64,000 nucleotides of DNA. Origin: Halichondria panicea (taxonomy: Eukaryota > Porifera > Demospongiae > Suberitida > Halichondriidae). The translations under genes and the position numbers were made by a program. The DNA is taken from NCBI RefSeq assembly GCF_963675165.1, contig NC_087377.1, positions 12,882,632-12,946,631 of the forward strand, given 5' to 3'. This document shows positions 1-64,000 of this stretch, in pieces. The notes beneath the pieces were generated by a model. That model had not been told where the DNA came from. It saw nothing but the letters and a program-made list of their open reading frames with translations, and ran no database searches. How positions within the stretch are numbered: position 1 is the stretch's first letter; each line of letters starts with the position of its first letter.

Positions 1-59
1 CAACATGTACTTCTATATATAGGTACAGGGACACCTTCGTCAATAAGTACACTTGCTTT

Positions 60-422
60 TCAGAGTACTTCTGGATATAGTTTTTCCTTAATACATCCGA
101 TCACCTTGAAAGGTATGGTGTGTGACTGTTTCAGACTCTGCGTCTGAATAGTCCGGGGTTCCATTGGCCGAAAACAAACAGCAATTCCCCTCACTATTAT
201 TACCATCTTGTCTTGTGGATGTAGCACTTGCCACTTCCAAATAACAAACACCTTGCCGTCTTTAATTCTCAATCCATCGACATTGACCACATTGGCAAAC
301 TCAGGTGTGAATACTAATGAGGAAGAATGCTCGAGCTCATCAAAATCTTCATTTTTTGTCGTATCTTGAACTGGTTTGGCAACAACAAGATCATTTTGGA
401 GTTGAATGAGCGTCACATGCAC
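60..422 (-). CDS. Unrecognised reading frame, 120 codons
   Basis: An open stretch of 120 codons that begins with GTG rather than ATG, so it is more likely an internal exon or fragment than a whole gene. The protein has an acidic start, then a beta-rich stretch with motifs such as VNVDGLRI and FVIWKWQVL. I do not recognise a domain. No splice sites clearly bound it. Even codon use and lack of low-complexity sequence are the only support; it may be an old transposon fragment. Confidence 0.22.
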   Translation of the reverse strand: MHVTLIQLQNDLVVAKPVQDTTKNEDFDELEHSSSLVFTPEFANVVNVDGLRIKDGKVFVIWKWQVLHPQDKMVIIVRGIAVCFRPMEPRTIQTQSLKQSHTIPFKVIGCIKEKLYPEVL

Positions 423-1749
423 ATTAACTGTGAACGAGAATGGATTATTAAAACGTAAAACAGAGAATAAAACTAACTTGTGCGTTTAGCCTAGCTGCTT
501 TGCGACCACTTTCAGTCAAGTATTGAGCTGCTCCCTCCCACAGTCGAACACAGGGCGGATGAGATTTTGGCCAGGCTTCTCAATAGCTGGCCTTTGTTGC
601 ATGTAGCATGCATGTACGGTCCACTTTATACGTATATACATTGTCAAAGGAGGCCTCAGGCTCTTCTGCTGTGGTACATGCATGGCCCTGGATATAACTT
701 CTTTTAATCATAGATGATGGCTTCTTATAGCTGGTTGTTTTGGAGTGTTCCCTGACATGATTCTATTGATGGCAAGCTCTTTGCTCCAGGCTGTCTTGCT
801 TTCAGCTTGTTGGTTAGTCTCACGAATCAGCCGCCCTTCCTAGGTCTCTCACTTAGGAAGGGCGGCTAATTCATGAGACTGGCATGCAATTAACACAACG
901 GCAATTAGAGACCTAATGAGCAAAGGTTAAGTGCTTCGCGCCTCTCTTGATGTAGTTTTGTTGCACACGCTGGAATTCCAGCGGCTCAATCAGATTGACT
1001 TATTCTAGTCAGGTGATATTATAGGAGGCAATAAAGAACTGCACGTTGCTCAACGCATTTGGATAATCATTAACGCATGCATTACGCATGGTAAACGCTT
1101 CATACATAGACGCTGCTACGAAGCATAAGCAAGCCAAGCAGGGGTCCTTGGGCACAGAGAGTTAGCACCACAGGCAAAAGACATACATGTAATAGATTGA
1201 AGCACCTTCTTCAGAGATAGAGAGATGCCTGCGCTTGACGCTTTGTACAATTAACAAATACGCGGGGGCGTAAGGTCAGGAATTGATTACATTCCATTGG
1301 TCTGGCACATTCCACTGTGAAATGACCTCAAGACAAGAGTGCTCAGACCCCTTCTTAGGAGGGGGCTGATCCATGAGACTAGCCTAAGGTGTGGGTGACT
1401 CCCCCAGGAGTAAATGACTCCCATGCGCATGTTTGTTCCCGCCAACAATGTAAGTATACAGTAGCAAGAGTACATTCATGCACTCCTCATAGACATAGTA
1501 GAGAATGAAGAGCCATGCAGGATGAAGAGCAAGGTTAGTAGTAGCATGCAAGGTAGCAATGAAGCAAGTGTTCATCCTGTAGTAGACAGCAAGTGACAGC
1601 TGGAATGTAGACATATAAATGTGTGAAGAGCAAAGTTGCAAGATTAATTGTTCTATCCTGTAGTTGACAGCAAGTGACAGCTAGGATCTATAGTATAAAA
1701 CCATGCAGTGATCGTTCACAGTCATGTCATTTGAAGAAGGCAGCAAGAA
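423..1749. other. Intergenic, repeat-bearing
   Basis: No gene seen. It holds the hairpin at 816-880 and a second partial copy of the same arm at about 1350-1380. The segment at 1395-1435 carries gggagtcatt-type motifs (reverse orientation) that recur at 6120-6240. The promoter and 5' end of the Ginger-like gene, if present, should lie just before 1750, but I see no clear terminal repeat there. Confidence 0.5.
816..880. repeat. Short inverted repeat (hairpin, MITE-like)
   Basis: Two arms of about 29 bases, agtctcacgaatcagccgcc and its near-complement, separated by a few bases, with two or three mismatches. One arm is repeated alone at about 1350-1380, which suggests a mobile hairpin element rather than a regulatory structure. 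Confidence 0.55.
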
Positions 1750-2934
1750 ATGGAGAATTTACAAGAGAATGAAAACTATTTACGAAAAGGAGAATACCCT
1801 CCTACTATTAACAGCAAAACAGAGAAGGCAAACTTTAGAAGAAAATACAGGCAGAACTTTAAGTTTGAAAATGGTAGCCTCTATTACAAGAAGCACACCA
1901 AAGCTGCTGATGCAGCTGACTGGAGGATATGTGTGCGCAGCAATGAGGAGAAATCAAGAATCCTCGAAGATTGCCATGCAGGTATAATAATTATTATGGC
2001 TTTGGTAAAATGATAATAGTAGGTAATAGAGCATGTATGCTATTATACCAATTGATGCATGCATGCAGGAACAGCTGGTGGCCACTTTGGAAGAGATAGA
2101 ACTATAGACAAGATATGTTCTAGATTCTACTGGAAGTTGATGGTGGAGGAGATCCGAAAGTATGTAAAGAACTGCAGCCAGTGCCAGAGAATGAACCCAG
2201 CATTTGTAAAGACAAATGCCAAACTCCATCCGATATCTGTACAACCCAAAGTCTGGCATCAGGTATATATATACTATAATTTTTATGGCATTGCATAATA
2301 ATTATAATGACAGATTTGTTTTGAGCACAATCATATAAATTATATATATTAATTATAATTATGCATGTAATTCACTTTATAGGTTGGCATAGACTTGATA
2401 GGACCTTTGCCGATTACACCCAATGGCAGCAAATATGTGGTAACATTGGTCGATTATTTTAGCAAATGGGCTGAAGCAGCCCCATTCCCTGACAAAACTG
2501 CATTTGGAGTGGCAATGTTCCTGTACAACTTGTTTTGTCGGTAAGCTATGCATGTGTGTGAAATTGTAATCACATGCATCTCTACACATAATTATAATAA
2601 CACGTATTTAATGATTATGGTTATACATCCACGCAGGTTTGGGTTTTGTGAGGTGCTGATATCAGACCAAGGCCGTGAGTTTGTTAATCAGGTCAACACA
2701 GAGCTTTTTCGATTCACTGGAACAGAGCACAGGGTCACTTCAGCTTATACCACCCACAAACCAACAGGCTAACTGAACGTTTCAATCAAACACTTCAAAC
2801 AGCACTACTCAAATATGTGAATGACTCACAGACCGACTGGGACTACCACTTGCCCGCTATTCTCTTTGCTTATAGGACGAGTAAGCAAAAGGCAACGAAG
2901 TATTCACCTTTCGAGTTGATGTTCTGTCGGTGAG
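1750..2934 (+). pseudogene. Ginger1-like integrase-type transposase, frame-broken
   Basis: Four exons can be followed: 1750-1981, 2069-2262, 2383-2540 and 2637 to about 2934, with GT-AG introns and matching phases. They read like Gypsy-type integrase. There is an N-terminal GEYPPT region, a zinc-binding H2C2 region (GGHFGRDRT ... CSQCQRMN), then the catalytic core with D in VGIDLIGPLP, D in LISDQGREFVN and E in LTERFNQT. This order, with introns and a downstream Ulp1 domain, fits Ginger1 DNA transposons rather than a retrotransposon: there is no gag, reverse transcriptase or LTR. The frame breaks at about 2748 (a two-base insertion before the HPQTN motif) and again at about 2930, just after FELMFCR, so a full transposase cannot be made. 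A domesticated or dying element is likely. Confidence 0.75.
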
Positions 2935-3254
2935 CCAACCCTAAGACTGGAAAGACCCTAAAAAAGGCTGTTAACCAACAGTGGTTAAAGCATTACCATG
3001 GCTCAGACTCCAAAAAACCTCTCTTGGATCAACATAGTTCTCTCTCGGATCCTTCCGAATTATCAGACAACCATCACGATGAATCTCTCGATCAGTTTAA
3101 CCCTTCTTTGACGAGTATACTCCTGTGAAAGACCCATGCAAGCAAGGTATATAATGCATGTGTCTCTAGATTTTGAAGCTAATTATAATTACATTACATT
3201 TCTCTTTACGATATTAATTTAATGTTTCTTTATAATTATGCACTCCATTTTTAG

Positions 3255-4408
3255 AAACTGTGGGAAAAAATTGTGATTTTCCCTCTTCTCACAAGCCAGA
3301 CGCCCCCTCCTCTCACAAGCCAGATGCTCACTCCTCTCGCAAGCGAGACGCCCCCTTCTCTCACGTTAAGACTGCATCCTCTATGGAGCCACCTTTGAAG
3401 AAGCAAAGGACTACTCAGTCTGTAACAAGAAAGGTATATAGTTATATACTTGTTAACAGGAGCTATCGTTAATTACAATTATTATTAATAATTATGTGCA
3501 TGCACACTATTATACCGTTCATTATAATTATTGTGTGCACATTCGACAGAATTCAAGCTACTGGGTGAAGGTTTGGACCTGAGGACGGGAGACAAGGATG
3601 TAGTTCTTGCTGAGAGCGGGATGCTTTCTGACCGTCATATGTATGCTGCCCACAAACTAATGAGAATGCAATTTCCAAATATTGCTTCTGGTTCAGAAGA
3701 TGTCCTTTCCTGCAGTCACTATAGTAGTGAAGCCACAGGTATAATTTCTACTTAAATTAATAGTAGTATTATTTATATACATAATTATATACCTCATCCT
3801 CATCCTTGGCCGTATAATTATAATAATTATATCATATATCCTATATACAGCCGTGCAGATATTCTTTGTAACAGAGAGGCATCACTGGATTGTGACAGCA
3901 CTCATCAAGGGGGAACTTTTCCTCTTTGATAGCTGCTTCCAATATGGGAAAGACCTGGAGCCAAGTGCTGAGTTGCAAATCGCACAGATGTATAAGCCTT
4001 TAATAGCGCACAATGGGCTGTTACTGTCTGTGGCCTCCATTCAACAGCAGAGCAGTGGCAGTAACAACTGTGGTTTGTTTGCAATTGCCGCTGCATACCA
4101 CGCACTGCAAGGAGACAATCTGGATACCATCACCCTAAATGAAGACAAAATGAGGCCACATCTTGTGCGTTGCTTTGAAAATGAGAAACTCAGAAGATTT
4201 CCAAAGTCAAAAGATGTTAGTAGCCGCAAGAGACAAGAAAGATTTTCCAGCATAGTAATTACGATATACTGCCCTTGTCTCCGCCCTGACTGTTATGATG
4301 AAATGGTCCAGTGCGATACGTGTAATGTGTGGTATCATTATAAATGTGTTCGTATTAAAGTATCTCCACTTGGAGATTGGTTTTGTCCTACTTGTAGATC
4401 TAGATAGA
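3255..4408 (+). CDS. Ulp1 (C48) protease plus PHD finger, 3' part of Ginger1-like gene
   Basis: Three exons, 3255-3433, 3550-3738 and 3851-4408, with good donors and acceptors. The first encodes a tandem octapeptide of the SSHKPDAP type (about four copies) and a nuclear-localisation-like PPLKKQR. The last encodes a cysteine protease fold of the Ulp1/SENP family: His in ERHHWIV, Asp in LFLFDSCF, a Gln-rich stretch, then Cys in SGSNNCGLF. It ends in a Cys4-His-Cys3 PHD finger (CPCLRPDCYDEMVQCDTC ... WYHYKCV ... WFCPTCR). Ulp1 domains C-terminal to a Gypsy-like integrase are known from Ginger1 elements. This part stays open while the integrase upstream is broken, so it may be expressed separately or only be younger debris. 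I cannot show that the two parts are still joined by splicing. Confidence 0.72.
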
Positions 4409-4600
4409 ATTTTTTTAGCATTTCGTTATCTTCCACTAGCTGTTTTTGTTTATACACTGTTAATTTGCACTGTTATTTTGTTTGTTTTTCATGCACTGTA
4501 GATCTATTTAATGTAAGTTATTTTGATGGATGTTGTTGTATTATAAGTGTTGCTTTACAGTGACCGTGAGACGTGTTAAAATGTGAACAGAGTGTACAAT

Positions 4601-5862
4601 CATAGATACTGTACACTCCGTGGATGTGAAACACTTCCGCCCACTACCAAAAGTCCTGAAACACTCATTGCAACGGATGACACGGACCGAGTATCCGAAA
4701 TTCCCTATAGTATACGGAATCTACTGCATGGATACAATAATAACAGTAACTACGTGTGAGTGATAGGATAACTGAAGCTCCCAGTCCAAGTTCTTCCAGT
4801 GCTAACTGATTCTCTGCGCAGGGAGAGCCAAGAGAGATGTTTATGAATGAAAGTGGAAATGCAGAAATCATATTGGAACGTGATCTTGCTACATGTACAC
4901 TGCTGACTTAATTTTTGTGATGACATTGTATATATAGCACAGCATGTATGCACACAGAATATTATATAGGCAGGCATCCATGCACGAAGATAGACTTAGT
5001 AATAGACAACTAAATGGACAACTAAAACTGATTTAAAGTTGAAGGAGGATTCTTCTTCGTCTTATCGCTACTTGTGCTCGTACACTTGTTTGTTAGTCTT
5101 GCATCAGGGAATAATTATACTCCTTTCCGCTTCCTTTGGTGATAGAGCATTACCTAAATTAAAAAAGTATGTTAGTAATAATAATTTACTCAGGCCGCTG
5201 TTGTACGATCATGTATGCATTATCATCATACAGTACATTTGTATGAGTAAACATGTTCACCACAAAAAGACACGCTTTCCTGAAATAACAAAACATTTAC
5301 TGAGGGTCAAAATAGATTCTCCTGGTATAAGGACATCTATATTATTGAATGACCATATCATTTAAGTGATGGAGCTTTTTGTTGGCAAGATCGCCTAACC
5401 ACAATTAAGATAGGTACTGTTGAACACCTATTTTTGACCTATCATTCAGTTTGCTGCTAGCCTTATATACATTTCCTTAAGTGCTGAACACATTCTCCCA
5501 GTACTTCACTTCATAGACTAACAGGAAAGCAAAGCGAAATGTTCCAACCATAAACCCAACCAAAGATCGCCTAACCACAAACTTGTCACCTAGTAAGTTA
5601 CAGACAAAAATGAGCTCCAAAAGGCTATCCACTAATAATGTAGGCTCAATATACATGCTCTATGATAGACTTACCTCCCACCTACGAGTACAGCAAGCCT
5701 TCTCCTCAACTGAAGCCACAAGTGCGCAGCTGTGCAAGAAAAACAACACTAAAAATGTCCATTTCTGCAGCTGGGTGCCGTTGCAGTGAGTGAACAGGAA
5801 TACTCCGTAATCTACCCGTATACTACCTACGTTTCACATCCACGGAGTGTACAGTATCTATG
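4601..5862. mobile_element. Terminal-inverted-repeat element, non-autonomous
   Basis: A perfect 32-base inverted repeat (catagatactgtacactccg... ) lies at 4601-4632 and 5831-5862 and bounds 1.26 kb. No transposase motif is visible inside. A 17-base direct repeat (agatcgcctaaccacaa) occurs at about 5388 and 5564. Several frames of 70-110 codons inside have no recognisable domain. I could not find a clean target-site duplication, so the superfamily is unknown; it could also be the 3' half of the Ginger-like element. Confidence 0.5.
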
Positions 5863-6119
5863 GTACAATGTAGTATAAGTACTATAGGTACTAATAGCTA
5901 GACTGAACCAGTTTACAATAAGGAACAGCTATAATTATATAGTCAATACGTTATTCTATATAACATTTGTATTAAACAGGTCTCTCACAGATAGCATGCA
6001 TGCAGTCCTGATAACAGTCTTGAGCTTGATTGTATAGTCACACTGTGACAGGTTTTGAGGATGTACTTAGTATAGCCCCTGAAGTACGTCTCTTTAGCTC
6101 TATGGCAGTGTTCGTATAA

Positions 6120-6520
6120 ATTTCGGGGGAGTCATTTTTTCCAGGGGGGAGTCATTCGTGACTAGGAGTCAGTGACCGGGGGAGTCATTTATTCCTAGGT
6201 GTGAGTGACCGGGAGTCACTGGTGACTATAGGTAGGAGTGACCGGGAGAGACTTAGTGCCGAGCATTAAGCGTATCCCATATCATTATAGGAGAGACTTA
6301 GTGCCCTCAATCATAAAGCATATCCCATATTATTATAGGAGAGATTTAGTGCCGATCATTAAATGTTTCCTATAGTATATAGGAGAGCTTTAATGCCAAT
6401 GGACATTAATGCTCTCCTATATACCTGGGGAAATTGTTTAATGCACATGCATTATAAAAATGCCTCATAGTATATAGGAGAGATATAGTGCCGACGAGCA
6501 TTAAAGCTCTCCTATATACT
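6120..6520. repeat. Degenerate tandem array with hairpin units
   Basis: First come several gggagtca/agtgaccgg motifs (6125-6250). Then about five units of 44-48 bases follow, each containing taggagagactta/gtgcc and ending in a tatag box, at roughly 6245, 6291, 6339, 6383 and 6473. Later units contain the complementary arm gctctcctatata, so pairs can fold into hairpins. The array runs directly into the proline-coding minisatellite. Confidence 0.6.
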
Positions 6521-7078
6521 TGGGGCACTTTTTTCCTTTAGTGACATATTATCCGGACCCTTCAATGCCCCAACCACCTATCACTCCAATGCCTCAACCA
6601 CCCGTGACTCCAACCCCTCAGCCACCCCTCACTCCAATGCCTCAGCCACCTGTGACTCCAACGCCTCAGCCACCCCTCACTCCAATGCCTCAGTTACTCC
6701 TCACACCAATGCCTCAGCTACCCGTCGCTCCAGGGCCCTCTGTCGTCTCTCCACTGTTCATCGATCGCGACTGTATTGCTTTTTTATTGGAGATGTTTTC
6801 TAATAGTACTAGCCAGCAACTCAGGACACTTCTGGAAGTAACTGGTCATGACTTGAATAGAGTTGTGGATATTTTCCCGCTGTCTGTCTACAGAAGTTGC
6901 TGCACAAAGTCCAAATCAAGAAGACAGCAAGTGAGAGCCCTTGTTTGAGAATTAATGAAGATGAAGATGAGGACGATTGGGTGTTTTCAGCTATTGCCTT
7001 CTACAAAAGCTCCAGGGTTATGAAAGATGGACAGCTTATAGGGTAGCGATCATTGGGCAGCCAGGAATTGATCTGGTA
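6520..7078 (+). pseudogene. Proline-rich gene remnant, possibly HECT-like
   Basis: After a Pro/Thr/Met-rich minisatellite, the frame continues with a CUE-like helix pair (CIAFLLEMFSNSTSQQLRTL ... GHDLNRVVDIF), stops near 6948, and resumes in another frame with an acidic run then DDWVFSAIAFYKSS and, shifted again, VAIIGQPGIDL before a GTAAGT donor at about 7077. The order CUE-like helix, acidic linker, xxAFYK and GQPxID resembles the start of HECT-like proteins common in sponge and cnidarian genomes. This is recognised from memory of the pattern only. At least two frameshifts make it a remnant. Confidence 0.33.
6565..6732 (+). repeat. 24-base coding minisatellite, seven units
   Basis: Seven head-to-tail 24-base units (atgcctcagccacccgtgac type) encode repeats of MPQPPVTP or TPQPPLTP. 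Alternate units are more alike than neighbours, which implies a 48-base higher-order period. Confidence 0.85.
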
Positions 7079-8189
7079 AGTATGGCATGTTACACTTGTG
7101 TTAAAATACCCCGGCCTGGTACATTACTCACGCTAGTTTGAATGTATACATGTGCACATAGGGGATCACGTTTTGTAAGTGGCTATATATATGACCACAT
7201 TCCCATGTATTCAGAGTCACTAAGTGGTTGAACCTACATGCACATATTGTACGCAATACAGGGCTGCAGTTTGCAAGCACTTAGTCGCTAACTGGAACTA
7301 CGAAACTTGATCCCCGAGTATACGTTGAAGTTAGCCACCTTATTTTATAGGCTCCTGGTTTAACTGTTCGCGAAAATATTATTCATTGATTTTACAATCG
7401 TTTTAACATCGATTCGACGACAGTTATTTTCAGTAGTGTTTGTCAAACTAGAGCCCATTTGAAGAGCTTACCAGCCAACTATAATTGACTTGATTGTCCC
7501 ATTCTCAAGACATTATGAGCAATCGCATGCATGCGCTTAATCAGGTATCTGATATATACGTTGTCCGTATAATATTCAAATGGACCAAATGCTCAATATA
7601 ATTATTTATGCCCATTGACAGTGGGAACTTATTAATTATGAGCAGATTTATCTATAGATGGTAATTTACTTTATAATAGCAATCACTACTATGATAATGT
7701 ATAGCATAATTATAACTTAAACAGCGTTTTCCATTGCAGTGTGTACATGCAGTAAGTAAGTATAATTAGTATACACATCTAATTTTAGACCGTTTACTGT
7801 ATACCAGGAGCATGCACCTGTTTTTCAGGTCCGACAACTGTGCGCCTAAATATTAATTTTTGCTGAATCAATATTTCATATAACTTGCCTTAAAAGGTAC
7901 GTGTCTAGATTGAATTAGTCCTCTGCGTATTGTCATAATAGATCTAGCTATGTGTGCAGTTTTAGTTAGAGCTCTAAATCTCTCAAGAACGTCTGTAAAG
8001 AGGAATACTGATTCAGCAAAATTCATGTTAGGTGCACGATTGTCGGACCTCCTCTGGGTTTATTGTAGCTACACAAACACTTACATGTATACCCAAAACT
8101 ATAACAGTTGATCATGAATGGGTCATCAAAATAATATTATGTCAATGATCTTTTCCACATCAATCTCCTTATAAGTCACATAAAACAAA
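7079..8189. other. Non-coding; partly duplicated upstream flank of receptor locus 1
   Basis: No gene seen. From about 7790 onward the sequence resembles 14735-14940, including gaccgtttactgtataccag and the gggtcatca...aatattatgtcaatg block. This is the duplicated 5' flank of the receptor gene at 14939-16853. Confidence 0.55.
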
Positions 8190-8413
8190 ATGGTGCACTT
8201 CAGAAGTAATCATTGTATACTTGTAAGTGTATAGCTGTGTCATTGCTGAGCCAAGGTAGGGATAATACTATATAATTATGGTATGAATGTTTAGTGATTA
8301 GTGTCAATGTTTAGTCCTGCAGGCTACCGCATGCAGGACTAGTGCTGCCAGTTGAGAGAACCACTGGACTGGGTTGTATACCAGAGGGTAGGACTGTCAG
8401 CTATGAGTGTAGA
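8190..8413 (+). pseudogene. Truncated copy of receptor locus 1 (first exon and start of Ig exon)
   Basis: The 5' end of the gene at 14939 is duplicated here. It has an ATG at 8190 with the same short coding start and GTAAGT donor, then an acceptor near 8323, then an Ig-exon start reading LPVERTTGLGCIPEGRTVSY. Similarity ends at about 8413 and the frame runs into unrelated sequence. The copy also has an extra CATG-type insertion near the acceptor (ctaccgcatgcaggac against ctaccccaggac). Only a fragment of the gene was carried over. Confidence 0.75.
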
Positions 8414-9166
8414 ATCAACGATCAATATTCGAGACGATCAATAATCGGTGCCGATTGCTTTGAAGTGAGAAGTGCACAACAAATTTTTTTCCATGTACAG
8501 GTGGGCCAGGTCCTCTCTGCAACATCTGTGCAAAAAATCCAACTCAGAGTCTTGATGTAGGCAGTGGTAACTGCTGAAGTACACAAACCGGAGATATTAA
8601 TGTTCACCATAAATTACTTGTTTTTGACAAGAGGATATAACTCCCGTCTAGTGTATAGCTAGAGAAAACTAACTACATAAAACTGTAGAGTAGCTAGCCT
8701 TTGGGCTTGAACTGGCACAAAAACTGATATCTAATCTTTCTGCTGTTGCGTTATCTGAGCTGTTTTGTTGTACTACTACACACAATGCATGTTCGTTTCT
8801 GCGCATGCGCACTGTACTCTATTGCCATGTGGATCATTGATGTGTTCTTGGCAGCAGACCCTATTAACTAAGGTATGTCTGTATAGGATGACAATGAGGA
8901 TAGTGCCAACTAATGAGAATAAGTACTAGCTATCTATGATATAGATCCATGAGAGATGAAAATAAACCCAGCCTTGGCCTTGAACCCTTAAACCTATTTA
9001 GCTAAACCATAACTCAGTGTTTTTCCCACTTGGCTATCAAGGCAGCACATGAAATTGCTGTAAACCTTTCATGTAGCCTTCTGAATGATTTGATTTGAAT
9101 GATGTTCTATTTTATTAGATTAACATCAGAAGATCGGTTGCGTCATATTAAGTATATGCTGTAGGC
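8414..9166. other. Non-coding
   Basis: No gene or clear repeat seen. This marks the breakpoint of the partial duplication on the left and the flank of the pogo-type transposase on the right. Confidence 0.4.
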
Positions 9167-9841
9167 ATGCAAGCGTTAAAACTAAGGACGATTCAAAGTA
9201 ATCCGAAAAAGCACTTCCATTCTCCACCAGCTATTGTAAGAAGTCGAGATGTAAGCTACAAACTTTGGACAGAAGAGAACATGTCTCGTGCTCTATATGC
9301 AGTTGAAAGTAAAGGCTTGACTACAACTCAAGCTGCCATTGAGTATAATGTCCCTCGGTCTACCTTGTGTGATAGAGTTAGTCACAAAGTAGAACCTGGA
9401 GCGAAAAGTGGGCCAAGCAAGTACTTAAATGATATAGAAGAATGTGAACTTGTTGATTTTCTCCTGCGGTGTGCCAAAATCGGATACCCAAAGTCTCGTA
9501 AACAAGTCATGGGTATTGTTCAGAGGGTATTAGACGTTAACGGTGTCATGCGTGTTGTAAGTGATGGGTGGTGGACCTCATTTAGCAGACGTCATCCCAG
9601 GTTAACCCTTCGTAATCCCTCTTCTCTCAGTAGAGCACGTGCAGCTGCATCAAATATCGACACACTCAATGACTATTTTGATCTACTCGAGGAAACAATT
9701 GATATGTACAATTTACGAGACCGTCCTGAGCTATATTTCAACATGGATGAATCTGGGATGCCTCTTAACATTAGCTCTAACACAGCCGTATGCGAATATT
9801 CTCCCACTTCAGAAAATTGTAACCATGACCACCCAGGCTGA
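9167..9841 (+). pseudogene. Pogo/Tigger-type (CENP-B-like) transposase, 3'-truncated
   Basis: Starts at ATG 9167 and runs 224 codons. Residues 38-72 form a Psq-type helix-turn-helix (AVESKGLTTTQAAIEYNVPR). Residues 95-150 form the second CENP-B-type DNA-binding half (YPKSRKQV ... GWWTSFSRRHPRLTLR). The first catalytic Asp is in YFNMDESGMPL (residue 194). The frame then loses homology and the second Asp and third acidic residue of the DDE core are absent. Typical pogo transposases are about twice this length, so this is a 5' fragment lying directly upstream of the kinase gene. Confidence 0.78.
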
Positions 9842-9876
9842 ACAAGCTAATTTATGTCATAACTCAACATTTCCAC

Positions 9877-9966
9877 AAGAATTAAAGTTTGTACAAAGCT
9901 ACCAGGCAAGCGATCACTGATGCTGGAAATGACGAGTCTACTACAATAGGAAGACAAGCAAACCAG
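9877..9966 (+). pseudogene. Decayed duplicate of kinase-gene exon (10188-10403)
   Basis: Two frames together read ELKFVQSYQ and then KATRQAITDAGNDESTTIGR-QANQ, matching ELQFVGHKQ and EATKQPINAKKDWSTAAGTQ-ANQ in the exon at 10188-10403. One frameshift separates the halves, and a GTGATG donor follows. It is an old partial exon duplication, or the true upstream exon in an eroded copy. Confidence 0.5.
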
Positions 9967-10187
9967 GTGATGCATGTAGCTGTTGAGCAATAGCAGTTCA
10001 GTATATACAGAAGAAATTTCTTATGAATAGTTCCAAGAGAGAGAAGTCCTTAATGTATTTCACATGACTTGAAAGTTGTAACTATGAAGCACTTCAGATG
10101 CTCTGCAGAAAATTAAAGTATAATGTTTTTTAACAGACCTAGCTTGCATGGTTACGTAAAACAATTAATTATCAATACCATTTTTAG

Positions 10188-13100
10188 GCCAGAAGTGAAC
10201 TACAATTTGTCGGTCATAAACAAGACTTCAGTGAAGCTACCAAACAACCGATCAACGCTAAAAAGGATTGGTCCACTGCAGCAGGAACCCAAGCAAACCA
10301 GTTGGATGTAACTGTCAAACAACTTGCACCAGCAGTTCAGAAAGAGAGAGAGAGAGAATCTGCACATCAACAGGAACTGAAAAAAATGAAACAACTGTAC
10401 ATGGTGAGTGGTTTTGTGTAGTCAAATTAGGACTGCAGTTGTGAATTGTCGATACACGTATATTATATGATAATGTCGTTAGGGTTGTTGGTGTATATTT
10501 ATATTGTACTATACCTTGAATAATGAATTTTTAACGACTTATAATTACATGTACAAAAAGAACAAGAGAATAATCCTTGAAGACAAGTACAAAGGGAGGA
10601 TTGATGAGTTTAAGGAATGGCATGAAGAGAGAATGAGTGATTTGAATAAAACCTACCAGGTATAGGTGCATGGGAGGCTCTTAGCCTCGATCCCAGGCCG
10701 AGTTTTCGCTTTTATAACGGTTAGGCGAACAACTGGGCCTGGTACTAGTTGTCTGCGCATGCGTCAGTCGTTCGTCAGATTCTGACGAATGGATATTCTC
10801 GTTCACTTTCGTGACATTTATATTCGTGTACTATCGTGTACTAGAAGTCAGTTCCCGTTTTATCATTATTGGAATCGATTGGAATGGCTCTTAGCTGAAG
10901 CTTCTCTCTTCTCTGAAGCTTATTCTGAAGACTGAACAACAAGGGAAGAGGTATAAAGCTTTGTCAAGCTTGTTAAGGTCAGATATTTTTGTGTGGGCCC
11001 TATGGATGGCTATGCTATCAAGTCTTGTTCATGTTTGGCAAGATCTACCGGTACGTAGGTAGACTATATATAGTTTCATCATTAATATGGTGGATCAAGT
11101 GAAGAGTGTGAGCTAGAGAACTTGGTGCTGCCATCATCAGCTCGTCGACAATGACACTATAACCGAGAAATTTAATATGTATAGATCTACACGTATTTAA
11201 AATGTCTACTTCTCTGTACAGGAGCAATGGCTAATATCCAGCTATCCCAACAGTGCTCCTCTTGGCTATACTAACGGACGAGACTGGACAGTTTGAGGTA
11301 AGGGTTTAACCGTCTTTGGTTTCTTTTAATATTGTCCTATACTCACAGACACAGGACTGGAGTATGACCTGCTCATTCGAGCGTTGCTGGGTAGCTCAGA
11401 GACATCAAGAGAATCTACGTTTTCTCAAGCAATGAGTTACGAGTTGGGGCCTAGAATCAGAGAAGTCCAGCAGCCTGCTAAATCTTTTTGAAACGTAATT
11501 TGAAGGCATTCAATCATCTTGAAGTTGCCCTGGGTCACTGTAATTGTGCTGCAGCACAACTGGCAACTCCCCAGGCCTTTGTGAAGCAGCTCCCTATGTG
11601 CATCTTTTGTGTACTCACTCTGTGCATTTTCTGTGTACAAATTTCGATTATTGATTTATTAAATATTTTTGCCGACCACAAATATACAATGAAAATTTGA
11701 CGCATGCGCAGACAACTAGTACCAGGCCCAGTTGTTCGCCTAACCGTTATAAAAGCGAAAACTCGGCCTGGGATCGAGGCTAGGGAGGCTCTGCGTTATT
11801 GTATGATGATACGCATGATTTTTACTGAACCTGAGTGCACTATTGTTCTTATTAACCTATAGAATGAGCACAATGAACTAAGGAGACAATTGACTGACGA
11901 GTTTCATACTACATTAGCTGTCCAATCAGCTGAACTAGATGCAACTCACGCCGAGAATGCACGTCTACTTACAACAGCTGATCAGACCCTGTTGGATCAT
12001 CAGAAACAATTAGTAGAGTTACAGCAAGAGTTGGCTCCCAAAGTCAAACAGTATGAAGCTGACATACAACAGTTGATCACAGATAATGAGGTAAAGAGCA
12101 TGAATAAAAAATTGAATTACAGAGTATTGTTGCTTAAAGTTAACATGTTGTGGCAATTAAAAATTATTTCACACAATGATCGAGCATCACAACATGTTCA
12201 GCCTGGTGTATCATGCGTATTCAAATTTGCAGGCTAACCTTCAACGTCAGAAAGATGAAACAAAAGCGGCCACAGCGTGTCTGCTTACAGCACTTGATCA
12301 GGTTAAGATGGATCATCGGCAACAGCTATTAGAGCTGCAGCAAGAAAAAGAGGAAAAAGAAGAGTTGGCTCACAAAATCAAGCAGTATGAAGCTGACATA
12401 CAACAGCTGTTGGCAGATAACGAGGTAAATAGCAGGAAGGAAAAATTTATTATATAGAGTATAATTATTGTGAGGGTTTATAGTTGTTTAAACGTTGTCA
12501 ATATAAATTCCAATGCTTCAGCCAATTATAACTACATGCAGTATAGCGGGTATAGTTCATTTCATAAATTTTCGCTGAATGACTGTTAGAAAGGTTGCCC
12601 GAATCTGAGGTTTTTTATAGCAGCCATTTTGCAGCATGCATGCATGCCAATATTAAATTCGTGTGTATAACAATGTTTGTGGTACATGATGAATCAGCGA
12701 AAACCGTGAACATGCGTTTTTACACCCTCGAAATATACCCGCTATAATTATGGTATTCCGTTATTCAGCCTGATATGTATCATTTCAATATTTTCAGGAT
12801 AACCTTCAACGACAGAAAGATGAAAACCGATGGGCAATTCAACAATTAGAGGTAAGAAAAATATCCCGTGTGCATTACTGCTATTCATGGTCAATCAATC
12901 ACTTTTTTTAGGCTAGCCTTGAAAATTATCAAAATGAAAACCACAAGCTTTCTGCTATTAATCAAGAACTAGAGGTAAGAAGAGTCTTAATTCGGCTATG
13001 ATTATTATGCTCTTAAACAGGTTAGCCTTCAGCAATGTCGTGAACACACCCAACAGTTGGAGGTAAGTTTAAACAAACATATGAAAAAATATCAAAATTA

Positions 13101-14061
13101 CGTCACCATGCTACCTATATAGAATAAGTTGCACAACCAGGATGAATTGTCTCCCTACGTCCTTCCTCAAAGTCCAGACCTTAGAGAATGTGAGGGGGTG
13201 GGGTCATACGGATCTGTTCATCGTATCCAACTGAATGGGATTAGCTGCATTGCCAAACGTATTCACGACATTTTGCTTGGTCAAGGGAGAGAAGAAGGAG
13301 TAAATTTAGAAGACAAACGAGCAGCTTATATCAAGTTTTATTGCGAGTGTGTGTTACTGAGTCGATTGCGCCACCCCAACATTGTCCAGTTCATGGGTGT
13401 GTACTACGGGCCACAGAGAGATTACGGGAGAGAGCTCACATTAGTTATGGAGCGCCTGTACATGAATCTCGAGGGCTGCCTAAAGCAATATCGAAACATT
13501 GAAATGTGGTTAAAAGTATCGATTCTTCTAGACATTACCCAAGGCTTACTCCACCTTCATTCTCAGGGTATTGTTCACCGTGATCTGACAGCTCCCAACA
13601 TTCTCCTCACAACGAGCTTTCACGCTAAGATTGCTGACCTTGGCGTCTCAAGAATCATCGATGTCCACCCTCTGGCTGCCTCCAAACAGTCAATGATTCC
13701 CGGTACTCTCGGGTATATGCCTCCTGAGGCACTGGCTGAAATCCCCGTGTATGGCTATGCTTTGGACGTCTTCTCTTTTGGTGTGCTAACCTTGTTTGTC
13801 CTTCTTCAAATCTATCCTCAGTACTATGACAATCTTGTGACCCCCGAAGGATTGACTCTCAAAGAATCTCATATTCAAAAACGTTCAAAATGGATCGACA
13901 TGTTGTCATTCGATAATCCGTTTCTTCTACTAATCCGTCAATGTCTTCAAGATGTGCCTGCACGAAGACCAACCACTACTAATCTTAATTCCGAACTGAT
14001 TCGAATTGCTGAGACGTACCCTAAGCCTTATCAAGATGTTATCGATATGCTATCACATTAA
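10188..14061 (+). CDS. Coiled-coil protein kinase (TKL-like)
   Basis: Exons visible: 10188-10403, 10561-10659, 11863-12090, 12233-12424, 12798-12851, 12912-12974, 13021-13062 and 13123-14061, all with phase-0 junctions. The first seven encode charged coiled coil; several begin with the same [ADV][NS]LQ(RQKDE) motif, so they arose by exon duplication. The last exon encodes a whole kinase domain: glycine loop GVGSYGSV, Lys in CIAKRI, alphaC Glu in FYCECVLL, HRDLTAPN, then ADLG in place of DFG, and PPE. All catalytic residues (Lys, Glu, HRD Asp, Asn, Mg-binding Asp) are present, so it should be active. The HRDLxAPN loop and overall length fit tyrosine-kinase-like Ser/Thr kinases. It is soluble: no signal peptide or membrane helix is seen. 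The true 5' exon was not found; the broken exon at 9877-9966 hints that the gene once extended upstream. Confidence 0.85.
10682..11782. mobile_element. MULE-like non-autonomous transposon in kinase intron
   Basis: Perfect 85-base terminal inverted repeats begin tagcctcgatcccaggccga at 10682 and end at 11782. The flanks repeat gggaggctc (10672-10680 and 11783-11791; a tenth base, t, also matches). The 1.1-kb interior has no transposase motif. It sits inside the intron between the exons ending at 10659 and starting at 11863, and leaves both splice sites intact. Target duplications of 9-10 bases with long terminal repeats are typical of Mutator-like elements. Small relatives are scattered through the window (23436, 28173, 29756, 29863, 33006, 42179, 44204). 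Confidence 0.88.
12543..12746. mobile_element. Palindromic MITE of the tagcgggta family
   Basis: Ends carry tagcgggtat and its complement, and the interior has the ttcgctgaa / cagcgaaaa pairing. It lies in a kinase-gene intron. Related elements are at about 16030-16140, 33791-33997, 37750-37925, 50735-50940, 53369-53572 and 60770-60905. No transposase is encoded. Confidence 0.5.
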
Positions 14062-14938
14062 TTTTGGTAAGACAAAATAATGTAATTATACAGATCAATG
14101 ATTTATGCTCTGTATACATGTGCATGTATCTATGCAGGCCCAACCACAGCATGGTTTTTCCCACTACTCTTCATAGCTCTCTCTCTCTCTGTCTGTCATG
14201 CAGGCCACACTCAGACAGTAAACATTACTTATAGATAATTAGTCCTGCATCTGATGATTATGGCCAAAATCTGATGATGATGTATTCCTTTAGTTCACCA
14301 GTATTTTTTTTGGAGTGAATTATTTTGTGTTTACAATGGTAAATGCATGGTTTTGGTTTATGTAATGGTATACAATGAAACTTAGTTCCACATAATGATC
14401 ATTGAGAAAATGGGGGCTTGTCTAGTACTGCTTAGCCTATCATAATTTAATATGTGCTGGAAATAGCGAACCTAAAATGTACAGATTTAGAGTTGGTAAA
14501 CTGGTTCTGAAATTAGACTGAGATTGCTCATTTCAAATTAAACCATGTGCAGATTCCTGTGCTATTCCAACCGCTCCTTCGAGTGGTTCCATTTAATAAT
14601 TGCTGTCCAATTATACTCTCATTCGCAGACTGAATAGCAGAAATTAATACTCACGAAAATAATTATGTCACCTTAAGGTAATATACCTATGTATGACAGC
14701 AGCAACTTATTACGAGCAGATAGATCTATAAATTAATTTTGGACTGTTTACTGTATGTATACCAGGAGCACCTGTTTTTCAGGTCCGCCAACTGCATGTG
14801 CGCCTAAACATTAAGTTACGGTGCACGATTGTAGAGTTGACTAAAAGTGCATGCATGTGATCATGAATGGGTCATCACAATAATATTATGTCAATGATCT
14901 TTTCCACCTCAATTCCCTTATAAGTATAAATTAACAAA
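14062..14938. other. Intergenic; source copy of duplicated 5' flank
   Basis: No gene seen. The last 200 bases correspond to 7790-8189. A ctctct microsatellite occurs at about 14178. Promoter elements for the receptor gene at 14939 are likely here, but I cannot point to a box. Confidence 0.45.
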
Positions 14939-16853
14939 ATGGTGCACTTCAGAAGTAATCATTGTATACTTGTAAGTGTAGCTGTGTCATTGCTGAGCCA
15001 AGGTATATAGTCTTAGGTTTATGAATGTTTAGTGCATGATTAGTGTCAATGTTTAGTCCTGCAGGCTACCCCAGGACTAGTGCTGCCAGTAGAGAGAACC
15101 ACTGGACTGGGTTGTATACCAGAGGGCAGGACTGTCAGCTATGTGTGCACTGTCACTGATCCACTAGATCCTCCTGTGGCTAGTACTGTTTGGCAGGGAA
15201 CTGCCCTCAACTGTCCTTCAGCAAGTGATACAACAAACAATCGCATCATTCTATCTCATAATCAATTTCAGTCTGGAGGCAATGCTGGTGTTTGTGGTGG
15301 CTTGTCTGCAATGAGTATTGGATTTAGTAGAAATGAATACACCTCAAGATTGATTCTAACAGCCTCTAATGAGTTGAATGGAATGACTGTTATATGTAGT
15401 TTGAGTGGAATTTTTATAGCTGGAAATGACACCGTAATAGTTGGAGGTGAGTAACATAATTATGACTATCTGACTGTGCCATAACTTTGCCATTCCAAAC
15501 AGCTTCTTCCCTTCCCCCTCTAAGTGTCATGGTTGAGGTCACTTCTTCTTCGTCCTTCACCTTCAGTTGGATTCCACCATCTGATACCAGCAATGTGGGA
15601 GGATATCTGTTTAACGTGACTGGAGAGGATTGTGGTTGTGTAAGTATGAAAACTAGTGCTGACACTACCAATGTCCTGTGTTCTGATTGGACGGTCAGTG
15701 GTCAGACCTGCTCCTTTGAAGTGAGGGCCATATCAGAAGACTGTGGGTTCACCAGTGATTCTGTTGCACTAGCCATCTCACTGCGCGGTGAGTTCATACA
15801 CACAGCTATACATGCATGCACTATATAAAGAGGTAATCGTTCATCTTGCAGTACCATCCAGTCCAACTGGGCTACAAGTGATGTCAATGTACAATCAGTA
15901 TGGAAGCACAGAGTATATTGAAGTGGATGGGTGTGGTGAGTTGAATCAGTGACATTCTCACACTATAACTATAATTATGTCCTTGAGTTTTCCCCATAAA
16001 TTTCGATTTACTGTCACGTGTAATCTATAGCGGGTACATATAATTATACTTGGTGCCTAAAACTTTTCCGGTGAATCTATGTGATGCCGGTTCCAAATTA
16101 ACTTCATTCACCATTGCTTACCAAATACACCTGCTATAATGTAATCCACGAAAAGCGTATAGTTTACTTTGTTTGTATGGCATAAGAGCTATGAAACCGT
16201 TAACTTTGACACATCCTGTCTAGAATTGATTACTGTGACCAACGGTGCATGGTGTGTGAAAGTACTATAACTGGCTTATCGCATAATATGATAAGGCATT
16301 TTGTTAGTACGGTACTATAATATAGATTTTCCCTTCTTGTAAGTAAATATATTGCTCACATCTTAAGCAGTCCACCCCTCAGGGACCCTGAGATGCGAGC
16401 AAGAAACTACACCAGGTGAATGCTATACGGCTATACAAACTGTGACCTGTTGATTGTGCTTATACTAAAGAATGCTAGCTATACAAACTGTGACCTATTG
16501 ATTGTGCATGCATGCCTATACTAACTATACAAACTGTGAGATTGTGCCTATAATAACTAAAGATAACATTTACTTATTAAATGGATGTGAATGTTCTTGC
16601 AACTATAGAAAACAATCTTTCTTTTGGAGTATCTATTACTGTTGCTGTTATTTTGACATTCCTGGCTCTAGGAATCTCCATTGGTGTTTTCATTGTGTTG
16701 GGAGTGAACAAGTGGAGGAGGTCTGAAAATATAACTCTGCAAACTGAAACTGAAATGATACCACCTCCTGTGATATACGAAGAACCTAATGACATTAAAC
16801 CTGACCCCTTCACTCAGGAGAACGTTGCTTATGAGCTAGTAAAACCCAACTGA
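14939..16853 (+). CDS. Ig/FN3 single-pass receptor with ITIM-like tail (locus 1)
   Basis: Model: 14939-14971, 15065-15446, 15503-15787, 15852-15935 and 16609-16853; 1029 nt, so 342 residues in one frame. Exon 2 is an Ig-like domain (GRTVSYVC ... LNGMTVICSLSG). Exons 3-4 are FN3-like (SSFTFSWIPPSDTSNVGGYL ... CSFEVRAIS, then a short second start VPSSPTGLQVM). The last exon gives a membrane helix (ITVAVILTFLALGISIGVFI), a basic stop-transfer NKWRR and a tail with VIYEEP and, 14 residues on, VAYELV. The latter fits the ITIM consensus [SIVL]xYxx[IVL]. The first exon is short and not obviously a signal peptide; it is supported because the same ATG and donor are kept in the duplicate at 8190. The tail spacing equals that of the array receptors B, E and G, although the ectodomain is quite different. 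Confidence 0.76.
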
Positions 16854-17209
16854 CTATAATTTATTATTATTTTAGTGAAAGAAGTAATTAGCGGTGTTAC
16901 ATACAGTCATGTAGATCAGATCATGACACTTTTGGTAATTAGTTTGTTCTCTGCAAAATAGGTTCTTATACTAGTAAGAAATGATTCTATAGCAACTGCT
17001 TGTTTAAATAGCTGCTATAGCAATAATCAAAATAAGGTGCATGGTGACTGTTGACAATAGAAGTGAATGCTATCATATACCATATTGAATCAACAGTACT
17101 ATTTCAATTAAGCTGTATATTTGAGTTCTCCATAAGCCTGGTTTGACTGCAACTCAATGTTTTGCTTTGCCATCTGGGGTGGATAATCATTGTTGTACAC
17201 AAATCTCTT
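16854..17209. other. Convergent 3' intergenic region
   Basis: Lies between the stop codons of the plus-strand locus 1 and the minus-strand locus 2. It must hold both polyadenylation sites. No other feature seen. Confidence 0.4.
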
Positions 17210-19348
17210 TTAAGTTAATTTTCTCACTTGTCCATAAGCTTCATTAGACACCACTTGAATGTCTTGTGTTCTTTGTGCTGTTACTAGACCGACTTCCTCG
17301 TATACTGGACCAGCTGCAACTTTTGGAACTTTATTGTCTGACAGCTGGGTGCTACCTATTGAACCAAGTCATAAAGAGTCAGTTTTTAATAACATGAAAC
17401 AACCTTTTGCCCTCACTTTTTGTTTTCTTTACTAAGACTATGAACACCACAACAACCAGTACCACCACCACAAACAGACTGCCAAGAGAACCACCAGCTA
17501 TAGCCCCAACGTTATCAGCCAGTAGAGCTAAGACGGAAATCAACAACACATGTATAATCACCACAATGATACAATGCTATTATACACAGCTTAGTATATA
17601 CGTAATTGTGCATGTAGTATAATTTTTATTGACTTTAAAAAGGCTATTAAAAGTACTCACGGACAGTTGTTGGGGACACACACATAATGGTGCTAGGCTC
17701 AAGGTTCCAGACTCCAGCATTAGTGCAAATGATGGTGTTGGGTACAGTCAGTGAGAGTCCATTGTCACACAGCACTGTTCCCTCCAACACTGTCTCGTTC
17801 AACCTCTCATAGTTCACTATAGTAGTGCCATTGGATGGGTCCTCAGGGACAGTGCAGTTGACTGTGTAGATATAGCATGCGCAGTTAATTATATAACAGC
17901 ATGCATTATACCTGGCAAAGTCCTGCACACCACAGCACTTGGATTTTAGGATCCCACACTCCATTTTGTCTATCTCTTGTGCAAGTTGCAGTCAGAACAC
18001 CCTCGGGAAAGTGTTCATCATTGCACTGATAGATGACCTGTGACCCCTCTGTGTAAGACTGACCACTAGTGTTCACACTATACCCATAGAGGGAGACCCG
18101 GGAACTGGGCAGGTCACTGGGGGTTCTGTAAGAGAAATACGGCTTGATCTATATGCAAACTTAATGAAATTCTCAAGGTTAGGACTCCATCGTCCATCAT
18201 TGCCACAGATAGAGGTTACTATCTGATTATCTTCAGAACAAGTGAAGGTAAGTGTGTAGCCCACAGTCGGTACACTGGGTATCTGGATGTTGAAATTCTC
18301 AGGGTTAGGACTCCATCGTCCATCATTGCCACAGATAGAGGTTACTATCTGATTATCTTCAGAACAAGTGAAGGTAAGTGTGTAGCCCACAGTCGGTACA
18401 CTGGGTATCTGGATGTTTATCACTCCACTAGCAGCAGAGAGGGAGGATGGACAGGAAACTGAGTATTATAGAAGTATTATAGTTGTGGGGACAGTAATTT
18501 AACATTTGCTTGCCTATGGAAGGTATAGTGAACCACATTGAAGCAATACTCATTCCAGCACAGTTGACAGCTCTGACAGTCACATCGTAGGGTGTGTTAT
18601 AGGAGACAATGATCTGTGCGGAGGTTGTCTCCATGGTGACTGATGACACAGAGAGAAGTGTTGGGGATATGATGAGGACATAGCTCACAGACACACCACC
18701 AGTAGAGGAGGGAGGGTCCCAGTCCAGAGTGATATTAGAGGAACTGGGTCGGTTCAGAGTAGATGAAATTGTTGGGTTCAAGGGAGGGGAGGGGAGATCT
18801 GTGTAAAATGTGTGTCTATTTATTATATATAAAAATTTTCCTCCAATCACAATAAAAATTTCGTACCTGCCACAACAATGGGTATTGGGCCTTTTCCTGC
18901 TCCTCTTATCACTAGACAGTTCACCATAGCTCCACCCAGCGCTGTCACCATGGTAAGGGTGGTGAGTGTTGATATTATCATCCCTCCATTGTGTCCGGAG
19001 TAATCAGCCCGGAACATGAACCCATCAGAGCCAATCTCCCTAGTTACAATACTGTTACTCACTAACCCAGATGCACTACCGTAGGCACATTCAGTCCAGG
19101 TGGTGGGGTTACTGTCCATTGAAGATCCACACCCATAGTACCAGGCAGAGTACAGGTAAAGGTGACAATTTCATTAGGACAAATGGAACTTGGTGTCAGT
19201 GTGGCTATAACAATTAAAGCAGTGATAATTAATAGTCTATATACTGAAACAATCTATAAATTAGTGTTATACCTTATACCTGCACTGAAAGAAGAGAGCA
19301 ATACACTAGAACTGCCCTCAAGCGATCCAAGCAGATTTCATTTGTCAT
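17210..19348 (-). CDS. Ig-FN3-sushi receptor with twin-tyrosine tail (locus 2)
   Basis: Exons read on the minus strand: signal-like start 19348-19280 (MTNEICLDRL ... VYCSLLSVQ), Ig 19204-18867, FN3 18798-18514, sushi exon(s) 18458 to about 18160 (contains a duplicated 126-base unit), sushi 18125-17912, sushi 17861-17661 (CTVPEDPSNG ... GVWNLEPSTIMC), membrane helix 17527-17404 (SLFVVVVLVVVVFIVLVKK), and tail 17355-17210. The tail reads GPVYEEVGLV ... VVSNEAYGQV, nearly the same signature as the array receptors. The Ig exon needs one frame change between about 19075 and 19150: the N-terminal half (FTCTLPGTMGVDLQWTV) and the C-terminal half (SASGLVSNSIVTREIG) are in different frames. The junction from exon 1 to the Ig exon is also out of phase in my model. 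So it is either a recent pseudogene, a sequencing error, or my first exons are wrong. The FN3 exon uses a GC donor (ATAG|GCAAGC). Confidence 0.62.
18171..18422 (-). repeat. 126-base tandem duplication within sushi exon
   Basis: Two copies, 18171-18296 and 18297-18422, differ by about one base (Pro/Leu in SPNPENF against SPNLENF). Each encodes the Cys-bearing core TVGYTLTFTCSEDNQIV ... CGNDGRWSP of a sushi repeat and keeps the reading frame (42 codons). Near-identity shows a very recent event. Confidence 0.93.
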
Positions 19349-20140
19349 GTCTAGAAGTCTAGATGATCTAGTTGCATTGAAATAATTATACAGAAAAAAT
19401 ACCCTTTGTTTTATGTAATACAGCTAGGGACAGGACTTCCTATAGTGGCTTATTTCCTGTGAGGGTTAGCTAATAGTATTGCACTTTTGTAATGATCTTT
19501 ACCTAATCAATTTATGACAGTTCACTCCAGGGTAGCTCTTTCTGGCTCAACCTAGCTCTCTGCTGCTGCACTACATACAAAATCCGGTCATAATGATATT
19601 CACAGGCTGACTATGCATAATTATATACACAGTACTTAAACACTCTTCTTATAAGGCAATCGGTGTTTAGGAAAACAGTGATTCCCACACCCATTTCTGG
19701 GAACGAGGCTACGTGCAGCATTGAGCACCTGATGCACCTAAACTGTCTTAGATCGAACCAGCAACCAAACATTAGATCATTACCAGCACATATTACTTTC
19801 AGGGGCAGAAACACCCCTCCAAGAAATGCTGGCTCAGGCTGTTAACTTGAGCATACGATTAATACATATCTCGAGCATAATCTACCACCCCTATAGCTAT
19901 TGGTAGCTGCAAGAAATAGAAAGAGCTGCAAAGCTTCAGCATCAATAATAGCAACAATCATAGTTATCATTTCCCCACTTATCCATAATAGGTTTATGCA
20001 CTTGTTTAGTTAATGATCTTTACCTAATAATTATTGCACTTTTGATAGAGGCACCGGAGAGGAAGTTGGGACATGCATAAAATTGGTGATAAATTTTTTC
20101 TGGTCACTCACAGCTTGCAATCTACTGTACTATTCATGCA
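19349..20140. other. Intergenic
   Basis: No gene seen. A 14-base near-match to the mariner terminal repeat, inverted, occurs at about 20117 just outside the element and is probably chance or an older end. Confidence 0.4.
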
Positions 20141-20318
20141 TACAGCAGATTGCAGTTAACTTGCCTGTAGACTTTGGCAGACGGTTATGTAAACAATAGT
20201 AAACAACATTCCAACAACGTGTTGCCTCTTTTAGACGCCGCGGCTAATAAATAGCCTCACCTGATCAAAGGTGAAAGTTCAACTAGCTAAAGTTTTTAAT
20301 TTTAACAAGGACACAAAA

Positions 20319-21341
20319 ATGGACCAACAACACCCCATGGGACAGTATGCCTACTCATATGGTAATGTTTGGCCGGAGTATCAGTGGTCTCCAGAACAGC
20401 TACCTGTGATCAGTCATCAGCCTAGACAGGTATTAATTACTGGTGTGCTTTAAAAAGAAAAGTATGTTGCAACCTGCATGCATGGCATGTAATTTTCTCT
20501 TTATTGTATTTTGTAGGACGACTTGAAGTACCGTGTTCGAATTATTAACCAAAAGTTAAAGAAGGACTCGATTGTAGTTGATTGGCATGGTATCTCTAAC
20601 AAGTTTTCATCGATACTTGAACTGAAACAAAAGCTTATCAGTACTCTCAGTAAGTATGTCCCTCCTGCATCTGCAATAGATGAGTTTAATGTTGGGTACT
20701 TCCATGGACGTCCTCAAGTAAAGAGCTGGATTTTATCGGAAGAAGATTTAAAAGCCATGTACACAAATGCTGGTGACAAAGAGATCTTGCTGTGGTGTGA
20801 TGGACAAGTGCAGGTTACATCAACTTCTGATCGTAAGCGAAAACAAGACGATGCTGAAACGGAGAGTGTGCCTAAACGTGCTGCTAGCAGTGCTTCTGGA
20901 GAAGAAGCAGAGCTTCAAGAACACGTTCATGAATTACAAAACATTCATGGAGACAAATATGACTATGGTGACTACAGAATCTGGGCGAGAATGATTAAAA
21001 ATCATCAATGGAAAGACAAAGATACTCCTCCAAACATCCCTATGATTAGAGGGAAAGTTTCTCGTAAAGGCAAACATGATGTAGTTGATACTCTGGCTAA
21101 TGCTGCTGTTGCTATCGTGAAAGCTTTAAGGCCATCATCTCCTGACGTAAACCCCAGTGTTACTGCTGCTGCATCATGTAGTACACTTGGGATGTCACCT
21201 GGTAAAAAAGTACAGCTACGGTCCCAGTACCTCAAACAACTCAAGGAGATTCAGAACCTTCGAGATGAAAATGTTCTAAGTATTGATGAGTTTCAAGCTG
21301 AAAAATATACTATCTTAACGACATTACGTGAACTTAAGTAA
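20319..21341 (+). CDS. Accessory protein of mariner-type element
   Basis: Two exons, 20319-20429 and 20517-21341 (phase 0), give 311 residues. The N-terminus is Tyr/Gln/Pro-rich (GQYAYSYGNVWPEYQWSP). Next is a compact domain of about 100 residues (KYRVRIINQ ... EILLWCDGQ), then a basic nuclear-localisation-like stretch (DRKRKQDD ... VPKRAA). A conserved-looking block HELQNIHGDKYDYGDYRIWA then RMIKNHQWKDKDTPPNIPM follows, and a C-terminal helix predicted as coiled coil (LKQLKEIQNLRDENVLSIDE). Similar H-G-x-K-Y ... RIWAxMI ... PPN blocks occur in uncharacterised invertebrate proteins as I remember them. I do not know the function. A DNA-binding or transposase-partner role is inferred only from its place between the terminal repeats. 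Confidence 0.78.
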
Positions 21342-21427
21342 GGAAATATTAATTATGGAACACAATAAAGACATGTATGACATTATAATAATAATAATGT
21401 GACATTGTTTAATATCTGATTGACTTG

Positions 21428-22408
21428 TTAATTGTAATAACCTGAATGAGAGTACCAGCCATAGCAGTCTTCTGAGGTTATGCTAGCAAATCCTCTAAGA
21501 AGTATGTCCTCTATGTCCTTGGAAGAAGAGGCTAGTTCTTCATTCGCTCTAAGAAATGATTTCACTGCTGAAAATGACTCCTCAATGGGGTTGAGATCTG
21601 GAGAGTATGGCGGAAGGAACACAAGTAATGCTCCAACGCTTGATATCAGACGCCTGACTCTTTCATTATAATGTATAGAAGCATTATCCATCACTACAAT
21701 GCTGTTTGGGTTCACACCATCAAAGGGTAGCAAATGAGGCAAAACAGACAATTCAATAAAGTCGGCATAGATCTCTCCATTAACACTACCCTTGAGAAAC
21801 TGCACATCTAAGATTCCAACAGATGAAAGTGCAGCAATAGCAGAAACCCTTTTCCCTCTTGCTAATAGTTTGGTACAGCAACAGCGAAGACCTCTAAGAC
21901 TGTAGCCAAATTTTCTCATGGCGGTATTCCTGTCACTCCCAGTTTCATCCAAGAACACTAGCATATCAGGATCATACAATGAAACCTCAGCTACATATCG
22001 GGATCTTAATTCTTCGCTCTGTTGAATGGCAATCATCCTCATCTTTTTCCTGCTAAAGCGAGATTGGTGCAGAAACCTGCATATAGTTGACTCATCAACA
22101 TGCGTACCTCTTGCTTGCAGTTCAAGTTTTAGCTCATGGAGGTATATGCTAGGTTTCTCTATAACAAGCTCAAGGATGTGAAGCTGGTCTGCTCTGCTTA
22201 TTTTTCTTACAGCGTTCGATATATGAATTTTCTTCTCGACTGAGCCACTGGTATCAAATAGATTTACAATCCTTTGCACAGTCGAAGGATCAACACAAAG
22301 GTTTTCACTGATTTTCTTTGTTGAGATGTCAAGTACCTTTCTTTGATACACCATGCGCCATCTGAGGTCTGAGTGGTAAGCTTTTGTTCTTCCAGGTTCA
22401 CAAGACAT
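21428..22408 (-). CDS. IS630/Tc1/mariner transposase, DD34E
   Basis: A single 326-codon frame from ATG at 22408. Residues 10-115 hold two helix-turn-helix units (STKKISENLCVDPSTVQRIV and the HVDESTICRFLHQ recognition helix). The catalytic triad is Asp154 in VFLDETGSD, Asp241 in IVVMDNASIH and Glu276 in PDLNPIEESF; 34 residues lie between the last two, the Tc1-like spacing. The PPYSPDLNPIE motif is diagnostic of the family. No stop or frameshift is seen. Transcription runs toward the accessory gene. The start codon lies close to the right terminal repeat. Confidence 0.92.
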   Translation of the reverse strand: MSCEPGRTKAYHSDLRWRMVYQRKVLDISTKKISENLCVDPSTVQRIVNLFDTSGSVEKKIHISNAVRKISRADQLHILELVIEKPSIYLHELKLELQARGTHVDESTICRFLHQSRFSRKKMRMIAIQQSEELRSRYVAEVSLYDPDMLVFLDETGSDRNTAMRKFGYSLRGLRCCCTKLLARGKRVSAIAALSSVGILDVQFLKGSVNGEIYADFIELSVLPHLLPFDGVNPNSIVVMDNASIHYNERVRRLISSVGALLVFLPPYSPDLNPIEESFSAVKSFLRANEELASSSKDIEDILLRGFASITSEDCYGWYSHSGYYN

Positions 22409-22822
22409 CCTTAGTATTGTTCTGTACTTGTACTGCTATTGCACTGCACTGCTGCATGGACTATATACTGAGAAATTTGAACGAGTATATATTAGCCGCG
22501 GCTTCTAAAAGAGGCAATAATTCCTCTCAGTGGTATTGTTGGAATGTATGTTTACTACAGATTTACTATTGTTTATACAACCGGCTGCCAAAGTCTGCAG
22601 GCAAGTTAACTGCAATCTGCTGTATCTGTACCGGCTCTATTAGAAAAACTTTCAAAATCTGATCGAGGTACTGGTCCATTACAAGAAGGTGTGGTCAAGA
22701 CCAAACCTACAGCAAAATAATAACTCTAAGTTATATTTCGCTATGATATGTGATCGTAGCAGGCTCCAAATTAAGTTGTGTCCAGCCTCCTCTGCATAAT
22801 ATAGTATATTATATACATAATA

Positions 22823-22956
22823 GTTAGACACTGTTTTGGAGGTGTCTATGGGATTTAGAAGCCCAAAGGCACTGATTAGTATCCCGAGCGTAGCGAGGGT
22901 ACTAAAGTGGCTGAGGGCTTCTAAATCACATGGACACCGACAAAACAGTGTCTAAC
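22823..22956. mobile_element. Palindromic MITE (gttagacactgtttt ends)
   Basis: Arms gttagacactgttttg and its complement close a 134-base near-palindrome whose middle also pairs (gatttagaagccc / gggcttctaaatc). A diverged relative is at about 32453-32515. No clear target duplication seen. Confidence 0.65.
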
Positions 22957-24976
22957 TCATTTAGATATTAGTGCACATGCGCAAATCGCTTGACTACAAT
23001 ACAATTACTTGACAATGGAATACTAGGTATACTAAGTAAATTTGCAGGTACACTAAGTCCCATAGTATACCTGCTCTGAGGCACTTTTCCCATGTACTTC
23101 CCATGTAGATCTTATCTACTAGTGTCTAGTAATCATAACCAGCATTCCTATATAATGGGTCACATAAAGGAAGTACATGTTACACACATGAAAGTATGAA
23201 GTGTACTTAGTCTACCTCAATACTGGGAAATACCACAAAGGGGAGTATTATGTAGCTAGAGTTGGGTGTGATATTAGATTACATTCTGCTCAGGGATTGA
23301 ATTTCTACATCTGTTAACTGGTCAGCCGGATCCTTAGTGATATGACTGTACTGACACACACTACACAGAGGTACTTGAAGTTAATGTCAAAACCATAATT
23401 AAGCTGAGCTACCAACAGTCATGCCTGTAAGCAATTAGCCTCGATCCCAGCCCCTCTGGAATCGAGGCTAGTAAGCAATTATTAATGTGAGTCCCCCTAA
23501 TAGGTGTGTATATAGGGGGGATCTCCCTGGGGGAAACCAATGATAATACTTACAGTATTGCATGGAACATTAAGAAAATTCAATTAGGGTTGACATTGGA
23601 AGCATACCACATCAAATTGGCTGGCATACCAAGAATTAAACACACAAGCCTATACACAACACTGTCACACAGCAGCATAGTTACAAGGTTGGTCACATTG
23701 TAGCTTTTGCTTGACAAGAGAGATTATGAATATAATAACCATGCATTGACTGGCATGTGAAAACAAAAATAGTTATAATAAGATAATATACCTGCAGTGA
23801 ACACAATAATATTATTATATACCTGAACAAAAAAATCAATGAATTGCATGCCAATTGTGAGTCTGTGTATACCTGTTTGTGTTGTGACAAGGCCAAGTTA
23901 TGCCTGCTACAGTACATTGCTCTTCCCACTGACAACTGTTTGGGATGCGCCATTGGGGAGAGCGTCGAACACCAGTGAATAAATGCCTTCATCAGAGATG
24001 TTAGGAGAAGTTGATTTGGGAGTGGGACTCTTACACTGCATGTACATGGATTGCATGGTTCAGGATAATTATCTTACTTACTGTTGTGCTTATCAGCCAA
24101 AGTGGGAGTTATTGAGGGTGTTTTCCAAGGCTTATCAAGTCTTATCCCACAATTCTGGATAACATGGCTGTGTTTATTCTACTAACACTCCACCCCCACA
24201 ACAGTTGCAGTGCATACAGTACAGGCAGCAGGCTTTATCCATACTCTGAGACAAAATGAAAGTTTACTGAGCAACACCACTAGGATATGTACACATGATT
24301 TCTATTGATGATCATCCTCTCTGTACACTTAGCAAATCAAACAAAGGCACGCTCGTGACTGGGGATAATATTATAACCACACTGTCAACTAACTAATTTG
24401 TTTTGATAACTCTAGCTCATATAAGTTAAACAAATTATTGTAAACACAAACTAAATTTGTCACATTCTGACTAATTGTGTACACTCAGCTGCTAATAATT
24501 GTGCAGTACAGGGAAGCTTTACCTGTCCAGCAATCTGGTGAACATCTCACTACAGGCTGATAATGATGTGTGCCCTAGAGTATGTGGGCTCTAACAAACC
24601 TCAAAGTGTACTACAAAGCACCACATTCACATGCAGCCCCCCACAAGGAAAAGTACCTGCAATAAATTGTCCCCCATATGGTGCAAATTGCTAAGCCTGG
24701 ATCCCATATATTTCAAATCTTGAGGTACAGCATAATCTGATTCTTCATGACACTTGGTCTGTGAGATTGTACAAACTAAAATGAATTATGTGATATAAGT
24801 TGCTAGTACAAAAGGGAAGACTTACGTTTCCTGACGAGCTATTTCTTTGGGATATAGATCGCTGGTTCTACCTATACAATGATACAAAAATTATGTAAAA
24901 AGAGATTGTTGTGGGACACATTTTCTCATGGTATACAAAGGGAGAGAGATATGAAAAACTGCTCAAATAGTTCGGT
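22957..24976. other. Intergenic, possible alternative 3' exons of gene A
   Basis: Mostly non-coding, with a 35-base mini-MITE at 23436. On the minus strand two open, splice-bounded blocks occur: 24867-24826 (NQRSISQRNSSSGN) and 24758-24657 (TKCHEESDYAVPQDLKYMGS...). They are in phase with each other but not with any donor I can find in the gene A membrane exon. They may be an alternative tail or a separate gene end. Confidence 0.35.
23436..23470. mobile_element. Minimal 35-base MULE-like hairpin with 9-base target duplication
   Basis: The sequence tagcctcgatcccag ... atcgaggcta is only two short arms back to back. It is flanked by gtaagcaat at 23427-23435 and 23471-23479. It shares ends with the 1.1-kb element at 10682, so it is an extreme internal-deletion derivative that still inserted as a unit, or was trimmed later. 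Confidence 0.85.
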
Positions 24977-26834
24977 TTATTGCTTTGGGGAGGTATCATG
25001 GTGTGACCACCTACGTCGAGTGATAACGATGACGATTATGACCATACTTATGAAAGACAAGAAAACAGCTATGCCACCAATTATAGCCACTGCTACAACT
25101 GCAACTGGGAGTGTTGATTCTCCTCCACCACCACCTGCATGTATGGAGAAAATTGATGAATTCAATTGAGTAAGTTGACTGTACCTCCTAATGTTGTCAA
25201 ATTGAATTCTCTAGTGAGTGGAGATACGACGTCATTTGATTGGTTGCTGGCCAAAACAACTCTAGTGGTGTAGGTGTAGAGGAGTCCAGCAGTGATGTTG
25301 GTGAAGGTCACCGTGATTTGGTTGGTTGTGGAGGGGAAAGGGAGGATGATTGGGCCAGAGTATGGGGGAGAGAGAGTGGAGACAATGAGCAGGTCACTGG
25401 GAGGGTAGCCAGTGAAGGGGAGGGACAAGCGGACTGTGTAACTAGTGTCAGATGGTGTGACATCTTGTATGGTAATCATTGTATCTGGAACTGAAACATA
25501 CAGCACAGTAATCAATATTCATTAAAAATGCCACAGTCTTACTGGTCACGGTGGAGTTAATAGCAGAGCAGTCCTTGTTTCTAAACATTACACACACTGT
25601 GTAAGCATCTCCAGGAGATTGGTCTGAGAAATCAATTGCAACTGAACTTCCATTAAATAATGTGGTAGGAACACAATCCTCTCCACTCGTTATGTATCCA
25701 AACATTCGAATGGGTGCAATATCAATTGAAATTTCCTGGAATCAAAAATTATTAATTTACGAAAACAACAAAAGCAATAACACTACCTGGAATACTATTT
25801 GGAGCTTCAGTGCTTCATTTTGGATTATGAAGGAGGCGGATAATGCTGGAGTTCCCAAGTCTAAATGTGACACCACATTAATGAATGAGCTCAAGTATGC
25901 AGTCACTTTACACACATACCTGGATTGATCACAGTGATATTTGAGGTGTCAGATGATAAGAGTCCATTGATTGTGAATGGTGTCACAGTCACTGTCTGAG
26001 TCTCACTGTAAGGGAGGCTCTCTCCAGCTAATGATAGAGATGTATTGGTGGTATTGTACACTGTTCCATTCAGGTTGATAGTGTATCCAGTAACACATCT
26101 CTGGTATGGTGCGTCCAGTGGGTCCCACTCCAGAACAGGACATAAACTATTAGTTCTCAGATTTGCCACCCAGGCAGTTACAGGCAGTGCATTTATATCT
26201 GTATAGCAGTTCACACAAATAGGTAGGCTGCAGCTAGAAATTGTTACTCACCTATCACATTCAGTGTGGTGTTGCCAACTAGTGGCGACGAAAAAAGACC
26301 ACCAGCAAAGCATTCAATCAGAGTACCGTTAAGTACCTCAGTGACAGGTATTTGAATAGTTGAGCTCACTGTAGGGCCAGTGTTGTTGCTGACCATGGTG
26401 ATGGTGAATTGACCACACGTGTATTCTGCAAAACCAGTAGTGTGGCTCACTAAACCATTGCAAGACATGGCTCCACTAATTTCCCATCGACTTTGTTCGC
26501 CATTAACGTTGTCATGGCTACAGGTTAGAGAGACCAACTCTCCAGGACAAACTGTTAGCATTTCTCTTTCATCAGTAATATTTGACAGAAATGCTGAGTT
26601 TCCATACACAGTGTCTAGACAATAGTAAACAAAGCAACTCATTGTTCAGTATAATTATGCACCCTACTCTTTGTCTATACAACTTACCCAGTTGATTTGT
26701 GGCTAGCAGTATCCATGAAGCTAGGACCAACGGGATAATCTACAGAATTAGAAGAGAAGCATTGATTTCTTTTTTGTTACAACATACAGGTATTCAAAGA
26801 TTTTGGATCTTACCTTGCAACTTGACACACTCAT
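24977..26834 (-). CDS. Array receptor A (Ig-FN3-beta-FN3-TM, short divergent tail)
   Basis: Exons, minus strand: 26834-26814, 26739-26688, 26614-26252, 25860-25787 after 26198-25920, 25735-25543, 25490-25185 and 25134-24977; 1446 nt, 481 residues. The start MSVSSCK joined to IIPLVLASWILLA is a signal peptide. The Ig exon has Cys in VCPGELVSLTC and TLIECFAG. Next come FN3 (LCPVLEWDPLDAPYQRCVTG ... ), a cysteine-bearing beta domain (EDCVPTTLFNGSSVA ... VCVMFRNKDC) and a second FN3. The last exon has a Gly-rich linker, a helix (VAVVAVAIIGGIAVFLSFIS) and a short basic tail RRRWSHHDTSPKQ. The tail lacks the paired tyrosines of B, E and G. The 5' half is almost identical to gene B; the last two exons are not. 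Downstream blocks at 24867-24826 and 24758-24657 could supply another tail. Confidence 0.77.
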
Positions 26835-26940
26835 GATCTATACAGATCTCACTACAATTATCTCTGTTGTCTTCAAACACTGCCTGCATTAATTGGACTA
26901 GATCTATCTTTGACAATCCATACCCATTCAACATCTTCAG

Positions 26941-27257
26941 TAGTTGGGCGGAGCCCGACCGTCCCTGACGGGAGGTCGGGTTGCAAGCCTATCTGGGATT
27001 TGTTCTAGCGCCACTATAGTGGCGCCCTATCAGATTGCAGCATTTTTCACGTGGCTTGGTTACACTTCCGCTTGCATCTAGTTGCAAAACCGCATGCAGT
27101 ATTGCTGTGCCATCCTTGTGGTTTCACGTCATCAAGTCGGTTAACACCCACTTGAGAATAATAATATTCATAGCAGTACTACATAATGCGCAGAACAAAT
27201 CCCAGATATGCTTGCAACCCGACCTCCCGTCAGGGACGGTCGGGCTCCGCCCAACTA
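26941..27257. mobile_element. 317-base MULE-like MITE with empty site in paralogue
   Basis: Terminal repeats of about 60 bases start tagttgggcggagcccgacc. The 9-base duplication catcttcag flanks it (26932-26940 and 27258-27266). The sister copy near gene B (41281-41289) has a single catcttcag and no element. A diverged end of the same family is at about 60093-60130. Confidence 0.93.
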
Positions 27258-28530
27258 CATCTTCAGCACATTGAGAGCATTGATCAAAGCATAGATAAAA
27301 GTGAGAATCTATAATTATGGTTGAGACCAATCACGAATGTCATGTAAACTTGCAGTTACTGCTCTTATAATCTATGTTAATTTCACTCCTGCAAACAGCT
27401 GAGTATATAAGTGTGCATCTAGACTACATGCTAATTATCTGCATGAAACTACGTAACAATGATGCAATCTGAGCACAATAGTATGATTTTGAATTCATGC
27501 CTCTATGCCCTAGATGCTCTCCTGATGGAATGGATGGAGAGGCTATAATTATGCTAACAGTGTGTCCTAGAGAGTTGGTTTCGCTATACAACCTGCAGCC
27601 ATGACAATAGATTGATAGTGAACAACATTGATGGACAATAATTATTAGTGGAAGTGTATTTTACAATCGTTTAGTGAGCCACACTCATTTCATGGTTTCA
27701 CAGAAGACACATGCATGCAAAATATTATTTGAATGGACGTCTGTCAAGTTGTATATACCCTGTCCATTATAGAACGCTCATTTGCGATAAAAGGCGTGTG
27801 CATCCATCAATTCTTGACGATTGCATGTGAATGGATTACACGTGAACAATCTTCAACAATCTGATAATCAGTTGATTTATTACCAGAAATTGATTTGATC
27901 GATAATAAATTTTTTTATGATTTATGAATTGTTGTGGACCAGCTTTGATGTGATTGATGTAATAGCTCAATTACAGGCCATCCTCACAATTATAAGCGGC
28001 CTGGAATCAAGGGTTTTGATTAGCTATCTCATATGATAGGTTGATCAGTCATATGACTATAACGCAGAAGTGAGACACATCAAAAATTATAGAGAAAGGC
28101 CATTGTCACACCAAATTGTGGTGTTTTTCAGTGAAAGAATAATTATAGATCTACATATATAATTATATATTATAGCCTCTATTCCAGGCCGAGTTTTTGC
28201 TTTTATAACGGTTAGGTGAATGTAGTTATAAAAACGAAAACTCGGTCTGGGATCGAGGCTATACATGTATAGCTATAATTGATTCTGCGGTAATAATTAT
28301 GTCTACGATCTCATTAAAATTAAGTCAGGTCCTTCAATTATTTTTTATATATAGTTATTAGCCTAGCTAAGTTGTCATCGTTTAATCGGCTCCTCTTAAT
28401 CTCGTCTTAATCAATTGACTGAATAAGCGTTTTAAGTTCAGGCAAGGGCATCACAGACTAAACATGTTTCAGAAGTTCTAGACTGAATATAGTGAAACAA
28501 GCTTGTCACTTCACCGAACATTCTTTTAAC
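27258..28530. other. Non-coding, duplicated with 41281-42530
   Basis: Nearly identical to the region upstream of gene B, including a hairpin MITE (28173-28261, 42179-42267). No gene seen. A cgataataaatt-rich stretch and gatcaatt repeats are shared by both. As the common 5' flank of A and B it should hold their promoters. Confidence 0.55.
28173..28261. mobile_element. 89-base MULE-like hairpin
   Basis: tagcctc ... gaggcta ends and arms gagtttttgcttttataacg / gttataaaaacgaaaactcg. The same insertion is present at 42179-42267, so it predates the A/B duplication. Confidence 0.8.
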
Positions 28531-29224
28531 TCTTTCCTTGGCAATCTGTTGTAGAAATTACAACAACGGTAACGAATCGTTATGATGAATTAGATGAAGT
28601 TGTATGTGAGCTCCTCCCTGACAAACAAACTGTAGTCTAGGTAACGGCCTTATCAGTCAAGTAGGCTAAAAATCTATGTCCTTTGATGTAAGCTTTGATG
28701 TCTCTTTGTGCATATGTAGTTAAAAAAAAAAAAAAAAAAAAAAAGAAACCTTTGACTAGCTAGGAAGAGTAGCAGCAGTAGTAGTAGGAAGAGTAGCAGT
28801 AGTGTAGCAACCGTAGAAGTAGGGCTACCCCTGGCTTTACTGAATTAACTAGCTGTGTCTGCTGTCTAGTTGGACCAGATTTAGCTAGATAATGGGGTAG
28901 AGAATAGTTGAGCGGTGCTGTGTGTAGCTTGAACTGTACTGGCTGGCAAGAATCTAGTAAGCACCCTATGCACTGATAACTCGTCAGAATGGAGGGTATG
29001 TTCTAGGGATCTGGACAGCTGTACATCCAAAGGAGCCAGGGAGTGCCAATCGTCTTCTCCCAGTCTCTGACACGCTAAACAAAACGAGCTAGAACTGAGC
29101 TAGAATTGCTAGCCGGATCTAGACTAATAGAATGACATGGAGGCGTGGTGAGGCCGGATCCACACTAATTGATCGACCTAAAGACGCTCCTGTTGGCAGA
29201 CTTTCACAAATGGTAAGGAAAGGG
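28531..29224. mobile_element. Insertion absent from the paralogous copy, with poly-A tract
   Basis: Relative to the sister copy at about 42535, this copy has about 694 extra bases bounded by ttaac (28526-28530 and 29225-29229). Ends are tctttcctt and aaggaaaggg, a possible short inverted repeat. Inside is a run of 23 A (28722-28744) followed by a gtagcagcagtagtag microsatellite. No coding motif seen. It could be a non-autonomous element or a deletion in the sister copy; the 5-base direct repeat favours insertion. Confidence 0.6.
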
Positions 29225-29755
29225 TTAACAGGGCCAATCAATTCAGCTGCTTGTATAGAAGCAAGTTGGAGCCTGTAGCATGAGTAATGTATGTAGAGGG
29301 CATGGACTGCATGCACTTTCAATCGAATTTGTACACCTGCATGTCTTGGCTCCAAAAAACATGTGTGCATGGTTCGTTCACTGTTACGAGGATAGGTAAT
29401 ACAGTTTCTCATACTTGCCACTGAGGCACTGGACAGTACTCTGATTGAATGCTTTTCTGGTGGTCTTACATAGTCTCCACAAGTTGGCAACTCAATGTGA
29501 TAAGTCAGTGAAACAACAAGATTTCATGCTAGCTACATCATAATTATTTTTTTCAACTGTATACAGATCTAAATGTGTCTACTGTAACTGACTGGATGGC
29601 AAATCTGAGAACCAACAGTTTATGTCCTGTTCTGGAGTTGGACCCAGTGGCAATTACCAGAGAGATGTGTCGCTGACTACTCCGTCAACCAATTATACAA
29701 TACAACAAACACATCTCTATCATTAGCTGGAGAGAGTCTCCCTTACCATGAGAAT

Positions 29756-29853
29756 TAGCCTCGTCCCAGGCCAATTTTTTTTTAATAGAACGAAGTTGAA
29801 AAATACGCGACCTAGCGTTCAATTGGAGACGGATCGGCCTGGGGTCGAGGCTA
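29756..29853. mobile_element. 98-base MULE-like MITE in pseudogene C1
   Basis: Ends tagcctcgtcccaggcc and ggcctggggtcgaggcta, flanked by catgagaat (29747-29755) and catgagtat (29854-29862). The sister copy C2 has the unoccupied site catgagaat at 43026-43034. Confidence 0.88.
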
Positions 29854-29862
29854 CATGAGTAT

Positions 29863-29920
29863 TAGCCTCGATTCAAGGCCGATTAAAATACGTATTTTAA
29901 TCGGCCTTGAATCGAGGCTA
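29863..29920. mobile_element. 58-base MULE-like MITE beside the previous one
   Basis: A perfect hairpin tagcctcgattcaaggccga / complement, flanked by catgagtat at 29854-29862 and 29921-29929. It inserted into the target duplication of the neighbouring element, or the pair arose by local re-insertion. Confidence 0.88.
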
Positions 29921-30124
29921 CATGAGTATAAGACAGTGACTGTGACACCATTCACACAAAATGCACTCTTATTTCCTGACACCTCAAATGTCACGGTGAT
30001 CAATATATAGAGGTGCATGTAATGCGACAGCATTATTCAGTCAATTTGAGTGTCACATTATTCAGATATAGAGACTCCAGCATTATCCGCCTCCTTCACC
30101 ATCACCATCTATAATAATATATAT

Positions 30125-30831
30125 AGTGCAAGTAACCTAGGGAGTAGAATACCACATTTTGGTACATAAATGTGAATATCTTGACCTTAAAACATTTCTA
30201 AGAAATTTTGATGATACCAAAGTGTAGGTGAATGCTTGAGCTTCAACATATCCAAAAATGTTTCCATGGCAACCTAAGGTGGTGGATATGTGGTTGCTTT
30301 TACAATAGCAACAAATTATTATAGTGAGCAAAAGCTTAGGGAGGAAAAACACCAACCGTTGTCGGCTAAGGTCTGGAACTCTGGCATTAACATCAGTGGA
30401 TAGTTTGAGCTAACATATGCATGAATTAAAATCGGTTACATAAGTACACACGCTGTTTCGTACTCCATTATGTGTGTTTTGGGTGCCTTTTCGCTTAGGG
30501 AGAGATTTCAAGTAAATTTTTCGGCTAAGGTCTATTTTTTGTACACATGTAATTGTTAATAAATTGTCTATCTTTTGGTAGAAGCAATTTTTCTAGAAAC
30601 ATTTTACTTCCAGAGATAATTGATGTTACATACATTTTTTTACAATCATCCCCGTTTTCACCTAAATGATTTTCCACTATAACAATGTTTTAGAGAAATA
30701 TTTTTGAATATGTTTGTAGCTTATTCATTCACCTACACAATGGTATCAGCATCATTTCTTAGAAATGTTCCAAACTCAAGATACACATGAGTACAAATGT
30801 TTGTATTCTACTCCCTTGGTTACAGGCACTG
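30125..30831. mobile_element. Mariner-like MITE in C1 (about 707 bases)
   Basis: Ends agtgcaagtaacctaggg and ccttggttacaggcactg are inverted repeats. The same family lies in C2 at 44450-45167 in the opposite orientation and at a different place. No transposase motif inside. The right edge abuts TA. Confidence 0.8.
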
Positions 30832-31887
30832 TACTGAAGCTGCAAATAATGGTCCATGCAGGTATGTATATGTATTAGTTATTGCATGCATGGCTATGAG
30901 TGCCACAAACTGTTTATTGGCCCGTTAGTATGGTCAAGGGCCTTTAGCCCGAGATCGTTATTTTAGAGACAAATCGGCCTGGGAATGAGGCTACGTATGC
31001 TAAACCATGCATTGTCATTTTTCTAGGCAACATTGTAGGGTATATAATTAACAGAACTGCCAATTGAAAGTGAAAACTATCTTGTCAATTGTAGGGTATT
31101 TTGCTCTGCATGACCTGCCTCAAAGCGAAATTGAAAATGGTGTCTTGGAATATAATATGGAGGAAGATGCATTTAATGCTACTAAGACCGAACAGAACTG
31201 TTTCTGTTTCAACATACACATGCATATATATCCCAGTAGATACAGACTGGATGGAAATATATACCACAAGGATTTGTGACACTGGAAATTGGACGGGCAC
31301 AGAACCGGCATGTATGCATACTATGTATACATGTATGATTGTATACGTATATACATGTACATGTATAGTTATTATTTGGCCTGACCAACAGGAGCAGTTT
31401 CGCTGGCCCTGCAAGCGGTTCACACAAAAGTTATTACAGTAACACTATCGCTCGTAGGGTCGGCTGTACATGCATGTATATCTGTAGAGGATGTGAAAAT
31501 TTCAATACACCTGTATAATGCTCATATAACTGCTCTCTGTACATTATGGAGTGGGACCAACATCAAAAAGAAATTTATAAGAGACCCTTCAACTAATTAA
31601 TTGCTGTTTACTGTTGCCAGTAATAAATACTGTAACAATAAAACCACAATAAAATGCTCTGTTTAGTAATTATTATGAGCTATAATATAGCTAAGGACTC
31701 TCTGCATGTGAATAAGGACACCTTTTATATAATCAGGACAGTCACTCTTAATGCAATAGAAATTACTATATAGGGTTAATTTTACTCCAGGTTTCACAAC
31801 TTAAATGCAGCAACACTACTATTAGACAACAACCAAGCTACCAACCTCTCCATTGATACGCCCACTGCATTATAGGTACGACCAAGT

Positions 31888-32128
31888 ATACCGTATATTT
31901 ATAATTATTAAGCAGGTATAATTTTCGGGGGGCAAAGGCAAAACATTCATGGTTAAGCGTCACTTTGTGGAGAATTTTTTCGTGCTTGCTGCTTGCACTG
32001 TAGGTAAAGGTAGGCAAGGTCGCTTCATTCGTGGGTAAAATATTCGTGCATGGTCAGAGTTCCAACTACGAAAACCAAGAATACTTTGTTTCCCGGAAAT
32101 TACCAGCTTATAATATACGGTACCTCTC
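31888..32128. mobile_element. Palindromic MITE (accgtata ends)
   Basis: Bounded by taccgtatat and atatacggta, with inner pairing ggtataattttcg / cccggaaattacc. Copies at about 51690-51955 and partial ones at 38500-38610 and 59700-59800. Confidence 0.55.
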
Positions 32129-33005
32129 TGAGGTGAACATTAGGTTTGTTGTTTTCAAGGGCCAATGCATTAATTAATAGCCCAAGGATGAAAATGTGCA
32201 CTGTATACAAGTGGTGCATGCAAATTCCGTTCAATATATCACAAAAAAACGGTCATCTATTATAATTTTAGATCATGTTTGCCATAAATACTGCAATTTG
32301 ATTGGCTAAAGGAAGTGTTCTATCCAACTTAGAAAATCATGTACTTACTTAGAAAATCATGTACTTCACTTAGAAAATCATGTAGCAAAGATTAGATAAG
32401 AACATTCAAATCTGATTGGCTAAATACTCATGGTTGCTATGATCTAAAATGCTCAGACACTGTTTAGGAAGTTTCCACATGATTTAGAAGTTCTCAGGGC
32501 TAGTAGAACCTTCCTAAACACTATTATATAGTCGCACATTTTGTGTGAGGACCACACAGTGTTTTTTACCAAATTGTGACAGGCCTGCGTGCTAAGAATA
32601 TATAGGCATTTAAATATAATGTGATAGTAGAAATCGTTTTATTAATGTATTAGTTTAATACCAAGCAGTTGTTGTAGGAAAAAGTGTGAGCGTAATTTAA
32701 CAATCTGTTGAGAGATTTCAATAGCTACAACACTAACAAATAAAAAAATAAAAGCCTGCATGGCTGCCTATATCGTGGTCGCCATATAAACAGGCCATGC
32801 TCTATATAATGCAGCCAGGTTAACAAGCAGTAAAGTCTCCATAATTATAGTATGTGTTACAGGTCACCTCTTCATTGCAGCCACTGTTATAGTGCATGTG
32901 CCCTACAGTACTATAGGGTTGCATGGTCGCCGCTAAATTCATATTGACACAAATAATTACGACCCCATACAGGCTCACCTGCGGATTGTGAAGCAGGTGC
33001 AACGC

Positions 33006-33072
33006 TAGCCTCGAATCCAGGCCGATTACCCATGGACCAGGCCGTATTTTAATCGGCCTGGTCTCGAGGTTA
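33006..33072. mobile_element. 67-base MULE-like MITE
   Basis: Starts tagcctcgaatccaggcc and ends ggcctggtctcgaggtta, with gtgcaacg on both sides. The C2 copy (44204-44250) has a 47-base version at the same site, and C3 (about 52757) has the empty site gtgcaacgctgcatg. Confidence 0.85.
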
Positions 33073-33102
33073 TAGTGCAACGTTGCATGATAAACACAAC
33101 TA

Positions 33103-33288
33103 CAGTGGAACCCCTGTATAACGGACACCTTTGGGGAACAATGTTTTGGCCTTTATACAGAGGTGGCCTTTGTTGAGACTCGAGGTTGTTTTGTACATGC
33201 ACGAACTGTTCATTTGGGACCTGGGTGCCTGGCCGTTATATAGCAGCTGGCCTTTATTCGGAGGTAGTTGTTAACAGAGGTTCCACTG
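33103..33288. mobile_element. 186-base mariner-type MITE (cagtggaacc ends)
   Basis: TA, then cagtggaacccctgtataac ... gaggttccactg, then TA. Truncated copies remain in C2 (about 44258-44413, 5' end lost) and C3 (about 52787-52905, 3' end lost). Confidence 0.85.
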
Positions 33289-33790
33289 TATTCATTATGC
33301 ATTAATTCTCAAATGAAAAACATGTACAATTAATGTATATACACTCATGCAGAATCTGTGCGATCCTTCTCTACTGGTGAAGCAATGGCAGTCAGTGTGG
33401 CAGCTACATTCACTATCTCCATAGCGATTGGACTCTTGCTGGGGATGTCTCTAATTATGCATTATGTAATAATATTATGTAATTATAATTATATGCATTA
33501 TGTATTACAGGAATAGGGGTTGCTACACAGTAAGACAGCGACAGGAAGAAAGCATTCAACCCACTGTGCCAAGTGGTCCTGTTTACGAAGAAGTTACTCC
33601 TATCCAAGAACAAATTGAGCTGAAACTGAATGAAGCATAATTAAACGGACCATTATAATTAACAGTACTAGCCCAGTACTACATGTCTGAAAGCCTAAAT
33701 TCGTGTATTGTGTACCTGCATAAAAAGCAGAGAATGAATGAATTATGAAGCTGTTTGGTAAAGATCATTAATTAATGTCATAATTGACTA

Positions 33791-33997
33791 CCGTATAGCG
33801 GGTAAGTTTCGTGGGGTAAAAAATTCGTTCAACTCGAGAAACAGTGGTTTTCGTGAGTAAAAATTTCGTTTAGTCTCGTGGCTGCACGGCATTCCTACGT
33901 TCCGATAAGCGACGCCTACGTTAACATTTCGTGGAGGTCAGCCTGCCCACGAAAATAACAAATATTTTACCCCACGAAAATTACCCGCTATATACGG
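33791..33997. mobile_element. 207-base palindromic MITE with TA flanks
   Basis: ccgtatagcgggtaa ... ttacccgctatatacgg with TA on each side and inner pairing ttcgtggggtaaaa / ttttaccccacgaa. Present after C3 (53369-53572) but absent after C2, where the site reads gactataattatag (about 45607). Confidence 0.85.
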
Positions 33998-34054
33998 TAG
34001 GTATATAGTTGGGTGAGTTGCATGTGATATGGTTCTATAAAGCTGATCATGGCA

Positions 34055-34114
34055 CCCCAAATCAACAAGCAGACAACAATTTTACCCCAAATCAACAAGC
34101 AGACAACAATTTTA
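34055..34114. repeat. 30-base tandem duplication
   Basis: Two identical units of ccccaaatcaacaagcagac... (34055-34084, 34085-34114). The matching places downstream of C2 (45667) and C3 (53626) have one unit. Confidence 0.93.
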
Positions 34115-36500
34115 CTGATACATTGAATGACGATAAGACCAGATAGGAGCATTAGACGTCTGCGACGTATTTGACCAGCAATATCGTTATGAACGAATAC
34201 CCCTTTCAGGACATCCAAACCAAACTCTCAGAAGTACTAACGGACCCGCCAGGCCCTACTTGGCACACCAATATGTTAGACATGCCGTTTCCTATATGCT
34301 TGTTTTGAGTTGAGCTAGATCGACAAGTCTATACATGTATACACACCTATAGTAACACCCGTTCTGTTTTAGTCATTCTCAATGATATTTTCTGAAAACT
34401 AATAATAATGCAATCGATTTGATTCTCATTATAATTATTTGTAAGAGATGATATGCTGAGCTTAAAATAAAGAATTTTTGTATTCCGTATTTAGTGAGTA
34501 AGGTTAAACATTCGGGGTTTTCGTTGATTAAGCACATACACCGCGAACATACTAATATCGCATGCATGCATGCACGTCAAAAGGCTATAGCCCAAGGATC
34601 TGCAAATTAAAGGTCTTTCCGCAAAAGTTTATACCCTCGAAATAATTATCTGTTTTTCATAAAACAGTGAAGCCTGCATGGCTGCCTATTACATAAACAG
34701 GCCATCCTCAATATGCAGCCAGGTTAATGAGCACTAAAGTCTCCAAACAAGTATAGTGTGTGTATTAGCAGGTCACCTCTTTATTACAGCAACTGTTGGT
34801 GTGCCCAAGGGTTACATGGTGGCTGCTATAACATCATGACACAAATATGACCCCGTGCGGATTCACCTGCGGTTTGAAGCAGGTGCAACACAGTCACACT
34901 GCATGAGGAGAAACATAACTGCTTTGCATTGGACATTGTGGTGTTTCTGTAGGAGAAATTGAATACCTGTCAATTGCAAATGAAAGTAGTCAAAAGAGCT
35001 AGAGGAATACAGTTTACAAAGCTCTTATTAGGCCCTGATGTATTATGTTTTTTGTTGCACACATTATTCTCAAACAAAATCCAAAAATGTGATAATTATA
35101 GACGTAGACATAAACACAGCACACACAATACATATGATTCTCAGTGTTGTCTTGCTGACTTTATTAACTTAAATATTCACCTTTACCATTTTTTGCCATG
35201 ATAACGTCGTTATGCAAAACTTAATGTATTCATAATAGACACTTTATTATTCCCAATTATAAAAGTATATGGACACACAATGTATTATGGGTGTGGTTGT
35301 ATTTAGTTCAAGCTTTGCACATGTGATTGTTTGATAAAGTATTAAAACAGTTCATAGGAAATGAGTATGCCAAGTTGCAGCAAGGTAAAAGATATATACT
35401 TCTGCATGTATAAATATAAATACTCTCATGAATATTGATTGCTTCACCCTGCATCGTAGATTATACAATTGGTCCTGACTTCATGCATGGGTACTGCTAG
35501 CAAATCAACTGGGTAAGTGTTTATAGTATAGTACACCTGCTATATGATGCCCAATTCATAAAGGCTGCTGGTAGATCTACTGAGAAAAATATTACTTATC
35601 CAGAAGCAGAGTAAATCCCTTTGGCTTTCATTGTCTGTTTTTAATTGTCTATAATAATTGTCCAGATGCCGTAAATGAACATTCTGTTGATGAAGTGTGC
35701 AAACAGTTTGCCCTGGAGAGTTGGTTTCTCTAATTTGCACTCATGACAATGTTGGTGGTCAACAAACTCACTGGATCGTCAGTGGCTCTCAGCCTTGTGA
35801 TGAATTTGTAAGCCACTTCACTGATTCGACTGAAGACATGTGTGGTTCGTTCACTATTACGAGGATAGGTAATACAGTTTTTACATTATACTCAACTATT
35901 CAAATACCTGCCACTGAGGCACTGGACGGTACTCTGATTGAGTGCTTTTCTGGTGCTCTTACATCGTCTCCACAAGTTGGCAACATCACACTGAATGTGA
36001 TAGGTAAGTCATTGCTAGCTGCAGCCTACCTTTTTGTACTGCTACAGATATAAATGCATTGCCTGTAACTGCCTGGGTGGCAAATCTGAGAACTAACAAT
36101 TTATGTTCTGTTCTGGAGTGGGACCCACTGGACGCACCATACCAAAGATGTGTTACTGGATACACTATCAACCTGAATGGAACAGTGTACAATACCACAA
36201 ACACATCTCTATCATTAGCTGGAGAGAGCCTCTCTTACTGTGAGACTCAGACAGTGACTGTGACACCACTCACACTCAATGGACTCTTATCGCCAGATAC
36301 CTCAAATATCACAGTGATCAATAGAGGTGCCTGTAATGCGACAGCATTATTGTTCAATTTGTGTGTCATAATTTTTAGATTTGGGGACTCCAGCATTATC
36401 TGCCTCCTTCACCATCCATACTGAAGTGCTACTGAAGCTGCAAATAATGGTCCATGCATGTGTGTATTAGTTATTACATGGCTATGAGTGCCACGAACTG

Positions 36501-36608
36501 TTTATTGGCCCGGTATAAGATAAGATTGTGGTCAAGGGCCTTTAGATTTTGGTGTTTATTGGCCCGGTAGAAGATAAGATTGTGGTCAAGGGCCTTTAGA
36601 TTTTGGTG
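36501..36608. repeat. 54-base tandem duplication
   Basis: Two units starting tttattggcccggta, differing at one base, inside the D locus. E and F have one unit. Confidence 0.9.
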
Positions 36609-36627
36609 GCTGGAATTACGTAATAAC

Positions 36628-36800
36628 CAGTGGCGTAGGCAAAGGGGGGCTCACGGGGCTAGAGCCCCCCCCCTTTTGTGCTCCATCAACTCCAACTTAG
36701 CTTGTATCACTGTGATCTGTCAATCTATTCTGCACTGTACTGATCTATTCTGCACTGATTTGAGCCCTGCCCTTCCCAAAATCCTGGCTCTACGCCACTG
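36628..36800. mobile_element. 173-base hAT-like MITE (cagtggcg ends)
   Basis: Ends cagtggcgtagg and ctacgccactg. The flank ataac is repeated at 36623-36627 and 36801-36805. E (48780) and F (56719) have the empty site taataactgcat. hAT elements usually duplicate 8 bases; only 5 are visible here. Related ends (agtggcggatc) occur at 37990, 48299, 56245 and 60645. Confidence 0.8.
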
Positions 36801-37402
36801 ATAACTGCATGGAAACCAGCATATGCTGCATAGCAAACTTCCCACAAGGATCACAATAATATTTACGTCAAGAGTGTGTCCCTATATAAAAGCAGTATAA
36901 TTATAGTTGACAGTTTGGGTGCGAGGTGAGTTTCTCTCTCCAGAGGTCAATTTTCTGTATGCCAGAATACATGCAGCCATATATTGGCATTGCTCAAAAA
37001 GGCAACAAAATTAATATGTATATATTGCATGTCCTCATATTTACTATTAGCTATTATCTCTACAGGAAATTTCGACTGATATTGCACCCATTCAATCGAT
37101 TTCTCAGACCAATCTCCTGGAGATGCTTACACAGTGTGTGTGATGTTCAGAAACAAGGACTGCTCTGCAATCAACTCCACTACTGTGACTGGTAAAAATG
37201 CATATGCTGGCATATCATCAAATTCATGATTTCGTATCTTTCAGTTTTATCTTTCTACGTGTTTAATCGTAGTTAGCCCGCTATGAGAATTATATCATTT
37301 ACACTGTAACTCATGCTCAAATGAAAAACATGTATAATACACTCATGCAGAATACACTCATGCAAAATCTGTGCGGTCCCTCTCGACTGGTGAAGCAGTG
37401 GC

Positions 37403-39079
37403 ATATGCATTTGCATTGTTTGGTAGATTATTATGCATAAAATAACTTATTGGGTCAAGTTTTATATGAATGACGATAAGAACAGATAGGGGGGCATCAG
37501 ACATCTGCGACGTTTGACCAGCAATAGCATTATGAACAACTGCCCCTTCCAGGCTGGTTTCAGACATCCAAACTCTCAGAAGTACTGACAGACCCTATAC
37601 TGTGTTGCCCGTTCTGTTTTACTCGGCATTCTCACAATGATACTTTCTGAAAGCTCACAATTAATGCAATCGATTTGATATGTATCTGTAAGATGCATGA
37701 TATGCTGAGAGCTCAAAATAAAAATGTTCAAGAATTTGAGCACCGCATACCGTATTATATAGCGAGTATATTTCGGCGATAAACGTTAGCGGTTTTTGCA
37801 GATACTAATATCGTATGCATGCTTGCGCGTCAAAAGACTATATTGAATCTGCAAAATTTCTTATAATTATATGGTCTTCTGTAAACATTTATACCCTAGA
37901 AATATATACTTGCTGTATATACGGTAAGCAATAAAATTATAATGACACTTTGATAATAATTGCAACTCTGCACAGTATATACGTGTAACCAGTGGCGGAT
38001 CTAGAAAAAGTGGTAGGCAATACAGACAGACACACAGACAAACACACTACCGTATACCTCGCTTGCGCATGCGCACCGAGGCATATAATAAACAGATTGT
38101 GACACTCATAGCCATGTAATAACTATTACATAATCTGCTTGTATAATCTGTTACAGTCTGAAAACCAGGAGGCTCTGCCCCCCCCCCCCATATTATATAT
38201 ACATACCGTATTACGTAAAATTATATATGCATGCACCAATAGTTTAATGTTCAATACCTTCATACTCTACTTTATTTGGTTGTTGCACTGTATCTACCTC
38301 GATCAATCCCTATTATGTTAATTGTGCTTCCCCAGTTATAATTAATACCGAGGCAAATTTTTCAATTCAAAGAAAAATCAAAAAGAAAAATCAGCCTGGG
38401 ACCAAGGTTATAATATGAGGGTACCGGTATAATTATGCTTTCTTCGATAATGGAACATTTGATCCAAAAGCAATCATGCACTATACTTGTATAAAGTTAG
38501 GCTTAGCGGGGAGGGGGGGATATTTGTAGTTGAGCAATATTTAGTCAGTTTGTGATCTGGTTGCTGCTTGTACTGGCAGGTAAAGGTAGTCAAGGTCGTT
38601 TCATTTGTTGTGTTAAAATAATCGTGCGCAGGATTTAAACCTTTCCCAGCTTTAGCCGACCATAGTCGGCATGGCTACTGATATAGTTTAAAAAATCATT
38701 GTGCACGCTGTGTTGGAGCTATGTGAACGCTGCAGGTATCAGCACATGCACATTGATAATTAACCACGACAAGCACGCCGAATAGTTCCCCCTGAAAACT
38801 ACCGCTAACTTCTTTCACAATATGTAGGCATTTGAAAAGTATACAGTTGCAAAGTACTTGTAAAGGCTTATAATGGATGTACACAAGACTGCGACCCCCA
38901 AAGGGGGCGTGGCTAACATTTCGGCTCGCTCTGTACCCCCCTTTCTGAAATCCTGCATCCGCCACTGAATTATACTCAATATGCACAGGTAAGGGTATTT
39001 ATTACTTACAACTACAACTGCACACCACAACATACTGCAATAAAAGAGTTGAGGCCTTCAGACAGTTCAGTTTAATAAG
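37403..39079. other. Intergenic; inverted duplicate of 59700-61210
   Basis: The 3' flank of D (37440-38640) matches the reverse complement of the 3' flank of gene G (about 61210-59700), including a cagacagacacaca microsatellite and a C/G homopolymer (38179-38189). No gene seen. A second hAT-like end (gatgcaggatttcag) is at about 38950. Confidence 0.6.
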
Positions 39080-41183
39080 CTATGATAACGGTCCGTATGC
39101 ATCATTCAGTTTCAGCTCAATTCCATCTTGGATAGGAGTAACCTCTTCATAAACAGGACCACTTGGCACAGTGGGTTGAATGCTTTCCTCCTGTCGCTGT
39201 CTTACTGTATAGCGTCCCTTATTCCTGAAATACATAATGCAGTACATTACAGACATCCCCAACAGGAGTCCAATCGCTATGGAGATAGTGAATGTAGCTG
39301 CCACACTGACTGCCACTGCTTCACCAGTAGAGAGGGACCGCACAGATTCTGCATGAGTGTATTCTGCATGAGTGTATTATACATGTTTTTCATTTGAGCA
39401 TGAGTTACTGTAATGAGTATATCATAGCGGGCTAACTACTAGTAAACACCTCACGACTCTAGCTTATTCACTAATGTTGAAGTAAACAATACTATTTGCG
39501 ATTGTTTCACTATCTACCAGTTATTCGCCTCCATGTAGCATACCTCCTAATACATGTAGAGCCAATATGAAATTTCCAGTGACTGGAAAAACGACATCAT
39601 TTGATTGGTTGCTGGCCAGAACAACTCTAATGGTGTAGGTGTAGAAGACTCCAGCAGTGATGTCGGTGAAGGTTACTGTGATTTGGTTGGTTGTGTACGG
39701 GAAGAGGAGGGTGATTGGGTCCGAGTGAGGGGGGGAGAGGGTGGAGACAATGAGCAGGTCACTGGGAGGGTAGCCAGTGAAGGGGAGAGACAAACGAACC
39801 GTGTAGTTAGTGTCTGATGGTGTAATTTCTTGTACGGTAATCATTGTAGCTGGAACTGAAAGATACGAATGAACTTGATGATATGCCAGCATATGTATTT
39901 TACCAGTCACAGTAGTGGAATTGAATGCAGAGCATTCCTTGTTTCTGAACATCACACACAATGTGTAAGCATCTCCAGGAGATTGGTCTGAGAAATCAAT
40001 CACAACTGAACTCCCATTAAATAATGTGGTAGGAACACAATCCTCTCCACTCGTTATGTATCCAAACATTCGAATGGGTGCAATAACAATTGAAATTTCC
40101 TGGAATCAAAAATTATTAATTTACGAAAACAACGAAAGCAATAACACTACCTGGAATACTATTTGGAGCTTCAGTGCTTCATTTTGGATTATGAAGGAGG
40201 CGGATAATGCTGGAGTCCACAAGTCTAAATGTGATACCACATTAATGAATGAGCTCAAGTATGCAGTCACATACCTGGATTGATCACAGTGATATTTGAG
40301 GTGTCAGATGATAAGAGTCCATTGATTGTGAGTGGTGTCACAGTCACTGTCTCATAGTAAGGGAGCCTCTCTCCAGCTAATGATAGAGATGTGTTGGTGG
40401 TATTGTACACTGTTCCATTTAGGTTGATAGTGTATCCAGTAACACATCTCTGGTATGGTGCGTCCAGTGGGTCCCACTCCAGAACAGGACATAAACTATT
40501 AGTTCTCAGATTTGCCACCCAGGCAGTTACAGGCAGTGCATTTATATCTGTATAGCAGTTCACACAAATAGGTAGGCTGCAGCTAGAAATTGTTACTCAC
40601 CTATCACATTCAGTGTGGTGTTGCCAACTAGTGGCGATGAAAAAAGACCACCAGCAAGACATTCAATCAGAGTACCATTCAGTACCTCAGTGACAGGTAT
40701 TTGAATAGTTGAGCTCACTGTAGGGCCAGTGTTGTTGCTGACCATGGTGATGGTGAATTGACCACACGTGTATTCTGCAAAACCAGTAGTGTGGCTCACT
40801 AAACCATTGCAAGACATGGCTCCACTAATTTCCCATCGACTTTGTTCGCCATTAACGTTGTCATGGCTACAGGTTAGAGAGACCAACTCTCCAGGACAAA
40901 CTGTTAGCACTTCTCTTTCATCAGTAATATTTGACAGAAATGCTGAGTTTCCATACACAGTATCTAGACAATAGTAAACTAAGCAACTCATTGTTCAGTA
41001 TAATTATGCACCCTACTCTTTGTCTATATAAACTTACCCAGTTGATTTGTGGCTAGCAGTATCCATGAAGCTAGGACCAACGGGATAATCTACAGAATTA
41101 GAAGAGAAGCATTGATTTCTTTTTTGTTACAACATACAGGTATTCATAGATTTGGATCTTACCTTGCAACTTGACACACTCAT
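39080..41183 (-). CDS. Array receptor B (Ig-FN3-beta-FN3-TM, twin-tyrosine tail)
   Basis: Exons, minus strand: 41183-41163, the signal exon near 41090-41039, 40963-40601, 40547-40275, 40224-40151, 40099-39904, 39855-39544 and 39348-39080; 1560 nt, 519 residues, open throughout. MSVSSCK plus IIPLVLASW is the signal peptide. The Ig exon has the VCPGELVSLTC / TLIECLAGG cysteines; FN3, beta domain and second FN3 follow. The last exon encodes the stalk ESVRSLSTGEAVAVSVAATF, a helix (SIAIGLLLGMSVMYCIMYF), a basic border and a tail with GPVYEEV and, 14 residues later, YGPL. The paired YxxV/L motifs look like a long-spaced ITAM or SH2 docking pair. Two acceptors 15 bases apart precede the last exon. 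This is the best-preserved full-length member and a good reference for the family. Confidence 0.85.
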
Positions 41184-42539
41184 GATCTATATAGATCTCA
41201 CTACAATTATCTCTGTTGTCTTCAAACACTGCCTGCATTAATTGGACTAGATCTATCTTTGACAATCCATACCCATTCAACATCTTCAGCACATTGAGAG
41301 CATTGATCAAAGCATAGATAAAAGTGAGAATCTATAATTATGGTTGAGACCAATCACGAATGTCATGTAAACTTGCAGTTACTGCTCTTATAATCCATGT
41401 TAATTTCACTCCTGCAAACAGCTGAGTATATAAGTGTGCATCTAGACTACATGCTAATTATCTGCATGAAACTACGTAACAATGATGCAATCTGAGCACA
41501 ATAGTATGATTTTGAATTCATGCCTCTATGCCCTAGATGCTCTCCTGATGGAATGGATGGAGAGGCTATAATTATGCTAACAGTGTGTCCTAGAGAGTTG
41601 GTTTCGCTATACAACCTGCAGCCATGACAATAGATTGATAGTGAACAACATTGATGGACAATAATTATTAGTGGAAGTGTATTTTACAATCGTTTAGTGA
41701 GCCACACTCATTTCATGGTTTCACAGAAGACACATGCATGCAAAATATTATTTGAATGGACGTCTGTCAAGTTGTAGAACGCTCATTTGCAATAAAAGGC
41801 GTGTGCATCCATCAATTCTTGACGATTGCATGTGAATGGATTACACGTGAACAATCTTCAACAATCTGATAATCAATTGATTTATTATCAGAAATTGATT
41901 TGATCGATAATAAATTTTTTTATGATTTATGAATTGTTGTGGACCAGCTTTGATGTGATTGATGTAATAGCTCAATTACAGGCCATCCTCACAATTATAA
42001 GCGGCCTGGAATCGAGGGTCTTGATTAGCTATCTCATATGATAGGTTGATCAGTCATATGACTATAACGCAGAAGCGAGACACATCAAAAATTATAGAGA
42101 AAGGCCCATTGTCACAAAATTGTGGTGTTTTTCAGTGAAAGAATAATTATAGATCTACATGTATATAATTATATATTATAGCCTCTATTCCAGGCCGAGT
42201 TTTTGCTTTTATAACGGTTAGGTAAATGTAGTTATAAAAACGAAAACTCGGTCTGGGATCGAGGCTATACATGTATAGCTATAATTGATTCTGCGGTAAT
42301 AATTATGTCTACAATCTCATTAAAATTAAGTCAGGTCCTTCAATTATTTTTTATATATAGTTATTAGCCTAGCTAAGTTGTCATCGTTTAATCGGCTCCT
42401 CTTAATCTCGTCTTAATCAATTGACTGAATGAGCGTTTTAAGTTCAGGCAAGGGCATGACAGACTAAACATGTTTCAGGAGTTCTAGAATATAGTGAAAC
42501 AAGCTTGTCACTTCACCGAACATTCTTTTAACAGGGCCA
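41184..42539. other. Duplicated 5' flank of gene B
   Basis: Counterpart of 26835-29229 without the 26941 MITE and the 28531 insertion. Contains the hairpin MITE 42179-42267. No gene seen. Confidence 0.55.
42179..42267. mobile_element. 89-base MULE-like hairpin (orthologous to 28173-28261)
   Basis: Same ends, same arms and same flanks as the copy upstream of gene A. Confidence 0.8.
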
Positions 42540-44203
42540 ATCAATTCAGCTGCTTGTATAGAAGCAAGTTAGAGCCTGTGGCATGAGTAATGTATGTAGA
42601 GGGCATGGACTGCATGCACTTTCAATCGAATTTGTACACCTGTCTTGGCTCCAAAAAACATGTGTGGTTCGTTCACTATTACGAGGATAGGTAATACAGT
42701 TTCTCATACTTGCCACTGAGGCACTGGACAATACTCTGATTGAATGCTTTTCTGGTGGTCTTACATAGTCTCCACAAGTTGGCAACACCACACTCAATGT
42801 GATAAGTCAGTGAAACAACAAGTTTCATGCTAGCTACACCATAATAATTTTTTGCAACTGTATACAGATCTAAATGTGTCTACTGTAACTGACTGGATGG
42901 TAAATCGTAATAAGTATATATTTTTCTCAGTAGATCTACCAGCAGCCTTTATGAATTGGGCATCATATAGCAGGTGTACTATACTATAAACATCTCTATC
43001 ATTAGCTGGAGAGAGTCTCCCTTACCATGAGAATAAGACAGTGACTGTGACACCATTCACACGAAATGCACTCTTATTTCCTGACACCTCAAATGTCACG
43101 GTGATCAATATATAGAGGCCCGGGGGGGTGCATGTAATGCGACAGCATTATTCAGTCAATTTGAGTGTCACATTATTCAGATATAGGGACTCCAGCATTA
43201 TCCGCCTCCTTCACCATCTATAATTATACTAAAGCTGCAAATAATGGTCCATGCAGGTATGTATGTATTAGTTATTGCATGCATGGCTATGAGTGCCACA
43301 AACTGTTTATTGGCCCGTTAGTATGGTCAAGGGTCTTTAGCCCGAGATCATTATCTAGCGTTATTTTAGAGACAAATCAGCCTGGGAACGAGGCTACGTA
43401 TGCTAAACCATGCATTGTCATTTTTCTAGGCAACATTGTAGGGTATATAATTAACAGAACTGCCAATTAAAAGTGAAAACTATCTTGTCAATTGTAGGGT
43501 ATTTTGCTCTGACCTGCCTCAAATCGAAATTGAAAATGGTGTCTTGGAATATAATATGGAGGAAGATGCGTTTAATGCTACTAAGACCGAACGGAACTGT
43601 TTCAACATACACATGCATAATAGATACAGACTGGATGGAAATATATACCACAAGGATTTGTGACACTGGAAATTGGACGGGCACAGAACCTGCATGTATG
43701 CATACATTTTATGCTATGTATACATGTATGATTGTATACGTATACATGTACATGTATAGTTATTATTTGGCCTGACCAACAGGAGCAGTTCCGCTGGCCC
43801 TGCAAGCGGTTCACACAAAAGTTATTACAGTAACACTATCGCTTGTAGGGTCGGCTGTACATGCATGTACATCTGTAGAGGATGTGAACATTTCAATACA
43901 CCTGTATAATGCTCATATAACTGCTCTCTGTACATTATGGAGTGGGACCAACATCAAAAAGAAATTTATAAGATGCTCTACATCATCAGTGATATAATGC
44001 AGCCAGGTTAACAAGCAGTAAAGTCTCTATAATTATAGTATATGCATGTGTTACAGGTATAACTTCTTCATTGCAGCCACTGTTATAGTGCATGTGCCCT
44101 ACAGTACTATAGGGTTGCATGGTGGCCGCTAAATTCATATTGACACAAATATGACCCCACTTACAGGCTCACCTGCGGATTCAGTGTGAAGCAGGTGCAA
44201 CGC

Positions 44204-44250
44204 TAGCCTCGAATCCAGGCCGTATTTTAATCGGCCTGGTCTCGAGGCTA
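44204..44250. mobile_element. 47-base MULE-like MITE (same site as 33006)
   Basis: tagcctcgaatccaggcc ... ggcctggtctcgaggcta flanked by gtgcaacg. Shorter than its C1 counterpart by a central segment. Confidence 0.85.
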
Positions 44251-44449
44251 GTGCAACGTTGTTTGGGGAACAATGTTTTGGCCTTTATACAGAGGTGGCC
44301 TTTGTTGAGGGGTTGTTTTGTACACTAACTGTTCATTTGGGACCTGGATACCTGGCCGTTGTATAGCAGCTGGCCTTTATTCGGAGGTGATTGTTAACAG
44401 AGGTTCCACTGTATTCATTATACATTAATTCTCAAATGAAAAACATGTA

Positions 44450-45167
44450 CAGTGCCTGTAACCTAGGGAGTAGAATACAAACATTTGTACTTAAGTGTAT
44501 CTTGAGTTTGGAACATTTCTAAGAAATGATGCTGATATAAGTTATACCTGTGTAGGTGAATGAATAAGCTACAAACATATTCAAAAATATTTCTCTAAAA
44601 CATTGTTATAGTGGAAAATCATTTAGGTGAAAACGGGGATGATTGTAAAAAAATGTATGTAACATCAATTATCTATGGAAGTAAAATGTTTCTAGAAAAA
44701 TTGCTTCTACAAAAAGATAGACAATTTATTAACAATTACATGTGTAAAAAAATTAGACCTTAGCCGAAAAATTTACTTGAAATCTCTCCCTAAGCGAAAA
44801 GGCACCCAAAAACACACATAATGGAGTACGAAACAGCGTGTGTACTTATGTAACCGATTTTAATTCATGCATATGTTACCTCAACTATCCACTGATGTTA
44901 TGCCAGAGTTCCAGACCTTAGCCGACAACGGTTGGTGTTTTTCCTCCCTAAGCTTTTGCTCACTATAATAATTTGTTGCTGTTGTAAAAGCAACCACATA
45001 CCCACCACCTTAGGTTGCCATGGAAACGTTTTTGGATATGTTGAAGCTCAAGAATTCACCTACACTTTGGTATCATCAAAATTTCTTAGAAATGTTTTAA
45101 GGTCAAGATATTCACATTTATGTACCAAAATGTGGTATTCTACTCCCTATATAGGTTACTTGCACTG
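44450..45167. mobile_element. 718-base mariner-like MITE with empty site in C1
   Basis: TA at 44448-44449, then cagtgcctgtaacctaggg ... ggttacttgcactg, then TA at 45168-45169. C1 has the empty site catgtacaattaatg at about 33321. The interior carries aaaatttacttgaaatctctc-type sequence also found inverted in the C1 element. No transposase motif. Confidence 0.9.
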
Positions 45168-45473
45168 TACAATTAATGTATGCATGTACGCATGCAGAAT
45201 CTGTGCGGTCCCTCTCTATTGGTGAAGCAGTGGCAGCCAGTGTGGCAGCTACATTCACTATCTCCATAGCGATTGGACTCTTGCTGGGGATGTCTCTAAT
45301 TATGCATTATGTAATTATAATTATATGCATTATGTATTACAGGAATAGGGGTTGCTACACAGTATAAGACAGCGACAGGAAGAAAGCATTCAACCCACTG
45401 TGCCAAGTGGTCCTGTTTACGAAGAAGTTACTCCTATCCAAGAACAAATTGAGCTGAAACTGAATGAAGCATA

Positions 45474-47051
45474 ATTATACGGACCATTATAATTAACAGT
45501 ACTAGCCCAGTACTACATGTCTGAAAGCCTAAATTCGTGTATTGTGTACCTGCATAAAAAGAATGAGTTATGAAGCTGTTTGGTAAAGATCATTAACGTC
45601 ATAATTGACTATAATTATAGTTGGGTGAGTTGCATGTGATATGGTTCTATAAAGTTGATCTCATGGCACCCCAAATCAACAAGCAGACAACAATTTTACT
45701 GAACACATTTATCACAATTAAATTGGACAATGTTTATAACTGCCCGTATACATTGAATGACGATAAGACCAGATAGGATCATTATAGACATCTGCGATCG
45801 TCGACGTATTTGACCAGCAATATCGTTATGAACGAATACCCCTTTCAGGACATCCAAACCAAACTCTCAGAAGTACTAACAGACCCGCCAGGCCCTACTT
45901 GGCACACCAATATGTTAGACATGCCGTTTCCTATATGCTTGTTTTGAGTTGAGCTAGATCGACAAGTCTATCAGGAGTACATGTGTACACACCTATAGTA
46001 ACACTGTGTTTCCCGTTCTGTTTTAGTCATTCTCAATGATATTTTCTGAAAACTAATAATAATACAATCGATTTGATTCTCATTATAATTATTTGTAAGA
46101 TGATAAATTATGCTGAGCTTAAAATAAGGAATTTTTGTATTCCGTATTTAGTGAGTAAGGGTAAACGTTCGGGGTTTTCGTTGATTAAGCACATACACCG
46201 CGAACATACTAATATCGCATGCATGCATGCACGTCAAAAGGCTATAGTCCAAGGATCTGCAAATTAAAGGTCTTTCCGCAAAAATTTATACCCTCGAAAT
46301 AATTATCTGTTTTTCATAAAACAGTGAAGCCTGCATGGCTGCCTATCGTGCATGATCGCCATATAAACAGGCCATCCTCAATATACAGTCGGGTTAATGA
46401 GCACTAAAGTCTCCATAAAATTATAGTGTGTGTGTTAGCAGGTCACCTCTTTATTACAGCAACTGTTGGTGTGCCCAAGGGTTACATGGTGGCTGCTATA
46501 ACATCATGACACAAGTATGACCCCGTGCGGATTCACCTGCGGTTTGAAGCAGGTGCAATACAGTCACACTGCATGATGAGAAACATAACTGCTTTGCATT
46601 GGACATTGTGGTGTTTCTGTAGGAGAAATTGAATACCTGTCAATTGCAAATGAAAGTAGTCAAAAGAGCTAGAGGAATACAGTTTACGGCCCTGATGTAT
46701 TATGTTTTTTGTTGCACACATTATTCACAAACAAAATCCAAAAATGTGATAATTATAGACAAAATAAGACGTAGACATAAACACAGCACACACAATACAT
46801 ATGATTCTAAGTGTTGTCTTTGCTGACTTTATTAACTGATCCATAATTAAATATTCACCTTCACCATTTTTGCCATGAGAACGTCGACTCATTATGCAAA
46901 ACTTAATGTATTCAAAATAGACATTGATGCTATTATTCCCTATTATGAAAGTATGGACACACAATGGGTGTGGTTGTATTTAGTTTAAGCTTTGCACATG
47001 TCATTTTTTGGATAAAGTCTGTAAATGTAGCTATAGAACAGTTCATAGGAG
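45474..47051. other. Intergenic, conserved between D, E and F
   Basis: Matches 33641-35360 and 53216-55004. Short frames such as the one at 46629 are shared but carry no domain and look non-coding. The block just before the ATG (gggtgtggttgtatttagtt... at about 46970) is kept upstream of D, E and F and may include the promoter. Confidence 0.5.
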
Positions 47052-50002
47052 ATGAGTATGCCAAGTTGCAGCAAGGTAATATTATTTCTGCATGTATAAT
47101 TATATACTCTCATGAATATTAATTGATTGCTTCATCTCTACATGGTATTTTATAGATTATACAATTGGTCCTGACTTCATGGGTACTGCTAGCAAATCAA
47201 CTGGGCAAGTACTTACAGTAGTATACCTGCTATAGATGCCAAATTCATTTAAGGCTTCTGGTATAGATCTATATACTGAGAAAAGTATTACTATCCAGAA
47301 GCAGAGCAAATCCCTTTGGCTTTCATTACTGTTTTTAATAAAAATTGTCCAGATGCTGTGAATGAACATTCTGTTGATGAAGGTGTGCAAACAGTTTGCC
47401 CTGGAGGGTTGGTTTCGCTAATTTGCATTCATGACAATGTTGCTGGTCAACAAACTCACTGGATTGTCAGTGGCTCTCAGCCTTGTGATGAATTTGTAAG
47501 CCACTTCACTGATTCGACTGAAGACATGTGTGGTTCGTTCACTATTACGAGGATAGGTAATACAGTTTCTACATTATACTCAACTATTCAAATACCTGCC
47601 ACTGAAGCACTGGACGGTACTCTGATTGAATGTTTTTCTGGTGGTCTTACATCGTCTCCACAAGTTGGCAACACCACACTGAATGTGATAAGTCAGTGAA
47701 ACAAGAAGATTTCATGCTAGCCACACCATATCAACTTTATATATATAATTATATACTTTCAACTGTTACAGATCTAACTGTGTCTACTGTAACTGACTGG
47801 ATGGCTAACCTGACAGCCAACAGTTTATGTCCTGTTCTGGAGTGGGACCCAGTGGACGCACCATACCAGAGATGTGTCATCGGCTACACTATCAACCTGA
47901 ATGGAACAGTGTACAATACCACAAACACATCTCTATCATTAGCTGGAGAGAGCCTCTCTTACTGTGAGACTCAGACAGTGACTGTGACACCACTCACACT
48001 CAATGGACTCTTATCGCCAGATACCTCAAATATCACTGAGATCAATAGAGGTGCCTGTAATGCGACAGCATTATTGTTCAATTTGGGTGTCACATTATTC
48101 AGATTTGGGGACTCCAGCATTATCTGCCTCCTTCACCATCCATAATGAAGTGCTACTGAAGCTGCAAATAATGGTCCAGGTATGTAGCTATTACATGGCT
48201 ATGAGTGCCACAAGCTGTTTATTGGCCCGGTAGAAGATTGTGGTCAAGGGCCTCTAGCCTGAGAGCATTATCTACTACAAGGACCAATACTGCTTGTCAG
48301 TGGCGGATCCAGACATGCAGGTTCCATGGGTTCCATGGAATCAACACACTGGAGATCAACTTACTAGCTATATAGCTAGCAACTAAGCTTGCATGAATGA
48401 TCGTGATCTGTATAATAGAGTTACGCAATTTACGTGGGCTCTCTAATGTGCATGCTCATTGCTTAGGAAAAGTGATGACCTTTTTTTTTTGTAAATTTTA
48501 GCTGTTTTGTAACCCCCCTCTCAAATTCTTAGATACGTCACAGCTGGTTGCATTTTGACCTCTGAGATCAAATAAAACAGGGTGCCAATATCTACCATAA
48601 TTATGGCATGCACAGTTCAGGTCGTGAACTGTGCCAGTAAGGCGCATATGTCACAACTACTTGTGGCATGCACGAATTGCCATGTAATAACTACTTCGTT
48701 GCCTTGAAAACCAGCATAAAAACCACTTGTTGCATATAGATATGACAGATCTCTACTGATTTTGGTGGCTGGAATTACATAATAACTGCATAGAAACCAG
48801 CATATGCTGCATAGCAAACTTCCCACAGGGACCACAAAAACTTACAAGAGCGTGTCCCTGTATAAAGTAGTAGTTGACAGTTTGGGTGTGAGGAGGTTTC
48901 TCTCTCCAGAGGGCGATTTTATGCGTCAATAGGCAACATAAATATGTAATATTAATTTTGTTGCCATATAATTATTATTGTCCTCTCACAACAGGAAATT
49001 TCAATTGATATTGCACCCATTCGATTATTCGGATACATAACGAGTGGAGAAAATTGTGTTCCTACCAAATCATTTAATGGAAGTTCAGTTGCAATCGATT
49101 TTTCAGACCAATCTCCTGGAGATGCTTACACAGTGTGTGTGATGTTCAGAAACAAGGAATGCTCTGTGTCTGCAATCAATTCCATTACTGTGACTGGTAA
49201 AATGCATAATGCTGGCATATCATTAAATTTATGATTTCGTATCTTTCAGTTCCAGCTACAATGATTACCGTACAAGAAGTTACACCATCGGATACTAACT
49301 ACACGGTTCGTTTGTCCCTCCCCTTCACCAGCTACCCTCCCGGTGACCTGCTCATTATCTCCACCCTCTCTCCCCCTCACTCGGACCCAATCATCCTCCC
49401 CTTTCCCTACACAACCAACCAAGTTACCGTGACTCTCACTGAACTCACTGCTGGAGTCCTCTACACCTACACCATTAGAGTTGTTCTGGCCAGCAACAAA
49501 TCAAATGACGTCGTATCTCCAATCACTGGAGAATTCAGTTTGACAACATTAGGAGATATTACATGGAGGCGAATAACTGGTAGATAGTGAAACAATTGCA
49601 AATAGTATTGTTTACCTCAACAGTATAGTGAATAAGCTAGAGTTTACTAGTAGTTAGCCTGCTATGATAATAATACTCATTACTGTAACTCATGCATTAA
49701 TTCTCAAATGAAAAACATCTATATACACACATGCAGAACCTGTGCGGTCCCTCTCTACTGGTGAAGCAGTGGCAGTCAGTGTGGCAGCTACATTCACTAT
49801 CTCCATAGCGATTGGACTCCTGCTGGGGATGTCTGTAATGTACTGCATTATGTACTACAGGAATAAGGGACACTATGCAGTAAGACAGCGACAGGAGGAA
49901 AGCATTCAACCCACTGTGCCAAGTGGTCCTGTTTACGAAGAAGTTACTCCTATCCAAGAACGAATTGAGCTGAAACCGAATGAAGCATACAGACCAATAT
50001 AA
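47052..50002 (+). CDS. Array receptor E (Ig-FN3-beta-FN3-TM, donor-altered)
   Basis: Exons 47052-47075, 47156-47204, 47353-47691, 47772-48050, 48103-48179, 48995-49196, 49250-49555 and 49737-50002; 1542 nt in frame. Domains are as in B: signal (MSMPSCSK, IIQLVLTSWVLLA), Ig (TVCPGGLVSLIC ... TLIECFSGG), FN3, beta domain, second FN3, helix, tail GPVYEEV ... NEAYRPI. The second exon uses a GC donor (CTGG|GCAAGT). The donor after the second FN3 has changed from GAG|GT to GAG|AT. Read-through would add DITWRRITGR and stop, giving a soluble protein. A GT 24 bases downstream (ACTG|GTAGAT) keeps phase and would add eight residues before the helix. So E may be soluble, membrane-bound or both. The second tail motif is YRPI instead of YGPL. 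Confidence 0.75.
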
Positions 50003-50195
50003 AACTGTACTAGTCTGGAAACCTAAACTCTGTATTTGTGCACCACAATAATTATGTGCGTAAAAAGTAGAAGCACACATAGGAAGTCTGTTTTGCATTG
50101 TTTGGTAAAGATCATTAACATCATAATTGACGTATTGGATCAAGTTGAACGATAAGAACAGATAGGGGGGCGTCAGACATCTGCGACGTTTGACC

Positions 50196-50489
50196 TAGAC
50201 TCGCAAGCCGTCACTGTTGCAGGCGAACAGTAGACTGGTCAAACTCCGTGTTGAGACTCGTGTTGCACAGTCAGCATATCAGAAAATATTTTAAGTGGCT
50301 GCGGTTTTCGTGACGTCAGTATACTGCATGTGATACGTAGAGTTTTCTAGTGAAACGTCACTATCGTTGATCTTGTGGTAACCGCATGCGGTTAGTTGCC
50401 ACAAATATCGTGGCAAACGTTACACGAGTCTCAACACGGAGTTTGACCAGTCTACTGTTCGCCTGCAACAGTGACGGCTTGCGAGTCTA
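50196..50489. mobile_element. 294-base MULE-like MITE with empty site in D flank
   Basis: Terminal repeats of about 69 bases start tagactcgcaagccgtcact. The 9-base duplication cgtttgacc is at 50187-50195 and 50490-50498. The D flank has it once at 37511-37519. Confidence 0.93.
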
Positions 50490-51239
50490 CGTTTGACCAG
50501 CAACAGCATTATGAACAACTGCCCCTTCCAGGCTGGCTCCAGACATCCAAACTCTCAGAAGTACTGACAGACCCTATACTGCATGTGTTGCCCGTTCTGT
50601 TTTACTCGGTATTCTCACAATGATACTTTCTGAAAGCTCACAATTAATGCAATCGATTTGTGATTTTTCCCGACATGTATCTGTAAGATGATATGCTGAG
50701 AGCTCAAAATAAAAATGTTCAGGAATTTGAGTACCGTATACTGTATTATTATAGCGAGTATATTTCGGCGGTAAACGTTAGCGGTTTTCGCAGATAGCAT
50801 GTATCCTACAGATATATAAGTATCGCATGCATGCATGCGCGTTAAAAGGCTATTCCAAGGAAATTGAATCTGCAAAATTCCTTATGGTTTTCTGCAAAAG
50901 TTTATACCCTCGAAATATACCTGCTATACGGTAAGCAGTAAAAATAAAATGACACTTCGATTGTTTAAACAATTGCAACCCTGCACAGTATACGTGTAAC
51001 CCCTCATAGCGGTGTACAAAACAACCATTCAATAAAAGATAACGTTCCACTGTATATAAGGGGAGAGGGTTGGATACACTATTATAGGATTTTCAATACA
51101 AGGTTTTGTTGTATTGCTGATGCAAAGAATAACTTACGCAAAATATGCATTGTAGAGAGTATTAGAGAGAAACATACGCAGCTGTACAACACAGCTATAA
51201 GACTCACCTGACCGCGATGACCTCCTCGGAGTTCCTCTC

Positions 51240-53215
51240 TGACACAGAAGCTATACATGCACTATCGCTCGTAGGGTCGGCTGTACATGTAGTATATCTG
51301 TAGAGGATGTGAACATTTCAATACACCTGTATAATGCTCATAAGAACTGCTGTACATGCATTATGGACTGGGACCAACACCAAAAATAAATTTATAAGAG
51401 ACCCTTCAACTTATATAATTGCTGCTGTTTACTGCATGTTGTCAGTAATAAATACTATAACAGTGAAACCACAATAAAATGCTCTGTTTATTAATTATGA
51501 GCTAGCTAAGGACTCTCTGCATGTGAATAAGGACACTTAACGCTTAGAAATAGAAGCACATAGAAATTACTAAAATCAATTTTACCCAAAACATGTTGCA
51601 TTTTATGCAGCAACATTACTATTAGACAACAACCAAGCTACACACAACCTCTCCATTAATTGATACACCCACTGCATTAGGTACGACCGAGTATACCGTA
51701 TTATAATTATTATAGCTGGTATAATTATTTTTTGGGGGGCAAAGGCAAAACATTCGTGATTGAGCAATATTTAGTCACTTTGTGGATAATATTTTTGTGA
51801 GGTTGCTGCTTGCACTACTGCAGGTAAAGGTAGGCAAGGTCGCTTCATTCATGGGTAAAAATTAATAATTATATTCGTGCAGAGTTCCAATCACGAAAAC
51901 CAAGAATATTTTGTTTCCCGGAAATGACCAGCAAAAATATACGGTACCTCTCTGAGGTGAACATTAGGTTTATTGGTTTCAAGCGCCAATGCATTGATTA
52001 TAATAGCCTATAAGGATGAAAAAATGTATACTGTATAGAAGTGGTGCATGCATAGTTTTCATGCAAATGTCACCAAAAAATGATCATCTGAATCTATAGT
52101 CACACATTTTGCAATTGTGTAAAAACTATACTCATCACTTTTACAGTACTTTTTTTGCCAAATTGTGACAGGCCTGCATGCTAAGAACATAATAACAGGT
52201 ATTTAGTTTTGATGTGATAGCAGAAATCGTTTAACGTTTAATACCAAGCAGTTAGCGTAATTTAACAATCTGTTGAGAGATTCAACACTAACTAATCTTT
52301 TTGCTGAGTATAATAATAGTCATTAATATGCCTGGTGTGGATCAATCAAGGAGAGATCAATAATAACTAAGCATCATTCGGCTGACAAAAATTTTCACGA
52401 GTTTTCACGATAATATAAATAATATCTCAAATAATCCTGAGTGCGGTATAGGGGCAAGATTTTGAGCATGAACAATGAACTTCCCAGACAAAATGACCGT
52501 AAGTTAATATCTGCATGGTAATGAAAAACAGAAGCCTGGCTGCCTATCGTGGTCGCCATATAAACAGGCCATCCTCTATATAATACAGCCAGAATAACAA
52601 GCAGTAAAGTCTCCATAATTATAGTATGTGTTACAGGTCACCTCTTCTTTGCAGCCACTGTTAGTGTGCCCTAGGGTTGCATGGTGGCCGCTAAATTCAT
52701 ATTGACACAAATATGACCCCATACAGGCTCACCTGCGGATTGTGAAGCAGGTGCAACGCTGCATGAGAAACACAACTACAGTGGAACCCATCAGGCTATA
52801 ACGGACACCTTTGGGGAACAATGTTTTGGCCTTTATACAGAGGTGGCCTTTGTTGAGAGGTTGTTTTGTACACGAACTGTTCATTTGGGACCTGGGTGCC
52901 TGGCCAATGTATATACACTCATGCAGAATCTGTGCGGTCCCTCTCTACTGGTGAAGCAATGGCAGTCAGTGTGGCAGCTACATTCACTATTTCCATATAG
53001 CGATTGGACTCTTGCTGGGGATGTCTCTAATTATGCATTATGTAATAATAATTATTATGTAATTATGCATTATGTATTACAGGAATAGGGGTTGCTACAC
53101 AGTAAGACAGCGACAGGAAGAAAGCATTCAACCCACTGTGCCAAGTGGTCCTGTTTACGAAGAAGTTACTCCTATCCAAGAACGAATTGAGCTGAAACTG
53201 AATGAAGCATAATTA
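51240..53215 (+). pseudogene. Array pseudogene C3 (3' part only)
   Basis: Corresponds to 31440-33640 of C1. Ig, FN3 and sushi exons are missing; only the intron sequence and the membrane/tail exon (52928-53215) remain. The tail keeps the GPVYEEV motif and the same NEA-stop ending. The mariner-type MITE is 3'-truncated. Confidence 0.8.
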
Positions 53216-53368
53216 TACGGACCATTATAATTAACAGTACTAACCCAGTACTACATGTCTGAAAGCCTAAATTCGTGTATTGTGTACCTGCATAAAAGGC
53301 AGAGAATGAATGTAAGCTGTTTTGAATTGTTTGGTAAAGATCATTAATTAACGTCATAAAATTGACTA

Positions 53369-53572
53369 CCGTATAGCAGGTAAGTTTCGTGGGGTAAAAA
53401 ATCGTTCAACTCGAGAAATGGTGGTTTTCGTGAGTAAAAATTTCGTTTAGTCTCGTGGCTGCACGGCATTCCTACGTTCCGATAAGCAACGCCTACGTTA
53501 ACATTTCGTGGAGGTCAGCCTGCCCACGAAAATAACAAATATTTTACCCCACGAAAATTACCCGCTATACGG
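53369..53572. mobile_element. 204-base palindromic MITE (same site as 33791)
   Basis: TA-flanked copy at the equivalent place downstream of C3, so it predates the C1/C3 split or was moved with it. Absent downstream of C2. Confidence 0.8.
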
Positions 53573-55004
53573 TATATAGTTGGGTGAGTTGCATGTGATA
53601 TGGTTCTATAAAATTGATCATAGCACCCCAAATCAACAAGCAGACAACAATTTTACTAATGAATTATTATCACAATTAATTTTGTTAAATTAGACAATGT
53701 TTATAACTGCCCGTATACATTGAATGACGATAAGACCAGATAGGAGCATTAGACATCTGCGATGTATTTGACCAGCAATATCATTATGAACGAATACCCC
53801 TTTCAGGACATCCAAAACCAAACTCTCAGAAGTACTAACAGACCCGCCAGGCCCTACTTGGCACACCAATATGTTAGACATGCCGTTTCCTATATATGCT
53901 TGTTTTGAGTTGAGCTAGATCGACAAGTCTATCAGGAGTACATGTGTATACACACCTATATAGTAACACTGTGTTTCCCGTTCTGTTTTAGTCATTCTCA
54001 ATGATATTTTCTGAAAGCTAATAATGCAATCGATTTGATTCTCATTATAATTATTTGTAAGATGATATGCTGAGCTTAAAATAAGTATTCCGTATTTAGT
54101 GAGTAAGGGTAAACATTCGGGGTTTTCGTTGATTAAGCACATACACCGCGAACATACTAATATCGCATGCATGCATGCACGTCAAAAGTCCAAGGATCTG
54201 CAAATTAAAGGTCTTTCCACAAAAGTTTATACCCTCGAAATACTTATCTGTTTTTCATAAAACAGTGAAGCTTGCATGGCTGCCTATCATGCATGATTGC
54301 CACATAAGCAGGCCATCCTCAATATGCAGCCAGGTTAATGAGCACTAAAGTCTCCATACAATTATAGTGTGTGTGTTAGCAGGTCACCTCTTTATTACAG
54401 CAACTGTTGGTGTGCCCAAGGGTTACATGGTGGCTGCTATAACATCATGACACAAATATGACCCCGTGCGGATTCACCTGCGGTTTGAAGTAGGTGCAAC
54501 ACACTCACACTGCATGATGAGAAACATAACTGCTTTGCATTGGACATTGTGGTGTTTCTGTAGGAGAAATTGAATACCTGTCAATTGCAAATGAAAGTAG
54601 TCAAAAGAGCTAGAGGAATACAGTTTACAAAGCTCTTATTAGGCCCTGATGTATATTATGCTTTTTGTTGTACACATTATTCACAAACAAAATCCAAAAA
54701 TGTGATAATTATAGACAAAATAAGACGTAGACATAAACACAGCACACACAATACATATGATTCTAAGTGTTGTCGTTGCTGACTTTATTAACTGATCCAT
54801 AATTAAATATTCACCTTCACCATTTTTGCCATGAGAATGTCGACTCGTTATGCAAAACTTAATGTATTCAAAATAGACATTGATGCCTATTATTGAAAGT
54901 AGACTATGGACACACAATGGGTGTGGTTGTATTTAGTTTAAGCTTTGCACATGTCATTTTTTGGATAAAGTCTGTAAATTTAGCTATAGAACAGTTCATA
55001 GGAG

Positions 55005-58000
55005 ATGAGTATGCCAAGTTGCAGCAAGGTAATATATTTCTGCATGTATAATTATATACTCTCTTGAGATTGCTTCATCTCTACATGGTATTTTATAGAT
55101 TATACAATTGGTCCTGACTTCATGGGTACTGCTAGCAAATCAACTGGGTAAGTACTTACAGTAGTATACCTGCTATAGATGCCAGATTCATTTAAGGCTT
55201 CTGGTATAGATCTATATGTAAATATACTGAGAAAAGTATTACTATCCAGAAGCAGAGCAAATCTCTTCGGCTTTTACTATCTGTTTTTAATAAATTGTCC
55301 AGATGCCGTGAATGAACATTCTGTTGATGAAGGTGTGCAAACAGTTTGCCCTGGAGAGTTGGTTTCGCTAATTTGCATTCATGACAATGTTGCTGGTCAA
55401 CTAACTCGCTGGATTGTCAGTGGCTCTCAGCCGTGTGATGAATTTGTGGCCCACTTCACTGATTCGACTGAAGACATGTGTGGTTTGTTCACTATTACGA
55501 GGATAGGTAATACAGTTTCTACATTATACTCAACTATTCAAATACCTGTCACTGAGGCACTGCATGGATGGTACTCTAATTGAATGTTTTTTTGGTGGTC
55601 TTACATCGTCTCCACAAGTTGGCAACACCACACTGAATGTGATAAGTCAGTGAAACAACAAGATTTCATGCTAGCCACACCATATCAACTTTATATATAT
55701 ACTTTCAACTGTTACAGATCTAACTGTGTCTACTGTAACTGACTGGATGGCTAACCTGAGAACCAACAGTTTATGTCCTGTTCTGGAGTGGGACCCAGTG
55801 GACCAACCTTACCAGAGATGTGTCATCGGCTACACTATCAACCTGAATGGAACAGTGTACAATACCACAAACACATCTCTATCATTAGCTGGAGAGAGCC
55901 TCTCTTACTGTGAGACTCACACAGTGACTGTGACACCACTCACAATCAATGGACTCTTATCGCCAGATACCTCAAATATCACTGAGATCAATAGAGGTGC
56001 CTGTAATGCGACAGCATTATTGTTCAATTTGGGTGTCACATTATTCAGATTTTGGGACTCCAGCATTATCTGCCTCCTTCACCATCCATAATGAAGTGCT
56101 ACTGAAGCTGCAAATAATGGTCCAGGTATGTAGCTATTACATGGCTATGAGTGCCACAAGCTGTTTATTGGCATGGTAGAAGATTGTGGTCAAGGGCCTC
56201 TAGCCTGAGAGCATTATCTACTACAAGGACCAATACTGCTTGTCAGTGGCGGATCTAGACATGCAGGTTCCATGGGTTCCATGGAATCAACACACTGGAG
56301 ATCAACTTACTAGCTATAGCTAGCAACTAAGCTTGCATGAATGATCGTGATCTGTATAATAGAGTTACGCAATTTACGTGGGCTCTCTAATGCGCATGCT
56401 CATTGCTTAGGAAAAGTGATGACCTTTTTTTTGTAAATTTTAGCTGTTTTGTAACCCCCCTCTCAAATTCTTAGATACGTCACAGCTGGTTGCATTTTGA
56501 CCTCTGAGATCAAATAAAACAGGGTGCCAATATCTGCCATAATTATGGCATGCACAGTTCAGGTGGTGAACTGTGCCAGTATGGCGCATATGTCACAACT
56601 ACTTGTGGCATGCACGAATTGCCATGTAAAAACTACTTCATTGCCTTGAAAACCAGCATAAAAACCACTTGTTGCATATAGATATGACAAATCTCTACTG
56701 ATTTTGGTGGCTGGAATTACGTAATAACTGCATAGAAACCAGCATATGCTGCATAGCAAACTTCCCACAGGGACCACAAAAACTTACAAGAGCGTGTCCC
56801 TGTATAAAAGTAGTAGTTGACAGTTTGGGTGAGGGGGTTTCTCTCTCCAGAGGGCGATTTTATGTGTCAATAATATGTAATATTAATTTTGTTGCCATAT
56901 AATTATTATTGTCCTCACAATAGGAAATTTCAATTGATACTGCACCCATTCGAATGTTCGGATACATAACGAGTGGAGAAAATTGTGTTCCTACCAAATC
57001 GTTTAATGGAAGTTCAGTTGCAATCGATTTCTCAGACCAATCTCCTGGAGATGCTTACACAGTGTGTGTGATGTTCAGAAACAAGGAATGCTATGTGTCT
57101 GCAATCAATTCCATTACTGTGACTGGTAAAATGCATAATGCTGGTATGTCATTAAATTTATGATTTCGTATCTTTCAGTTCCAGCTACAGTAATTACTGT
57201 ACAAGAAGTTACACCATCGGATACTAACTACACGGTTCGTTTGTCCCTCCCCTTCACCAGCTACCCTCCCGGTGACCTGTTCATTGTCTCCACCCTCTCT
57301 CCCCCTCACTCGGACCCAAACACCCTCACCTTCCCCTCCAATACCAACCAAGTCATGGTGACCTTCACTGAACTCACTGCTGGAGTCCTCTACACCTACA
57401 CCATTAGAGTTGTTCTGGCCAGCAACAAATCAAATGACGTCGTATCTCCAGTCACTGGAGAATTCAGTTTGACAACATTAGGAGGTATTACATGGAGGCG
57501 AATAACTGGTAGATAGTGAAACAATTGCAAATAGTATTGTTTACTTCAACAGTATAATGAATAAGCTAGACGTGTTTACTAGTAGTTGTACTATGGTTGC
57601 ACCAAAGATCAAAGGCTTCAGTTGTAGTTTATACTACTTATACAACCTGTCTGACCACAGCCATGGTATTATGGCAGTTATACCCTAGTGTATAACTGCC
57701 ATATACCATGGCTGTGGTCAAACTACATGTACAGCTAGAACTGAATACAGTATCCCACCTTTGCAACAAAATTGACACACTGTTTCAATTAAAACAATGA
57801 CACACTACTCAATTCAATCAATATTAGCAATATTAGAGTTAGAGAGAATTCAATACAAAACAGACTACTATACTAATGATTTTAGTCAACATAAAAAGAG
57901 CCAAGTTCGAGCGATGAATAGTTCCAAAAAGGAGGCAAATTTGGAAGAACTCCGTGATCGTGAATCGAACGATACTGGTTTGTTTGTGTTGCTTTTTTTC

Positions 58001-58918
58001 AACTTTCAACATTGGTTGTCACAACCTGCTTATTACATTGCTGCATGGGACCAGGAGCAGTAAGAAGGGTCCAGACTGCCAAGTGTTTCTCAGACTAAAG
58101 AGACTGCACTGCACTGGGCCAGTACAGTAGGCTTGTGGAATGATATTTTGGGGTACATTTGCACTCTTTGTAGACAAGTAGCACCAGTGTACTTTCTTGA
58201 AGTGCCTTCTATAAAGATGCAGAAACACAGCCTTCACAATTGCTTGCTTGAATCATAGACGCTTGATTGAATCAGCCATCGCTTTTTAAAAAAATAGCAA
58301 ATTCATTGCATAGCTATAGCAACAGTGACGTCAAACAGTAGTTATAAGCATATTCATTGAAGAAGCATGACAGGAAGTAGCTAAACATAGTAGTACAGTT
58401 CTAAACATAGTACAAGCCAGTTAAACTATGGCCTCTCGTGGTATATTTGCTTTACACGCTCGAGTAATCAGATAAACCAGCTCGGCTGCGCCTCGTGGTT
58501 TATCAGATTACTCTCGCGTGTAAATCAAATATACCACTCGAGGCCATTGCTTAGCCCGCTATGATATATATACTCATTACTGTAACTCATGCATTAATTC
58601 TCAAATGAAAAACATGTATAATACACTCATGCAGAGTACACTCATGCAGAATCTGTGCGGTCCCTCTCTACTGGTGAAGCAGTGGCAGTCAGTGTGGCAG
58701 CTACATTCATTATTTCCATAGCGGTTGGAATCCTGTTGGGGATGTCTGTAATGTACTGCATTATGTATTTCAGGAATAGGGGACGCTACGCAGTAAGACA
58801 GCATCAGGAGGAAAGCATTCAACCCACTGTGCCAAGTGGTCCTGTTTATGAAGAGGTTACTCCTATCCAAGATGGAATTGAGCTGAAACTGAATGAAGCA
58901 TACGGACCGTTATCCTAG
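55005..58918 (+). pseudogene. Array receptor F, one 4-base frameshift in Ig exon
   Basis: Exons 55005-55028, 55099-55147, 55303-55645, 55718-55996, 56049-56125, 56924-57125, 57179-57484 and 58650-58918. All junctions are canonical or as in E. The only obvious lesion is CATG inserted at 55563-55566 in the Ig exon, which gives ALHGWYSN-stop. The other exons total a whole number of codons once those four bases are discounted, and their protein is close to E. The donor after the second FN3 is intact (GAG|GTATTA). The tail is GPVYEEV ... NEAYGPL. A 0.97-kb insertion lies in the last intron, and two acceptors 15 bases apart precede the last exon. It could be a very recent null allele. Confidence 0.82.
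57590..58552. other. Insertion in last intron of F, with two hairpins
   Basis: Sequence between gtttactagtagttg and cttagcccgctatg that E lacks (E reads straight across at about 49655). It includes near-perfect hairpins at 57652-57720 (tgaccacagccatggta arms) and 58428-58547 (atggcctctcgtggtatat arms). A frame of 88 codons at 57797 has no recognisable domain. Probably one or more nested non-autonomous elements. Confidence 0.6.
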
Positions 58919-61341
58919 CTTATTAAACTGAACTGTCTGAAGGCCTCAACTCTTTTATTGCAGTATGTTGTGGTGTGCAGTTGTAGTTGTAAGTAATAAA
59001 AAGATACTTATATACCTGTGCATATTGAGTATCACTTGATATTGCAAGACAGTAGAGTATGTAGAATCTAGTTGTATGTTGTATAGAATGAAGAGCAATA
59101 ACCTGTAAGTCTGTTTCTTTCAGGCAGTCAGTATAAGTATAATGTGCATGTTATATATTATGCTCTCAAAACAGGGAGCTTGTGTGACCTCAAAAGACAA
59201 GGATATAAGTTGCTGCATGTGTAAAGTGAATAACTATTATTTTGTGACAATAAAGCATCATGCAATGGTCGCATAATTAGCTAAATAAATACACTATATA
59301 TATACTAGCTGTATTATTATTAATACAGCTAGTATAATAGTCGAAAGAAACGATGTTGAAGAATGAAACTCCCCGCTCACACACAGCAGTTCTTGCAGCA
59401 GTATATCTATCACTCATCCATCTATATATACCAGTCACTGCTGCAACTGTTCCATATCAACCGTCAACAGAACTTTTGGCTGGAGGAACCCATGCATGCA
59501 TCATGTTCATCAGTAAAGTAATTACGAGTTTGTAGACTGTATAATAATAACAAGGCATTATCAACTCTCTTAGTTTTACAAGCCCTGCCCTTGTACAAAA
59601 TAACCAGCCCTTGTTGCCTTTGACCTCTGAGATCAGAGTGCAACATGCCAGTATATGGCATGTTGGCTACTTTAGACTTTTGGCTACTTTTACCTGCCAG
59701 TGCAAGCAGCAACCAGATCACAAACTGACTAAATATTGCTCAACTACAAATATCCCCCCTCCCCGCTAAGCCTATTAGTATAGTGATTGCTTTTGGATCG
59801 AATGTTCCATTATCAAAGAAAGCATAATTATACCCTCATATTATAACCTTGGTCCCATGCATGCAGGCCGATTTTTCTTTAAATTGAAAATTCGCCTCGG
59901 TATTAATTTTATCTGGGCGTGTTTAAAAAAAGCAGATCACATTTTGTTAAATCTAGCAACAGATTTAATTAATATCTAGCTAGTTATAAGTTTAAGTTGT
60001 TTAGATTTAATGTGTACATTGTCTTGTTTCTGAAACAAAAAGGCCTCACTCTCATTGCAGAAAAGGCCCAAGCTCTCAGACTCCTGCTGTAGTTGGGCGT
60101 GGTCCGACCGTCCCTGACGGAAGGTCGGGTTTCAAGCCTATGTCATGCAGGATTGATCTTGCTGGATTATGTAACACGCTGATAGCAGCTAGTGGGTGTT
60201 AACCAATTCTACCTTGCTTGTGGTTGTACAACCGAGCGTGACACCGACCATAATTATTAGAAATGCTGCAATCTGATAGGACTGCAACTATAATAATTTG
60301 ATAATATAATTATAACTAGGGAAGCACAATTAACATATATAGGGATTGATCGAGGTAGATACAGTGCAACAACCAAATAAAGTAGAATATGAAGGTATTG
60401 AAAATTAAAGTATTGGTGCATGCATATATAATTATACGTAATACAGTATGTATATATAATATGGGGGGGGCAGAGCCTCCTGGTTTTCAGACTGTAACAG
60501 ATTATACAAACAGATTATGTAATAGTTATTACATGTCTATGAGTGTCACAAGCTGTTTATTATGCCTCGGTGCGCATGCGCAAGCGAGGTATATGGTAGT
60601 GTGTTTGTCTGTGTGTCTGTCTGTATCATCTACCACTTTTTCTAGATCCGCCACTGGTTACACGTATATATATACTGTGCAGAGTTGCAATTATTATCAA
60701 AGTGTCATTATAATTTTATTGCTTATCATATATATATCAGGTATATATATTTCTAGGGTATAAATGTTTGCAGAAGACCATAAGGAATTTTGCAGATTCA
60801 ATTTCCTTGGAATAGTCTTTTGACGCGCAAGCATGCATGCGATATTAATATCTGCGAAAACCGCTAACGTTTATCGCCGAAACATACTCGCTATATAATA
60901 CGGTATATATGGTACTCAAATTCTTGAACATTTTTATTTTGAGCTCTCAGCATATCATGCATCTTACAGATACATATTAAATCGATTGCATTAATCGTGA
61001 GCTTTCAGAAAGTATCATTGTGAGAATGTCGAGTAAAACAGAGTGGGAAACACAGTATAGGGTCTGTCAGTACTTTAATTTGAGAGTTTGGATGTCTGGA
61101 GCCAGCCTGAAAGGGGCATGCAGTCGTTCATAATGCTATTGCTGGTCAAACGTCATAGATGTCTGATGCCCCTCTATCTGGTCTTATCGTTGTTCGTATA
61201 CAACTTGACCCAATAAATTATTTTATGCATAATAATCTACCAAACAATGCAAATGTATATAATAAATGCTTCTACTTTTTACGCACATAATTATTATGGT
61301 GCACAAATACAAAGAGTTTAGGTTTCCAGACTAGTACAGTT
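58919..61341. other. Intergenic, inverted duplicate of D flank
   Basis: About 59700-61210 is the reverse complement of 37440-38640. A frame at 59353 begins MLKNETPRSHTAVLAAVYLS and looks like a signal peptide; its surroundings (59375-59580) recur in decayed form at 63715-63860. A partial MULE-like end is at about 60093. No complete gene seen. Confidence 0.5.
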
Positions 61342-63459
61342 TTATAATGGTCCGTATGCTTCATTCGGTTTCAGCTCAATTTGTTCTTGGATAGGAGTAA
61401 CTTCTTCGTAAACAGGACCACTTGGTGCAGTGGGTTGAATGCTTTCTTCTTGTCGCTGTCTTACTGCGTAGTGTCCCCTATTCCTGTAGTACATAATGCA
61501 GTACATTAGAGACATCCCCAGCAAGAGTCCAATCGCTATGGAAATAGTGAATGTAGCTGCCATAATGACTGCCACTGCTTCACCAGTAGAGAGGGACTGC
61601 ACAGATTCTGCATGAGTGTTGATTGTACATGTTTTTCATTTGAGCATGAGTTACAGTGTAATGAATATATCATAGTAGGCTAACTACGAGTAAAAACACG
61701 TAGCTTATTCACTATACTGTTGAAGTAAACAATATTATTTCCGATTGTTTCACTATCTACCAGTTATTCGCCTCCATGTATAGCATAATCTCCTAATACA
61801 TGTAGAGCCAATATGAAATTTCCAGTGACTGGAAAAACGACATCATTTGATTGGTTGCTGGCCAGAATAATTCTAATTGTGTAGGTGTAGAAGACTCCAG
61901 CAGTGATGTCGATGAAGATCACTGTGATTTGGTTGGTTGTGTACGGGAAGGGGAGGGTAATTGGGTCCGAATGAGGGGGGGAGAGGGTGGAGACAATGAG
62001 CAGGTCACTGGGAGGGTAGTCGATGAAGGGGAGAGACAAACGTATCGTATAACTAGAACCAGATGGCCTAACTTCTTGTACGGTAATCATCGTAGCTGGA
62101 ACTGAAAGATACAAAATCATGAATTATGCCAGCATATGCAGTTTTACCAGTCACAGTAGTGGAATTGATTGCAGAGCATTCCTTGTTTCTGAACATCACA
62201 CACACTGTGTAAGTATCTCCAGGAGATTGGTCTGAGAAATCGATTGCAACTGAACTTCCATTAAATGATGTGGTAGGAACACAATTTTCTCCGCTCGTTA
62301 TGTATCCGAACATTCGAATGGGTGCAGTATCAATTGAAATTTCCTGGAATCAAAATTGTTAATTTACCAAGAAAACATCAAAAACTATATAACACTATGT
62401 ACCTGGAATTTTATTTTGAGCTTCAGTGCTTCATTTTGGATTAAGAAGGAGGTGGATAATGCTGGAGTCCCCAAGTCTAAATGTGACACCACATTAATGA
62501 GCTCCAAGTACGCAGTCACATTACACACATACCTGGATTCATCAACGTGATATTTGAGGTATCTGGCAATAAGAGTCCATTCAGTGTGAGTGGTGTCACA
62601 GTCACTGTTGTCTCACAATAAGAGAGGCTCTCTCCAGCTATTGATAGAGATGTGTTGGTGGTATTGTACACTGTTCCATTCAGGTTGACAGTGTAGCCGG
62701 TGACACATTTCTGGTAAGGTTGGTCCAGTGGGTCCCACTCCAGAATAGGACATAAACTGTTGGTTCTCAGATTAGCCATCCAGTTAGTTAAAGAAGTCAT
62801 ATCTGTACAAAAGAAAATGATCGGTTAGCTATCGTAAAATCTGATCACATTACTTACTTAACACATTGAGAGTGGTGTTACCAACTTGTGGAGAAGACCC
62901 ACTGCTACCAGCGAGGCACGTCACCAGAGTACTGTTCAATGTTTCAGTGGCAGGTATCTGAATAGTTGAGCTCAGTGTAGACCCAGAGTTATCACTGATC
63001 ATGGTGATAGTGAATGGACCACAGACGTCTTCTTGCAACCCGGCATCATGGGGAACCAATGCAACGCAAGACATCGGACCGCTGACTTGCCAGCGAGTTA
63101 GCCCACCAGCAACATCGTTATGAGTGCAAGTGAGAGAGACCAACTCTCCAGGACACACTGTCAGTAGATCTTCCTCTTTTGTGATGTCAGCAGCCAGAGC
63201 AACTACATGTATATAGAATGATTAAGATTATTCATCACAAAAATACGGTGAACAATGGTTGTACAACACAACACTATATCTGGTCTATGAATTCTAGCTA
63301 CAAAACTTGCACTTTACTAAATAACTTACAGTAATCTAGATCTAGCTGCAGCAAAAGTGCCCATGACAACAGTACAATCTAGTGATGTTAAAGAAAGTCA
63401 TTAACATTCTATCCAAGTAACTTTTAACTCACAACTTTATTTTTCAGCTTGGTAGACAT
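61342..63459 (-). CDS. Array receptor G (Ig-FN3-beta-FN3-TM, donor-altered)
   Basis: Exons, minus strand: 63459-63433 (MSTKLKNKV), 63378-63330 (IVLLSWALLLQL, signal), 63202-62858 (Ig; VCPGELVSLTC, TLVTCLAGS), 62802-62533 (FN3), 62476-62403, 62343-62148 (beta domain), 62101-61790 (second FN3) and 61607-61342 (helix, tail GPVYEEV ... NEAYGPL). This is the most diverged Ig of the array but keeps every exon boundary and 1539 nt in frame. The donor after the second FN3 reads GAG|ATTATG instead of GAG|GT. Read-through ends after DYAIHGGE, giving a soluble form, and no in-phase nearby GT is evident. The membrane exon is still intact, so loss is recent or another donor is used. Confidence 0.78.
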
Positions 63460-64000
63460 GGCTATACCACCAGACTGAGTGCATTTTAGATGGCCTGATA
63501 TGAATATCATTGAGTATCACACTGATTGATTTGAAATTTCAGAAACACAACCTTTACCAACCTGCCCCATGCACTGCATCAAGAAATATGACTTCAGAAG
63601 GTAGCTTGCTGTGCATAATATTTGGGACGATAAATTAGTACCTACCTTGCTCTGTCGCATATCGTGTAGATTAAAGTAATAATGTGAATAATTATGAAAT
63701 TGTGCCCATCCCCCCTCCACACATAGCAGTTCTTGCAGCAGTACCATGCATGTATATATACCAGTCGCTGCTGCAACTGTTCCACATCAATCATCGTTCA
63801 TGATCAACAGAGCTCTCAACTCATCATGTTCATCATTCAAGTAATCATAAGTTTGTACAGTAAATAATAGCAAACCTGTAATAATTATTATCAACTCATA
63901 CTCTACATGCAGCCCCTTATCAAATGCTCGTACATTTCTAGGCCTATATCTATCCGATTTAATCAACATTGTACTTTTGCATGATTATAGCTACACTTTA
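63460..64000. other. 5' flank of G; decayed copy of 59375-59580
   Basis: The block cagttcttgcagcagta ... cgctgctgcaactgttcca at 63723-63785 matches 59380-59455 in direct orientation. No open signal-like frame is kept here. No complete gene seen before the window ends. Confidence 0.45.

Follow-up and report, generated by a model that had tools for sequence, protein, structure and literature searches.

A probable multi-megabase array of paired immunoreceptor-type genes on chromosome 1 of the sponge Halichondria panicea

The window (the whole stretch of DNA that was analysed, 64 kb) covers only a short section of a much larger receptor array on chromosome 1 of Halichondria panicea. This chromosome carries more than 200 receptor genes and relics, whose outer parts vary and whose tail is near-constant. 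The array, several megabases long, probably consists of paired immunoreceptor-type genes, and it is likely that these genes encode a recognition repertoire. The clustered-receptor reading proposed by an earlier note on this DNA is strongly supported, and is extended by the large number of tail loci (more than 200), the predicted V-type Ig tip, the near-constant tyrosine tails, the exon mosaics and a second type of tail.

The earlier note had counted at least eleven receptor copies or relics in the window, and this count is correct. We observe nine copies or relics of class A between 25.2 and 63.2 kb (exon-level tblastn in the 64-kb window), the class B gene with its relic, and one class C gene. 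In the class A count, the pieces at 29.4 and 33.5 kb were considered as one copy, as were those at 42.7 and 45.3 kb. The features are the following:

8190..8422, + strand: class B 5' relic, signal peptide and start of the Ig-like exon (tblastn)
14.9-16.85 kb: class B gene overall
14939..15001, + strand: class B signal-peptide exon, MVHFRSNHCILVSVAVSLLSQ
15044..15454, + strand: class B Ig-like exon (putative Ig), without Pfam hit
15466..15828, + strand: class B FN3/Ig-like exon (Pfam, sub-threshold)
16581..16853, + strand: class B transmembrane helix and tail VIYEEP..NVAYELVKPN
17111..19238, - strand: class C gene, Ig-FN3-CCP-CCP-CCP-TM-tail, damaged
17531-17415, - strand: class C transmembrane segment (TM)
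17353-17111, - strand: class C tail, AAGPVYEEV..SNEAYGQ..SNQAYGEL
25182..26612, - strand: A26, class A, with Ig, FN1, FN2 and FN3 (tblastn, self-comparison)
29371..29995, + strand: class A relic, Ig/FN1 fragments with a stop (tblastn)
33346..33655, + strand: class A TM/tail relic with a stop (tblastn)
35697..37466, + strand: class A partial copy with Ig, FN1, half of FN2 and a weak tail fragment (tblastn)
39080..40963, - strand: A40, class A, single open frame from Ig to stop; six exons, 40963-40601, 40547-40275, 40224-40151, 40099-39904, 39855-39544 and 39348-39080
42654..43124, + strand: class A relic, Ig/FN1 fragments with stops (tblastn)
45191..45489, + strand: class A TM/tail relic with stops (tblastn)
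47353..50002, + strand: A47, class A, with an open frame between Ig and stop and a V-type prediction for the Ig exon; six exons, 47353-47691, 47772-48050, 48103-48179, 48995-49196, 49250-49579 and 49737-50002
52920..53227, + strand: class A TM/tail relic with a stop (tblastn)
55305..58918, + strand: A55, class A, every exon present (tblastn)
61342..63209, - strand: A63, class A, every exon kept

Intact, broken and dead copies are found together, as had been described. In silico splicing of A40 and A47 through GT-AG junctions gives an open frame from the Ig exon to the stop (in A47 with a downstream donor after FN3), the frame of A55 is broken once, in the Ig exon around 55565, and the relics contain stops. 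The GT donor after FN3 is changed in A63 and intact in A26, A40 and A55. The 3' half of A63 is nearly identical to a gene at C1:12866819-12868653. The TM/tail exon of A26 (25.2-26.6 kb) was looked for by exon-level tblastn and was not found. Of the signal peptides attributed to these receptors, that of class B was found in the window and that of class C outside it; for class A, no convincing candidate exon was detected in the 2.5 kb upstream (0.7-0.8 kb in the case of A63). The self-comparison of the window confirms the tandem and inverted duplication, with both direct and inverted duplicates (e.g. 45616-49655 and 53575-57587, 94% identity over 4.1 kb; for the class B relic and gene, 8109-8409 and 14858-15147, 87% identity). 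The statement that no ordinary gene lies from 24.9 kb on agrees with the absence of a Pfam hit at E 0.01 in all 10 of the other ORFs tested past 24.8 kb.

The Ig and FN3 domains proposed for class A are recovered by fold prediction, with one exon each, and not by Pfam, which gives no match above cut-off for class A domains. For the class A Ig exon, the prediction is a V-type domain, with the strands C' and C'' present and a match to V domains. The third FN3-like exon (A40) is predicted as a beta sandwich that matches FN3 structures with a best E of 1.8e-4; its fold matches are mostly FN3-based entries, with some others. This FN3 was folded alone, the joint alignment of FN2 and FN3 being misaligned. 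C2-type Ig domains and Alr relatives are absent among the fold and sequence matches listed, and neither SRCR nor NACHT is reported by Pfam in the proteins scanned. In the class B FN3/Ig-like exon, Pfam gives RIMBP2-Ig (E 7e-5) and fn3 (E 0.018), neither of which reaches the cut-off. In class C, where the CCP piece is repeated internally in the window gene, fn3 (E 1e-4) is below the cut-off and Sushi (E 6e-5) above it.

The three ectodomain classes had been said to share one tail. The A and C tails are indeed homologous (44% identity, best E 5e-16), and the class C tail of the window is a third, longer version of the A/C tail. The search of the genome with the class B tail obtained 24 matches, one of them the query itself, which all lie on C1 between 8.75 and 12.90 Mb, and recovered no A or C tail. 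A tail common to all three classes was too strong a claim and was narrowed after this search, the class B tail having only the motif order in common with the A/C tails.

The genome search for the tail signature, which the earlier note had suggested, gave the chromosome 1 array: 214 distinct short-tail loci between 11.25 and 14.93 Mb, plus one match on C7. An exact search for the GPVYEEV codon motif gave 218 occurrences, against 0 for the reversed motif used as control; this result and the E-values exclude chance. The short tails are nearly constant among copies. Exon mosaics are also present: two genes are 98-100% identical from FN2 to beyond the tail and 57-68% identical in the Ig exon. From 7995 candidates scored in a profile search, the 32 proteins found all belong to H. 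panicea, and no description of this receptor family was found in searches of the open-licence literature. We compared 18 tail proteins to this assembly. Five, on the contigs 352009 and 544166, have 0 or 1 mismatch; for the four on a contig of 62,425 bases, the identity is 83-93%, and the latter contig may come from another individual or species. This comparison is no measure of between-sample polymorphism, because the proteins come from a database clustered at 90%.

In some genes, a nearly identical ectodomain is joined to a different, long tail with three ITIM-like motifs. Scored with the general ITIM consensus, all three long tails contain three such motifs each, and the 21 short tails none. 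The pairs with near-identical ectodomains are P0154 with P0140, and P0156 with P0153 and P0143 (the P0154 gene was read in the DNA, whereas P0156 and the short-tail partners are annotated models). A long tail and the nearest short tail are on opposite strands in 41 of 45 cases. Judging from the sequences, the two tail types on near-identical ectodomains correspond to a paired-receptor design, which bears out the likeness to paired receptors noted earlier. The long tail may also hold a death-like domain. This region scores 19.7 bits with Pfam, below the cut-off of 22.6, and gives FADD at E 0.018, with 10 of the 13 matches at E up to 1 being FADD; the match of P0154 is above E 0.01.

Among nine non-redundant sequences, the variability of the Ig exon is highest around the CDR1/CDR2-like positions; the C' strand (1.28 bits) and the C''-D turn (1.19) are as variable as the CDR-like loops, of which the CDR3-like one (0.78 bits) is not prominent. 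The dN/dS values are of 0.30-0.45 in every class A domain, with dN above dS in 0 to 2 pairs per domain, and thus do not indicate positive selection, a hypothesis that was dropped for the Ig exon on this basis. At synonymous sites, too, this exon diverges most, so that age or missing conversion explains its divergence without selection.

Each gene encodes a type I membrane protein with a predicted V-like Ig tip, a stalk of FN3 and/or CCP (sushi) domains, one helix and a tyrosine-based tail. The V domain would bind ligands, and the phosphorylated short tail (YEEV, YGPL/V) would recruit SH2 proteins such as Src-family kinases, whereas the long ITIM-like/death-like tail may have an output that is different, opposing or terminal. 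As the genes duplicate in tandem and in inverted orientation, conversion of the 3' half would keep their output modules uniform. The Ig exon and the region upstream of it would remain different, so that a repertoire of tips for recognition is built on one shared signalling base.

Such a repertoire most likely serves in the discrimination of self from non-self or of microbes and symbionts, and by analogy the layout resembles known self/non-self recognition systems. An innate immune repertoire of activating and inhibitory paired receptors, shaped by an arms race with microbes or symbionts, is a plausible reading, to which the paired tails and the big family with relics both point. In H. panicea, receptor transcripts are mostly individual-specific, and sushi and immunoglobulin domain genes are found among the LPS responders (PMC8242945). 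However, this study screened other receptor classes and names no member of the chromosome 1 family.

An allorecognition (fusion/rejection) locus, acting like Hydractinia Alr or Botryllus fuhc, is plausible but less likely than not. Sponges distinguish self from non-self grafts with high specificity (PMC5450542), and the single-chromosome cluster of Ig receptors, with its tyrosine tails of two paired types and predicted V-like tips, resembles the Botryllus FcoR family. Against it, the terms immunoglobulin, fibronectin, sushi, SRCR and receptor have 0 occurrences in the accessible text of the Amphimedon graft study, the receptor family is several times larger than the described Alr set, and dN/dS is below 1. 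The broader proposal of a sponge allorecognition or individuality complex, an NK/KIR-like paired system of more than 200 receptors that carries its own kill signal, in an animal of an early-branching lineage, is speculative and rather unlikely. In such a system, diversified tip exons would be shuffled onto two homogenised output modules, a Src-SH2-type short tail and an ITIM and death-domain long tail.

An adhesion or cell-sorting code inside one individual is improbable: the constant tail with a variable tip would suit it, but the high turnover and the relics argue for recognition of changing targets. Such a code is known from clustered protocadherins, and FN3/Ig/CCP stalks are common in adhesion proteins, whereas an ITIM-like and death-like tail is unusual there. 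Finally, it is very improbable that the copy number is largely an assembly artefact with haplotypes placed end to end, as the 92-99.9% identity of several distant blocks could suggest (those at 11.39 and 12.98 Mb may be retained haplotypes instead of paralogues), since three-copy tails exist (11803690, 12037904 and 13230445 score equally), the longest collinear run at one offset includes 5 of the 214 tail loci in a coarse and noisy test, and the kinase and tail loci of the window (12.86-12.99 Mb) fit a single 352,009-base contig.

To our knowledge, the genes behind self/non-self discrimination in sponges are not settled. A chromosomally defined candidate with predicted V-like tips, a near-constant tail and paired outputs makes this question directly testable. 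If the reading as paired immunoreceptors is true, this design is either very old or has evolved repeatedly. The array would also be a clean natural example of conversion that makes one half of a gene uniform and leaves the other diverse.

The vertebrate paired receptors (KIR, LILR, SIRP, CD300) have opposing tail types on near-identical ectodomains, and their activating partners have charged transmembrane residues and ITAM adaptors. The sponge genes share with them the near-identical ectodomains on two tail types and the cluster turnover, but in the sponge the short tail itself bears two tyrosine motifs, and a death-like region lies in the long tail. The tips of Hydractinia Alr are V-like, and clustered single-pass receptors with a predicted V-like Ig tip are likewise found here. 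Both systems are clusters of single-pass Ig receptors with many pseudogenes (PMC11067881); the likeness is one of layout, and the sponge array differs by its FN3/CCP stalk and paired tails. The SRCR and NLR repertoires of sponges (PMC8242945, PMC10855680, PMC12909245) are also large families with sushi/FN3 companions, whereas the present array is Ig-tipped and clustered on chromosome 1, and the proteins scanned from it gave no SRCR or NACHT match in Pfam. In Botryllus schlosseri, the FcoR/fester family of the fuhc locus is multigene, clustered and paired (PMC12065747), and FcoR proteins contain V-type Ig, sushi and C2-type Ig domains, a TM and tails with ITIM or hemITAM (PMC11067881). The Botryllus family consists of type I proteins with V-type Ig and sushi domains and ITIM or single-tyrosine tail motifs (PMC12065747), features that are shown or predicted for the sponge receptors as well. 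The FcoR order (signal, V-type Ig, sushi, two C2 Ig, TM, tyrosine tail) is not observed in the sponge: class C has FN3 and three CCPs in these positions, and class A has FN3-like domains. The sponge array differs from FcoR by FN3 in place of C2-type Ig, the three CCPs, the death-like region of the long tail and more than 200 loci; its pairing is made through a shared ectodomain, and that of Botryllus through neighbouring genes of two families.

Exon searches revealed three receptor gene classes (A, B and C) in the window (C1:12,882,632-12,946,631, on chromosome 1 of an assembly of 131.46 Mb in 39 contigs). Class A (Ig, FN1, small exon, FN2, FN3, TM/tail) is represented by nine copies or relics, class C displays the organization Ig-FN3-CCP-CCP-CCP-TM-tail, and class B shares only the order of the tail motifs. 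The positions needed here are the following:

17353-17111, minus strand: class-C tail, from exon searches
39080-40963, minus strand: A40, class-A copy
47353-50002, plus strand: A47, class-A copy
61342-63209, minus strand: A63, class-A copy

After in silico splicing, A40 and A47 have an open frame from the Ig exon to the stop through GT-AG junctions, whereas the remaining class-A copies are damaged in various ways and to unequal degrees, in agreement with the mixture of intact and broken copies described in the earlier note. A signal exon was looked for in class A and none was found. Ten further ORFs past 24.8 kb were scanned, all of them without Pfam match at E 0.01.

Other features are present in the window. 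A single-exon kinase ORF (13123-14061, plus strand), to which 1488 of 2774 candidates proved homologous at E ≤ 0.001, is a predicted member of another large family adjoining the array; the demosponge Ephydatia muelleri is the only species named among the matches listed. The open frame of a 335-codon DDE transposase (21428-22435, minus strand; Pfam DDE_3, E 3.5e-28) suggests recent activity. An imperfect palindrome (26940-27258, 74% identical to its own reverse complement) adjoins a 1.3-kb block (27257-28530) whose counterpart at 41280-42532 shares 97% identity with it. The ORF 3745-4407 (plus strand) ends with a PHD finger (E 2e-8), and its upstream part, judged by eye, may be protease-like.

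The earlier note had described a clustered receptor locus and suggested searching for its tail signature elsewhere in the genome. This search detected 214 distinct short-tail loci, relics included, between 11.25 and 14.93 Mb of chromosome 1 (union of three tail searches and of 100 listed places of the GPVYEEV motif); the cluster is confirmed but was understated, the array extending far beyond the window. The class-A tail query gave 149 matches on chromosome 1 and one on C7 (best 150 of 291 candidates scored), the class-C tail query 149 of 150 on chromosome 1 (150 of 325 candidates scored; 147 of the 150 without internal stop) and the third tail query 150 of 150 (150 of 289 candidates scored). 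The sequence C7:3600062-3600310 is the only related short tail off chromosome 1 among the matches listed. The exact GPVYEEV codon motif occurs 218 times genome-wide and the backwards-read pattern never; the first 100 listed places are all on chromosome 1, and extrapolation by motif scaling would give roughly 255 loci. The core of the array (11.43-12.60 Mb) contains 108 loci on the plus strand and 6 on the minus strand, spaced by about 6 kb (median 5.9 kb on a 113-locus set). There are 34 strand runs versus a shuffled mean of 71, and none of 10,000 shuffles reached 34.

Class A is a small branch of this array. Among the matches listed, tails with at least 72% identity to the class-A tail are found only at 11.389-11.401 and 12.849-12.987 Mb and, within the DNA examined, class-A exon sets at 11.325-11.401 and 12.84-12.99 Mb. 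Class-B tails gave 24 matches including the window's own, the others being located at 8.75-11.34 Mb. A second receptor region, C1:8.73-10.95 Mb, contains class-B tails together with Ig/FN3 exons akin to those of class A, and further dense FN3-exon clusters occur at C4:4.38-4.43 Mb, C3:6.68-6.72 Mb and C8:6.57-6.66 Mb.

The short tail carries two tyrosine motifs. Three annotated proteins, P0154, P0156 and P0168 (the last without the Ig part), associate the class-C ectodomain with another TM and a 335-342-residue tail. Compared with annotated short-tail proteins, P0154 is identical to P0140 at 96.7% (Ig), 97.8% (FN3) and 91.5% (CCP1), and P0156 at 100% to P0153 in the Ig and to P0143 in CCP1 and CCP2. 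Reading of the DNA places the exons of the P0154 gene in order on the minus strand within about 5.5 kb, so that there is no obvious annotation fusion; P0154 is the model confirmed in DNA, whereas P0156, P0168 and the short-tail partners are annotation models. Each long tail contains three ITIM-like motifs, whereas such motifs are absent from all 21 short tails compared; shuffled long tails contain 0.46-0.52 on average, and 44-64 of 5000 shuffles reach three. Pfam Death, matched below cut-off by P0156 and P0168 (P0154 has no match at E 0.01), and FADD in a profile comparison with PDB sequences (E 0.018) hint weakly at a death-like region in the long tail. After 10 of 113 exon matches had been set aside, the other 103 defined 45 long-tail clusters; 30 of these have only one or two exon matches, and many contain stops. 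For 41 of the 45 clusters, and for 14 of the 15 with at least three exons, the closest short tail, at distances of up to 38 kb, lies on the opposite strand (Fisher p 8.5e-6 and 0.009, on the assumption of independent clusters, which duplicates violate). Where the nearest short tail is on the minus strand, 8 of 10 long-tail clusters are on the plus strand.

Pairwise dS in class A, averaged over pairs above 0.05, is 0.64 for Ig, 0.21 for FN1, 0.20 for FN2, 0.24 for FN3 and 0.13 for TM/tail. The similarity of the TM/tail extends to synonymous sites, which points to recent homogenisation of the tail beyond mere protein conservation. The dN/dS ratio is 0.30-0.45 in every domain, with no sign of positive selection, and Ig and tail identities are uncorrelated over 12 genes. 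A63 and the gene C1:12,866,819-12,868,653 display 98-100% DNA identity, introns included, from inside FN2 to just past the tail (window 62300 to 61201). Identity is 89-90% just before this block and 82-94% in FN1, falls to 57-68% over the Ig exon with its end, and reaches an unalignable 37-43% in the 0.7 kb upstream. In their nearly identical 3' half the donor that normally follows the FN3 exon is altered (window 61780-61815), and both genes could encode secreted forms or be dying copies. On nine non-redundant Ig sequences out of 17, variability is 1.33 bits in the CDR1-like loop, 1.51 in the CDR2-like and 0.78 in the CDR3-like loop; since the C' strand (1.28 bits) and C''-D turn (1.19 bits) are as variable as the first two, variation is concentrated on the C-C'-C'' side and does not take in all three loops. 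Taken together, CDR-like positions reach 1.18 versus 0.65 for the rest (permutation 0.0019; 2 of 100 rotations). Among 17 class-C proteins, identity is 42.6% for Ig, 52-67% for stalk domains, 58% for TM and 78.5% for the tail. For four tail exons of the public proteins P0121-P0138, on a 62,425-base contig, identity to the assembly drops to 83-93%, which hints at differences among samples or species.

All array results come from one assembly, and some near-identical blocks may be haplotypes, those at 11.39 and 12.98 Mb being 92 to 99.9% identical. However, the existence of three-copy tails counts against a general artefact, a coarse test detected no long stretch in which tail loci are duplicated collinearly and, from public contig names and matches, several loci of the window region fit one contig.

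Structure, copy number, mosaics and paired tails are directly observed, and a paired-receptor recognition repertoire is probably their best explanation. YEEV fits Src-family SH2 domains, SH2 phosphatases are recruited to ITIM motifs, and adaptors for death or inflammation to death domains; the genome is rich in SH2 domains (71 exon matches). In the simplest model, where motif roles are predicted, V-type tips would form a repertoire with two kinds of consequence, homogenisation of the output half would keep receptors functional and turnover of the input half would diversify them. Allorecognition, proposed in the earlier note, is a plausible, though less likely than not, candidate among several possible targets.

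In a word-limited search, a profile built from three full-length models of the receptors recovered 32 proteins at E ≤ 0.001, all from H. panicea and on chromosome 1, and no homologue outside this species. No account of the family was found in the open-licence literature searched. An investigation of immune genes in H. panicea reports that receptor expression is individual-specific, and screened TLR, NLR, CTLD, SRCR and GPCR classes; the almost 200 cytokine receptors that it counted on the basis of a kinase, immunoglobulin or FN3 domain might include some array genes, and 'allorecognition' and 'histocompatib' are absent from the text searched (PMC8242945). The closest system in its way of working is FcoR/fester of Botryllus, described with V-type Ig, sushi, C2 Ig, TM and ITIM or hemITAM tails (PMC12065747); as this domain recipe differs, the H. 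panicea family is not assigned there.
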